From: Asterochloris sp. CNOR1
Taxonomy: Eukaryota > Chlorophyta > Trebouxiophyceae > Trebouxiales > Trebouxiaceae
Direction: 5' to 3'
DNA: 64,000 nt
Assembly (NCBI GenBank): GCA_963969365.1
Contig: OZ017755.1
Coordinates: forward strand, 310,001 to 374,000
The translations under genes and the position numbers were made by a program. The notes below the pieces were generated by a model. That model saw only the letters and a list, made by a program, of their open reading frames with translations. It made no database searches and was not told the origin of the DNA. Shown piece after piece: positions 1-64,000 of this stretch (position 1 is the first letter of the stretch; every line of letters begins with the position of its first letter).

Positions 1-330
1 ACTGGGTCCCCATCTATGACATCGGCATGGCAGGGGTGGCTCATGCTGCCAGGCAGCCTTCCAGCAGCAATACTCGCTCACTATAGTGCTGGCACCTCTG
101 CACCCCTGCACCCTGCACCGCACAGGAGCCTTTGTCGTCACTTTGTGCATTCATGGCGTGGGCCTGCCGCAGTGCGTTGGCCCTGGACATGTTCAGTTGC
201 TGCACAGATAGCAGCAACAGACTGACACCGCAACCCCTTTTCAAGTCAAACTCCCCCCTCCCCCCCCCCCCTTCCTGCACAGATGGTGTGTCCATGGCGT
301 TGCCTGAAGTTGTGTTCTGCCCTGGTGCAG

Positions 331-2529
331 CGCGCAGGGCTGGACATCGAGAAGCTGCTCATGTGCCAACCCGACAGCGGCGAGATGGCGCTCGAGATTG
401 TAGATCAGATGGTGCGCAGCCAAGCTGTGGACATCATCTGCGTGGACTCTGTTGCTGCGCTGATCCCCCGCGCAGAGATTGAGGGCGAGATTGGCAACGT
501 ACAGGGTGAGTGCAATGAGGGGAACCCCATCTGACAGCCCACAGCACTGTGAGACATGGCAACCCTGCAGATCTGGGGAAGAATCGCTCTAGATGCTAGG
601 TTGCTACGCCAGATGCCTCATTTACTATTACCACACACTTGTGCATGGCGGCTGTCACGTCAGCCAGTCAAAATTGAACAGCGCTCTCATGCCACCAGGC
701 ACCCTTCGTCCAGAGTGAGCAATTGCCGCACAGACTATCGGCGTTGCAAGCCTGTCCCCTGTTTTGCAATGAGCAGCTTGAATGCTGGCAACGTCCACGC
801 AGGATACTGAGTCTGCTGCGATCGAGCTGGCCTTGTCTCTTGGAGCCTGCTGTCTTTGCTTTGGCCGGAGGCTGTCTCGTCAGGCAAGGCTCCCATGGCT
901 GATCCAGCATGCAGCATGCTTGACACTTTGAGACTTGAATGGAGACGACTGGGCGCCTGCCGCCATCTGGAAGAGGATTGAGTGGCCCTCATGGCCACTG
1001 GCAGCAGCATTGCAGCACCTCACGCCTCACCTTCCTGCCCTGCAGTGGGATCCCAGGCACGTCTGATGAGCTCAGCACTGCGCAAGCTGACCGCCAATGC
1101 CAGCAAGTGCAACTGCACCATCATCTTCCTCAATCAGCTGCGCATGAAGATTGGCGTCATCTATGGAAACCCAGAGATCACCTCTGGGGGCAATGCGCTC
1201 AAGTTCTACTCCTCTGTGCGTGTGGACGTGCGCAGAAAGCAGCAGATTGAGGGGCCCAAAGGGGATGGCATCGGAGTCAAGGTCAAAGCCAAGGTGCGGC
1301 GGTGTCATGCAGGCGCTGTGCAGTTGCGTGCGGCAGGCTGGTGCACAGGTGCACCCTCAGATAAGCTGCATCAGGCTCTGCACCATGCATCCCAGCTGGC
1401 GAGCCTGCTGAGCAACAACGCAGCTTTGCGTGCATGCATCCTGGTAGGTCTGCTGGGCAAACGTGCAGATCTGCTGGCAGGTCTGCTGAGCAAGCGTGCA
1501 GATCTGCTGTGCCTGAGTGAAGAGGTGAGGCCTCTGCTCTGCAACAGGCGCCAAGCCCGCTCTGTAAGCCATCATTGGGGCAAATTGAGTGGAAGTTGTC
1601 TTGCTCAGCGTGAGCAGATTGCCCGACTGCAAGCTGCCACCCTGCAGCTCTGCAGGAGCCTCAGGGCAGATGGAAGGCTGTCTGCAATCTGACCAGATCC
1701 AAGACTCGTTGAGACGTTTCTTCAAGGCTGCATCACCAATGTGCCCCCGTCGCACTGCTTGTGCTTGCAAGAGCCTGACACGTGTGCGGCCCCATTGCTA
1801 TGCCTGTCATCTGTGTGGATCAAGCTGGCCTGTGCTCCCCACAGGTGGTCAAAAACAAGTGCGCAGCCCCCTACAAGGTGGCCGAGTTTGACATCATGTT
1901 TGGCAGTGGCATCTCCACTCTGGGGTGCTTGCTGGACGCGGCTGAGAGCACCAGCGTGGTGCAGCGCAAGGGCAGCTGGTACTCGTACGGCGAGCGCAAG
2001 CTGGGGCAGGGGCGCGAGAAGACGATGGCGATGCTGGCTGAGGACGAGGATCTCCAATCGTGAGTCTGCTGGTGGCTGCCTGTGGCTCGGGCTGGAGAGT
2101 TGATGCTGGCCTGCTCTGGCTGCTGCGTGGCCGCTGATCTGAAGTTCCTGCTGGTCTTGTATAGCTGCCATGTGGCTGCTCAGGCTGTATGTGCAACCTC
2201 GACAGCAGGGGCCCACCCTGTGACTGTGACTGCCTGCTCCTGCTGATCTGTCCTGCCAGATGTTCATGTTCCAAAGCCAGCGAGGCATGGCAGCCTGAAG
2301 GATGCCTGCACTCTCACAAATGCTGCACTGCCAGGTACCAAGCATGCACTTCCAGTGAACCTCCGCCTTGCATTGCTGCAGTGAGGTCGAGGACAAGACT
2401 AGAGCAGCACTGGCAGGCGGGGAGATCAATGAGCTGTATGGGGATGATGCAGAGGATGCAGAAGCCTTTGAGGAAGACGATGACCTGATCCCTGAGGAAG
2501 AAAGAACAGAAACATCTGTGGCAGCCTGA
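331..2529 (+). CDS. RECA: Organellar RecA recombinase, 3' part (gene starts left of the window)
   Basis: Bacterial-type RecA, the ATP-dependent strand-exchange protein that plants and algae keep for plastid or mitochondrial DNA repair. Visible exons: 331-505, 1046-1293, 1845-2059 and 2382-2529, joined in frame. The first carries the Walker B strand ([17 protein letters not shown]). The second carries the L2 DNA-binding loop ([20 protein letters not shown]) and [15 protein letters not shown]. The third carries [20 protein letters not shown] and [13 protein letters not shown]. The last encodes a short acidic tail ([11 protein letters not shown]) ending at TGA 2527-2529, like the acidic tail of bacterial RecA. 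The N-terminal domain and Walker A lie outside the window, so the target organelle cannot be read. Sequence 1-330 is intron, including a C-rich tract at about 251-271. The family call is very secure; plastid versus mitochondrial is open. Confidence 0.95.
1443..1512. repeat. 33-bp minisatellite in a RecA intron
   Basis: Two near-identical 33-bp units built on AGGTCTGCTG..CGTGCAGATCTGC start at 1446 and 1479. A diverged partial unit lies on the left. They lie in the intron between the exons ending at 1293 and starting at 1845. Confidence 0.7.
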
Positions 2530-2637
2530 TGATTGATTGAAGGATGCTCTGCAACCTCCATAAACTTTTAATTTGATTCATTGAGATTTTGTAGTGCCAG
2601 ACAACCTCATGAAAGTGTAGCTCGGCCCAGATTGTGT

Positions 2638-2650
2638 TGTAAAAGTGTAA
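2638..2650 (+). promoter_or_regulatory. Polyadenylation motifs (TGTAA x2) of RecA
   Basis: TGTAA, the usual green-algal near-upstream polyadenylation element, occurs at 2638-2642 and 2646-2650, about 110 bp after the RecA stop. It sits just before the 3' end of the convergent LTO1 gene. Confidence 0.55.
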
Positions 2651-2674
2651 GTGACAAGTGCTCCATGTAATGTT

Positions 2675-3524
2675 TCAGAAGTTCAGGTCAGCAGCATCAT
2701 GGCCTGCCGTCGGTATCGCATGGGATGGCAGGGGGGAGAGCTGACCCGGGCTGGCACCCTTCATCTTCAATGCATTGGCCACAATTTTAAACTTATTGCG
2801 CATGTCGCCAAGCATGTCCAGCAGCCGCTCATCCTGCAGCAACAGTCGCCCTTCCTCCTCTCCGTCAGTGCCTCACCTCAGCGCCTGCTGGGCGAGCACA
2901 GCTCATCCTTTGTGGTGAAAGCAGTATGATGGCCACAACACATGCGCAGCACACAGATGCAGGCAACAGTCATCTCCCAATGGACACAGCATGATGTCAC
3001 CAAGCTGGACAGATGGCATCAGACAGACTGCGGGCATGTCAATGGCTCTACAATGTGCTGGGGACTCACAGAAGGCTCATTCAGAGGCATGCCCTCAATC
3101 AACTTTTCAAGGGTCGTCAGCGCCTTGTCAACTCGCTCCGACAGCATCACCTCTTTGCTTAGCTGCTTGTGCCTCCAGACCTGCAGCAGGCAGCCAGGGA
3201 CTGAGGGGTGACCAGTGCAACGGCAGCCTAGCCTTCCGCTGCAGCAGCCAGCCTTGCCTGAGCACAGCCATCATAGAAGGCCACCTCGCTGGCGATCTCC
3301 TTTCCCTTCTCATAGCCAGTGTCATGGCCTTGCTGCTGGCCCTGCTCTCTGCCGTCCCTGCATGAGCGCCGAAGTGAGCCTGGAGCTTGAATCAGCTGGT
3401 CCTGCCGCAGATGCATGAAAACCAGCAGGCCATGACTTCTGCTGCACCTGAGGCCTGCCTGTCGGCCCTCCTCTGTCTGGGTCTCCTCCAGCAGGACGAC
3501 AGCATCGAAAATGTCTTCTGCCAT
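2675..3524 (-). CDS. LTO1: LTO1/ORAOV1-type adaptor for Fe-S cluster insertion
   Basis: Small protein of the Yae1-Lto1 pair, which in yeast and humans links the cytosolic Fe-S targeting complex to the ribosome-recycling ATPase ABCE1/Rli1. Minus-strand exons: 3524-3448, 3357-3258, 3180-3070 and 2857-2675; 471 nt, 156 aa, in frame. Start MAEDIFDAVVLLEETQTEEG is the family N-terminus. It is followed by the glycine-every-four-residues (deca-GX3) stretch GLRDGREQGQQQGHDTGYEK and then EVAFYDG. The third exon gives WRHKQLSKEVMLSERVDKAL and the last LLDMLGDMRNKFKIVANALK. Intron 2 has a GC donor (CAG|GCAAGG). The protein ends DLNF; the known C-terminal signal read by the targeting complex is [LIM]-[DES]-[WF], so this tail is a near match with Asn in the middle. 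Divergent from CHLH and convergent with RecA. The acceptor of exon 4 is the least certain boundary. Confidence 0.88.
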
Positions 3525-3685
3525 GCCGTGCAGACATTGATGGTGGAGATGGGTGTTTAAAAGAAGCTGTCATACCCGCCGGCACCTGTCACATAGGCTA
3601 CACAATCCCCTTTGTGTACCCTTAGGTTGATTCTGAAAAAGATCATAATCAGACAACAAAACTTTCCTGACAGGCCGCCAGAAGC
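3525..3685. promoter_or_regulatory. Compact divergent promoter between LTO1 and CHLH
   Basis: Only 161 bp separate the two start codons (LTO1 at 3524 on the minus strand, CHLH at 3686 on the plus strand). This interval must hold both 5' leaders and the core promoters. It contains an AT-rich patch, TTTAAAAG near 3555, and a GAAAAAGATCATAATCAG patch near 3635. No canonical TATA box is evident. That both genes are driven from here is inferred from position. Confidence 0.5.
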
Positions 3686-6600
3686 ATGGTGGTAGGAAGC
3701 ATGGCAGGGCCACTGGCCCAGGGCCAGCAGATGGGACGTCTGAGACAAACTAGCGCACCGGCCGACCTGCGCTCAACACAGTCCCTGGTGCGCCTGCGTA
3801 TTTGCTGATGGTGCCCAGCGATCTGGTGCTGCTCAATGCCCAGGAGGCCTGCATGCCTGCTTTGCCCAAGATATGAGCCAGATCTGCTGGTTGTAGGGCG
3901 CCCGGGGAAAGCACAACCTCAACCACCTGGTGGGAGGCCCTTCAACATCAGGATCCCGCAAGGTGTGCAGGAGGCAGTCTCACCCTTCTGCAGTCGCATG
4001 CTTCATGCCTTGCTGTCACAATAACCAATCACACTTATTTCTCCTGCAGGTGACAGCCATGGTAGCAGCAGGGCCCAGGCCCCCTAAGCTGGCGCCAGCA
4101 GTCCCCCTGGATGATGAGCGGCCGCAGTCATCGCAGCAGCCTGTGAACATCAGCCTTGGCGATGGCCCAGGTGCTGATGATGTGCAGCGCTTCTGGATGT
4201 CCGGGCAGGCCTGGTGCTGCCACACAGCTGGCCTGCTGTACCTTGATCGCAGCTCAAGGTTCTTGACTGATGGGTCCTGCGTGCATGCATGTTGCATCAG
4301 ATGTTCTGCCTGGCGCTTGCACTCTGCCATGTGAACAGCACCCCTCGGCGGCTGCTAGATCTGCATTCTGTCTTGCCGCATCTGCGCTCCACAGCTGCCA
4401 AGGCTGCCGTCAGCTTGCCTGCATCTGCAGGCGGTGGCTTGTTCACCAGCACAAACCCTGAGATCCGGCGGGTGGTGCCAGACGTGAAGGGGCGCACCAA
4501 GGTCAAGCTGGTGTATGTGGTGCTGGAGGCGCAGTACCAGTCAGCGCTCACGCAGGCAGTCAGGAACATCAATGCCGGGCGTGACAATGTGAGGGCGGCA
4601 CGAACTAGTTGGCAGGGTAGTCGACATGCTGAGTGGCATCCTGATGCTGCATGATGCTGCATTGTCTGCTGTGTAGGCTGGTTTTGCAGTGGGCTGCCTG
4701 TAGAGGCAAAGTGCCAACAGCTGTTGGGTCTAGCAGTGTACCAACTGTGTTGAGTGAATGAGGATGCAGTGCCCAGCCATTGCAAATCTGCTCAAGAGCC
4801 GTGATGGTGCTGCAAAGCTGTGCTACAGAAGTGCCCTTGAAGCACAAAGCATGATGACACACATGACTGGTGCCTGACGTGGCAGTCATCTTCGCTGTGC
4901 AGGTGTGTGTTGAGGTGGTGGGCTACCTGCTGGAGGAGCTGCGTGACCAGACCAACTTTGCAGCCTTCCAGAAGGACATGGAGGACGCCAATGTGTTCAT
5001 CGGCTCCCTCATCTTCATTGAGGAGCTGGCTGAGAAGGTCAGCCACCCTGACGGGGTCTCAGATGGCTTGTTGATGTGGCCGGCCGGCCGCCCCCTGTGC
5101 TAGTGTATCCTGGCTGCATGCCCAGCGCTATGTGTGTTATGTCCTTTTTGCAGCACCTCATGCTTTGCACACACAAGTGCGTATCAAGTATCCAAGCAGG
5201 AGGTGCTTCACATGCCCTTTCGGCCCCCTTCTTGACACAGGCACAGCACAGGACACCACGTACTGCGCGAGCAAAGCGAGATGAGCAAGCCCTGCTCACC
5301 GAGTCTCATTGCAGAGTAAACCAGCTTTCTGCTGGTGGCAGTCAGGAGGGCTGCCTGCATGCCAGCAGACCGCCTGGGTGCAGCTGTAGACCACCAGCGC
5401 TCTGCCTGCTGGCCATCACCCTCTGCCCTCAGCAGCACCAAGTCCGCTTGTCTGCCTGCAGATGTGAAGCCCAGCTTAAGTTCTTGTCAGCTGCCTCTTC
5501 ATGTTCACCACAGTGTCCCAGGTTCACCGCCGCCTGCCTGCAGATCACTGCAGCTGTGGAGCCCCAGCGGGACCGCCTGGACGCCTGCCTGGTGTTCCCC
5601 TCGATGCCCGCAGTGATGAAGCTCAACAAGCTGGGCGCCTTTGACTTTGCCAAGCTCATGGGCAACAGGAGCGGGGATAAGAAGAAGGACAGCCCCCTCA
5701 AGAAGTTCTTTGGCGCCGTCAAGAAGGGCAACGACAACTTCGAGGAGCAGCTGCTCAAACTGGTGAGCTGCCCGTGGCTCTGGGGAGCAGCGCTCATCAC
5801 CAGGGCTTTTACATTTAAAGTGGGCTGAGCTGGGGTTGCCTGGCTTGTGTCGCATGGTGCTGAGCAAGTCCTGCTTGCTGCCTTGTGCTGCTTCAGACTC
5901 ACTGTAGTTTCAGAATTGTGACAGAGTGGGCAAATGCTTGTTTGTGGGCTCTGCAGCTCACCCCCAATGTCTGCAGCTGGCAGTCACCCCAGGCAGTGCC
6001 TGCAGCCGCCCCAGGCAGTGCCTGAGCAGCCAGTTGCACTGTGCCCCGGCAGTCAGACAGAGTGGCCCTTGCCCGAAGGTCCACAATGTGAGCTCCGCTT
6101 CACCGCCTCTGTGCAGGTCCGCACTCTGCCCTCGGTGCTCAAGTTTCTGCCCAGCCAGCAGGCACGTGACGGCGGGCAGTACATCAACTCCCTGCAGTAC
6201 TGGCTGGGGGGCAATGCGGAGAACCTGGAGAACCTGGTCCTCTCCACAGCCCAGGCCTATGTGCCCGCGCTCAAAGGGGTGGACTTCAACGTGTCCGACC
6301 CCGAGCTCTTCCCTGAGGTTGGCATCTGGCACCCACTGGCGCCCGGTGAGCCGACCGTGCTGTAGTGCTGGGCTGCTGTTCAGGCTGCTAAGGCTTTTGG
6401 AGCATGCTCAGCAGCACCAGGCCAAGCAAGCTTCACTCCAGTACTGAAGTGCCGCCGCCCGTCAGGTGCAGTGTGCGCAGCCAGGGTGCATCGACAACCC
6501 TGGCCCCTGCTCAGCACCAGGTCAAGCAGGGTTTCTTCCAGTGCTATAGCGCCTTCATGGAGAATGTGGCTTGTGTCAGGCATGCATTCTGCACTGCCGA

Positions 6601-9600
6601 TGTGTGCCTGGACCATTCCTACACCCTCTCAGATGCAAGTGTACACCAGATGCCTGGCTCAACCGCTAATGCGCCTGCTGCGGGATGATGAGACAACAAT
6701 AGCAATCACCATCTTTCGAATGAGCCGCAGGCCTTGATTCGTCCTACACATTCCTGACCGCAGCACGCCCTCTGCATCCTGCCCAAGTTAGGTTTCCTGC
6801 CTCACAGCATGCATGAGGGTCTGGGATGCAAGTCCAGCCTCTCACTGCTCTCCCTTGAGCTTTCCATGGCTTTGAGCGCCTCAAGGTGCATCACTTGGCC
6901 GCCCTCTGTCCTGGAGCCAGCTGCAGGGACCTGGAGGTACCACTGCAGAGCACGGGCCTGCACCGCTCCTCACTGTGCAGGCTGTCACTTGGCTGCCCTA
7001 CTGCCTGCAGCGATGTACGAGGACCTCAAGGAGTACCTGAACTGGTACGACACACGGCGGGACATCAAGTTTGCCAAGGACGCCCCCATCATTGGGCTGG
7101 TCCTGCAGCGGTCCCACCTGGTGACCGGTGACGAAGGGCACTACGCTGGAGTGGTGTCTGAGCTGGAGGCCAGAGGGGCCAAGGTGGGCCTGTCACTGCT
7201 GGCCTGATGCTGGACAGGGACTGTGCCTCCCAGGGCACGCTCTGTCAGTGTCGCGGTCTCACCCTGTACGGGGGTGGTATGCCCCTTCCTTGCGGTGTGC
7301 TCAAAATGTAGGTGTCAATGGACTCAAGCTGGGCAGAGCCATCCTGTACGAGCAGCTCAGCCTCCAGGCTCCAGCAGCCTCACTGCGCCCATTGAGTCTC
7401 GCTGCCCCTGGTTTGCAGGTGGTGCCCGTCTTTGCAGGCGGCCTGGACTTCTCCGCCCCCGTGAAAAAGTTCTTCTATGACCCTCTCATGCCCAGCAAAG
7501 CCTTTGTGAACTGCGTGATCTCCCTCACTGGCTTTGCCCTGGTGGGCGGCCCAGCACGCCAGGTGAGCAGGGTTTGCTAAGATAGGCTCATTGCAGGCTT
7601 CAGAAGCAGATGTCACGCTGCAATGAAGAGCTACTATGTGGTGGCACGGGCACTTCTATGTGTGCACCTTACCACTTGCGCTGTTTGAGCTGCAGCTGCT
7701 GCTGAGGCATTCAGGAGTGTGATGGCACATGACTGAAGGAGCCAAGCGTGTATGCTGGTGTGCAGGATGCCCCCAAGGCCGTGACAGCTCTGAAGAAGCT
7801 GAATGTGCCCTACCTGGTGTCTCTTCCCCTGGTTTTCCAGACGACAGAGGAGTGGATGGACTCAGAGCTGGGCGTGCATCCAGTGCAGGTTGCTCTACAG
7901 GTGACTTTTCTGACCCCGCTGGTTGAGACCAGAAGATCCTGTCTTATCAGCAATCTGTTGGGGCACCACCAGCTGCCTGAGAGAGGTCATGACCATGCTG
8001 CACCTCAGCATCAAGTCCATCCTGCTTGGGCAGGTAGCAGCCACATGCGCTGTCACTTTGCATTGCATCTGCGGAATCTGTTGTGCTGAATAGTGCCCTG
8101 TCCATTGCGTAGGTTGCTCTGCCTGAGCTGGATGGCAGCATTGAGCCCATCGTGTTTGCCGGCCGTGACAGCAACACTGGCAAGTCCCACTCCCTGCCCG
8201 ACAGGATCGACAGCCTGTGCAACAGGGCCATCAAGTGGGCTAGGTAAGCGCACCTCATCAGTGAGCCCTGCACAGCCTGTACTGCACGTTGTGCGTGAGC
8301 ATCTGCTGCAGTGCCGGCCTTGCTGCCCTGGCCCTCCAGCCATGCTTGGCACTGCGCTGTGTTGGCTTCCCCAGGGTGAGGTTGCAGCTGACTGGCTTGT
8401 CTTGCTACCTGTGCCTGCCACTGTTCGTGCGGCGGCTTGTTGCTGCATGCCTGCGCCGTACTGCACACCTTCTGTTGGGTCAGTTAGGCTCGCAGCAGTG
8501 CTGAGCTGTTGCAGATGTGGGCTTGTGGACGTGATCCCACCACTCCATGCCTGCAGCCTTGCAAAGAAGAAGGTGGCGGAGAAGAAGCTGGCCATCACAG
8601 TGTTCAGCTTCCCACCAGACAAGGGCAATGTGGGCACAGCAGCCTACCTGAACGTGTTCGGCAGCATCTTCAAGGTGCTGAAGAACCTGAAGGCGGAGGG
8701 GTATGATGTGGGGGAGCTGCCAGACAGTGACGAGGCACTCATTCAGTCGGTGAGCTGCTGTGCTGAAAGGTGATGTCGACTCCATCTTGTGAGGAGACTG
8801 GCCAGGGATCTTGGTGAATGGGCTGCGGCACAATCTCTGTGCTCAGGATGCCCTCACATGCTAGTGACACTTGCACACCTTCAATGCTGGGACCTCCCAG
8901 GGCTGGAAGGGCCAGGCTTGCATTGACTCTGGCCTGATGAAGGTCCCAGCACTAGCCCTGGCATCTACTGTGCTCTCCAGCCGCTGTGCACCCTCACATC
9001 TTGCTCCCCCTTGCGTCGCGGCAGGTGCTGCAGCAGGAGGAGGCTCGCTACAACAGCGCCGACCTCAACATTGCCTACAAGATGAGTGTGGACGAGTACC
9101 AGAGGCTTTGCCCCTTTGCACAGGCGCTGGAAGAGAACTGGGGCAAGCCACCAGGTGCGGCCTCAGTCTGCAGGCATGGCGCAGGCTGCCAGCTGTGCCA
9201 CTCTCGAGAGGCTCTGACCGGCCCCAGTCAGAGAGCCCGATGTCAGCCTTTGAGCTGCAGGAGGTCATGCCTGTGCCTGCTTCAGCTAGGTGCTGTGCTG
9301 CATGCTGGCTCTCATATTGAATCTGAAATGGCCTGTCATGCTTTCCCGTGTGTCCCTTTGTGCGTGTGGAAGGGCGTCATTCAGTCTCTGGATGCAGTCC
9401 CATGGTTACCTGCTGCGCAGCTGGGCACCACCTCCCAGCTGGCCACCTGTTGCCTCCATGCTGCAGGCAAGCTCAACTCCCAGGGCCAGAACCTGCTGGT
9501 GTATGGGAAGCAGTTCGGGAACGTCTTCATCGGCGTGCAGCCCACCTTTGGGTATGAAGGCGACCCAATGGCGCTGCTGTTCAGCCGCTCAGCCTCCCCC

Positions 9601-12600
9601 CACCACGGCTTTGCAGCCTACTACACCTACCTGGAGCACATCTTCCAGGTGGGGAATTGTGGCCGCTGAGCCTGGCAGGGTGCCGCTGCACCCAGCAGCT
9701 GCGCCTGGCTTGCCTCCTGAATGGCCCACTGTGCTGGACTCTCCTCAAGCTGTGGGACACAGATTGAGAGTGTCAGCCATCTGGCACAGCAACCGACAGC
9801 ACCAGGTCCCTGAGCCGGCGGTCGGCGTCTGATGCTGTGTTTCTGAGCATGCTGGGGCCTCCCTTGGCCAAGAAGCATGGTGCAGATCTGAGCTGAGCTA
9901 GCCTGTCAAAACCTGCCAGCCCATGCCCACCACGCTGCCCTGCAGGCCGATGCTGTGCTGCACTTTGGCACCCACGGCTCCCTGGAGTTCATGCCCGGCA
10001 AGCAGGTCGGCATGTCGGGCGTGTGCTACCCCGACAGCCTGATTGGCAGCATCCCCAACTTGTACTACTACGCTGCCAACAACCCCAGCGAGGCAACTAT
10101 TGCCAAGCGCAGGAGCTATGCAAACACCATCTCCTACCTGACGCCGCCCGCTGAGAATGCTGGCCTGTACAAGGGCCTCAAGGTGGGTGCTGTGGCTGTT
10201 TGGCTGCTTGCGGGAGCTGAGCGTGGCTGAGAAATGATCTGTAATGGCTGGCTGCATGTGGCCTGGCTTGTCAACGCAGGCTGTAGTGGATTATTGCCTG
10301 GCAGGCATGTGCAGGCTGCAGCCTCCAGCACTGCTTCTCAAAGCACTTCTGTCAGACTCTAAGGGCATGCCAGCATAACGTTGCCTCTCCCTCACACACA
10401 CCTCGGCTGAGTTGCTGCAGCACCTGCTGCACCGTCGTCTGATGCTGCTGATCAGTTATTGAAAGGCTCCTCTGTGTACCTGCAGGAGTTGAAGGAGTTG
10501 ATCTCCAGCTACCAGAGCATGAGGGAGCAAGGGCGCGGCCCAGCCATCTGCAGCACCATCATTGAGACGGCCAGGCAATGCAACCTGGACAAGGACGTGT
10601 CCCTGCCTGAAGAGGATGCCAAGGACATTGGGCTGGAGGGGCGTGACAGCGTGGTTGGGCAGGTGTACGCCAGGTGAGCTGTCCTGGAGGCTGCACAGTG
10701 CCCTCTTTCGAGCCAGGCGGGGCATAGACTCGTGCAAACAGCCCTCGCCTGGGTCGTCTGATCTTCTGAGCGGAGGTGGTTGTGTGGGCAGGCAGGTCTG
10801 GGCCAGGTGCTCTCTGCTTTGTGGCTTGCTGTGTGTCATTTACGGGCAAGGAGAATGTCCCCTGAGTGCGCCTTGTATGTGTAAGGAGGCTTGACAGCGT
10901 GACAGGGCACGCCGACTCCCGGTGAGCTATATTTGGGCGCTTGCTGTGTGTTGTTTTGGGTGGTGACAAAGTCAGACTGGAGGGAGTCCACAGCATGATT
11001 GGGCAGCTTTAGTGCAGGTAAGCTGGTCCTGAAGGCCAATACATGTTCCTATGGGCTCAGTCTGTTTGTGTCAACTGCTCGCTTGTTACGAGGCAGCAGC
11101 ACAAGCGGTTTTTTGGAGGTGCTGCGAGGAGTCCACTGTGTGGCCGTGCAAAGGACGGCTCTAGTCTGTGACTCAGACAAGAAGTCTCCTGTGGTGTGTT
11201 GACAAGCTCACCTTCGCTTACAGGCTGATGGAGATTGAGTCCCGCCTGCTTCCCTGCGGCCTGCACATTGTGGGCGAGCCCCCCTCAGCCATGGAGGCCA
11301 TCGCCACTCTGGTCAACATCGCCGAGATTGACCGCCCAGAGTGCAACCCCCCAGTCAAGGGCCTGCCAGGCATCCTGGCACGCAGCATTGGGCGCAACAT
11401 GGAGCAGATATACCTCAACAACAACAAGGTGCGGCATCTTCAGGGGAGCTGTTGTTGCTGTGGTCGCAGCGGCACCTGATGTGGGGCTTATCTCACAAGC
11501 AGGGCCTGCTGAAGCTCTCTGCAGGGAAGTTGGGCTCGTCATGTGCACCGTGAGCACTGCCTTGCAGCCTCAGCAGCAAGGCCTCACATTCTGCATTTGC
11601 GTGTGCTGGACGCTCGCATGCACTGCTACTGGAGGGTTGCTCGGCACAACGTCTCAAATTGCATCTGGAGGTCTACAGAAGCACAGTATCCCTCCAGGCT
11701 CAAAGCTGCCTCTTGCTGCTCTGCACCTTTGGCTTTCAACCCTGCTTGTCAGCTGTTGCTGCAGCTGCTTGGCTCCATTCACGCCTGTAGCGCTGTAGAA
11801 GGTCACTTTTCCTGCATGTCCAGGGCTGCTTCTTACTGGGTGGTACGCGGGAGAGCGCGCTACCTGGCCCCTGCTCCACCTAGCTCCTGCTCCACCTGTC
11901 CAGTATCCCTGTCCAGTATCCCTGCATGCAGCAAGAGACCCTCCATGCCTTCCTGCAGAGGCGTGAGCTGAGCACTGCTGCACCAACACAGCCTGGCACG
12001 TTCCGAGCAAGATGCAGCATTCTGCACCTGCAGGGTGTGCTCGAGGACGTGAACCTGAACCAGGCCATCACGGAGGTGTGCCGTAACGCTGTGCGCGCAT
12101 TCGTGGAGGACCGCACCGACCCTGCTGGGCGTGTGACCCTCAATACAATGAACAACTTCATGCAGCGGGCCACCGGGCAGGAGCCCTGGCTGTCAGCCCT
12201 CAAGGTGAGGACTGCAGCTGGGATGAGGCACTGGATGGGGGTTCATCATGCAGTGTGCCTTTGCTGATCACCTCTGCGCCTGAGCGTTTCTGCAGACTGC
12301 ACTGCAGCATGGCTGCCCGCTGAAGCAATTCTGGCCAAAAGAGCGAGGCTCCTGCAAAGCTTGCAGCTGCTCTGCTGCAAAATGCTGCTCAAGAGCCCTG
12401 TGCACACAAGAACAGGACACTGTTGCAGCGCTGCCCATCGCTGACAGGCATGTCCTCTCTGCACCTGCAGGGCACGCAGTTTGGGAAGGCCAACCGGGAG
12501 GAGCTGCGGGTGCTGTTCAACTACCTCCAGTTCTGCCTGGAGCAGGTGGTCAAGGACAATGAGCTGGGCGCTCTGAAGCAGGCGCTGGACGGAGCCTATG

Positions 12601-15600
12601 TCGAGCCAGGTGGGGTTATTGGCCTTTTGCTAGCATTTTGCAATCCATGTTGGCTTGTGCTGGACCCGGAGGGCCATGTCATTACTGGGTGTCCTGCAGC
12701 AGGTGCTGGGTCTGTGTGGCATAGGGTACAGCTGTGCTCTTCTCTCTGATTTTTGTGCTCTTGCAAGGGGTGCATGGATAGATGTATGCCCCACCCCTGG
12801 CATTTGGGGTTGGCTCCATGGAGAGGCTTTGTGGCTTTGGGCAAGCCCAGGCATGCCCAGCTAGCTGCAGGCCCCTCTTTAGGCTGTCCAGCTGGCTGCA
12901 TCACCTTGGAAGGTCAAGCCATCCGGCCGCAACCTCAGAAAGCAGGCATGACAGTCAGTCACTGTGTGCTTGCAGGCCCAGGCGGCGACCCCATCAGGAA
13001 CCCTGCTGTCCTGCCCACCGGCAAGAACATCCACGCACTGGACCCCCAAAGTATCCCCACGCAGGCTGCGTTGAAGTCTGCCAGGATCATGGTGGAGCGG
13101 TGAGTCCTGTGTTTGCAGCAGATTTGAGGTGCCAGTCGCTGTCTCGTGGCTGGCAGGATGACTGGGCAGAGACGCCAAGGGCGGCTGCGGCACCTGCGCT
13201 TCGCATGCATGTCCTATCAGTAGGAAGTACTTTTCTTGGAAGCCTGCTGAAGGCCGCTGCCGTCATCTCCATTTGTGCACCAAAAGGCACCAGCTGGAGT
13301 TGCATGGGCTGAGCGACTGTGACCCAGCCTGACCATTGGCCACCCTCACCCCTTTGGTGAACTGCTGTGCAGGCTGCTGGAGCGTCAGAAGATGGACAAT
13401 GGCAACGTGTGGCCCGAGACGGTGGCGGTCGTGCTCTGGGGCACTGACAACATCAAGACCTACGGCGAGTCCCTTGCCCAGGTGAGGCGGTTGGGTGCTT
13501 GGCATGGGCATGTGCACCACCGTTTCCTGCAGTCAGTGAGCAGGCCCTGCTGGCCCAAAGCACTTGTGACCGCCAGCAAGCTTTTTGAAGAGGCCAGCGT
13601 GCTGACCCCCGGAGGCCCCATGCTGGTGGCAGCGTGTTCCAAGCAGCAGACAGCCTGACAGCTTTGGTTACCCCAGCCATCACGCAGCCCACAAGCCTGC
13701 AGCTCCCACAGTAAGTGCGACCTGCACGCCTGCAGGTCATGTGCATGGTGGGCATCAAGCCGGTGCCAGATGCCCTGGGGCGCGTGAACAAGCTGGAGGT
13801 CACTCCTCTGGAGGAGCTGGGGCGTCCTCGCGTTGATGTGGTGGTTAACTGCTCAGGGGTCTTCAGGGACCTCTTTGTCAACCAGGTGGGGACGCTTTGC
13901 ACCTTTGCTGTGTGTCAGACAAGACTTTCTTTTGTTTTGGTTGTGAGGCATATCTCTGGGTTGGCAAGTGCGAGCAGCCTGGCAGTGTCTGCCATGGCCT
14001 GGATAGGCAGGAGCTGCCTGGCTGCAAACAAGGTGGCTTTGCAGAGACCAAACTTGCTGCCTGCCACATCTGTCCCCGCCTTTGCGGTGTTCAGGCCGCT
14101 GTTAAATGACATGGGGCTGTGTCTGCAGATGAACTTGCTGGACAGGGCCATCAAGCTGGCAGCTGAGCAGGACGAGCCAGAGGAGATGAACTTTGTGCGC
14201 AAGCACGCCCGCCAGCAGGTGGGGCAATGCGCTTGTGATCTAATGTCATAAGCGGCTCCTGCCTTGTCTCTGAGCCGGCAGGCGCCGCGGTGGAGTGCTT
14301 TGCTGGCTCCCATGTACCTGCACCGCCCTTTGCCATGTGCAACGCAGCCCATGCCGTGTCTTTTGCTGACCGCAATGTGCCCAGTTAGCGCAGCGCCCCT
14401 GAACATGCAAAGCAGCGCCTTGTGCAGGCTCAGGAGCCTGGCACTGAGTGTTTGGCAACGGCGTGGCCCCTGCCCCCTTGGCAATGCTTTGCCATCTTAT
14501 GTTGCGTACCTTTGACCCTTTTGTCCCCCTTGTGCAGGCTCAGGAGCCTGGCACCGAGTGCCTAGAAACGCTGTGGCCCCTGCACCATGGCAATGTTTTG
14601 CCATGTTGTGTTGCGGCCTTCCACCCTTTAGTCCCCCTTGTGCAGGCTAAATTGAGTCCCCTTGTGCAGGCTGAGGAGCTCGGCACCACCCTGCGTGACG
14701 CGGCGACCCGCGTGTTCAGCAATGCCTCAGGCTCCTACTCCTCCAACGTCAACCTGGCTGTTGAAAACTCCAGCTGGAGCGATGAGCAGCAGCTGCAGGA
14801 GATGTACATGAACCGCAAGTCCTTTGCCTTCAACTCTGACAGGTGGGCAGGGGCTCAGCAAGATTTGCTTGGCTCGTGTCACATGTGAGGCAGGCTGGCG
14901 GCCTGAACCCGCTCAGCAGCAGGCCTCTGTATGCTCAGGCTTATCCAGCTGATGTGTGATTATGGCGCTTGAAACCGCGTGAGCAAGCGCTTGCAACACG
15001 TGGCTGGAAGTGCCTGCCCTGTTCCGCAAACTGTCCTACACTTCAGCACCTGCAATGTGCAGTGCTGCACGCACATTTGTAATCGCTGCAATATGCTTCT
15101 GGCATCAGGGCAGGTCACTCGCTCTGTTCAGCGCGACCAGATCCTGGAAGGTTGCTTGCTGCCATTCCACATATGGACTTGGGTTCCTACCCTGCAGACC
15201 CGGTGCTGGTGGCGAGAACAAGCGTGGCGCCTTTGAGGCCGCCATGAAGACTGTGGACGTGACCTTCCAGAACCTGGACTCCTCCGAGATCAGCTTGACC
15301 GACGTGTCTCACTACTTTGACAGCGACCCCACCAAGCTGGTCTCTGGGTTGCGCAAGGACGGCAAGCTGCCCTCCGCCTACATCGCTGACACCACCACCG
15401 CTAACGGGCAGGTGAGGAGTCCAGAGTGCGCAGTACCAGCTGGGAGCGGTGCGGTGCACTGCTTTGGGTAGCAGAGTCGCCCCCACCATCACTGCCAGAA
15501 GAGAGGATGGTGTCCATATCTTGTAAGGTGCTGAGGCGGCCGCAGCCTTTTGTGGTGCTGAGACCATTGGGCCAACAGCACAGCCGAGACAATGCTAAGC

Positions 15601-16635
15601 CTCCTGCATGTGTATCAGGGCATGACAGCGTCACTGGTCATGTGTACTGTACTGAGGGGCCTGGACCAGAAATACAGCAACACTGCTGTGTGTGCTGAGG
15701 AGGCTGGACCCCAGCAGGCACGCTGCTTGGCACACTCAAGCTCTTCAGGTCTCCCATCTGGTCTTCTGTAGTCGAGGCACTGGGTGATGTAGGTCCAACA
15801 TCCCCCAAAGGGGCTCAGCTTGACTGCGCTGTGCCTTTGCCAATGTGCTCCCTGCCTGGCTGCAGGTGCGCTCCCTGAGCGAGACAGTGAGGCTGGATGC
15901 CCGCACCAAGCTGCTGAACCCCAAGTGGTACGAGGGCATGCTCAACAGCGGGTACGAGGGCGTGCGCGAGATTCAGAAGCGCTTGACCAACACTGTGGGC
16001 TGGTCAGCCACCAGTGGGCAGGTGCGGTGCTGCCTTGCAGTGCTCTAGTGTGAATGCCTCGTGCGTATTCATGCCATGTGTGGAGGGATTTGATGGCAAT
16101 CTGGTCTCAGCTTCCCCTGCACATCATCTCCTGCCAGGTTGTGGCTGGCCACTTCATGTCGTGAACAGGCCAGCTGGTTGCCCAGCACACCTCTCACTTG
16201 TCACTTCCGGCAGCCTGTCTGGAGCATGTCTGAGCGGCTGCTTATGCAGACGTGCTGTGTGCTGGGAGCCCCTGAGCCCATCTGTTTGACAGTTTGCCCT
16301 GCCGTGCAATACTCTGCCAGTCTCTTTGACCCGGCTCAGACTCGCTCCTGACTGCGCGAGGGCAGCAGCCATGTACAGAGCTGAAGACTGAGCCAAGCCT
16401 TGGCCACGCTGTGCAGGTGGACAACTGGGTGTATGATGAGGCCAACGGGACCTTCATTGACGACCCTGAGCTGCAGAAGCGCATGATGGACCTCAACCCC
16501 AACAGCTTCCGCAAGCTGGTGGCCACCTTCCTGGAGGCCAATGGGCGCGGCTACTGGGAGGCTTCCGAGCAGCAGATCGACAAGCTGCGACAGCTGTACA
16601 TGGATGTGGAGGACAAGATTGAGGGGATCGAGTGA
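3686..16635 (+). CDS. CHLH: Magnesium chelatase subunit H (protoporphyrin-binding subunit, GUN5)
   Basis: Large porphyrin-binding subunit of the plastid Mg-chelatase, which with ChlI and ChlD puts Mg2+ into protoporphyrin IX, the first committed step to chlorophyll; in plants it also affects plastid-to-nucleus signalling (GUN5). 26 exons: 3686-3787, 4050-4170, 4431-4588, 4903-5037, 5544-5762, 6117-6345, 7011-7183, 7419-7562, 7766-7900, 8113-8243, 8557-8749, 9025-9154, 9467-9648, 9946-10182, 10486-10673, 11224-11428, 12034-12204, 12471-12609, 12976-13099, 13373-13481, 13736-13885, 14129-14218, 14670-14842, 15198-15411, 15866-16021 and 16417-16635. Total 4,227 nt, 1,408 aa, open throughout, the usual length. 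The first about 70 residues are a Ser/Arg/Gln/Pro-rich transit peptide; mature homology starts at [20 protein letters not shown]. Signature blocks: [14 protein letters not shown] (conserved Glu of the chelatase site), [12 protein letters not shown], and the C-terminus [20 protein letters not shown]. Starts at 3701 or 3731 are in frame and possible. All introns are GT-AG. Confidence 0.97.
10644..11040. repeat. Tandem copies of the CHLH exon-15 donor junction
   Basis: The end of exon 15 plus its donor (GACAGCGTGGTTGGGCA..CCAG|GTGAGCT, from 10644) recurs in the following intron in decayed form from 10892 (GACAGCGTGACAGGGCACGC..GGTGAGCT) and from 10988 (CACAGCATGATTGGGCAG..CAGGTAAGCTGG). The flanking intron sequence is copied too. 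Confidence 0.75.
14419..14700. repeat. Tandem copies of the CHLH exon-23 acceptor junction
   Basis: The true acceptor and exon start (CCTTGTGCAG|GCTGAGGAGCTCGG, acceptor at 14669) is preceded by copies reading CTTGTGCAGGCTCAGGAGCC beginning at 14419 and 14530, and a short stub at 14637. Copy 2 has an intact AG. Its use (exon start 14538) would add 132 nt, 44 codons, in frame and without a stop. Confidence 0.8.
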
Positions 16636-17087
16636 TCGCACACAGGCCTCTGCTCCCGGCAGTGCAACTTGCATTGTGCCGTGGAGCTTGTCGTGTGGCT
16701 CGCTGGGCCCTCCTGGGCTGGAGGCCTCTCGCCCTCGGTCGTGTTCTGCTGCTGGGGGCCACTTGCCTCATCTTGCTTTGGCTCCCCCACTACCCCGCAT
16801 TGCCAGCCTTTGTCCCCCAAATCGAATGCAGCTTGAGTTGCTAGCAACCCCATTCTAGGCAAAGGACGGCCCCCGCTCAACCATTTTCAACTCTCAGTTG
16901 TCTGTAGCACCCCTGTCTCAATTCTTAGCTGCTGGGTGAGCTGTTGCCATAGGGCACACCCCTACCCAATGCAGCAACCTCAATGGACAGTTTTGCCTTG
17001 CGGTCGTGCCTTTTGATGCACAGTCTTCAATATTGCCAGCAGATGCGACATCGTGCACATGCGGCAACCTATGGATGAAGTCATCAG

Positions 17088-17092
17088 TGTAA
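17088..17092 (+). promoter_or_regulatory. Polyadenylation motif (TGTAA) for CHLH
   Basis: The only clear TGTAA after the CHLH stop, about 450 bp downstream. The stretch 16636-17234 otherwise holds only the presumed 3' untranslated regions of CHLH and of the convergent CYSTM gene; I see no further gene in it. Confidence 0.4.
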
Positions 17093-17234
17093 CAATTTGG
17101 TCCCATGTCTAACTGAAGTCAAGCAATCAACCCTCTAAGTAAAGATGGACAAAGCTATTCATCGCCCAGAGCTTGGATGACAATCAAATGATTTCAATCC
17201 TCAAAGGTCCGTGGCTGTGGTCCCTGTGGGGTCA

Positions 17235-18236
17235 TCAGAACAGGCAGCAGATCTCATCCTGCAACACAGCAAGCACTTTGAGGGGGGGAAGCAACGTGGT
17301 GCAGCAAACTCTTTTCCAGTTGACACAGCGAACACTCAAGGACTGGCACCAACTCACCAGAGCGCAGCAGCAGCACAGCGCGGCCAAGCTGCAGGCAGCA
17401 GCAAGAGTGAATGTCAGAGAGGCGTCTCAAGAGATGCAGCAAGCTGAGCAGCTCACACTGCGGCAGCATTTAGCGCTTGGGGATACACACTCACCAGCCC
17501 ATGCACAACCCGGCGTCACCTCCTCCGCCAGTGCGACCAGGCTGCTGGTTGTAGCCTGCAGCACAAGTGCAGGCTGCTGTTAGCAGCAGAAGCCAGGAAC
17601 TCCCAGCAGCAAAGCAATCTGCAGACTGCCGCTCACCGGCCTGCTGTTGGTAGACAGGTGGGCCTTGACCTGCAGTGACCAGGCAGGTGGTAAGGTGTGA
17701 CATCAAACTCAAGCCTGGCTCAGCAATGTGGCAGCAGCATCACACCTGGGTAGCCCTGTCCATACTGCTGCTGCTGGTACCCTTGAGGAGGCCCGCCATA
17801 CCCCTGCTGTGGAGGGTATCCTGTAGGAGAAGAGCAAAATTGGTTGACCGAGGCCCCACTGAGCCCAAAATGGGCAGGCAAGATGGCCTGGCTCAGCTCT
17901 GAGCCTCACCTTGTTGGGGGTAGCCCCCCTGCTGAGGGTAGCCACCTGAAGCAGGAGTGAGAGGGAGTGCGTCACCAGCAGCATGCTTGCAAGCATGTGC
18001 TCACAACGACTCTTCTCGGTTCAGTGACGGCAAGCCTTCAGGACATAGGCACAGCAGCACATGCTGTACAGAGGGAGCTGACAAACGCAAACCCCACCTT
18101 GCTGGGGGTAGCCTTGTGCACCGCCACCAGGGTAGCCTGCAATGCAGGCAGCTTCATTAAGCATGCAGGGCACAGAGCTAGCGCGACTTGAGTCTTGACA
18201 ACTGCGCGGCCCCGTACCAGGAGGTGCCTTGTCCAT
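17235..18236 (-). CDS. GYPQQG-repeat protein with C-terminal cysteine-rich TM (CYSTM) module
   Basis: A 94-residue tail-anchored protein assembled from seven tiny exons on the minus strand: 18236-18218, 18136-18098, 17945-17910, 17820-17746, 17555-17495, 17388-17358 and 17258-17235. They sum to 285 nt and read through in frame to TGA 17235-17237. The N-terminal two thirds is Gly/Tyr/Pro/Gln repeat (GYPGGGAQGYPQQGGYPQQG, then GYPPQQGYGGPPQGY). The C-terminus is the diagnostic module GLCMGCLAALCCCCALDEIC followed by CLF. CYSTM proteins in plants and fungi sit in membranes through this Cys-rich helix and are linked to stress tolerance; that role is family knowledge, not visible here. No exon exceeds 75 nt. 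Convergent with CHLH. Confidence 0.85.
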
Positions 18237-18788
18237 CTTCGCACTGAGGAGGATGTGAAGTTGGCTGCCGCCTGATCAAACAGGGAGAGAGTCAAACTGG
18301 ACACGTGGTAGAAAAGAGAAAAACCCCTATGGAGGCTTCAGCTTCACTTTCTTGAGCACCCTCTGACGGCATCAGAGGGTTCAGATGTTGGAGGCATGGA
18401 CCACTGGATTGATTCAGCTAGCTAGCCAAACGCAGGCTTGAACACGAGGTTTGCTGGCACTGAGTGGCTCATTCATGATGTTGGGGAGAGCCGTTGCGTC
18501 CAGGCCAGACCATGCAGCATCTGAGTGAGAGCATGGGAAGACCTTGCCTGACCGCGCACTTCTGTTGTGGCCTGTGCACGGGGTTGACCTGCCTTCCATG
18601 CTTCTCCAAGAGCTGCCTTTGCGTGCTGCATAAGGCATGTGCTGTAAGCCAATGCCTGTGCTACACCTCCATACCTCTGCTGCACACCTCCACCGCAGAG
18701 TCATGCTGTTCAGAGGTGTGATCATGCCAGCTGTCAAGACATCAACTGAGTTGAGCTGTAGCTGCTGCCTCACATGTGGAGTGTGACA

Positions 18789-19655
18789 TCACTTGGCTGT
18801 GCTACAGCACCAAATCCACCACCTCCTGTAATTGTCACATGGGTGGTTCATGTGCAATGTGAGCTTTTGGTCACAGGCCCAGTGGGCATGAAACCAGTAG
18901 CTGAGACTCAGCTGGCTAAGAGGAGCCTGTAAAAGATGTTTCTGGCTGTTGGGCGCAGGGCCAACTTTGAATTTCAGGCATCCCCTCAAATGTTCAAAGT
19001 TGGCCCTGCTGCCTTGGGTCTCATGCTTGTAAGCCCTGTCAGCTCCCCAAATGGTGGAAAGGGTCTTGTCAGGAGCCAGAGTCAATATCTTCAGAGCTTT
19101 TCCAGCCTGAGGCGCATCAGCTGCGATTGGTGGCACAGCCACTAATTCTGGTGCCACCAAGCCTCTTGCTCCCTCAATGAGCTGCACATGCAGCTGCAGC
19201 TCACACCCTCCGGGGAGTGTGATTGTAAGGCAGCGGGGTTCAGGTTGCTGATGCTTGCAGCACTGATGGTCCTCAGAGTTGTGACTGCTGCAAAGTGGGA
19301 CATGCTATTGTCTCACAAGCCAGCCTCTTCAGGAAGATGAAAGAGGCGGAAGGTGCATGCAACCCAGGCCACCAGGTTGTGAAGAAACGTTAGCCTCCAG
19401 AAAGAGGATGTCCTCAGGCTACCTCATACATAATCTGAAGCGCATATGCTGTCTGCAGACCATGGTCAGTGTAAGCTGGACATGGCCTCTGTGTGCTTTA
19501 CCACCCAAGCCCTGCATACATCAATCGGCCACCTCCTCAACTGCTAGTGCATGGCATTGCCAGTAGTAGTTACCAGAGCAGGTGAGCACCAGCAACATCC
19601 CTCCAATGTAGCCAGTGGCCACTGACCTGACGGCCGCAGCCCTCCGAGCAACCAT
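18789..19655 (-). CDS. Tentative unknown protein, multi-exon, minus strand
   Basis: Not recognised. Tentative exons: 19655-19533 (ATG; MVARRAAAVRSVATGYIGGM then LLVLTCSGNYYWQ, a possible signal anchor), 19452-19423 (TAYALQIMYE) and one from about 19240 down to a stop at 18789. The last exon's first 65 residues look strongly coding: CLTITLPGGCELQLHVQLIE, then GLVAPELVAVPPIAADAPQA, then ALKILTLAPDKTLSTIWGAD. The following stretch holds a perfect inverted repeat at 18955-19009, is less protein-like, and may be intron or 3' UTR. The 5' exon and both junctions are inferred only from GT/AG signals and frame. The rest of 18237-19956 shows no other gene. Confidence 0.4.
18955..19009. repeat. Perfect 17-bp inverted repeat, 21-nt loop
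   Basis: Left arm GCAGGGCCAACTTTGAA at 18955-18971 pairs without mismatch with 18993-19009. The RNA of either strand would form a short hairpin. Confidence 0.85.
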
Positions 19656-19956
19656 GCTGCCCAATCATACGCGCTCTAAAGGCCTGACAGTGTGCTTGCC
19701 CTGCATCTGGCCTCGGTGAGCAGTGTGCCTGTCATCTGCCCCACTGCCTGCCCCTGCCGCCTGTGCAGGTGCCTGCTGGTGTGGAAACAACAAGTGGCTG
19801 TGCAGGAGACCTGCGGCAGACCTGCCGGTTCACTGAGCAACAGCAGCCAATGCTCTGCAGCATTATTGCAAGTGCAGAGCAGGTCTGCCGCATCAAATTA
19901 GGTCATAGTTGCCTAACCTGATCCTGAGCCAGGAGTTTTTCCTGTGTTCACACAAC

Positions 19957-22900
19957 ATGCAGAGGGCGCTGCAGCGTTGTAGCAAGCTGCTTCCCAGCTT
20001 GTCAGGATCGCATGGACCAGCTCTCAATTTGGAAAGCATTCTGATCTCGACCGGGGCTGCTAGCAACAGGGGGTTCGCTTCTGGCGAGCTCAGAAAGACT
20101 CCCCTGCACGGGTTGCACATCGAAAATGGAGGTGGGCAGACCTGATCCAGATCAAGAAGTTGCTGCCTCTCATGAAGCAGGTTTGCTGTGCTGCACCGTG
20201 ACGCTGACTTCTGTCTGGCCCATGCCTGCAGGCAAGATGGTGGACTTCCAGGGGTGGGACATGCCTGTCCAGTACAAGGACTCCATCATGGCCTCCACCA
20301 AGCACTGCCGGGAGCAAGCCTCCCTCTTTGACGTGGCCCACATGCGAGGCGTGACAGTCAAGGTCTGACACGGGGCCATTGTTCCCTGCTGTGGCCTGAG
20401 CACGGGTCAATCCCAGTGCTCAGTAGCTGCAGGGGGTGTTAATTCACCTTTCTGTCTCTGCTGCCGCACCTTGTCCAGGGGCCTCGAACACTTTTGTGAG
20501 CAGCAGGGAGGAGCGCTATGCTGCTATACCTAGAACTGCAACCTGCTACAAGGCTGCAGGGCCGCCAGGCCGTTGACCCGCTTTCTGAGCCGTCTCTGGA
20601 TCCCGGGGGGCTGTTGCAGCCAGATGCGCATATGTCAGTGCCACCAGCAAGGAGCAGTGCACGACCAGGACTGCAAAAGCTAAGCTGCTACTGTGTGGCT
20701 GCAGAGGCCCCAGGCCATCCACTTGCTTGCGAGCTAGCTCTGTCAACTGCAGCTGCGTCTACACCTGGGCGTTCATTGCCCTGCATAGCGGCTTACAACA
20801 CAATCTTGCATTACACACCTGCAGAACCCCAGTCTGCTGTTGCTGGCCTGCAGGGCCCCCAGGCCATTGACTTTGTGGAGCACATCACGGTGGGGGACTT
20901 CCAGGGCCTCCGGAATGGCACAGGCACACTCAGCCTGATCACCAACGACAGCGGCGGCATTGTGGACGACACCGTGACCACCAGGGTGAGCCTCCTGGGT
21001 TCTGCTGCGAGGGTGAGCCTGATCTGGTGCAGAGGTCTTCAGCGTGTGGCACAGAGCAGGTGAGGGCTCGCAAAGGGCTGCTGAGTGGGTGTCTCCTTTG
21101 AGGGTCGTCAGCGTATGGCAAAGGCTTGTGGGCAGGTACAACTTGCTGTTGGCTCCCCGCTTGCGCCAGGTGACGTCGGGCGTGGTGGAGCGGTCCGCGA
21201 CGCGCTGCGCCGCACAGCACAGCATCTGCACTTGGGCAGAGCACCCGTTATCCCTCATCCATGAGCTGGAAGGAATGCAGTGTTGCAGACGGCCGACGCA
21301 AAGGGATTCTGAGCTTCACATGCAGTCACGCATGTCTGCAGCTGTGGTCATGGTGCAGCAAAGGAGAGATGATGGACAGCCCTGGCCCGCTGCCGGCAGA
21401 CCATCTGGTGTGGGTCAGTGACCCCAGCTCTGGATGCCAGACCATGGTCAAACCCAGGCAACTCTGAAGTGCTGCAGGTCCCCAGGCGCCCCAGCGGTCA
21501 TGCTTCGGCCTGACTGAGCCCATGTCGCACCCTGCCGCCCTGCTGTCGTGTTGCAGTCCGCTCTCACAGCCCGAATGCTGGGCCGGCAGTGCTGACAAGA
21601 CACTGTCATGACTGCTTGGTCTGCCCTGCCTGCTGGACCTGCATGCCGCGCTTGCCTCATCATGCCTTGCCCTGCCTGCCTGTGCAGGTTCAGGATGACG
21701 ACGTGTACATGGTGCTCAATGCGGGCTGCGCAGAGAAGGACTTGGAGCACATGGAGCGCCAAGACGAGGTCTTCAAGGTGATCCCGGGGTGGGCCATGTC
21801 TCAGCTATGAGCTAGCTGCCGATGCTTGTACGGTGCAGGGTGTGTCAGTGAAGTGACCGCAGCCTGTCTGTCCAGAGCCAAGCAGGGCATGGCAGTGCAG
21901 GGTCTGGGCAGGGCTTGTCAGCTGAGAGGGTGTCAGTGCAGGATCCAGAAAGGGCCTGTCGCAGCAGGGGTTGGGCTGACTGGGGAGAGCATGCAGGCAG
22001 CCAAAGATCATCTGTGCAGGCAGTGCTGGTGGGGGGCCAGGGCCAGGTGATCTGTCAGGACGCAGCTGCAGGCAGGGCTTGGCAGTGCAGGACGAGTCAG
22101 AGCCCACTAAGGTGTTCAAGGTGGAGAAAGGGCTGCGGCAGAGGATCTTCCATCTGGGCCTGCCTGGTGCCACTGACAAAGAGTTGCTGCTCCCAGAATT
22201 TTCATGACGGCTTTTGTCCTGTCATAACAGCTGCTGGTGGCTTGGTGTCCGTTTTGGCTCTGCTGCCCAGGCAGGGCAAAAGCGGTCTTTACGTAAATGT
22301 GCAGTCCACGCAGCACAAAAGCAGTCTTCAACTGCTTGTGCAGGCCAAGTACAAGAAGGAGCATGGGTCTGAGCCCAAGTATGAGCGCATCCCTCACTGG
22401 GACCGCTCCCTGCTGGCCCTCCAAGGCCCTGCGGCTCATGAGGCGCTGCGCACTCTGGTGCCCTCCTCCTTCAACCTGGACAAGTTCTACTTTGGCCAGT
22501 TCGCCACCACCTCGCTCAAGGGCATCCCCGCCTGGGTCACCCGCGTGGGGTGAGGGCAGCAAATGCTGACTCATGGAAGTTGCTGCAGTTGTGGGCACAG
22601 AAGCAAGTGTTTAGCGCGGCATCTGCTTCCGGCTCCTTCGTGGTCTGCTGCATGCTCTCTGTGTGGAGACCATCTCAGGTGTGGAAGCATGTAATTGCTG
22701 AGCTGGTGGCTTGGCAGGACATCGTGCGGCGATGCAGGTACACGGGCGAGGACGGATTTGAGATTTCTGTGCCCAACGACAAGGCAGTGGAGCTGGCCCA
22801 GCTGATGCTGGAGATTGACGGTGTGCAGCTGGCTGGGTTGGGGGCGCGCGACTCCCTGCGGCTGGAGGCTGGGCTGTGCCTATACGGTGGGGCTGGGTTG

Positions 22901-24741
22901 TTGGGCGACTGCGCCAGGTTCAGGCAGACAAACCTGTGCTTGGCACCAGCAGCGCCCTCCAATGCAAAACTGGGCCCTGCCTGTGCAGTGAATATCGGCA
23001 GGTTGATGTGCAGACTACCAACCCTGGGTTGCACCGCTCATGCTAGGGGCAGGGAAACTATGCCAGGTGTGTGCCTTATGCAGCATCTCTTTCAGGTCCA
23101 TCAGGGCGGCTCTGACCATGGACTGCGTGAAGTGGGGGCTGTTCCTGGCTGTGCCGCAGATTTGCAAGCAGAAGCTGGGCCATGCCTCCTGCTGTGTACC
23201 CTGCAGACTGCTGGTGCGATGGCTGCTCAGATGCACAAGGCAAGGAGGGCCAAGCCAGCGTCTCTTGCTGCTGGTATGTCAGGCTTGCAAATGATTGTCA
23301 GGCAAGAGCAGCAGGACCTTGCTTCTTGCTATTTTGTACTGCAGGCTCAGGGACATTCTTAGGCTGTCGCCAGCTGGAGAGCATCAGTGCCCCTCCACTA
23401 ACAATGTCTCGAGGCTGCCACCTCTGCCACTGCTGATGCCACTCAGATGATGATGCAGGCCGAGCCATCATGCAGAAGTCTGCAGCAGGCTATGATGGAT
23501 TGTGTAGTCAACCGCCTGCCTGCAATCAAGTGCCTGCCTGCCTGGCTGGTCACACTGCCAAAAGAGACACAAATCTCATGCTGACTGGGCTGACTTTTGC
23601 CAACAAGACCGCCAAGCACAGTGACACAGGCACGGCTGCCAAAATGCTAGGGATGCCGGTTGCGTCTTCTACAAGTCGAAGTGCTGCCCGTGCCCTGCAG
23701 GCCACGACATCAAGGATGACATCAACCCCATTGAGGCTGGGCTGCTGTGGACCATTGGCAAGCGGCGACGCGAGAAGTGGGACTTTGTGGGCGGCGATGT
23801 CCTGCAGAAGCTCCACGCCGACAAGTCGCACACCCACCGCCGCGTCGGCTTCTTTGGGCAGAAGGGGGCCCCAGCGCGGGAGGGAGCAGAGATCCAGACT
23901 CCTGACGGAAAGAAGGTGAGGGCAGCGGGGTGCCTTTTCAGGCACAGCTGGTCGTGCTGCGTCCCCCCACACAGATTCAGACACCTGACGGTAGGCAGGT
24001 GCGGGGCACCAGGGTGCCTCAAGAGCTCCAACTGCCCAGTTTAGGCTCTGTAGGGGCAGCAATTGCATGTAAAAGCCAAGCCCCTGCATGGGATGGCACA
24101 CCAGCAGACCTCTGACAAAAAGAAGGTGAGGGGCACTGGAGGCTGTCTGAAATGATCATGCTTACCAGGAATCCAAAGGGCAGCAGGCGCCTCCAGAGCT
24201 AGTCCCTGCGGGATCCATGCAGATTGCCCTGACGGGAAAGAGGTGAGGGGCACTGGAGAGCCTTGAGATCTGCATCATGCTTACACATGCAAACGAGGGG
24301 CAGCAGGCGCCTCTGAAGCTGCCTCCCTTACCCTTCCGTGCACTTTCAGGTCAGATGTGGGGAAGGCTTGGGCAGGTGATGCCTAAAGCTGCCTTGAATG
24401 GCGTTGGGATCAGCCTGCACCGGGTCCAGCCTGCTTTCTGTGCTGCTGCCACAGCAGGTCAGGCCCTGAGAGAGGGCACCTCAGTGCTGGGCATTTCACT
24501 GGTCTCATGTCTTGTCCTCCTGAGTGCTGCAGGTGACGGATGTCTGTGACTGACTGTGCAGGTTGGCACTGTGACCAGCGGAGCCTTCAGTCCCTGCCTG
24601 GGCAAAAATATCGGCATGGGTTACGTGGAGAAGGGGCACGGCAAGGCTGGGACTGAGCTGAGGGCAGTGGTGCGGGGCAAGACAAACACCATCGAGACAG
24701 CCAAGATGCCTTTTGTGGAGGCAAAGTACTTCAAGCCGTGA
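19957..24741 (+). CDS. GCST: Aminomethyltransferase, T protein of the mitochondrial glycine cleavage system
   Basis: Transfers the methylene group of the lipoyl-bound aminomethyl intermediate to tetrahydrofolate and releases ammonia; central to photorespiratory glycine oxidation. Exons: 19957-20131, 20232-20362, 20854-20985, 21688-21777, 22344-22549, 22738-22886, 23701-23915 and 24562-24741. Total 1,278 nt, 425 aa. The first about 45 residues ([30 protein letters not shown]) are a mitochondrial presequence. Then [20 protein letters not shown] starts the enzyme. Family blocks: [36 protein letters not shown] (contains the catalytic Asp), [14 protein letters not shown] and [18 protein letters not shown]. 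The C-terminus is FVEAKYFKP. Intron 6 is about 810 bp, with unrelated repeats. MRG replaces the more usual MCG/MLQ after the DVxH block; otherwise ordinary. Confidence 0.96.
20554..20880. repeat. Tandem copies of the GCST exon-3 acceptor junction
   Basis: The exon-3 acceptor plus exon start (CTGCAG|GGCCCCCAGGCCATTGAC at 20848) is preceded by copies at 20554 (CTGCAGGGCCGCCAGGCCGT) and 20699 (CTGCAGAGGCCCCAGGCCAT), spaced 145 and 149 bp. From the first copy's AG (exon start 20560) the frame is open for 98 codons into the true exon. Confidence 0.82.
23895..24260. repeat. Tandem copies of the GCST exon-7 donor junction
   Basis: The last codons and donor of exon 7 (CAGACTCCTGACGGAAAGAA then G|GTGAGG, from 23895) recur at 23978, 24104 and 24220, the last two keeping GGTGAGGGGCACTGGAG after the copied codons. 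The copies alternate with a GGGGCAGCAGGCGCCTC block. Confidence 0.8.
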
Positions 24742-26992
24742 ACGCAACGCTTCCCTTTTTCCTCACAGCTTTTGAGTGCAGCATGTCAATTTTGAGAAGG
24801 AGCAGGCACCTGCCTGTCTCGTGATGCCTTCTGCATGCGTCCCCAAGGAATGCACACTCCTTTACACTGCAATTGATGCTCGAGCACTGGCTCTGAACAA
24901 TACCTGTTGTTCTGGTTGGTCCCTGTGATGTCATAGGCACATTGCTACATGTTGGTAGGTGCCTGATGTAAAGGTTCTATTGTCAGGCCATGCTGTAGAC
25001 CGTCATGGCAAGAAGCTCAGGTACAGCTGCAATTGCTGCTGCGCCTGGCTGATGCCCCCATGCTGCCAGGCACACTGTTGCGTGGCGCCTGCAGGCGATT
25101 GCCAGGGCAGGAGCAGGTGTGCAAAGGTCCACCAGAATGTACAGGCTAATATGGTACTGGGCAGGTCCTGCGGCATCGAATTTTATCCTGCAAACCTGCT
25201 TAGTGGCAGTCGATGAGCAAGTTCTTGCTTGAGCAGGGCCTGCAAGCAGCATTGGCTGCCACTGCGCAGTACCTTGGACTGAACAGGTGATGCTGCCGCT
25301 TGTTCCTGTACAGGACCTGCTTCAGAGGCAAGTGTGTGGCATGCATTCATGCAGTCGTGCAGGGCTTCAACAGGCCAGAGGTGCCGCGCAAGGCCTGCAG
25401 TCTTTCTGGCGGCCATCAGACCTGAGCGACTGCGTCCCAGACTTGTTGCGCTTGAGCTGCGCCTCCAAGAGGCAGTAGCAGCAGCGCAGACTGCCACTCA
25501 TGAGGCCTCTCTGCAGCTTTGGGTTGGCAGTAAGCCTGACTTGAAAGTTCCCATGCGCTGCCTCATGTCACTGGCTGCCCCCTGGGTTTGCAAAGAGGTT
25601 CTGGCTTAGCTTCTCCCTCAGATTGCCACAACGTCGTCCACACTTTTGCTGTAAGGACAGCTCTGCTTGCTGTTGAGGATGAGTCTATTCATGAACTTAG
25701 GTGTGTGAGGCTGAAGCGGTCAACATGTATGGTGTACTTGAGGTCTTCTCAGTTTCAGAAGGGCCTGCCTAAACATCAGTCTTCAATGAGGAGGTGAGGC
25801 TACTTTGAAGGACTGCCTGAGCTCAGCAACATTCAGAACCTCATGCAGACCGCTTTGTGTGCAGGATGCTGACAACGACAGCAGGGGCACAGTTCTGGCA
25901 GCGCTGTAGGCAAGTTGAGGAGGCAGGCAGGGCAGGTGTGTGTGGGCCAGCTGCGGCCTGCCCAGTGCTGCTCTCCACAGTCCTGCTGCTCTGTCCAAGG
26001 CGCCTGGGCACAGCGCATGCTGCTCTCAGATGGCCACATGGAAGGGCTGAGTGCTGACTTTGTGCACTAGAATCAGAACTGGCTGGACACAGAGAAGGGC
26101 CCCTGTACAGTATCTTCATGTTTCACTTATATTCAACCCTGGGTTGGCCATGCCCCTCTTACCCTGTTGTGGGCCATGTCTGGCAGTGCACTGTAGCAGA
26201 GACTCAGGTGCAAGCAATCTGCTGCATCTGAAATTCCATAGCAGAGTGTCACAGAACCCAGGGAACACTTGCTGTCGCACTCAAGGACTCAGGGCTCGAC
26301 CTGGCAGGCTTGATGGGTGGTCGCAGGCACCCTCAATTAAATGGTGGTCATTGCAGGTGTTCAGCCCTGCAATGCGTGCCAGGTTACACAGGCGCCCAGC
26401 AGGGGGCCGTCAGGTGCTGGTACTGCGAGGGGCCTGGCCGGTGGGATCGCCCCGAGGTCTAACCTTCGCATCTGGCAGGACCGCTGGCACCACAGGCAGC
26501 TTGGTGGTCTGGGGGAGTCAGGCAGGGTGCTGTTCCTTCCTGCTGTCATTGCCGAGGACTGCTCACCACGGGCACTTGCAACTGCCATTCCTGCCTGTTG
26601 TCTGTGCCAAAAGATACCCAGTGGCAGGCACTGGCAGATGGTTAGCTCACTGGCTGCACCAGCAATGGAGCCTGAGCAGACGCAAGCCATGCAGCGTGCC
26701 CGTGATGCCCCCCTAGGGGCCTTTTGCAGCCCTGAACAGGCCTGTTGCAGCCCTAAAACCCACATGTTACATACATGCCTCCCTGCATGTAACATGTGGG
26801 TTTAAGGGCTGCAAATCACCTGCTTTGCTGCTGCTGCTTGGCAGGTCGTACACATCAGGACACTTGTGAGGTGGACTTGGGTCAACTCGTGCCTTGTGTG
26901 CACCTGACTTCTCGTGCCTGCATTCAGGCATCCGCCTTCCCCAGACAGCTCTCCACAGCTACACCCCTTACAAGCCAGGCTCGAACCCCACC
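24742..26992. other. Gene-poor interval between GCST and the thioredoxin gene
   Basis: A TGTAA at 24967-24971 fits the GCST 3' end. I find no ORF here with clear family features. A minus-strand stretch at 25183-25497 looks mildly coding but has no good start. A strong hairpin lies at 26745-26814. The interval may hold a non-coding RNA or a diverged gene I cannot read. Confidence 0.5.
26745..26814. repeat. Long near-perfect inverted repeat (28-bp arms, one mismatch)
   Basis: Arms 26745-26772 (TTGCAGCCCTAAAACCCACA..) and 26787-26814 pair over 28 bp with a single A/A mismatch around a 14-nt loop. It lies 180 bp upstream of the thioredoxin ATG. A partial copy of the left arm's start (TTGCAGCCCTGAA) occurs at about 26725. 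Compatible with a microRNA-like precursor or a miniature inverted-repeat element. Confidence 0.85.
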
Positions 26993-28439
26993 ATGGCCAG
27001 TCCTGGTGAGGCCACTTGCTGCCCTCAGTCTCCTGCAGCTGCACATCTGCTGCACTGCACCTGCTGGCAGCCCTCCCTGAAGCAGCTGGTGCTGTGCAGG
27101 AGTGTATCACGTCAGGGACTCAGCTGACCTCATTCGCCTGCTGAAGGAGGGCGCTGATGAGGGCAAGGTGAGTGCTACGCCTGTACACGGCACTGCTGCA
27201 CCATGCCCTCGGGCCGTTCAGTGTGAACAAGCAGCCGCTCTGGCTGCCGCACCCTCATGCAGCCTTAGTCAGCACCTGTGGGTGGGCACGCAAGGCATCA
27301 GGGTTGCTTGACAGCCAGACATGAGCCTGGAGTGCCATGCCTGTCAGGGCATCAGGGTTGCTTGACAAGTTGCATGAGGCTACGCATGGTCTCACCATTG
27401 CCTGACAGCAGGATGAAGCCTCCACAAGCTATGCATAATGCCAAGCATTGGGGCTCCTGTCTGCATGGCAGCCCATGGCAGTGCTAACTTGGGCACGTTT
27501 CCACTCCCTGCTGCGTGTCGTTGGCCGAAGCTTGAGCTTTGCCATCTGCCCTCCACTCCCTGCTGCATGGTCGCTGGCCCAAGCTTGAGCGTTGCCATCT
27601 GCCCTCCACCCCTGCCGCATGATCGCTGGCCAGCAGACGCTTGAGCTGTGCCATCTACCTGCCTGCAGCCTGTGGTTGTCAAGTACTTTGCCACTTGGTG
27701 CCCCCACTGCATCAAGGTGAGCGCAGCATGTGTCCTGCCATGCGGCCAGGCCATAGCCAGGGCTGGCTGTGAGCTGCACTTGGGAATCTGTTGCCACACT
27801 GCTTTCCACATGCGCTGTTGTGCCTCTTCTTCTAAGCTGCTGCACGCTTTTGTCCCGCTCGCAGAACAGATAAGACCGCCCTGCTGCCTGGCCTGTCTGA
27901 CCCTTGCATTGTGCGTGCAGTAAGCGAGCAGTGCTTCATGCAGGTCGCACCCCTGTATGCTGCGCTGGCGGCAGAGAGGCCGGATGCTATTTTTGCTGAG
28001 GTGGATGTGGATGAGAACCCGGTAAGGGTTTGCTTTGGCTGCCCAGCACCAGTTGCAGCGGGGGTGCCAATCAGACATGAGCAGCCCTTCTCAAGCGTGT
28101 TGCTGGCTCTTCCAGCTCGTGAATGGCAGGCACCTTAGCACATTCTGTTCTCTGTTGTAGGAGCTGGCGGCTGCTGCAAACGTGGTGGGCACACCGACCT
28201 TCCTGGTGTTTGCTGATGCCAAGCCGGTGCGCACAGGTTTGGCTGCCTGGGTATTGTGCTGCTGCTGCTGCATAGCAGCTTGCAGGCTTGGTCCCTCCAG
28301 AATTGCCCTGGGCATGCAACATAATGACATTGCCCACCTGTGCCCTGGTGCTATGTCGCAGATGGGTGAGACTGTGGGCGAGGACCTGACGCCCCTGGCC
28401 ACGCTTCTTGACAGGGTCAGCAGCGGCCCAGGTGGGTAA
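26993..28439 (+). CDS. Thioredoxin (h-type size) with a WCPHC active site
   Basis: Single-domain thioredoxin fold oxidoreductase. Exons: 26993-27005, 27100-27167, 27669-27716, 27944-28021, 28161-28226 and 28362-28439; 351 nt, 116 aa. Start in a good context (CCACCATGG): MASPGVYHVRDSADLIRLLK. The active site is VKYFATWCPHCIKVAPLY; the cis-proline loop is NVVGTPTFLVF. No transit peptide is visible, so cytosolic. The site is CPHC, as in DsbA, instead of the usual CGPC or CPPC; the His is expected to raise the redox potential, which is inference from other families. An alternative 3' end is possible: donor G|GTGGGT after 28431 joined to 28538-28593 gives a 132-aa protein ending GGHHAR, also in frame. 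Confidence 0.9.
27501..27660. repeat. Three-copy 53-56 bp repeat before a thioredoxin acceptor
   Basis: Units containing CTGCTGC..CGCTGGCC..AAGCTTGAGC..GCCATCT end at about 27548, 27601 and 27657, immediately upstream of the exon starting at 27669. Confidence 0.7.
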
Positions 28440-29126
28440 CGGCTGTGCGTGCTGCACCCCAAGCTGCCCTCAGCAAGCGCTCTGCCTGGTGCTCTTTGTC
28501 ACCCCCTGTTACTACATCCTGTCCCTTCTTAATGCAGGTCGTGGCGGTCCTGCTGAGCCTCGCCCTGCTCATGGTGGCCACCATGCCAGGTAGGTGCCTG
28601 CTCGAGGCTTGGGTGCTGCTTATCTGACGGTGGCAATGATGACGACTGACAGTCACCTGGCTGCTGCCTGCAGAGTTTTGCCTGTGCACTAGAGGAACAT
28701 GAAGCAGGTGGACTGCTCTGTACATTCCAGCAAGGCTGGCAAGGATCCTTTGCATTGCCAAGACCAGCAGCAAATGAATGCATGAATTCACCCAATACTT
28801 GTGGAGTAGCATTCTGCAACAGAGTAACCTCCAGCGCGCACGTAACCTGTCTGAAATTCAGGGGACATTTGATGGGCCTTTTGTTGTTATTGTTGTGTGC
28901 ACGCAACGGTTTGACAATCTGGCATTGCGTGCAAGATAGAAGCACTGAGGCATAGAGCGCTGGCCAGTCGATAGGGTGTCGCATAGCTCCATTTAGGTCT
29001 GGGGCTCAATATGTTTCTCAAGCAATGCTGGCAGGCTTAGTCTCCTGGCCTGTGTAAGGCGTACTCCAGTCTTTTATTGCAGCATTTCCAGAGTTGACCA
29101 GATTTGTGTTTGGGGCAGATCTGTGT

Positions 29127-32100
29127 ATGCAAGGCACATTTACTTATCAGCCAGGGTCTCTGAGGGCCCTTCAAGGGCTGCAGAAGCCTCACCAGTGGGG
29201 TCGCCTCCGCACAACAGGATGGCAGGGCAGACATGGCCGCCGGCTGCATCAGTCTGCTGCAGTGCATCAGGTGAGCCTGCCTGGCTCCTACAGTCCACAT
29301 GATGGATCTGTTTCATCTCCGCAGGGCATTGTGCTGAGTGTCCCGCTTCCTGCATGTTTGCAGGGTGCCAGAACTCTGCTGGAGCAGAGGCCTCAGCGCA
29401 GGGCTGCTGCCTGGGGCCAGCAGCTGGGATGCGGCAGGCTACACCTGCAGAGGCTGCCAGGGCGCTGCCAGGCGTGGAAGGACCGCCGCAGGGGCCTAAA
29501 TGAGCTGCCGGCGCCCCTGTTTGGAGGCAGCCGTACTGATGTGTATGAAGAGTCAGACACGTAAGCCAGCAGCTGGGCCCTGCCCCGCTTGCCGCATGAT
29601 AGGTCTTGACCTTGACATTCGTTGGCAGCACATGTCTGAACTGCAGGCGCATTGGGCCCTCCAACGAGACAAGCATGAGAGCCAGCAGCCTGGCCATGCC
29701 AAGCTCTGACTGGTGGAGAATCTGGGCCTGGGCTTGCGCTGGCAGGACATGTTACATTCTAGGTGCACTGGAAGTCACGCTTGTTGGGAGTCATGCATCG
29801 CGGGAACGTGCGCCGGCATCCGTGACTCGGTGCAGCTGTAGGCGGGCCTGGAGGCTGACAGCAGGCTGCTGGGTTGCAGGCCCATTCTGACAGCTCCATT
29901 GGAGCTTGTTGTGGAGCCAGGCGAGGACATAGCAGCTTTTAGCACGAGGCTGGGCATCCCAGAGGCAGCTGTCATTGAAGCCAATGGAGGTGGGCCAGCA
30001 CAGGGGTGCTGCAATGAACCTCTTGGTGCAGCGGGCACAGGGTCAGCAGCCAGCAGAAAGTCCGGATTGCCACAGTACCTGTGCAGGTCCGGCGCAGCCA
30101 CGGGATTCCAGATCATCATCAGAGTGTGGACTCTTGCAACTGTCAAAAATCTGGCGCTGCTGTGACAGCTGTTTCTTGCAAGCAGCATGCTCTTCAGTGC
30201 AGACCCCTTGCGGACACTGGTGCCTGAAGGTCCTGAAGATGGAGCTTACTGCACATCACGGGTGCAGGGAACCTGAACTACATGTGCTGGCCCCTTTTCC
30301 AGGGTCAGCACGCTGCTCTGCATGCCCTGGTGCCACTGCACCGACTGTTGCTGTCTGCAGGCAGCACTCACCTGCAGCCCGGCCCTCTGAGGTTCATGGT
30401 CCCTGTCAGTCCTGAGGAGCTGAGCTCTGCTGATGTTGACATGGAAGAGGAGGACGTGGAGGAGGATATGGAGGAGGACGTGGAGGAGGACATGGACCCT
30501 GGCGAGGCCATTGCCCAGCAGATCATCCAGCAGGCTCCGGCTGCCCCTATGGCGCTCGAGGGCCAATCCATTGGGTGGGGCGCTTGTTTGCTGTCCACAC
30601 TGCTGCCTCACAGCACTGAAGGCTTACATTTCCATTGTGCCAAGGCTCAGCAGCCTGGCCTTGGCGTAAGGGTATTGTGCATGCCTGCCACACAGTTAGC
30701 TTTGGGGGGATGACATCTGCATGGGAGGAATGACTGTCACCATTGGGCACAGGTGCTGTTTTGCATGGGGACTCCCCGGCTACAGTGTGCCAGGCAAGGT
30801 CTGGCAGTTCTGTGATGTCCTGCCTGCTTTTGCCCCTAGAAACCACACCTTAGATGGAGACATGAGCATAGTGCCAGCAACTCTTGTATGTGCCATGCTG
30901 CACCACTGGCCATATGCTCATGACTACAGCCATGGCAGCACTCATCATGGCCGTTGCTAGCTGTGCAATGGCATGCAGAGGCACTGTAAATTAGGTCAGG
31001 CTGCTGTGCCACTCGACCCAGCAGCATTGACTTACACCCATTGAAGCCTGCTCTCTTGTGTCTGCAGGGCGCGCATATGGGGGCTGACCCGCGTTTCCAT
31101 CTTCATGGCTGCTGTGGCCCTCTCAGTCCACGCCGTCACCACCTGGGCAGGGGATCGCGGCAGGCGGCGCAAGGCAGAGCAGGAACTCAAATTTGGCGAC
31201 CCTCTCTTTGGCCAGCAGCCAGCAGGGCGGGGCGGGCCTCAAGATCGCCCTGCAGCCGGGTCGAGGAGGCCCTGGGAACCCCCAATTGTAGAGCAGAGCT
31301 TCGGCACCAGCGAAGGTACCCCACCTGTCATTGATGTGACTTACCAGACCTCCGAGGAGTTCCATGCTGAGCAGCAGAGGCAGCAGCAGCAGGAGCCCAC
31401 GACCGCTGCAGCAGCCCCCGCCATTGTGGCGGAGCAAGCTGCCCCGGCCGCGGCAGCTGCGTCTGCAAGCCGCAGCGCACAGCAGGGCCCTGCCACTGGG
31501 TCAGGCACGAAGGCAGTCACGGGGCCAGCACAGAGGCTGTTGCAGGCTGCCGGACCGCTGCAAGAGGGGCTACGGGACCCTGCAGAGCAGGACCACGCCC
31601 TGAGGGCAGCCGCGCAGGCCTATGAGGAGGCAGAGGCAGCCGGCACAGACCGTGTTCCCCTCAAGCGCCTCCGCCAGGCTGCCCAGGGCGTGAGGGGCCT
31701 GCGCAGCAGCTTGCACCTGCTGGAGCCTCGCCAGAGGCAGCAGGCGTTGGCAGCGGTGGGGGCAACCCTGGCACAGACAGCCCAGGCCCTAGAGGGTACC
31801 CCAGCTGAGGGGCTGGGATCAGCACTGCCTTTCTGGATGCAGTGGCGCAGCGTCGTCACGGTCTCAACGCTGGCTGGCGGGCGCATCGGTGTGGGGACCT
31901 TTGATGTCTTTGGGGACAAGCTCGTTGTGTGGGAGGTGAGAAGGAGTGTGCAGGCCCTGCCAGGCTGCAGAATGAGCGCTCCAAGGGCAGCAGTGCTGTC
32001 AAATGTTGATTGACAGGCCCTGCTCTGGCTCCAGTCTGATGGCTTCCTGCGTGAATAAATGCTGCAGTGCAGTGTTGGGGTTGGCCTCTTCGAGGCTTGT

Positions 32101-35100
32101 CAACATTGCAATGGTGCCCTGCAGTCAAGGCAGGAGTTGAAGGCTTTCCTGAAGGCGTTCCAGGCCACCAGCCTGTACGGCGACGGCGTCACGCTGCACC
32201 TGAGCATTGCGGCTCCCCTCCTGGCGGTCTTGGATTCTGCTCACTCGATGCACAAGCACCCCTTTGGGGTAGCCGTGGTGCCTGCCACGACGCCCCAGGT
32301 AAACAGACACAGGCTGCCTATGGGTAGTAGATTGAGGTTGCACCTACAGCTGCCTTCGCCTGAAACATGAGCAGGTGCACCACTGACTGGCTGCTCGTGC
32401 ATGTGTGCCACACTGCATCTCACATCCTTATGGCCATGTGCCTGACAGCGACTGTTAACGAATGTGCAGCTGCGGTCACCCTTTGAAGTTGCTTGCTGCA
32501 GGCATTGTTGGAGGTGCAGACCCAAGACCAGTGGGTGCAGCGCATCGCAGCCACTGTCCAGTTGTCAGAGCCAGAGCAGGCTGGCCAAATCGTCGCACGG
32601 CAGGCCCGTCGGCTGTCCAAGCTGTCAAAGACATGGGACACCCTTGAGAAGTACACGACGCCGACTGCTGCAGAGCTGGCTGCAGCAGATCAGGCCGCGG
32701 CAGAAGCCTCGGCTGCAGAGCAGCTGCGCAGTGTCATCGGCGACTTCAAGGAGGCAGCCAGGCAGGAGGATGCGCGGCCGCGGCACCGGTCTCCCCTGGC
32801 CCCTGCTGCAGGCGCTGCAGCACAGAGCAGGGCTGGCCCCACCCAGAACGGAGCCGGCTCCTCTCAGAATGGGGCCAGCCCTGGCCGAAACGGGGCTGCC
32901 CCCTATCAGAATGGGGCCACCCCAGAGGGTGAGGCGCCTGTCATGCAGCCTGCTGCTGCCCAGAAGGTGGCGGCTGTCCTGAGGGACGCAGCCAGCACCC
33001 TGCTCGCTGCGGAGGCAGCTGAGCTGCAGGAGGAGTCTCTGGAGGCCAGCAGCAAGGCCTACGAGGCAGCCAGCCAGCAGCTGCCTGACGGGCACCCCCG
33101 GCGCCTGCAGTGGGCGGCGGCTGCACGGGGGCTGGCCGCGCTGGCACAGCGCACCTTTGGCCGGGGGCATGAACGCGAGATTCGGCTGGCTGCTGCTGGG
33201 CTGCTGACCGCAGCCACCTGGCTGCTGCGCAGCACGGGGCAGGAGCAGCTGGCAGGGGCTGTGGAGGTAGGCGAGGCCTTGACACAGCCTCCTGCCTGGC
33301 TGGGCTGGAAGGCTGCCCACATCCTGACCGTCAGTGGGGGGCGTCACATGATGGCCGCTGACGAGCCCTGGCTTGACTGGCTGGACGTCGAGTACCTGCC
33401 AGCTTTTGAGGTGGGCATCGGCTGGGTGCAGCGAGCTCAGCACCCTCAGGCACCCGTAAGCACATATGCAGCACTTAGCAGGGGCCCATTGCAACCTTTC
33501 AGTCTGCTTTAGATGCCATAAGGCATTCATAGCACCACACAGCAGAAAGATGCATGTCAGAAACATGCAGTATGCCAAAAGACTGCAAGCGGTAGTGAGC
33601 CTGAAGCATTGCAATTGCATCATAACTCCCAGAACCTTAAGCTGGTGTGCTATGCCCCTGTCAGCTTGAGTTCAGGCTTCGTCCTGCAGAGTGACTGGGA
33701 GGCAGCCTACCAGGCCTCGATATGGATGACAGCGGCCCCCGACGAGAAGGTCGCTGTCTGGGCTGTGGCCCCCCTCAGCCTGCTGGACCACTACGCACAG
33801 CGAGACATTAGCCCTGGGGTGGCCTTCCTACCTGCTGGCAGCATGCTGGTGAGACTCTCAGGAGTTCTGGTGACCTTCACTGTGCCTGCTGTGCTGGGAT
33901 TCGACTCAGGTGCTGTACATTTCCACTGAGCCTTAATGCTCTGCACATCCACGAGGCCATATATATATATATATATATATATATCAGGCAGCCTGCCTTG
34001 GAACATTGCTTCATATTGGTATACCAGCTGCTGGACAGCAATGATGAGCCACTTGAGCCTGTTTGCAGTCATCTGCATGCAGCAGCAGGCCACGTGTCAG
34101 GTCGCCAGTGCCAGAATCCCCATAGTGCACCCTGGGAGTTGTGACCTGATCTGCTCGCCTCATGCCCCCTGCAGGCCAGTGGCAGCAAGAAGGAGTCAGC
34201 CTGGTGGGAGCTGCTGGCAGCCACCGCCCAGCTGCTGCCCGCAGAGGACATCGCTGCTGCGCTGGAAGAGCACTGCGGGGATGCACGGCCGCCTGGTGTG
34301 ACCAGCTGGAAGCTGTGTGGCCAGGTGAAGCCGCCACCGGTTGAGGCAGCCAATCCTGTGATGGACCTGCAGTATGGGGCGCCCACACCCTCCAATGGCA
34401 GCGCACCACAGCATGCTGCTGTCGTCGCTGCTCCTGGTGAGCAGGCAGCAGCGGGCAGCCATGGTGCTGCTGAGGCTGCTGCTGCGGGCGACCCGCCCAG
34501 CAAGGGCGACCTGGCTGAGTCAAGCAATCATGGGAGCCCTGCGGCTGCAGAGACGCAGAAGCAGGAGGCTGCTGAGAGGCCTGGTGCTGCAGAGACACGA
34601 GGCACAGCCACGCTGCCCAGCCAGCAGGCTGTTGATGGGCCTGCCGCAGCTGGGCCCGCCATGGCTGAGCCGTCACGGACAAGCACGGCTGCAGGTGATA
34701 GCCACAGCGATGAGCGGGCTGCTGGGGAACCTGCCGCTGGCGGCGAGGCCCACGAGCCAGCTGCCGCTGCTGAGGCTGTTCCTGACATCGCCGACCTGCT
34801 GTACATTGATGAGGATGCTGACATTGAGCCAGTGCCCATCACCAGCACCTCTGAGGATGACCCCATGCTGGCTGCTGAGTTTGAGGATGCGGAGGACCTG
34901 GAACTGGTGGAGGAGACCCCACCATGGCCAGACACAGGTGTGCTCATTAGACAAAAGCATGATTGCATCAATGGACCCCAGTGCCAAACCTGCACCGCAA
35001 CAGGCCCTGGCGAAGGCGGCGGATGAAGGCTTGCACTGTGAGCTGCTGAGGCCTGGTCAGTGCTTGATTTGGTCAGAGAGCTGTGATGCTGCCCAGCATG

Positions 35101-35686
35101 TTGGTGCGACGCTGCTGATGGCAGGCAGCAACTTGCAACCCTGCGGGCTTGAGTCCACTGCAGAGGCTGCCAGATGCTTTGCATGTGCTGTGACTAAGCA
35201 TGGCGCTGCATGGCCTGAGCTGAGATCTTGGTCACCCTCCCTGCAGTCTGCGCTGCCATTTTTCTTGAAGGATGTGCTCATCATGCTGAGTTGCTGATGC
35301 TCTGATCCCCTCCTGCTCCCTTCCCTGCAGCCTGGTTCATCCACCGACCCATGCTGGTGCTGCCCACGTTGGTATTTGACAGCGGGGAGGAGACAGCAGT
35401 CTGGATGGGCCCAGATGGCAATGGGCCATGGATGCTGGCTTTTGAGGACCCTCAGGATGCAGCAGTCATGGTGAACCTCATTCGCCCTCTGCGCGAGCAG
35501 GGCGAGCTGGCATTTGATGTGGTCATGCGGCAAGTGGCCCCCAAGAAGTGGCTGCAGGACCTCACGGAGGGAAACAGAGTGCCAGCTGTCCTGCCCAAGA
35601 ACACCAATATCTTGGACGGCGACATGACTCTGCAGGACTTCACAGACAGGCTGCAGGACTTCTTTTTCCCCGGCACAGCGGTGTAG
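29127..35686 (+). CDS. LysM-domain membrane protein with duplicated C-terminal module, family unknown
   Basis: Not a protein I recognise. Exons: 29127-29270, 29364-29560, 29629-29712, 29880-29989, 30361-30574, 31068-31935, 32125-32298, 32502-33455, 33690-33848, 34175-34937 and 35331-35686; 4,023 nt, 1,340 aa. Residues 1-95 are very Arg/Gln-rich and acid-poor, like an organelle presequence. A LysM-like fold at about 147-192 reads LELVVEPGEDIAAFSTRLGI..VIEANGG then LQPGPLRFMVP, split by an intron inside the motif. An acidic run (EEEDVEEDMEEDVEEDMD) sits at about 206-223 and one TM helix (GLTRVSIFMAAVALSVHAV) at about 253-275. After it comes a long Ala/Gln-rich region holding two copies of a helical block plus a Trp-rich block (about 400-645 and 748-1000) and a third Trp-rich block at the C-terminus. 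The LysM suggests glycan binding. The end of exon 3 (weak donor TG|GTGGAG) and the first exon are the least certain parts. Confidence 0.75.
33959..33984. repeat. (AT)13 microsatellite
   Basis: Uninterrupted AT dinucleotide run in the intron between exons 9 and 10 of the LysM-protein gene. Confidence 0.95.
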
Positions 35687-35860
35687 ATGCCCTGCACATG
35701 CATGCCCTCTGCTTCAGAACTCATGCCGCCTGCCAAATGTGGCAGTATTTGCCAGGGCCATATGCCCAATATCAGGCTGCTTGCTGTGTGCCAATTTGAA
35801 TATTTGATTTGCTTTCAAGTACCAAGCTGTGCTGGCTCAGAGCAGGGATCTCAAGTATAA

Positions 35861-38800
35861 ATGGAGACCTCTCTGATCTCGTCAATCTGGTGGGGCACCC
35901 CACAATGTCAGACTGGAGCTTGTAGGGGTCCAGCCAGCACAGTGCCGCACCAGACAGCCCGTTCTGATGGTCCTTCCCAAAGGAACGAGAGGGACTCAGC
36001 ATCCTCAGGCGGTTCTGAGGACTCAGAGACTGTGCAATGCCAGTGGGCGACTTCAGACATGCAATCTTCACATCAGCCTACAAAACCACTTGCACCGTTT
36101 ACATCGACCATCAACAAGAAGGCATTGCAGGCGGCGGCCATCTTGGCACAGGAGAGCTGCAGGTGTGCCGCCTGTCTTCTGCTCATGCTCCTGTCCTTGA
36201 CCACTGCAGACTGACAAGGTCATCATTGCTGACAGGCCTGCACATCCTAGCTCTGGACGCTGCCATGCCCTTTGACTTTGAAGCAAGAGCCCAGCAGCAG
36301 ATGCAGTCGCAGCAGCATCTGCGGGTCGGCATCGTTGGCTTTGGAAAGTTTGGACAGTTCCTGGCGAGGCGCCTCATCGCCGCTGGGCACCAGGTGAGCT
36401 CCTCCAGCCGTGGTTGGTCAAGCTGTGCACCATGCTGCTGGGCACCAGGTGAGCTCCTTTGGGGCACCAGGTGAGCTCCTTTGCAGCCTGGTCAAGCCGT
36501 CCCCTCAGCAAGTCAGCACTTGTGAGCTGTGCATAGTGCATAGCCTTGGTCAGGCATTTGCTGCTGGGAGGGCCTCCGCCAGCCCCTTGATCACCCGAGC
36601 CGCCAGGGTCACGCAGAGGTGCTGGGGCAGTGCTCCCAGAGCAGCTGTACAGCCCAGTCAAGCCGTGCACCCCGCTTGCTGCTCAGACTACCTGGGCATC
36701 CTAAGCAGCTGCTTCAGCTCTTCATCAGTGAGAGCAGCAGTACCAGCATCTGTACATCTGCTTTGGACACCAAATGAATGGCACCAATGCTTATAACGTC
36801 TTGGCCAAAGCACAATTGTGCGCAGCACTTGTTGCGCTGCAGCCAAGGCAGTCAACCCCTACGTATAGAGACGGCAGTATCAATTTCCTCACAGACCCTT
36901 CCCAGGCCCTGCAGCTCCACAGCCCCATTATGCCCTAACAGGCGCATCCACTTGGCCTGTAGCTGCTAGCCACTGTGCGTGACGTCTGCAGCTTGCCCTG
37001 TCTCCTTCCCAAATGCCTCTCATTAGCATGCAGCCTGCCCTCAGGTGCTGGCTGCAGTAAATCCAACCAGTAGGATCTGCAGTTTACAGTCATCCAGATC
37101 CATCGCACCCACCTGCACCCTGCTCTGGCTGCAGGTGCTGGCCACGTCACGCGGCGACTACAGCGGACCAGCCGAGGCCATTGGCGCTGAGTTCTTTGGC
37201 GACATAGACGATTTTGCTGAGGAGCACCCCGACGTGGTCATCCTGGCCACCTCCATCCTCTCCACCGCTGCAGTGCTGGAGAGTCTGCCCATCGCACGCT
37301 TCAGGCGCAGCACCCTGTTTGTGGACGTCCTGTCAGTCAAGGAGTTCCCCAAGCAGCTGCTGCTGGACCGTCTGCCCAGGCAGGTAGGGTGGCGCATCTT
37401 GCGCCGTTTTTTGTTATGTGCTGCCCTGGATGACCTGCTATCAGGAGCCTGTATGAGGGGACGGGCAGGAATGCTGGGCTTGCCGGCTGATGCAGGAGAG
37501 GCGGGGCATACCTTGGCTGCTTTGCTTTGATAAAGTAATTTCAGGAAGCTTGTGTACGCGTGTGGCGGGTTTGCGTGCTTTCTAGCTGCTGCAGGTGGCC
37601 TGGCAGTCCCAACCAGGAATTTTTGCAAGAGTCCTCGTTGCAGCAGATTGAGGCGCCTGTGACTGGGCCAGGGCTCTGCTGTGCGCTGATGTTTTGATAC
37701 CTGCTGCCGGGCAGCTGGGCTGGGCCTGTGCTGCCCTGCTGAGTCATCCTCTGCTCAGATACTGAAAGGCATGGTGCCCGACCGAGCACTGCAAGCCACA
37801 AAGGGCTGTTGCTGCTCTGATGGACAGGTGAAGGAGCCTGTGCCAGTCAGCACTCGACACTCAATCAGTGAGCTGCAGTGTGAGACAGATGCAGAGGCGG
37901 TCGGCCTGCTGGTGTGTCGCACCGCCGTCAGGGGTATTCCTCCCGCTGTCCGGAGAGTCAGTGCCCCTCCTGTGCCTGCAGATGGACGTCTTGTGCACGC
38001 ACCCCATGTTTGGGCCGGACAGCGGCAAGGGCAGCTGGGTCGACCTGAACTTCATGTTTGAGAAGGTCCGCGTTGGGGAGGACCCTCGGCGGCAGGAGCG
38101 CGTTGAGACTTTCCTGCAGGCAAGTCCTCACCACAGTCTGGCCACCTCTCTACAGTCCGGCCCCTCTCTGCAGTGCAGCTCCTCTCTGTGCCTAAGGCCT
38201 TGTGCTGCCTGCTGCTTGGCCCTGTCTTGCCCCATTGAGGCTGGCAGACTTTGCCGTCATGATCTCCTCGCTGGCATGTTGGCTGGCCTGATCTAAGTAC
38301 GTGCCAGGCTTGGCAACCGCCAGCAGTGCCTTCACACAGGCTGCCATCGAACTCCTGTGGACCGCCCTGCACCTGTATGCATCGCTGCACAGGTCCAGCG
38401 TGTTTGCTGTGCAGCAATTGCACAGGAAGCCTTGCCCTCTGGGCTGTACAATGCACAGCAGTGCAGCCTGGCACTTGACTTTCTTGACCGTAATGTATCC
38501 CCCGCGAGCCGCCCCTGCGCAGAACATCTTGGCGCCCCCTGACCTGAGCTGACCAGTTCCTGTCATCCCTGCTGTGCAGTTCTTTGCTCAGGAGGGCTGC
38601 AACATGGTGGAGATGACCTGTGAGGAGCACGACAGGCAGGCTGCCAGCACCCAGTTCATCACCCACACAGTCGGCCGCATTCTGGGGACGATGGACCTCC
38701 AGGTGAGGCCCTGCAGCCTTGGTAACAGGAGCTACCCACCTGTGTGCAGCGCTGCATGCGCATGTGGCCCCTTGGCTGGCAGCTGCAGCCTGCAAGCTTA

Positions 38801-39937
38801 ACTGCCCATGCATGTGTATCGTTGCATGCACATGCTGCCTCTGCAAGTGGCAGCGGTAACGTGTTCTCTTGATGTTCTGGTCAAGTAGTCAGTTCTTCAC
38901 ACTTCTCCCCATCCTGAAGACCCAGCTCCTGCAGTCTTGCCAGAGCCGGCAAGTTTGCTGATCTGACTGTGCACCAAGAGGCCGGTTTGCTTCGGCCCCC
39001 TGTTGACCTGCCCCTCACCTTGCTGCAGCCGTCGTCCATTGACACGCGTGGCTTCAAGTCACTGCTGGACCTCGTAGACAACACCACTCACGACTCCTTT
39101 GACCTGTACTACGGTCTCTTCATGTACAACCAGGTCGGCTCTCCAGTTTTGAGTGTGTAGCAGATTGAGCCAGGAGCCAGGACAGGCATGCTGGCTGCCT
39201 GCGCACAGCTGCTGCCTGATGGCCAGTGGGCTTCACTGCCCTGCCTCTGCACAGCTGCTGGCTGTTCATGACCTATTGGGGACCAGCAACTGCCTGCGTA
39301 CCACTATGAGGGCCGTCGGCCAGCAGAGGTCTGGGCACCTGCAAGGCTGGGAATAGAGCCAACAGGCACCACTGCCTGCCTATGAGCACCTGCAAGGCTG
39401 GATTACAACCCCACCTGGGATCACTCCTTAAGCCTTTCAAGCTGGTTGCTGGCAAGAGCCAGCAGGGGCCCCTGCCTGCCTCTGGGCTGCACAAGGGAGG
39501 CGGTGGGGAGCATGGCCTGTCCCTGCACAGCTGTGGGCTGATGGCAGGGAGCCACCTTGGCCTCATGGCAGTCTGCAGCTTTCTTGTTGTCCAACCTGGA
39601 CCTAAGCTAACATCATGTCTGTGCTGTGCAGAGTGCCACAGATGAGCTTGAACGCCTGGAGCAGGCGTTCAATGAAGTCAAGAAGCACCTCCTGGGACGA
39701 CTGCACCACCTGGCACGCAAACAGATCGGCTTCCACCCAACCTCTGATGCTGGCCCCAGGCCCTTGCAGCTGCCAGAGCACTTAGGCCAGGCAGCAGAGG
39801 AGCAGCCGCCTTCCGCTGCAGCGCAGCTGTTGCATGGCCACGGAGTCGCAGCAAATGGCACAAACGGAGGCATCAGTCTGTGGGATCAGGCCAGTGAAGG
39901 GGAGCTAGGGGATAGAACATTCAAAACCCTGGAATGA
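35861..39937 (+). CDS. TyrA: Arogenate dehydrogenase (plant-type TyrA), plastid
   Basis: NADP-dependent oxidative decarboxylation of arogenate to tyrosine, last step of plastid tyrosine synthesis. Exons: 35861-36162, 36210-36393, 37135-37383, 37982-38119, 38580-38702, 39029-39133 and 39632-39937; 1,407 nt, 468 aa. Residues 1 to about 110 (METSLISSIWWG.., Ser/Thr/Gln-rich) look like a transit region. LALDAAMPFDFEARAQQQMQ then leads into the nucleotide-binding LRVGIVGFGKFGQFLARR. Other blocks: VLATSRGDYS (Arg typical of NADP use), DVLSVKEFPKQLLL, VLCTHPMFGPDSGKGSW (catalytic His), MTCEEHDRQAASTQFITHTV, DTRGFKSLLDL and FDLYYGLFMYNQ. The last about 60 residues are low complexity. Intron 4 uses a GC donor (CAG|GCAAGT). 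The plant arogenate type is preferred over prephenate dehydrogenase from the DAAxPFDxEAR lead and HPMFGP context. A TATAA lies directly before the first ATG, so a later start is conceivable. Confidence 0.93.
36382..36475. repeat. Tandem copies of the TyrA exon-2 donor junction
   Basis: The exon end plus donor GCTGGGCACCAG|GTGAGCTC at 36382 is repeated at 36437 and, shortened to GGGGCACCAGGTGAGCTCCT, at about 36461. Each copy keeps a canonical donor. Confidence 0.85.
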
Positions 39938-40531
39938 TTGCTTCCCCCCTTATACATCCATAAGCTAAGGCCCCCTCCCCTCTCCATGATGTGCTGCTTT
40001 GCCAACCAGCCAGTCAGCGTCAGTAAGGCCCAGTCCCGTTCCAGCTGCCCACAGAGTCTGCGTGGGGCGGCCGAACTCATTCGCTATCAGGAACTTCCCG
40101 CTGCAAGTGTTCTTGGAATGACCATGCAAAACGATCCTGAGTGTTGTGAATGTTTCTTGCATGACTGCCACCAACCGAGACAGCGTGCTGTAAGCTGCAG
40201 GAGCCAGCAGCAATGTTGCACTCTAACTGCATGCGAGGACCCTCTATGCAATAGCTGGGGCTCTACCAGCAGGCTTTTATTTGAACAATTCATGTGCTGC
40301 AGGCTGGCCACTGCCTCTGATGCTGCTTGGGCGACGTTGGTCTGTAGCCACTTCCAACACTCTGGAAGAGGGCAAGCAGACTGCTCCCAGGTTTGTGACA
40401 TAGCATAGAAGAGGTCAAGAATTTTCGGTCAATTTTGCAGATCTCGAATGTCTGGCCGCAACTCTTCCCAGTTGTTCGTAGGCTTGGCACGGAGTCCGCC
40501 AGCACACAGTACATAGCTCGTTTGACTCACA
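39938..40531. other. Intergenic region, TyrA to IPI3
   Basis: TyrA 3' region and the upstream region of the next gene. Minus-strand ORFs here (up to 104 codons, 40087-40401) have no family features. I see no gene or RNA signature. Confidence 0.5.
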
Positions 40532-43500
40532 ATGGCAGCTGGCTTGCACCAGCAGATAGCTCTGGTAGCATCCCCAACAGATGGAGCAGCCCTGACAGCC
40601 TGGTGAGCCACATGCCATGGCAATGTTTGATGCACAACTCTTCAATTCCTACATTCCTTGCCCCACATGCAGGGATGTAAGGACAGGGACCCTAGTCGCA
40701 ACCTGGAAGGGCAACAGCTGCAACAGGAACTGCCTGAGCCTGGTGGGCAGGGACTATGTTGCAGCAGCACAGACGGGCAAGGGCTCGCTCCACTTCTGGA
40801 CCTGGCACAAGGTCGGCGCAGACCTGTCCTCCAAGGGTCCATGGTCCATGTGCCAATGCACTAATCTTGAGAGCCTGTTTTTGTGATGCTGCGCACAAGC
40901 AAACGGCAAGTTTTGCTCAAATCTTCAAACATGTGCATAGTCACAACCCCCTGGACAGCAGTTGCAGTCAGGGCTCCCTGTCTGCGCACAGACACTGACC
41001 CCATCACCCTGCTGGAGCAGGTGGCAGAGCTGGGCTCCACCCGGCCTGCTCGTCCTGCATGAATGCTTGTCCTGCAGCAACAGCCGCTGCACCCGTTGTG
41101 GTCAATCAGGGCCCTGACCCAGCCTGCCTGCCCGATTGAACCATCCCCTGCATCTGCAGGATCAGCTGCTGCAGCGCAGCTTCACGCTGGAGCCCATCAC
41201 AGCTGTGGTCGCCAGCCCAGATGGCAGCTTCGTGGCAGGCGGCGCCGCCTCAGGCACAGTCTACATCTGGCAGACCGGAACAGGGCGCCTCATGCGCAGC
41301 TGGCCTGCCCACTACAAGGCAGGCAGGGCCTACATGCGTCACATGTCTCTCTAGCTCGGCAGGGCTTTGCATGCATGCTGCCATCAGCAGTGTGCACTGG
41401 AATGCAGCCCCCTCCTGACATGCTCAAGCATCTGATCTGTCTGACAATGCTTCATCCTGTCACACTGAGGCTACTTGCATAACCGCCACCCACCAAGCCT
41501 TCAAGCCTGCAAAGAGGCATCTGCAGTGGCCTGGAGCAGTGGCCTGAGCCAGATCATGCCTGTCTGCAGACAGTGACAGCCCTGGTTTTCTCCCAGGACG
41601 GCAGCCTCTTGCTCAGTGGCGGGGAGGACACGGCAGCCCACTGCTGGACCTTGATGGAGCTCCTCGATGCTGAGGCACATCAGCCCGGCATGCAGCAGCA
41701 GCCCATCAACCCTAGGCACTCCTGGTGAGACCTGCTGCATGCAGTGTGGGCCCTCGATCTCAAACACAGCAACTCCCGGCAGCTGAACGGCCAGTGCCTG
41801 CTGGAAACAGCCACAGACCTGGTCACTACATGCTCTGCCTGCCACCTTGACAGCAGCAGGGTCCGTGCCAAATATGCCTGTGTCTCGCCCTGCATGCAGG
41901 TCGCAGCACACGCTGCCTGTCACAGACATCCATGTGGGAGCAGGGCAGCTCAATGCCATTGCCATCACAGCCTCTCTGGACAGGACCTGTAGGGTGTGGA
42001 GCATTGCGCAGGGTACGCAAGCCCCAGACACAGAGACAGATGGATGCTTGATCAGGCACACCTCTGCCTTGCTCTCTGGGCTGCATGTCGACCCAGCACG
42101 CAGCTGAGGTGTCAGCCAGCAGTGGCCTGCTTGGTTCCATGGATGAGGTACATGGCAGCACGGCAATCTCCATTGCAGGCATGTCTGCAGTTAACATCCT
42201 GCTGCAGAGTGCCTGCGCTGCCCGCCTCAACAAGCTGGAGCTTGACTGGCTGCCCTTCGCCTTCGGGCATGTTGCAGTGTATGCCCATTGCAGCAGCCCC
42301 TGGTGTCCCCTCATGCTCAAGGTTCTATGGTATCCACACCTGTGCAATGCCTTCTGCAGGTACCCTGCTGCAGACATTCACATTTGAGTCGGCTCTGCGC
42401 GCGGTTACAGCGGACCCAGGGGAGCACACCCTTTATGCGGGAGCAGTGGACGGCTGCATCTTTGCCGGCGACCTCATACCTGGCAGCAGCAGGCCTGAGG
42501 CAGCAGGTGGCCCCATGCAGAGCTCCAGCGCGCCAGTAAATTGCTTGGCCTGCACCCCTGATGCTACACAGCTGGTGGCAGGTGAGGAGGACCCTAGTCG
42601 CTTGGACATGCTTTGTCCTGCTGAGCTTAAAAAGAAGCTGACAGATCAAGGCTGCTCCAGCTACTTTTGCCAGTGAGAGCTGTATGGGCTGTGCTTGCTG
42701 CCATCATGGCCGACTGCATGAAGTCTTCAACGTCTTGCGGCATTTGTAGAGCCAAGGCCATGCAGGGCTGCAGACCCGTGACTGTCTACGACATCACACA
42801 GCAGCAGGGGTGCAGCCGAGTCCAATGCCCACCTGCAGGCTGTGAGGACGGCGCTCTGGTGGTGTGGGACCTGCCCACCCGCCAGCCTGTGAGGACTCTG
42901 CAGATGCCTGCTAAGGGACCCATCTCAGCAGTGCTTGTCATGGATCGCCCAATGTTCCTCCCAGGTCAGTCTGTGGCAGATGCAACCCTCGAGCGTCCTC
43001 CTGAAACCGATTGGGACCTGTCTTCAGCCGAGGATCTCTGGCAGGAGCTTGTGCGAGGCATGCAAGTGTGGTCTTCCAAAGCTTTTGAACATGCTGATCT
43101 TGCACATAAGTGAGCTGCATTGCAGGCAGGACTCAGCTGGGCATGCCCTGCAGGGTCTAAGGCGGGCAGCAGAGGCTTGGCAGGGATTTCAGAGCCTGGA
43201 AGCAGCTCGCTTCTGGCATTGGGAAGCGCCAGCAGCAAGGGGCCGCAGCGCGCCCAGCCGCTAGCCCCCTTTCAGAAGTACATGAGCGGCTCCCCCAGTG
43301 ATGCTGTGCCCGTGCTGCTGGATGGAAGCCTGCCCTACAGGTGGAGCCAGCCCAGACATGGCCTTGCCTGCAGGGTGTTGCAGGGTGCTGCACCTGCATC
43401 CTGTCAGAAGCGTTCTGCTGGCTACCTGCGGTCTTGCCTGCAGGGTGTTGCAGGCTGCTGCACCTGCATCTTGTAGAAAGCGTTCTGCTGGCCACCTGTG

Positions 43501-43867
43501 GTACTGCCTGCAGGGTGCCACAGCTGTTGCAGTGGCATCTGCCCTGCCTGGAGGCAGGCAATGCTCCTCGGCAGACCAGTGTGCTGTCTGCAGGGGCATT
43601 GTGCAGGAGTCTGGCCTGGCCGGCTTGGTGTCTGGCAGCGTGGGTAGCAAGCCTGGTGGTAGCATCCCAGCAGCATCAGCAGCCCATGGGCCAGCGGCAG
43701 GCGCCACCAGCGCTGCTAAGGTGCTGCAGCAGCAGAACGACCAGCTGCAGGCCAAGTTGGAAGAGGCACTGGATGCGGCCAACAGCTGGAAGTCGCTGCA
43801 TGGCAAGCTGCACCAGTTCTGTGTGCAGCAGCTCCTCTCCACCGGCCAATTTGGAGCAGCCACCTGA
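40532..43867 (+). CDS. IPI3: WD40 protein Ipi3/WDR18 (Rix1 complex, 60S ribosome assembly)
   Basis: WD40 subunit of the Rix1/PELP1 complex that processes ITS2 and matures pre-60S particles in the nucleus. Exons: 40532-40602, 40673-40811, 41160-41318, 41570-41724, 41900-42012, 42360-42581, 42839-42964, 43154-43340 and 43594-43867; 1,446 nt, 481 aa. The start exon MAAGLHQQIALVASPTDGAA is a 71-nt exon found by joining into AWDVRTGTLVATWKGN. WD strands follow: ITAVVASPDGSFVAGGAASG, VTALVFSQDGSLLLSGGEDT, LPVTDIHVGAGQ, AITASLDRTCRVWSIAQG, YAGAVDGCIFAGDL and EDGALVVWDLPTRQPVRTLQ. After a Ser/Gly-rich linker comes the family's C-terminal coiled coil (KVLQQQNDQLQAKLEEALDA..LHQFC). The repeat order and the coiled-coil tail match animal WDR18. 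Intron 3 has a GC donor (AAG|GCAGGC). Confidence 0.9.
43360..43525. repeat. 70-bp tandem repeat in the last IPI3 intron
   Basis: Units beginning CTTGCCTGCAGGGTGTTGCA at 43363 and 43433 and a partial third at 43503 (ACTGCCTGCAGGGTGC). Each unit contains CCTGCAG and CTGCACCTGCAT, i.e. decoy acceptor-like sequences. Confidence 0.85.
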
Positions 43868-44437
43868 CGTCAGTCAGTCCCCATCACTCCCTAGCCTAGA
43901 TGCCCCCCTCTCTCCCGCCTGAGTTCCAATGCCGTGAGAACCCACGCATGTCACAGTATGTGCAGTACCAGTGGGCTGCGTGCCAATTGCAAACTGTCCA
44001 GTGGAAGGACCTTCATCAAAAACGCAGGCATAAACCACTAGTATGCGGTGCCCGTTGGCTGTAGGCTGATCCCCAGAGAGAGCTGTCAGCAGAAGGACCT
44101 TCTGAAGCAACATACAAGTAAGACAACGTCTACTTGCTCAATTGTGTCACCAGCAGCTTAGCAGCAGGTGAACAAGCGGTTTGTGAGGCAGAAGATACCT
44201 GCTCACGCAGCAGCAAGCTGCTTTCCGTCTAGGCGAGGGTTTCAGCTGCCCTTGACTTTGAACTGTCCCCTTGAGCAGCCATAGCCAGCACAGGCACAGT
44301 CAGAGGCTGGGCAGCTGCACCAGATCCGTGGCGGTTTCAGCAGAGCGCGTCGGGACCTGCTGTGTCCTCAACAGCCGGACCCTTGACCAAGCTCATGAGC
44401 AGCTGATGGGGCCAAGGGGCCATGAGCAGCCACAGCA
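43868..44437. other. Intergenic region, IPI3 to 7TM gene
   Basis: Holds the IPI3 3' UTR and the 5' region of the next gene. A minus-strand ORF at 43874-44113 (79 codons, starting MLLQKVLLLTALSG) is the only protein-like stretch; I do not call it a gene. Confidence 0.45.
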
Positions 44438-47400
44438 ATGAGTACCCCATTCAAAGTTGTACAAGTAAGAGAGAGTCATGAAGCGTGCCACAGCAGGCAC
44501 ACGTACTGTCTCTGTTGCAGCACATCCACGCCGGCTAGTGCCTGCAGGGCTTTGACTACGCCTGCATTGGGGGCTCAGGTGAGCAGGCTTGCATCATTAT
44601 GAGCACCCGTTCCACGATTTCATCATCTCAGCAAGGCAATTAGCTGCAGAGGCAGCGTCAGGGATCACTCTCTCAGCCTGTATGTCATGCTGCTGCCTGA
44701 GGCATCGCGCTGTGGATGCAGGGGCCGTCTTTGTGGTATGCATAGTTGGGGCGATCTATGCTTGCCCCTGCCGGCGCACCAGCAGAAAAGATGAGGTCGC
44801 CACAGAGTTCAATGGCCTCTGGAAGGCCAGGGTGTTTCTTCAAATGGTTGGAGCACTGTGGGCGGTGAGCATCTTCTGTTGCGCCATTCTCAAGGGCGGC
44901 AATCTCCCCAAATGTCAGGCCTGGCAGGCCACAGCATGCTGAGCAGCTGCCCTAGCTGCATGCAGTGCTGCAGGGCTATCCCGCTGCAGCTCTTCGCAGC
45001 ACTGAGAGCTAGGTTTCGGGAGGTCAGGAGCGCAGCCTTGACAACCTGTCTGGCTGCCCCTGCAGCTTGCGCAGATCCTGAGGCTAGACGCACTCTGGGT
45101 CCCTGAAGGCGTCATCTTTAGGAGCAAGCCTGACGTCACAGGCTGGACACGCAATGGCGTGCTCTGCCGGATCTACCTCACGCTGTCCCTGGGCATCCTG
45201 CACCCGCTCTTCCTGTGCACAGCGCTGCTGTTATGCAGGAGCTCTCTCAGGTACTGCAGTCCTTGAGCACTGCTGGTCCCAGGTGCCCGCAATCAGGGGC
45301 CAAGGTCCAGCTTCCGTTGCAGCTCCATGCCCCTGCAACTCCCACTCTGCGATGCCAACATGTCGTGCCTGGCCCTGCTCATGTGCATGTTGAGGTGCAA
45401 TGGGACCCTCAATTCTGCTCCTGGCAGCAGTGTGCGGGGCACTCCCCATTGCTCATCGGTGGCCCATCTGGTGCGCTGCATGACCTCAGACTCTGTCAGG
45501 GGCCTGTCAAGGGGCTTACTGTATAGGCTGTAGGGGTGTGCAGGTCCATAAGAAACACATGGCCCCCTTGCTGAAGACTGCCTGCCAGTTTGCAGCTGCC
45601 AGGAGCCCAGCCCAACAGCGCCCATTACCATTCCAGGTGCACACCGACTGCCTGCAAAGCCGTTATCATCCGATTATCGTTCCTGCAGGCGGCAGAAGGC
45701 TGAGGCGAACTGGACCAACACCAAGGTGCTGGGCTGCGCCCTGCTGCTCACAATACCCGTAGGCCTGTGCCAGGCAGCCGTGGCTTGGGCCAGCAGCTTC
45801 TTCCCCAACAACAATGCATGGCAGAAGCAGGCAAACTCGGTTCTGCACTACCTCTTTGCGCCCTTCACCCTGGCTGATACAAGCGTCTGTGGTCCCCGAT
45901 ATGGCAAGTGAGTACCGTTTGTGCCGCTCGTTTTGCAGCCGCAGAGGTGCTGCTAGCAGCATGCTGCATGCCTTGGCGCCTTCCTTCACCCTGGCTAAGC
46001 ACAGCGAGCTTGCAGTCCTTGATGCAGTAAGTGGTTTGTCCATGTTGTGCTGCTCTGCGGTGTGCATCTGCAGAGGCACTGCTTGCAGGCATCCAGCACC
46101 AGACTGCCCGCTGGCTTGTCGCTGCCTGGCACATGTTCCTGAGCAGGGCCTTGTGCCCAGCTGGCGCTTCTGCTGCACAGCACGCCTAGCAGACCTGAGC
46201 TGACTGGGAGATCCTTGCCCTCTCAAGAACCCACAGTTCCCTCCCCAGTGCAGGTGCGCATGCAGGCTTGCTGCTCGTCCTGGCAGGCTTGGATGACTCA
46301 ATCCTGCAGCCCTCCATGGGCAGCCCTGCCAGCGCCAACTGCATGTCGCAGCAGGCTGGCATTCCCCGAGCTACAGGTTGCCGCAAGCGTCTCACTAATC
46401 TGCTTCATCCCTGCCCTGCAGCTGCGCCGTCTGCATCTTCCCGGCCGTGGGGGACATTGTCTCGGTCATCTTCTCGGTGCTGTACCTCTTCTTGTTTTGG
46501 CGCACCACCCGGCGCATGTCTGCTGCCATCATCAACAAACGCATGCACCTCCGTCTCCGACTCTTCCAGTTCAGTGCCATGTCTGGTGAGCTTGAGGGGC
46601 CCTGTGTGCTAGGGGACAATGCTCTTTGCCTTGTCTGGCAGATCGCTAGCCAGACAGTCGGAACAAGCTGCCCGTCTTCAATTGCAATGACCCTTCCTTT
46701 GCTCATGCACTCGCCATGCAGCTGAATGCCATGGATGTTCTTGCCTTTAGCCTTGCCTGCGGCAGAGGAGGCCTATTCCTTTCATGCTCTGACTGGGCTG
46801 TTGTCCGGGCTTGGCCATGTCAGCTGTGCGCACCAGGGGGAGCATGTCTGGCAAGTTGCTGTGCACCTGAGGCCTGCTGCTCTGTTGTTGGGGCCTGCTG
46901 CTCTGCAGTTGGTGCATCATCTGCTCCTACCAGGCTCCCCTCAGCTAGTCAGTGTGGGCCCTCCTGCTCTTGCAGGCATAGTCATTGGTGAAATATGTAG
47001 AACTGTCACACTGGTCTCCAGTCCCTACCACTGGCCTTTTGAAATCCTCTGGATTGTGTACTGGCTCAGCATCTTGGTCATCATCATGAGCTTCACTGGG
47101 CTCTTAGTGCTCCTCCCCAACTGGGATACCATCAGGGCACGACAGGTGCGCTATCTGTGTACACTCATGTTGCTCTGCCGTCACTGGTTCACCCAAGGTT
47201 GCTGGATGTTTTGCATGCCTGGGCGGAATGCCATCCAGCAGTGCTGTACATCACGCCTTTTGCAGCATTGGCGTATCTGCTCTCCCTGCAGAACCTGGGC
47301 TGCATGACCTTTGCTACTCTGGCATGCAGGCGCACCATAAGCATTCGCGGTCTGATGACCAAGAGATGGGCTCAATGGAGGCCAGCAATGGGAAGCTGGG

Positions 47401-47449
47401 CCACTTTGAAAACCCCGGCAGCCTGAAAATGAATGGCATCAAAGTTTAA
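44438..47449 (+). CDS. Seven-transmembrane protein, receptor-like topology, function unknown
   Basis: Not recognised beyond its topology. Exons: 44438-44464, 44548-44578, 44722-44864, 45066-45250, 45689-45907, 46422-46585, 46976-47145 and 47330-47449; 1,059 nt, 352 aa. The start MSTPFKVVQ comes from a 27-nt first exon (CAA|GTAAGA) that joins GFDYACIGGSG in frame. Hydrophobic segments: AVFVVCIVGAIYA, VFLQMVGALWALAQIL, IYLTLSLGILHPLFLCTALL, VLGCALLLTIPVGLCQAAVA, VGDIVSVIFSVLYLFLFW, an amphipathic FSAMSGIVIGEICRTVTLV, and ILWIVYWLSILVIIMSFTGL. Seven helices with basic loops (CRRTSRKDE, RTTRRMS, NKRMHLRLR) and a hydrophilic tail rich in Ser/Asp/Asn fit an out-in 7TM receptor-like plan. An alternative last exon from 47291 would give the tail NLGCMTFATLACRR. 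No signal peptide. Confidence 0.72.
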
Positions 47450-47817
47450 AGATTTCTTGAGCAAGGCTCTCTCATCCCTTCTGTACGATGGCTGTAGTAG
47501 TTTTTGGGGATCCCTGGTCACAACTCCAGCTGGCACGGTGCCTGTGGGCTTGCACAACCTGATTCCACCACAGCTTTTCATTGCCAGCTCCTTTCGAAAT
47601 TGCGTTGGAGCCTAAGTCCGACTAGTTGCACACTGCTGCCTGTGCGTGCTGCCGATAGCACGCAAGCAAGCCGGGCCTCTGCCCTCAGAAGAGGAGGCCT
47701 CTCTCCCCAGTGAGTTTGACTGCCGAGCTCTGTGTGTGTCTGGCAATCAGGCTGCTGCATGGAGCTGTGCCACTGTGCAGGAGCTCTACCTGGACACACA
47801 GCCCCATTCATTTGACC
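47450..47817. other. Intergenic region, 7TM gene to ARM1
   Basis: 368 bp between a stop and the next ATG. Presumed 3' UTR, promoter and 5' UTR; no clear TGTAA and no gene seen. Confidence 0.5.
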
Positions 47818-50800
47818 ATGGCTCAAGCGGCCTGCTCTGTGCAGCCGCAGCCATCTGAAGAGCAGCAGCAGATGCAGGAGGAGTCTCTGGATGACCTGCG
47901 GCAAGCAATTGCAAACCTGAATAGCAGCCTGGCACCGGGCGAACTGTTGGACGAGCTCTGCCGCAGCCTATATTTACAGACACTGGATGCCCAGGCCTTC
48001 AGCAATGAGGGGGGCGTGCAGGTGTGCTAGCAGCACCATGGATACTGTGGGGTTCCTGCTTGATGCACATTCTTGGCCCGGCTGCACTCCACTCGCTCAA
48101 GCCTGCCATGCACCAAGCATAGGACTCAAGCATTCTAAAGCACTGCATGGACTGCTGGGCATGGGCTCCAAGACACTGCATGAAGTGCAAGATGCTCTAA
48201 GGCCGATGTTTGTGTCTTGAGTGCATGGGTCCATGGCATCAAGGATGGCCCCCCCTTTGGCAGGTGCTCTTGAAGCAGGCGGGCTTGACCCATCACATAG
48301 TGCAAAGACACTGACAGAAGTCTGCAGGTGCACATCAACAGGCTTGGACAACATGCTGCCAGAAGCTTTGCATGAGCAGCTGAACTGCTGCCAGGATGTC
48401 TTCCTGCCGTCAGGGGAATGATACCTGCAGCCCATGCATCTCCACATACTGGCAGAACATGGTACCGATTCTGTTTGCTGCTGGGGTGTGCCAGCATGCT
48501 GAATGGGCGTTGGCAGCCCAGGTACGCTGCCCAGTCCCCTGCCAGGCAGGGCACTGAACTTGACGCTGCCTGTTCAGCATGCTGGCACACACTAGCAGCG
48601 AGCAGAGCTATTACATGATATGTATGCTAGCGTGCAGGGATGGAAGGGCTGCAGTCCTGTTCCTCTTAAGATGGCGGGACGTCCCAGCAGCAAGCCAAGG
48701 CTGTCAAAATCTTGAGCAGAATATGATGGCAGGGCCAGCGCCAATGTGCTGACATGTGGCTGCAGGCAATGTTCAAGCTGCTGGGAAGCGAGCAGCACGC
48801 AACAGTAGCGCGGGCAGCTGTGTTCCTCCAGGTGCGTGGCTGAGAACAGTACAGCGGTACATGACCAGCTGACAGCCAGAGCAGGCGTGCTCATACGGCA
48901 TGGCCAGCAGCAATGATGCTTGTCCTCTCCAGCTGCGATGATGCTTGTCCCGTGCAATGTTGTGCAAGCGGCTGACAGCCAGCGCAGGCGTGCTGTGACG
49001 GCGGCATGTCCGTCAGGCAATGAGGCCCTCTCAACTGCTGCACGACATGGACCCAGCATGGTGTTGTGCAGGCCCTTTTGAGCGCATGCTTCATGGAGCA
49101 TTATCTCAGCAGATGAATGGGCTGCAGGGTCTGTTTGCTGGCTTGCTTCCACACAGGCGAGCACTGCTGCTCTTGGCTGCAGGCTCTGGCAGCACGAGAG
49201 GATGCAGGCGCCGTCTTTGCGACCGCCATCTTTGGGCAGCACACGCTGTCCGTGGCCACAGAGACGCTCCTGCAGGTTGTGCGCAGGACAGAGCTGACAG
49301 CCGAGGCTCGCATGGCTGCGGCGGCGGTCCTGGCCCACCTGGCATGTGAGTGATGCGCTGTGGGAGCAAGGGGTTGACACAGGCCAGGCAGGGGCAGATT
49401 AAGACTTGACTGGCCAGCGGTACGCAAAGTGCTGTCTGCCTGAGGAGCTGTGGTGCCCCCGCTTGAGCCAAGCCTGGTAGCAAGGCAGTGGGCACATCTG
49501 TGGGAGGCCCCACAGCTGCTGCACAGCAGCAGCTGGATTCTTGGGTTCTAACCTAGGATGAGTTGCATCTCCATTGTTGCAGCTGTCACAGCATGTGCCA
49601 GGCAAGTACCAAACCTGGAAACATGGTACTTGCAGTCTTCTGCATGCTGCCTGAAAGTGAGCAGATGATTTGCTGTAGGCCCTGCGCTGCCAGCTCAACC
49701 TAACCGGGACCATGCAGCCCGCACAGTGACCGGCTCCACAGCTGCACAAGCTGAGCCAGCACAGGATGCACCTCCACTCTGGGCCCAGCTTCATGCGGGA
49801 GCTCAGATCTGGCATGCAGAGACCGCAGCCGCCCTCTTAGACCTGCTGCTGTTAGGTGAGGCCCCCCCCCCCCCCCGTGCTACGGCGCAGCCTTGCTGCC
49901 TAGATAGGGCAGGAGCAGGGCTGCCTGGGCTGGGCTGCTGAGCACCGTGCAAACACGGCCATTGGCTCATGCATTGATCTGGGTTTGGCAGAGCAACGCA
50001 CGCAGGGCTCCTGGGTGTAGTCCGCGCCTGTCAAGAAGGCATGGCCCCGTTTGCAGCACAAGCCGACTCTGTCAGCCAATACAGGGGCTGTGCATTCACG
50101 CAGACTCCTGCAGGCGTGCTGACAGCCATGTTCCGCCCCCTGCAGAGTCTGGGAACGACGAGATTGCAGCGGCTGCCGGGCGCATGCTGACCAGCGTGAT
50201 CTTTTCAGCAGCCTCCACGCAAGGGGGAGTGATCAAGACCAGGTGGGACCCCTATGCTGGGCACTTTGAATTTGGATAGGGGTCCTGAGGCTAGGCCTGA
50301 GGGCCTTCAGCGCTCAATTGCTGATGAGTCACGAAAGAATTAGTCAGGGTCCATGATTGCCCAGCTACAGATGCTTTGCGGGGCTGGCTTGGTTCATCAC
50401 TGGGCTTGACAGTGTCACAGCCAGCATGGTGGCCTGCCATCAATCATGAAAATTTCTCCGCTACAGGGACCTTCAGGTGCTGGTGTCCGCCATCGCCGAC
50501 TGTGAGCGGGAGGTCAGTCAGAGGGCTGCGGTTCAGGTGGTGACCTGTGTGGCCGGCGTCCAGCAGAGCAACCTCACAGCGGCCGTGCAGTCTGGCATTC
50601 TGAAGGTCAGCAAGGCCTGCCCGTGGGGCCAGCATGGGTGCCGCTCATGTCGAGGCGCTGCATCGCTGCATCTGTGACTTCCCTAAGCACCTGCCACAGG
50701 TTCATAAGCAGCTTAGGCGCTCTGCAGTTTGTCAAGGTGCTGCCAGCAGCAGATGGCCTGCATATTCCAAGTCAAAGGACAGCATGTGACTCTACACACC

Positions 50801-53800
50801 ATGAATGCCCTGTCCCAAGCCCATGCCTGAGCATGTCGCGCCCAACGCCAGGGACCACCTGCCAGACATATCAACCAATGCTGTGGTGCTGCAGGCCCTT
50901 GTGAAGATGGCTGAGGAGGCCAGCGACTCAGCTGAAGTCACCTCTTGGGCAATCGCGTTCTTCGCCGTCGAGAAGGAGCACACACAGTGCCTCATCATGC
51001 TGGGTGGGGCCCCCAGAGTATTGCACTGCTCTTGCCTCAGATGCTCTGTCAGCGAACAGGCACAGCGCAGGGGTGCCAGATGAAGCAGCACAAGCAGCTC
51101 GATGCACTGCTGCGGTCAGGATTGCAATGGTGCTGCCTCTGGACAAAGCATCTTGTGAGCCTGCCCCACATGCACGGTCGCATCACAGCCAGTACGGCAC
51201 CTTTGACTCTGTTGATGATGATGCCGGTGACTGCAGGCGGCCTCAACACTATGATCTACTTCCTGAGGAGCGGCGTCCGGGGGGTGCGGCGGGCTGCGCT
51301 GCGCGCCTGCATGGTCATGGCTCAGCAGGCGCCCATCCTGACAGCTTTCGAGTTTGCCAGCAGGGAAGGTGAGGGGATCACCCTGCGTGTGAGTCAGCTG
51401 CCCTGTCTCAGACAGCCTGCAGAGGCCCTCAAGCGGCTCAGAGAGTGACCCTGTGCAGGGGTGGCACCAGTCATTGCCAAGCTGTTGCTTGAATTGTTCG
51501 TCAGGGCCTGGGCATGACTTGCCCAGGTGTCTGTACAACAGTCCCTGTCATTGGTGTAAATCAAGCTTCCCATGTATGCAGTCATCAATGTGTAATGCCC
51601 CTGCAGCATTTGTCTGCAGGCATTCCTGCCCTGCTGGTGCGCCTGACCACCAAGATGGCCTACGATGGCAACCGCCAGATGCTGGCCGACTCCATTGCCC
51701 TCCTGCGCATGCTGCTGGCCTCCCAGGTGGAGCTGGTGAGCCTACATGTCTGCCATGGCTTTGTGCTGGTGTTTTGTGAACTAGCAAGCATTCCCACCCA
51801 GCAAATCTAAAAAGGCGCGGGACCTCATGTGGGTGCCGCCACTCTGGCTATGTCCTCCAGCCCTGCAGTAAGCTTTGCACCCAAGTTGTCATCTTGCAGA
51901 AGCCTGCTTGTGCAGAGCAAAACAGCACACGGAAGGGGGCGCCACTCTTGGTTTCAGGTGCTACCTGCCAGTGCGAGACCTCTTGTGCGTGCGATCTCCC
52001 GGCCCTTTGGGCCACCACCTCATTTGTGCCCTGCCTGTTCGCAGCAGGAGCTGGCACAGGCCAAGCTCAGCACAGAGGAGGCAAAATGCGCATTTTAGTG
52101 CTCCCTGCACACAACTGCACGACGCAGTGGCGGCACTCGTTATCAAGTTTTCAGTTTTGGTGCTCCTTGTAGGAGGCGCTGGTAAAGAGCCTGAACGCCT
52201 GCGACGCCATCCCCCTGCTGGGCAGCTGCGTGAAGATGCACTTCCCCGAGGTCGCGCAGCCCGCCAGCGCATGTCTGCTGCTGGTGGCACGCTGCAATCG
52301 CAGCTTCCGCAGCAGCTCAGGTATGCGTGATTGCACTGCCAATCAGCTCTGGCCAGGTGTATTGGCAGGAGAGTGGGCACATGGCTGTTACGGAGGCTTG
52401 GCTGCAGTGTCGTGTCACAAATGTTGGCTGCCTGGCTACGCGGTGCTGCTGTCGGTTGGTCAACCCAGCCAGGGCCGGCTGCTTCACAGGCCAGGACATG
52501 CTGCTTCTGGTCACTTCCAGGTCCTTGGCTGCCCAGCAAGCCTTGCCTGCTGCAGATTGCTGGGTCCACAGGCAGCTCCCAGGCGTTCACAGAGCTGCTG
52601 CTGGTTGTGCTGCCTGCCTGGCACAGCCTGATTGCTTCATGTGCTCCGCATCGTAGTGGCCCCTCAAAACTCAAAAACCTCCTTCACCCTCGCACCAGAC
52701 CTTTGCAGTTCCAGAAGAAACTCACCTGGCTAAAAGCCTGCAGCTGTCCTTGCCTGCAGGCAAGCTTTCAGCAGAAGGCAGTGCCAGGCCAGACACCCGC
52801 AGCGACGACGGCAGTGCCCCTGCCCCCTCCAGTGAGCCGGTCACAGATGCCACCCTGCGCATCGGCTCTCAGGAGCTGGGCCCCCACGTAGCCTCCAGGC
52901 AAGCCTCAGAAGATGAGCCTGCCTTCTTTGGCAGGCTCTCGACCGGCAGCAGCGTGCGCCAGGCACCCCAGCACCAGCGCACCACCTCTGGCAGTTCCAC
53001 AGAGGCCGCGTCCTCTGTTGGCGGCCCTCGCAGCAGCGCCGGTGGTGGGCAGCAGGCGCTGCAGCGGGGCCAGGCTGGGATGAGTCAGCCTGGTCCTAGC
53101 AGGCCACAGGCAGCGCCACATGGGGAGCGCGCTGCGCGGGTGCAGCACGTCGTGCCTGCGCGGCTGAATGCGGTGCCGCAGGCTCCACCAGGGGGCTACA
53201 CCAGCCTGCGGATCATTGGCGGGAAGGTGGTCTATGTGTCTCATGACGGGAAGCAGGTCAGCTGCGGAAGATGCACGTGCTGTGTGCACCCCGGCAGCGC
53301 CCCAACCCTGCAGGAGAGTCTTTCATTGACCGGTTGTCAATTGGGGTGGGAGCGGTCAGGACTGAATACATCTTTAGCTGCCTGGTGCAATCTTCATTGT
53401 AATTCTGCGTTGTATGCATTGCGTTGCTGCCAATAGCCTGCTGGGCCCCTGTATGTAGGCTGCCAGCTTCTCCAAGGTACCTTTGCTGCCGGTGCAGGTC
53501 CCTGCTGGCTCTGGGGCCCCAAGACCTCACGAGCAGCGCGGCAGCAAGCCCAGGCCAGCTCACCAAGCGCCTGGTGGCACACCAGACCAGCCGCGAGCAG
53601 GCATGGCTAGCCGCGCTGAGGAACCAGCTCAGCTATCTGGGCTGGGAGCCCAACAGAGTCCCATTGCTGGGACAAACAGCTTTTCAAGGCAGGGCGCCAA
53701 GCTGCCTGAGCACTCAAGTAACACAGCCCAGATTGGAGGAGAGGCCTGCAATGGGGCAGGCAGCGTGATGCATCGAAAGGGCGGCCAGACAACGCCTGGA

Positions 53801-53956
53801 GGAGTGCCTGGATTGCGCAGCCAGGCAGACAGCCCGGCTGGTAGCGAGGTCCACACCTTAGAACCCAGCAGCCAAGTACCATCAGCCCCAAAGTGGCACA
53901 ATCCCAGCAGCAGCGCCATGGCCCACCTGCCACAGCGGTCACGCGCATTGGCGTGA
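47818..53956 (+). CDS. Armadillo/HEAT-like repeat protein, tandem copy 1
   Basis: Alpha-helical repeat scaffold; no specific family recognised. Exons: 47818-48021, 48766-48831, 49183-49345, 49679-49855, 50146-50242, 50467-50605, 50895-51003, 51237-51368, 51620-51735, 52045-52080, 52173-52320, 52760-53256 and 53498-53956; 2,343 nt, 780 aa. It starts MAQAACSVQPQPSEEQQQMQ. ARM-like units: DELCRSLYLQTLDAQAFSNE, MFKLLGSEQHATVARAAVFL, TLLQVVRRTELTAEARMAAA, LQVLVSAIADCEREVSQRAA, TMIYFLRSGVRGVRRAALRA, ALLVRLTTKMAYDGNRQMLA and LLGSCVKMHFPEVAQPASAC. The last about 320 residues are Ser/Gly/Pro/Gln-rich and disordered, with a short ordered island GYTSLRIIGGKVVYVSHDGK. Small exon 52045-52080 needs a GC donor (GAG|GCAAAA) and is the weakest. 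Paralogous to the next gene. Confidence 0.72.
48486..48590. repeat. Perfect 18-bp inverted repeat in the first ARM1 intron
   Basis: GTGTGCCAGCATGCTGAA at 48486-48503 pairs perfectly with 48573-48590 across a 69-nt loop. The flanks (TTGCTGCTGG and TAGCAGCGAG) extend the stem with mismatches. Confidence 0.85.
49862..49876. repeat. C15 homopolymer
   Basis: Run of 15 C just after the exon ending at 49855. Confidence 0.9.
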
Positions 53957-54750
53957 TCATGCTATGGGCCAGTTTCTCAGCCCACCTATGATGTCATATC
54001 CCTTCCCACTCTTCCTCCACCTTTCCCAGTGCGGCACACCTTCTGATTGCTTGTGACTGCAGTGCAAGCCCCCTCTGGTCAGATAGGAGACCCAGGAGCT
54101 GGGCCAGTCTCCTGCCCAGGGCCCAGCCTGAGCTTGGGTACTTATCTCTGGTGACCAGCACTGCTCTGGACTGCCGCTCAGCAGTCCCAACTCTCCCAAA
54201 AGTTGTCCCAAACCTCTTGATTTGATGTATGTCTGCACTGTGGTTCTGGACTGCAAGGGGAGAGCAGGCCTATAGTCTGTTCACGATTGACATCCTGTGG
54301 CTTTGAAGCTCATGAGGTTGCTTTGGACCTATGCCTGTATCTTTCTCAGAAGCCGTAACTGCTTGATGCTTGTGCTAGCAGACCTGAGCAGTCCTGCCTC
54401 CCGAGGGTCAGCCAAAACATCACAGCCTGGGGGGCAAGTTCTTGTTGACTGCGTTCCGAAGAGCCTTGCTGAAGCTGTGATTCATCCACAGTCAGGCCTG
54501 GGCCCGTTAATTGAACTGATGACATCGTCACATCTCAGAATCTTCTTGCTTTGACCCAACCGGACTGAGCCAAAAAGTGCCAGCCATGTCTCTTGTGAGG
54601 GGCCCCAGGGCCGCTCAACAGCGACCTAGTCACATAGACTGAGTGGATCTAAAGTAGGAGTGAGAGGACTCACTTGCAGGCCCAGCCAGCATGCTGTAGG
54701 CTTTACCAGAAAGTGTGTCCATCATGCTGAGACCCTCTCTGCAGGTGCAA
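53957..54750. other. Intergenic region between the two ARM genes
   Basis: About 790 bp with no convincing coding exon, repeat or RNA. It must hold the terminator of copy 1 and the promoter of copy 2. An upstream ATG at 54724 followed by CTCTCTGCAG could belong to a 5' exon or leader of copy 2. Confidence 0.5.
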
Positions 54751-57700
54751 ATGGCTGGCGAGATGCAGAGGCAGCCCTCCCAGAGAGATTTGCTGCTCAC
54801 GACGCAAGTGGACCCTCAAGTGGAGGGCCCAGTGCGCACCATCATGCAGAAGCTGGTCCGCAGCCTGAAGCCCAGCTGCAGGGTGCACCCCCGGGTCCTG
54901 GCCAGGCTACAGAGGCTCCTGACAAACAAGGGGTTCAACGTCGCCCAGTTTGCGCACGATGGCGGCTTCAAGGCGAGCTCTGCCTCCCAGTCACTGGCCC
55001 TGCTTCATCACTGGCTTGCCCTTGCAAGCGCGGACTCAGATGTCCGCTGCAACTGAAAACCAGACCGTGCTGGCCCCCAAAATCCGCAAACTTTACATCA
55101 CACAGTGCCTCCATGCTGCAGAATCTGCTCAGGCTCATTCAGGCGGGGGAGCCAGACTCAGTGGTCATGGCCTGCAATGTGTTCCAGGTACAACAGCTTG
55201 GCCAGCTTTGGTGGCTCTACTAACTGCTGGTTCATGGCAGGGGTGCCATGCCAGCAACAGGCTCTTCAGCAGCAGCCTGCCATGCGGGACGCAGCCTCGC
55301 GCGTGAGCTTGCTGCGGCTCACCCTGCAGACATCAGTGGCGCTGGCTGATGCACAAAGCACTCTGTGTGAACTGATTCTCCCCAGTGGGTAGGCCGCAAA
55401 AGATTACCTTACAGGAGCAAGCTGGCTTGCGTCTGGCTGTACGCCCAGCCCTGCATGAAAGCAATGCTGCCAGCCTTGGCCATTTCAAGCTGTGCTGCCC
55501 AGCAATTCCTGCAGCCTTTCATGCAGGCTAGCTGCCAAATCCTTAGATTCAGGCTGAACTGCGACCTCAACAGCTTAGACTGACACCCCGCCCACGTTCG
55601 TGCTGCTGCAGCTGTTCCTTACCAAGTACACACCTTTCATGGTGTTCCCACCGGATGCCCCTCCGGGAGCGACACTTGCGGTGGCCACCAATGTCCTCAT
55701 CAAAGTGCTGCGCAGCAGCGCCCACACCAACGCGACGCGGGTGGCTGCAGCTGCCTGCCTCACACGGCTGGCAGGTGAGAGACCTGCTGGGAAGCCTCCC
55801 CACTGCTGCCCGCATGCTGCCAGCAGGTCTGGCAACTGCCTGCTTGCAGCACAGGCAGGCAGCGCAGCTTTGGCTGGGGCAGGCGCTGGCCTGCCAGCGA
55901 TCTGCTCCCAGTGTCATGGCGGTCTGCCTCCAGCACCGAAAATGCATGCTGGAGGGGAAGGAGGTGCATTTCTGGCTCACAGTGCATGTCCAACTTTGAA
56001 GCAACTCGGAGTTGAAGGCTGTGAACCCTCCTGGCCCCTGCTCACGTGGTGGGAGCCAGCTGCGCCTCCTGAGCCTGCACCACAGAGGGCATGCTCAGTC
56101 TCGCAGAGGGTGTTTGCATGCGGCTGCTACACTATCTGGCTGTGCAAGTGCTGCATCACGACGGGTCCTGGCAGACAGGACAGATGCACACGGCCCCTGA
56201 GTGAGGCAGCAGCAGCAGATGCTAGGCTGGGGAGCCGACCCTGTGGCCAGATGTGGAACCCCGCATGGCTGCACCAGTCAACCAGATGGGTTGGAATCCA
56301 CCCTGCTGCCTGCAGGCTCGCTGGAGCAGCAGGAGAGGCGCCAGCGGCGGCGCGAGCAGGCGCGGGCCATGAGCAGGAGGCCCAGCGTGGGGGGCGGGAA
56401 GGAGGGCATGAACCTGCAGGGCGTGAGCCTGCAAGCCGAGGTCCCGCTGTGGGCGCAGGTGTGCCATTCTGGGCACAGCAGATGCACACATGCTGGCGTC
56501 ACATCCACCGGCCCCATCATGCCGGGGCCACCTGGCACTCAACCTGAAGATTGTCACGGCTAAAGCTGCTGACACCCTGGGTATAGGGGACTAAGTAAAG
56601 GGTCAATATGCATGTAAAGGGGAGCTGGGGCTGGCGTGTCCATGTGGTCATCCTTTGCGTTTCGGCCTTCCGCTGAGCCTGGCTTGCAGCTGGATGCTGT
56701 CAAGACCGGCTGGCATCCGGGCTGAGGCTGGAGCCTGCAGAGCCCCTGACCTGCTGGCTGCTCTGTGGTGCAGGAGCATGTTGGAGAGGAGGAAGGCTGG
56801 CATGCAGAGACAGCTGCAGCCCTGCTGGAGTTGCTGCTGCTTGGTGAGTGGACCAGAACGATGCCTGCCTCTCTTGCACACAGCCGCAGCAAGCCAGCCA
56901 CCAGTCTGTGACCGCCTCAGTGGGCCAGCTGTGCAGATGGCGACCCTCAATGCTGCGTATTTTGCACTGCACTCCATGCCCCTTGCTGCTTGTTGATTGA
57001 TATCAGAATACCAGCTAGACTTCTTTAGTCTCTCACTGCCATTGATGTGCATGTGCACCGCCAGACTCAACTGTCTCTGCAGGCTCTAAACCCCTTGTGC
57101 GTGCCTGCAGTGGGGGCAGAGAGCACAGAAATGGCCAAGGCGACGGAGCGTGTTCTGCGCAGCGTGATTGCCGCCTCGTGCTCCACCGAGGGGCAGATCA
57201 TCGAGATCAAGTGGGTGCACTGCTGCACAGGCGTTTGCAGCCTCGGCGTCTTGAGATTTGGGTCAGCAAGCTGTCAGAGAGGCCCTTCTACTGAAATGGC
57301 TCCTGTCATGCTGCCTCTTGCGACTAAGTATCCTGCATGGCCATAGGGGAGCCAGAGATGCACAGGAGTCAAAGGATGCTGCTGCTCTCGCTGTGGACAG
57401 GTACACCGCAGTGGGCACACAGAATCCTCTGAACATAAAGCTGCTGCTGCAGGGACCTGGAGCTGATGGTGAAGGCGATTAACAACGCCAACCAGCCCAG
57501 CTGCCAGCGTGCGGCTGTTCAGGCTGTCAGCTGCATTGCGGGAGTGCAGCGCAGCAACCGAAGGGGGGCTGTCAAGGCAGGGGTGCTGCAGGTGGGACCT
57601 GCTGGCCTGGCTGAGGCCAGATGGTTTGCTTGAGGTTTGCCGCAGAGATTCTGCTTGACTTAAGTTTTAGGTCGCTGCTTTTGCTTCCCGGCTGTATGCC

Positions 57701-60700
57701 GGTTGTCCTGAAAGGCGCTTGCTGCTGCTCTCGAGTCCAGGCAGGCCAGTGTATGGGGGTGTGCATCAGTTAAAAGCTGCCTTTGTGCCTGGCACTGGCT
57801 GCCGTTGCACAGCTGTGAGTGACTTGACAAGGGTTTCTCCCTACCTGCAGGCCCTGCTGGAGCTGGCCCCCAGCATCGGTGATGCTACTGAGTCGCTGGG
57901 CTGGGCTCTGGCCTTCTTTGCTGGCGACGAGAAGGATGCCATGTCGCTGCTGACCCTGGGTGGGTGGCTTGTGGTGGCTGGCAGCCACTGCGTGCGGCCA
58001 GAGTGGAGCATTGACAAGTGCTGGGAGCCAACTAGTTGGCCAAGTAATCCGAACGGCTGTGCGACCACCTGTGCAAGCTGTGGCCAAGCATGAGTCCTGC
58101 TGCATGAAAGTTGGAAGGCCCTACAGCGCCTTGCATGGCCATGGCTGCTGGCTGAGTCACGGTTGTTGGTGTGAGTGCAGGCGTGGTGGGCTCCCTGGCA
58201 CAGCTGATGAAGCTGGAGGATGCTGGTATCAAGCGCTCCATGCTGCACGCGATGACTGTCCTGTTCAAGCGCCAGCCTGGCCTGTTCAGCTCTGCCTTCA
58301 CTGCCAATGATGGTGAGGCCAAAGTGGACTACCATTGTGCAGTGCCGCTGTGCCTGCTTGTACTGCACTTGGTGAGGGGCTCCGAAAATAGTAAAGGAAA
58401 TCGTCATTGTGCGGTGCCATTGCGCCTGATTATGCCGTACATGCTGAGGGGCTTGCTGAGCTACAAGCTGTCGTGCTCCTGCTGGGCGGCTTGTACTTTG
58501 TTGGGGGAGTTACTTAGCTACCCGCCACTATGCCGCCGCTTTGGTCGGGTTTGGGCTTGGCACCTCGGTAGAGCTCATCTGCACCAGTCTTGCTCTCCTT
58601 TGTGCCATTCCTCTGACCACTGACTCCAGCACCACCATGTCCAAGCATGGGCCCCACAATGTTGGGCGGTCATGCATACTCCTCCACATCCTCGCTTTTC
58701 CAGTGTTGTTTCAAATTATGTTTCCAACTTCAAATGGTTTAAGTTGTCACAACGAAACCATCACCATGCATCTTGATGCGCTGAGTGGGCGGCGACTTAG
58801 GGTGCGCCCCTTTCCCTCCTTCAGGCGTTCAGGCTCTGATGACTGGCATGGATGTGGAGGAGGCGAAGGGCCCTGACGAGAATAAAGCCATGCTGGCATC
58901 TGCACTGCGCCTGCTGCATGACCTGTTGGCCCTCAGGCAGGACAAGGTGGGTCAAAAGCATTGACTTTCTGTGCTGGGGAGAGGACAGATGCTTGCCAAG
59001 GCAGTCATGTATGTTGGGGGTGGATGGGGGTGAAAGGGAGGGGTGGGGAGCTCTTTGAGCAGAGCAGGGTCTGCACTGCGCCGTCTAAAGCACGGCAAGG
59101 GGTATACCCAGGTCATGCAGTGGCAGCATCACCTCGTCCCTGCCTGTCACAGACCATGGCTGCACGCCGCATGTTGGCTGGCCTTTTGCGCGTCTGCTCC
59201 CCCTTGGCTGCCCTGCTTTCTCCATAATCGCAGGGAAGAAGTTGCACAGCCCTGCCACACCATCGTAATGCTGCATGCACGTGCTTGTCCCCTGCGTGGG
59301 TGCATCTCGCACCCCGCTTGGTGCAGACTTTGGCCTATCTCCACCTGATCCGCTCTTCCTGCCAGATCCCAAGGGCTTTGCTGGTCTCCCTGCAGGCGGC
59401 AGTCACAAGAGCTGTACTGACCAGCGGGGGCCTGCCTCAGCTGGTCGGCTGTGCCCAGCTGATGGACTGCCCAGAGGCGTCCATCATCTCTGGGCGCTGC
59501 CTGCAGCTCATGGTGGAGCAGCAGCCCGACCTCAGGAACCAGGTGGTCGACATTGCCGAGCAGCAGGGTGACACTTCGCTGAAGTCCCTGTTCCCAGGTG
59601 AGCCTCTGGTTGTTGAAGCCTTTCTGCACTGTCGTCAGCTTTCGCGCGGCCGGCTCGGGGTTGCAGATCGCCAGCAGCGACGCAGGCTCGCTGGAAGGCC
59701 TTCTTTCCATGTGAGCTTGTGAGCGGCTGAGCCCTCTGCCTTATTGTTAAGGTTTCATGCTCGACTCAAGGCCAGTGCAGTATACAGCGGCAGTTTGAGC
59801 GCGGTCAGGTGCCTGCACTGCCTGGTGGAGGTCCACAGGTGGTTGTCAAGCATTAGTGCATGTGCAGCAGCATGGCGGGATGTCATAAGAGGCTGCTGGC
59901 CCCTGTCTTGTGCACATGGTCCTGGCTGCTGACCCTCCACCTCCTGTGCAGGCTTTGCTGCAAGGGCCGTGGACAGGATGAGCTTTGGCAGGCGGAGAAC
60001 CAGCAGGGCTGAGCAGATTCTGTTGGCGCGAGCAGCCACACGTGAGCCCTGTTGGCAGAGCTGCAGTGCATTTGCAGTTCAGCAACTGAGGAGCTCTGCT
60101 CTGTCCCCCTGAACATGGCCCCTCTCGCTGGCAGCAATGCTGTGCATCTTGTTGAGGCGCACTCCCTCAGCAAAGTTGTTATCAGCAGCCCTGTGGTGCG
60201 CCGGGGCCAAACAGTATTCAGATTGACCACTGCCATGCCCCTGCACAGTGCTGCGTCTGAGCTGATGGCGGTGCATTCACCGCATGAGCATTCAGGCAGA
60301 CAGCACACCGCTTAGGCTGAGCTGTTGCGACTGCAGGGACCAAAAGTGCCACTGCGGAGGCAGTCCTGGTCCAGCAAACCTCACGGCCCCAGAGCCCCGA
60401 CCTCGCAGAGGAGCGTGGGCGCTCACGGACCCGTCGCGACCGGCGCCGAGGCAGCGAGAACCTGCGGTCACCATTGCACTCCGGGGGCAGCGCAGCTCTG
60501 CACTCCCAGGAAACCTCTGCGTTGCACGCCAGGGAGACCATCGCTGACAGCGACGGGTGCGCAGGGTGTCACCTGTGGCATCTTCTAAGTGTTTCCCGCT
60601 GCCTGTGGCGTCTTTTGTGTCTCCTCTGCTACTTGTGTGGAATGCTGTATGATGGCCTGCAAGTTGGGCTCCTCATCTGCTGCCAGCTGCCCTGCTGCTG

Positions 60701-63456
60701 TGCTTCTTGTTGGGCAAAAAGGGGCTGATACGCTTCTGTGGGCACGCATCTGGTCTGTCCTCGCCGCCACCTGCAGCAGCTCAAGTCTTGACACTGTTGG
60801 CCTTGCGTCGTGACCTTGTGCTAGTGTCACGGATGACCCCACCTGCGTGCAAAGATGGCGCCCAATGTGGTGCATCCAGGCCCCTGGGCAGAAAAAAATG
60901 GCGACTCGATTGTTGTCTAGGCAGGGGGAGACCCTGCTGCATCCATTTTGCAAACACCAGTCCTGTAACCTGAGACCGTGGCATATTGTCTAGATGAACT
61001 GCTGTCTGCAGGGGCAAGAGTCGCGGCAGTGATTTCGAGACCTTCAGCTTCAGGGAGCGTCAGATGAGGCTGCGCACAGGCATGAACGAGAGATTGCTGG
61101 AGGCAGAGCGGGGAGTCCCCATCAGCCCGCCGCCAGCTGCGCTACGCCGCGCAGTCAGCGCAGTCCTCCAGAGCGGGCAGGAGAAGGTGGTACAGCGCAG
61201 TGCCAGCCGCATGCACGAGCGCCTGGGGCCGCAGCACACCAGGTGGGGGGTTGATCATCTGCACAGGGAGTTTCGACCATCGTGGGCTTGCTTGGGGCCG
61301 CGGTGGAGGTTTGTCCCCTGCACAGGCAATTTGACGATAGTGTGCTTGCTTGGGGCCGCTGCAGACCAGGTGGGGGCTTGTCATCTGCACACGAGGTTTC
61401 TTATTGTGTGCTCGCTTGGGACCGCAGCAGACCAGGTGGGGGTTCCTTATCTGCAGTTTCGACCAGTGTTGTGTTTGCTTGAGTAGCATAGCCTGTGGCA
61501 GACCAGGTGTGGCCTGACATATCCCAAGCAGGCCTTGCAACAACAGAGGCACATGACTTGCGAAGCGCTTTGCGCTGGCAGGTCGAAGGCCTGCAGCAGA
61601 GCGGCTCTCAGAGTAAACAACATATAATCAGTTGCCTAAAGCTTGTGCTTCTTGCCTGTGGCACAGCGTAGCGTAAGCCACATGCACAAGCGGCTCGTTC
61701 CAACCTCTGGTGGGCACAAGTGCATGCATCTGGTTGACCGACGGGTTGATTGCGTGCTGCGTCTGCAGGGCTGAGGAGATCCGGCCCCTGCCGGCCTCCT
61801 CCCGCCTGCGGGACTCCCTCAAGGTGCGGGCCAAGAAGCTTGGGTGGGCTCCAGATCGGGTGGGCACAGCCTCAGCCACAAGCGCGTTCCATGAAGCCGG
61901 GGCTGCCCCTCCGGCCCCCACAACTCCAGAGCAGGAGAGCAAGGGCGGGCTGCAGGTGCAGGGCTCTGATGGCGGGCCCCAGACACAGGTGGGGCCTGGC
62001 CTGGCTGTGTGTGCAAGCGTCGGCCAGGGCCCCCGTCCACAGGTGGCCTGGCTTGTCTGCAGCAGATGCTCTGGGCCAGCAAATGGGCTGCTCCTGTACA
62101 CTTGACCCCCTCACGGAGTAGCCCACACCTCTAGGCACAACATTGGGCTCCCCTGCCATGCACAATTCACTTGCACGGACCAGCAGTTGCATCAGGCAGT
62201 GCAGCCTGTGCACGCACTGCATGGGCTAAGCATGCAATGCCCCCTGGCCTTTCATGCAAAGTCTTCTAGCACTGTAGCACTGTGGACGCAGAGCTCCGCT
62301 TTGTAGCGGGCGCTGCCAGCAAAGCTCAGAGGACTTCGGGGTGAGGCACACAGCTTGGGCTTGCCACCTCAAGGCTGGGCTGCATGCCTGAGGTCCCACC
62401 TTTCATCTCCACTGTGCAGGGCAGCACTGACTTTGTCGAAGATCTGGGCATGCAGCAGCCTACACGCATGGATCTGGACTTTGTGGCTCACGGCTCAGGA
62501 GACGAAGACGCCAAGCATGCTGTGCGTGCGAGCGACTACAGGCTGCCCCGCAGCGCGCGGCGGCCCGGGGCGCAGGTGTGTTCCAAGGCTAAAGCAGAGC
62601 ATGGCCCTCCGCGGAATTCAGGGTGCTGCCTCACAGTGCTCGGCCCTCCGGCCACCAGCTCCATCCCAGATGGGGCTGCTTGATGCGCTCAGTCAGCTTG
62701 AGCTGCAGGGGTGCCAGCCAGTCTGTTGAGCCATGTGGAGCATGTGCTCACCTGCCTGGCGACGCAGCCACCTGCTCCGGCACCGCGCCACCTCGCGCTG
62801 AAACCTTGGAGCTCTGCTGCAGGGTAGCTCAGCCGGTGGAGACACCTGCACGCAGCACAGCCACCTCCACATTGTGCAGGTTTTGTCGCACCCGCTGCCG
62901 ACATAGAGCTCTAGCCCACCATCTGCAGTTTCCATTACTTGCTGGACAACCAGCTTGTTCCCATTCCCCCTGTGGAGCAAACCTCAAACCCACAATGCCT
63001 CCTGAACGATGAACGCCTTCTTCTGGCACTGAGGTGCTTCTGCTGCACGGCCGCCAGCCTGTGCCCGCCGGGCCCCATAGTGCACCCCACAGCCACAGTG
63101 CCTGCTCAACAACCAATGCCTCCATCTGATGCTGGACTGATTCTGCTGCAGGGCCGCCAGCCCATGCTCCTTGCGCCCCATGGAGCAACCCACAGCCACA
63201 GTGCCTCCTCAACGACTGACGCCTCCAGTTGACACTTGACTGATTCTGCTGCAGGGCCCCCAGCCTGTGCACCTGGCCCCTGTGCAGCAGCCTGCCCAGA
63301 TTGATCGCCTGCAGCGTGCAGTGGACCAAGGAGCTCACTACCAGAGGGAGGCTCTGAAGCTGCGCCAGCAGCAGCTGGAGAAGGGAGCCGTCGTGGGGAG
63401 GCGCAAGATCGGCAAGCGCCAGCAGGCGGCACAAGTGGCAGCTCAGCATCATGCAG
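54751..63456 (+). CDS. Armadillo/HEAT-like repeat protein, tandem copy 2 (runs off the right edge)
   Basis: Paralogue of the preceding gene. Exons: 54751-54972, 55122-55187, 55261-55302, 55612-55774, 56316-56458, 56774-56843, 57111-57210, 57453-57591, 57851-57959, 58181-58312, 58825-58946, 59366-59597, 59952-60041, 60337-60556, 61012-61242, 61769-61988, 62420-62575 and 63255-63456. The frame is kept over 886 codons, ending in mid-codon, so the gene continues. ARM-like units include RTIMQKLVRSLKPSCRVHPR, NLLRLIQAGEPDSVVMACNV, VLIKVLRSSAHTNATRVAAA, LELMVKAINNANQPSCQRAA, ALLELAPSIGDATESLGWAL, GSLAQLMKLEDAGIKRSMLH and GLPQLVGCAQLMDCPEASII. The tail is different from copy 1: Arg/Ser-rich (EERGRSRTRRDRRRGSENLR), then FRERQMRLRTGMNERLLEAE, then a coiled-coil-like RLQRAVDQGAHYQREALKLR. 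Intron 1 needs a GC donor (AAG|GCGAGC). The start could be 54724. Confidence 0.7.
61222..61510. repeat. Tandem copies of the ARM2 exon-15 donor junction
   Basis: The exon end and donor (CCTGGGGCCGCAGCACACCA then G|GTGGGGG..ATCTGCAC, from 61222) recur at about 61291, 61349 and 61415 (CTTGGGACCGCAGCAGACCA then GGTGGGGG), with a stub near 61495 (GTGGCAGACCAGGTGTGG). Three of the five keep ACCAG|GTG. Confidence 0.85.
63038..63290. repeat. Tandem copies of the ARM2 exon-18 acceptor junction
   Basis: ATTCTGCTGCAG|GGCCCCCAGCC (true acceptor 63254) is preceded by copies at 63140 (TTCTGCTGCAGGGCCGCCAG) and 63038 (same but CTGCAC, so the AG is lost), spaced 103 and 102 bp. Use of the intact copy would read into TGA after 25 codons. 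Confidence 0.82.
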
Positions 63457-63764
63457 GTGGGCCCTCTGCTGGCCCAGGCCCAGGTGCTGACTGCCTGCAT
63501 AGCTTCGAAAGTGTGTTTTGATCTGCTTAGAGCTCTCATGGCGGTGAGACGAATGGTCCCGAAGCTGCCAGCAGATGGCTGCCTGGCAGCATAGCACTGT
63601 GCAGGTGGGCAGAAGCAGCCTCCAGTCGCTGACACGGCTCATCTTCAGATTGTGTTCCTCAAAGCAGCTGAGCCAGGGGGTTCTGTCCAAAGCTAGGGCT
63701 TTCTGTCGGGTCTCCTGCGGCAGGGGCGCAAGGTTGACATCCTGCTGTTTACTGCATTCAGTTG

Positions 63765-63990
63765 CACTGCACCTGCGACAGCCACGCTGAAGGCAGACGC
63801 ATATGGCGATGCCTGCTTCTAACGGCTGCTGTGCAATGCCTGCAGTCAGCATCTGACCCTTTTGTGCATCTGCCTGCTTTTCATCTGCACTGCACCTGCG
63901 ACAGCTACGCTGAAGGCAGCTCTGTCTGGCGATGCCTCTTCCTGACGGCTGCTGTTCAATGCCTGCAGTCATCACTGTCTTGTGCACGCA
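63765..63990. repeat. 123-bp tandem repeat at the right edge
   Basis: Two units beginning CACTGCACCTGCGACAGC at 63765 and 63888, each containing GCTGAAGGCAG, GGCGATGCCT, ACGGCTGCTGT and CAATGCCTGCAGTCA. Each contains CCTGCAG, so the next exon's acceptor may again be duplicated. Confidence 0.75.
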
Positions 63991-64000
63991 GCTGCATGTT

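What the first reader, a model, noticed from the sequence alone, without database searches (positions are those of the whole stretch)
10644..63290. Introns carry tandem decayed copies of their own exon-intron junctions
In at least seven introns of four unrelated genes (CHLH twice, GCST twice, TyrA, ARM2 twice) the intron contains two to four tandem copies of the adjoining splice site together with 10-40 nt of flanking exon and some intron. Copies decay with distance, and the copies at acceptors lie upstream while those at donors lie downstream, so each array includes the true junction. This points to a genome-wide process of local tandem duplication across splice junctions that lengthens introns and creates alternative sites. 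Intron gain by duplication of AGGT-containing exon sequence is known; repeated junction duplication inside existing introns as a general habit of one genome is, as far as I know, not described.
Basis: partly seen in the sequence, partly recalled or inferred. Interest (0 to 1): 0.85.

Follow-up and report, generated by a model that had tools for sequence, protein, structure and literature searches.

The report
Introns holding copies of their edges
In this green-alga-like genome about one intron in seven of a strict sample contains decayed copies of its own exon-intron border, and they look mostly like leftovers of ordinary local DNA duplication that survive because the extra copy is spliced out.

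Summary
All seven named arrays are present. In 344 kb (two regions of a 56.4 Mb genome; 659 introns from my own gene finder) junction-spanning copies lie in the own intron at 27 of 473 donors and 36 of 467 acceptors (40 and 43 pairs; under 1 pair each expected). In a strict subset 44 of 301 introns carry one.

Local copies also fill intron interiors. Junctions exceed interior points 1.7-fold at donors (CI 1.07-2.47) and 2.3-fold at acceptors (1.50-3.31); simulations without junction targeting give 0.92-1.40. "Decay with distance" is not supported (18 versus 16). No frame bias suggests alternative exons.

Best explanation: neutral local tandem duplication, exon constraint, and a splicing filter. 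Blocks under 60 nt are nearly absent at acceptors (2 of 36; simulation 27 of 92), as expected if the used acceptor must keep its branch point, 20-39 nt upstream. Unexplained: acceptor copies cluster 94-106 nt away (15 of 36), and acceptors exceed the simulation. Duplications across intron-exon junctions are known as single cases; the listings I saw held no genome-level count.

The parts
10640..10680 (+). CHLH donor junction 10673|10674 (exon end plus intron start), source unit
   Evidence: homologues continue VYSxLMEIES without insertion
10773..10813 (+). copy 1 of the CHLH donor junction in the intron (66% identity)
   Evidence: family D2
10888..10928 (+). copy 2 of the CHLH donor junction (76%)
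   Evidence: (lag 248)
10984..11024 (+). copy 3 of the CHLH donor junction (68%)
14658..14687 (+). CHLH acceptor junction 14669|14670 (true site by homology)
   Evidence: consensus HAxQQAEExG without insertion
14526..14555 (+). upstream copy of the CHLH acceptor junction
   Evidence: families D10 and D11
14416..14445 (+). second upstream copy of the CHLH acceptor junction, 110 nt further
   Evidence: (score 226, between the two copies)
20837..20871 (+). GCST acceptor junction 20853|20854
   Evidence: PDB alignment reads through
20688..20722 (+). upstream copy of the GCST acceptor junction
   Evidence: family D9
20543..20577 (+). second upstream copy of the GCST acceptor junction
   Evidence: (lag 294)
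23902..23931 (+). GCST donor junction 23915|23916
   Evidence: PDB alignment continues DGKK/VGTVTSG
23985..24014 (+). copy 1 of the GCST donor junction
   Evidence: family D4
24112..24141 (+). copy 2 of the GCST donor junction (taken as a donor by my gene finder)
24229..24258 (+). copy 3 of the GCST donor junction
   Evidence: (lag 117 from copy 2)
36379..36403 (+). TyrA donor junction 36393|36394
   Evidence: PDB alignment reads through
36434..36458 (+). copy 1 of the TyrA donor junction, 96% identical
   Evidence: family D16
36456..36480 (+). copy 2 of the TyrA donor junction (80%); 36440-36483 is a perfect 2 x 22 nt tandem
61221..61253 (+). ARM2 donor junction 61242|61243
   Evidence: gene model only
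61348..61380 (+). copy of the ARM2 donor junction (88%)
   Evidence: family D8
61414..61446 (+). copy of the ARM2 donor junction (82%), 66 nt further
61498..61515 (+). short copy of the ARM2 donor junction
   Evidence: family D12
62981..63289 (+). three 103-nt head-to-tail units; the last holds the ARM2 acceptor junction 63254|63255
   Evidence: (score 571); gene model only

Best explanation
This genome undergoes frequent short-range tandem DNA duplication (blocks of roughly 20-200 nt). Blocks inside introns survive. Blocks that straddle an exon-intron border also survive, because they duplicate the splice site as well: the gene keeps using the outermost site, so the added copy, with its slice of exon, lies inside the intron and is removed. 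The extra copy then decays freely while the exon half of the original is held by selection, so junction copies stay recognisable on the exon side. At acceptors there is an added filter: the used (downstream) acceptor is preceded only by the intron part of the block, so the block must carry branch point, pyrimidine tract and AG; short blocks are lost. Shown: the copies, their local direct geometry, their frequency in the sample, the interior background, the exon-side peak, the short-lag deficit and the branch-point-like motif position. Inferred: neutrality, the choice of the outermost site in cells, and the splicing filter.
For: Interior introns carry the same kind of local copies (80 of 473, 78 of 467). 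The positional profile is highest on the exon side of each junction and falls over about 75-90 nt of exon. In simulation the decline into the exon comes out when straddling blocks are accepted, is flatter and lower when exons change at the intron rate (run D), and is gone when straddling blocks are rejected. Junction/interior ratio at donors 1.68 (1.07-2.47) against simulated 0.92-1.40. Pair-based ratio: observed 2.24 and 2.65, simulated 4.36, 2.21, 2.25 and 1.47 in runs A-D and 1.63, 1.69 and 1.31. Branch-point-like CTCAC, CTGAC and CTAAC number 35, 29 and 6 at 20-39 nt before the AG end, against 2-13, 6-17 and 0-3 in the other 20-nt bins (316 introns). Nearest copies with lag <60 nt: acceptor 2 of 36, simulation 27 of 92, p 0.0005; donor 4 of 27, p 0.07; strict set acceptor 0 of 25, donor 3 of 21. 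Lags show no multiple-of-three bias (acceptor 14/12/10, donor 10/8/9). Mismatches in the exon part are only slightly higher at third codon positions (168 of 648, 170 of 646, 209 of 646; p 0.051), as expected of non-coding copies. TyrA has a 55-nt-lag copy (96%) and, in it, a perfect 22-nt tandem, so the process looks recent as well as old.
Against: Acceptors exceed every ratio (2.26, CI 1.50-3.31, against at most 1.40, CI to 1.71). In the larger simulation the junction (0.062) stands only slightly above the interior (0.052), less contrast than observed (about 0.07-0.09 against about 0.03). By region the observed ratio is donor 2.10 and 1.41, acceptor 2.03 and 2.49, with wide intervals. Acceptor lags cluster at 94-106 nt (15 of 36; scan p 0.0007 against length-weighted interior lags of 60 nt or more), which a plain size filter does not predict; donors do not cluster. 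Splice letters in copies are kept somewhat more often than the same letters in interior copies (GT intact 16 of 21 against 157 of 345, p 0.007; TGCAG 18 of 33 against 14 of 39, p 0.15; AG 23 of 33 against 256 of 424, p 0.36; several motifs tried, uncorrected), though a gene finder that sometimes picks the copy as the site would cause this. The block-length list and rates of the simulation were set by hand, and two runs of one setting gave junction/interior intron ratios of 0.36 and 0.26. No RNA data.
Confidence: 0.66

Rival explanations
1. Junction-targeted duplication: something about splice junctions (for example co-transcriptional breaks or R-loops at splice sites) raises the local duplication rate there, especially at acceptors, possibly with a unit of about 100 nt.
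For: Acceptor ratio 2.26 (1.50-3.31) above simulated 0.92-1.40; acceptor lag cluster 94-106 nt in both regions, 7 of 15 and 8 of 21, and 11 of 25 in the strict set.
Against: Donors show neither the cluster (4 of 27) nor a clear excess; a decline into the exon needs no targeting; with a gapped exon-only query the acceptor lags spread more widely, 14 of 33 copies between 80 and 139 nt; the 94-106 window was chosen after seeing the data.
Confidence: 0.2
2. The copies are functional: extra acceptors and donors (or cassette pieces) used in alternative splicing, kept by selection.
For: Slightly raised retention of GT and TGCAG in copies.
Against: No reading-frame bias in lag, only a weak third-position excess, copies about 70-77% identical to the source; possible gene-finder bias in the retention test.
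Confidence: 0.08
3. The arrays mark introns born by tandem duplication of AGGT-bearing exon sequence (Rogers model), so that donor and acceptor are copies of one another.
For: Three of 658 introns have donor and acceptor windows alike in register at score >=80, with 0.00 expected; near L022:5400-5850 repeated CTGCAG|GTGGG-like units can read as acceptor and as donor.
Against: Three of 658 cannot account for 44 of 301 introns with junction copies; the best case (L027:312-504) looks like an acceptor copy read as a donor by my gene finder.
Confidence: 0.04
4. Chance similarity between splice consensus, TGCAG-rich composition and intron sequence.
For: At low thresholds controls are also high (acceptor score >=70: 194 of 442 own, 738 of 2210 other).
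Against: At score >=100 own 42 of 442 against 15 of 2210; exon-only queries without any splice consensus still find copies.
Confidence: 0.01

Closest known systems
[quoted passage not shown] abstract and passages seen)
   Same: A tandem duplication that includes an existing intron-exon structure with putative branch site, pyrimidine tract and 3' splice site; the paper also mentions an 83-bp tandem duplication within an intron of the same gene.
   Different: There the duplication made a new intron and exon, one case. Here the copy is swallowed by the existing intron, at roughly 6-9% of the junctions sampled.
Tandem duplication and intron sliding in Drosophila (PMC2891723; passages seen)
   Same: Regional tandem duplication with a splice-competent site, then intronization of one copy.
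   Different: There coding sequence with a proto-splice site gives a new intron position; here pre-existing junctions are duplicated, and in the five homology-checked cases the protein reads on unchanged.
Rogers (1989) AGGT duplication model (as described in PMC4974935)
   Same: Tandem duplication near AG|GT.
   Different: Its mark, donor and acceptor copied from one another, is found in only 3 of 658 introns.
Introners (PMC9860276, search listing only)
   Same: Repeated sequence inside introns of many genes.
   Different: Introners are shared between introns of different genes; here junction windows match their own intron and seldom others.
Intronic minisatellites / local tandem repeats (general knowledge)
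   Same: Head-to-tail short repeats in introns, overlapping range of lags.
   Different: Here one member of the array is the live splice junction with exon sequence; otherwise the same kind of event.

Membership tests
Local tandem duplication (minisatellite-type) | Copies lie in the same orientation and locally, head to tail | tested here: met
   Ungapped direct copies at lags 18-300 nt, nearly absent against other introns; three 103-nt units at 62981-63289. Full head-to-tail coverage was seen in single arrays, not scored for every pair
Local tandem duplication (minisatellite-type) | Also found away from junctions | tested here: met
   Intron interiors: 66 of 432 pieces have local copies, control 0.005; intergenic sample too small (3 of 34, control 0.029)
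Rogers-type intron gain | Donor and acceptor regions of the intron are copies in register | tested here: not met
   3 of 658 introns at score >=80, expected 0.00: present but far too rare
Rogers-type intron gain | Intron absent in relatives at that position | not testable with these tools
   The genome 'has no relatives here'
Introners | Near-identical sequence shared by introns of different genes | tested here: not met
   Junction windows against other introns: 0.5-0.7% at score >=100, against 8.6-9.5% in the own intron; whole introns were not compared with each other
Alternatively spliced duplicated exon edges | Copies keep frame and coding constraint | tested here: not met
   Lag modulo 3 even; mismatches 168/648, 170/646, 209/646 over codon positions
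Alternatively spliced duplicated exon edges | Transcript reads use the inner sites | not testable with these tools
   No RNA data available
Junction-targeted duplication | Junctions duplicated more than intron interiors beyond the effect of exon constraint | tested here: inconclusive
   Donor 1.68 (1.07-2.47), acceptor 2.26 (1.50-3.31), simulation 0.92-1.40

The most novel reading that the evidence does not exclude
Acceptor junctions of this alga are duplicated as units of about 100 nt (branch point, pyrimidine tract, AG and some exon) more often than chance and exon constraint explain, with an acceptor-specific ruler, building introns that carry ladders of pseudo-acceptors spaced about 100 nt apart. 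This would point to a splicing- or transcription-linked duplication step, or to selection for a particular spacing of competing acceptors.
Probability: 0.15. Interest if true: 0.75.

Novelty: new variant of a known kind. Interest (0 to 1): 0.5.

Why it matters
It shows a quantifiable way in which introns lengthen and gather near-cognate decoy splice sites without changing the protein: 44 of 301 introns in the strict sample. The exon half of each array is held by selection, so these arrays are a record of local duplication next to coding sequence, and they form a natural set for asking how a spliceosome picks the outermost of several nearly identical sites. The acceptor size filter gives a testable link between branch-point distance and which duplications survive.

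Tried and rejected
First gene-finder version (one strand at a time) merged nearly all genes and was dropped; the two-strand version was used. It models GT donors only and was wrong near two of the seven named junctions; I corrected these by homology in the text but left the counts as computed, so counts include such errors. A count of strict window introns used a wrong denominator (93, minus-strand coordinates); one search gives 11 of 67.

A simple simulation without small indels gave no junction peak relative to the interior (about 0.05 against 0.06). Later settings: one search runs A-D gave introns-with-junction-copy to introns-with-interior-copy ratios of 0.65, 0.36, 0.34 and 0.22; one search gave 0.26 (all accepted), 0.26 (blocks >=60), 0.22 (>=80) and 0.00 (none accepted); observed 0.34 donor, 0.46 acceptor. 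One search gave point-wise ratios 1.40, 1.05, 1.05, 0.92, 1.20 and 1.34.

Single-lag periodicity of introns: the autocorrelation shows only a weak excess at lag 97 (z 4.7) among many lags, and intron lengths are not clearly multiples of a unit; dropped as a general claim. Donor lags show no cluster. Decay with distance rejected. Whole-intron unit duplication (same lag at donor and acceptor) was looked for by eye and is not general. The intergenic comparison failed for want of intergenic sequence in the sample (34 pieces); exons of 250 nt or more also carry local copies (19 of 108 pieces, control 0.037), 16 of them at lag under 60 nt, which I take as coding repeats.

Literature: searches listed no paper that by title or start of abstract counts junction duplications inside existing introns. 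I saw only the listed rows (for example 20 of 39, 15 of 157, 15 of 30, 12 of 21, 15 of 42), and subscription journals are mostly missing. PMC4974935, PMC2891723, PMC6652019 and PMC12712428 were seen in passages only; the others as listings.

Full report
What was looked at. The window is G000:C10:310001-374000 of a 56,383,464-base genome in 21 contigs. The closest named CHLH proteins are from Trebouxia (83%), Myrmecia (82%) and Coccomyxa (80%). Size, about nine introns per gene (659 in 75 of my gene models) and 58-59% G+C in the sample fit Asterochloris glomerata as described in PMC6652019 (56 Mb, 9 introns per gene, 98% of the genome at 56-62% G+C; passages); a Trebouxia assembly had nuclear contigs of 48-50% G+C (PMC12712428, passages). 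The name Asterochloris is an inference. So the counts come from 344 kb in two regions, not the whole genome.

Gene models. CHLH, GCST, TyrA-like, thioredoxin-like, WD40 and ARM-repeat genes were recognisable in the window (names from my reading of the translations and from the finding, checked against databases only for CHLH, GCST and TyrA). Homologues read through the named junctions of CHLH, GCST (aminomethyltransferase 1wsr) and TyrA (prephenate dehydrogenase 1, 5t95) without an insertion. The two ARM2 junctions rest on the model.

The observation. All seven arrays exist. Examples: CHLH donor 10673|10674 with copies at 10773, 10888 and 10984; GCST donor 23915|23916 with copies at 23985, 24112 and 24229; ARM2 acceptor in the last of three 103-nt units at 62981-63289.

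Against chance. Gapped windows of 40+40 nt score >=100 in the own intron at 38 of 442 donors and 42 of 442 acceptors; the same windows in other introns of similar length, 11 of 2210 and 15 of 2210 (442 of 659 introns used). Ungapped spanning pairs: donors 40 pairs in 27 of 473 introns, acceptors 43 pairs in 36 of 467; the other-intron controls sum to under 1 pair each over the lag bins shown. Exon sequence alone finds copies: at threshold 90 acceptors 33 copies in 23 introns (2.7 expected), donors 43 in 35 (2.0 expected), from 597 introns before the exon-length filter. In the strict set (both exons >=90 nt with good coding score) 44 of 301 introns hold a copy of one of their junctions, 2 of them of both; in the window 11 of 67 strict introns do.

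Against the interior. Windows inside introns also have local copies: 94 of 1188 at score >=100 on either side, 44 and 56 on one side. A point-wise comparison gives junction/interior 1.68 (95% CI 1.07-2.47) for donors and 2.26 (1.50-3.31) for acceptors; by region 2.10 and 1.41 for donors, 2.03 and 2.49 for acceptors. The excess over control is highest just on the exon side of the junction (0.066 donor, 0.086 acceptor) and falls to near zero over 75-90 nt of exon; inside the intron it is 0.034-0.062 between 15 and 120 nt from the junction, and 0.023-0.034 deeper save for one bin at 0.046.

A model without targeting. I simulated tandem duplication at one rate everywhere, with decay, small indels and deletions in introns, slow change in exons, wholly exonic duplications discarded and straddling ones accepted. 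Rates and block lengths were set by hand. Run B gave junction copies in 0.067 of introns and interior copies in 0.186, against 0.057 and 0.077, and 0.169 and 0.167, observed; a larger run of that setting gave 0.054 and 0.206. A decline into the exon came out when straddling blocks were accepted, was lower and flatter when exons changed freely (D), and was gone when straddling blocks were rejected. In the larger run the junction (0.062) was only slightly above the interior (0.052), so the observed contrast is not fully matched. Over six further settings the point-wise ratio was 0.92-1.40. Donors fit this within error. Acceptors lie above it; the intervals of the frozen-exon (1.15-1.71) and double-indel (1.05-1.68) runs overlap the observed one.

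Size filter. Nearest copies under 60 nt away: acceptors 2 of 36, donors 4 of 27, interior 35 of 78 and 39 of 80. Long blocks straddle a given point more often, and the simulation includes this; it still gives 27 of 92, so acceptors are short of small lags (p 0.0005) and donors perhaps (p 0.07). In the strict set acceptors have 0 of 25 and donors 3 of 21. CTCAC, CTGAC and CTAAC are concentrated 20-39 nt before the acceptor AG end, the expected place of a branch point (general knowledge). After a straddling duplication the used downstream acceptor is preceded only by the intron part of the block, so that part must hold the branch point and tract. This would explain why acceptors need longer blocks than donors. 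It is an inference from geometry, not a test in cells.

What remains. Acceptor lags cluster at 94-106 nt: 15 of 36, 7 of 15 in contig 1 and 8 of 21 in contig 10; a scan test against length-weighted interior lags >=60 nt gives p 0.0007, and the strict set has 11 of 25. Donors have 4 of 27. The gapped exon-only search shows a broader acceptor hump, 14 of 33 copies at 80-139 nt. The window was noticed after the fact and no fresh sample was available. Splice letters in copies are not lost preferentially; GT and TGCAG are kept somewhat more than in interior controls (GT intact 16 of 21 against 157 of 345; TGCAG 18 of 33 against 14 of 39), with a possible bias from mis-called junctions and no correction for the several motifs tried.

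Function. Lags are spread evenly over the three frames and exon-part mismatches are only slightly more frequent at third positions (p 0.051), so nothing here suggests that copies are translated. RNA evidence is needed.

Comparison with print. Tandem duplication of a stretch with an intron-exon junction is known from potato RdRp, where it made a new intron (PMC4974935, passages), and tandem duplication and intron sliding are described in Drosophila (PMC2891723, passages). The rows listed by the searches showed no paper that counts junction duplications swallowed by existing introns; several searches listed only part of their hits, and the library lacks most subscription journals. I therefore rate it a new variant of a known kind, of moderate interest, with a bolder acceptor-ruler reading left open.

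Noticed in passing
L022:5400-5850 (C10:379400-379850 of the genome): Repeated CTGCAG|GTGGG-like units that can serve as acceptor and as donor; the predicted intron L022:5467-5661 (195 nt) has donor and acceptor copies at lags of about 94-97 nt, so it is about two units long.
   Followed up: partly
L027:312-504: Predicted intron whose donor and acceptor windows match in register (score 143), probably an acceptor copy read as a donor: a possible route to a split or new intron.
   Followed up: partly
L008:8712-8895: Young donor-junction array, lag about 75 nt, best copy 90% identical, the highest-scoring donor array of the sample.
   Followed up: no
window 14633-14669: By eye, the CHLH acceptor also carries a very short-lag copy (about 24 nt) of the CCCCTTGTGCAG stretch with almost no exon part.
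   Followed up: no
window 38119-38120: The TyrA exon that homology requires ends at CTGCAG|GCAAGT, so this intron seems to have a GC donor; my gene finder, which knows GT only, ended the exon early.
   Followed up: partly
window 43363-43517: Two 70-nt tandem units (90% matches) inside a predicted intron of the WD40-type gene, with CTGCAGGGTG motifs.
   Followed up: no
window 26745-26813: Long inverted repeat seen by eye (TTGCAGCCCTAAAACCCACATGTTACATACATG ... CTGCATGTAACATGTGGGTTTAAGGGCTGCAA), perhaps a hairpin or small mobile element; not examined.
   Followed up: no
exons of the sampled genes: 19 of 108 exon pieces of 250 nt or more carry local copies (control 0.037), 16 of them at lag under 60 nt, suggesting that coding sequence also takes in short repeats.
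   Followed up: partly
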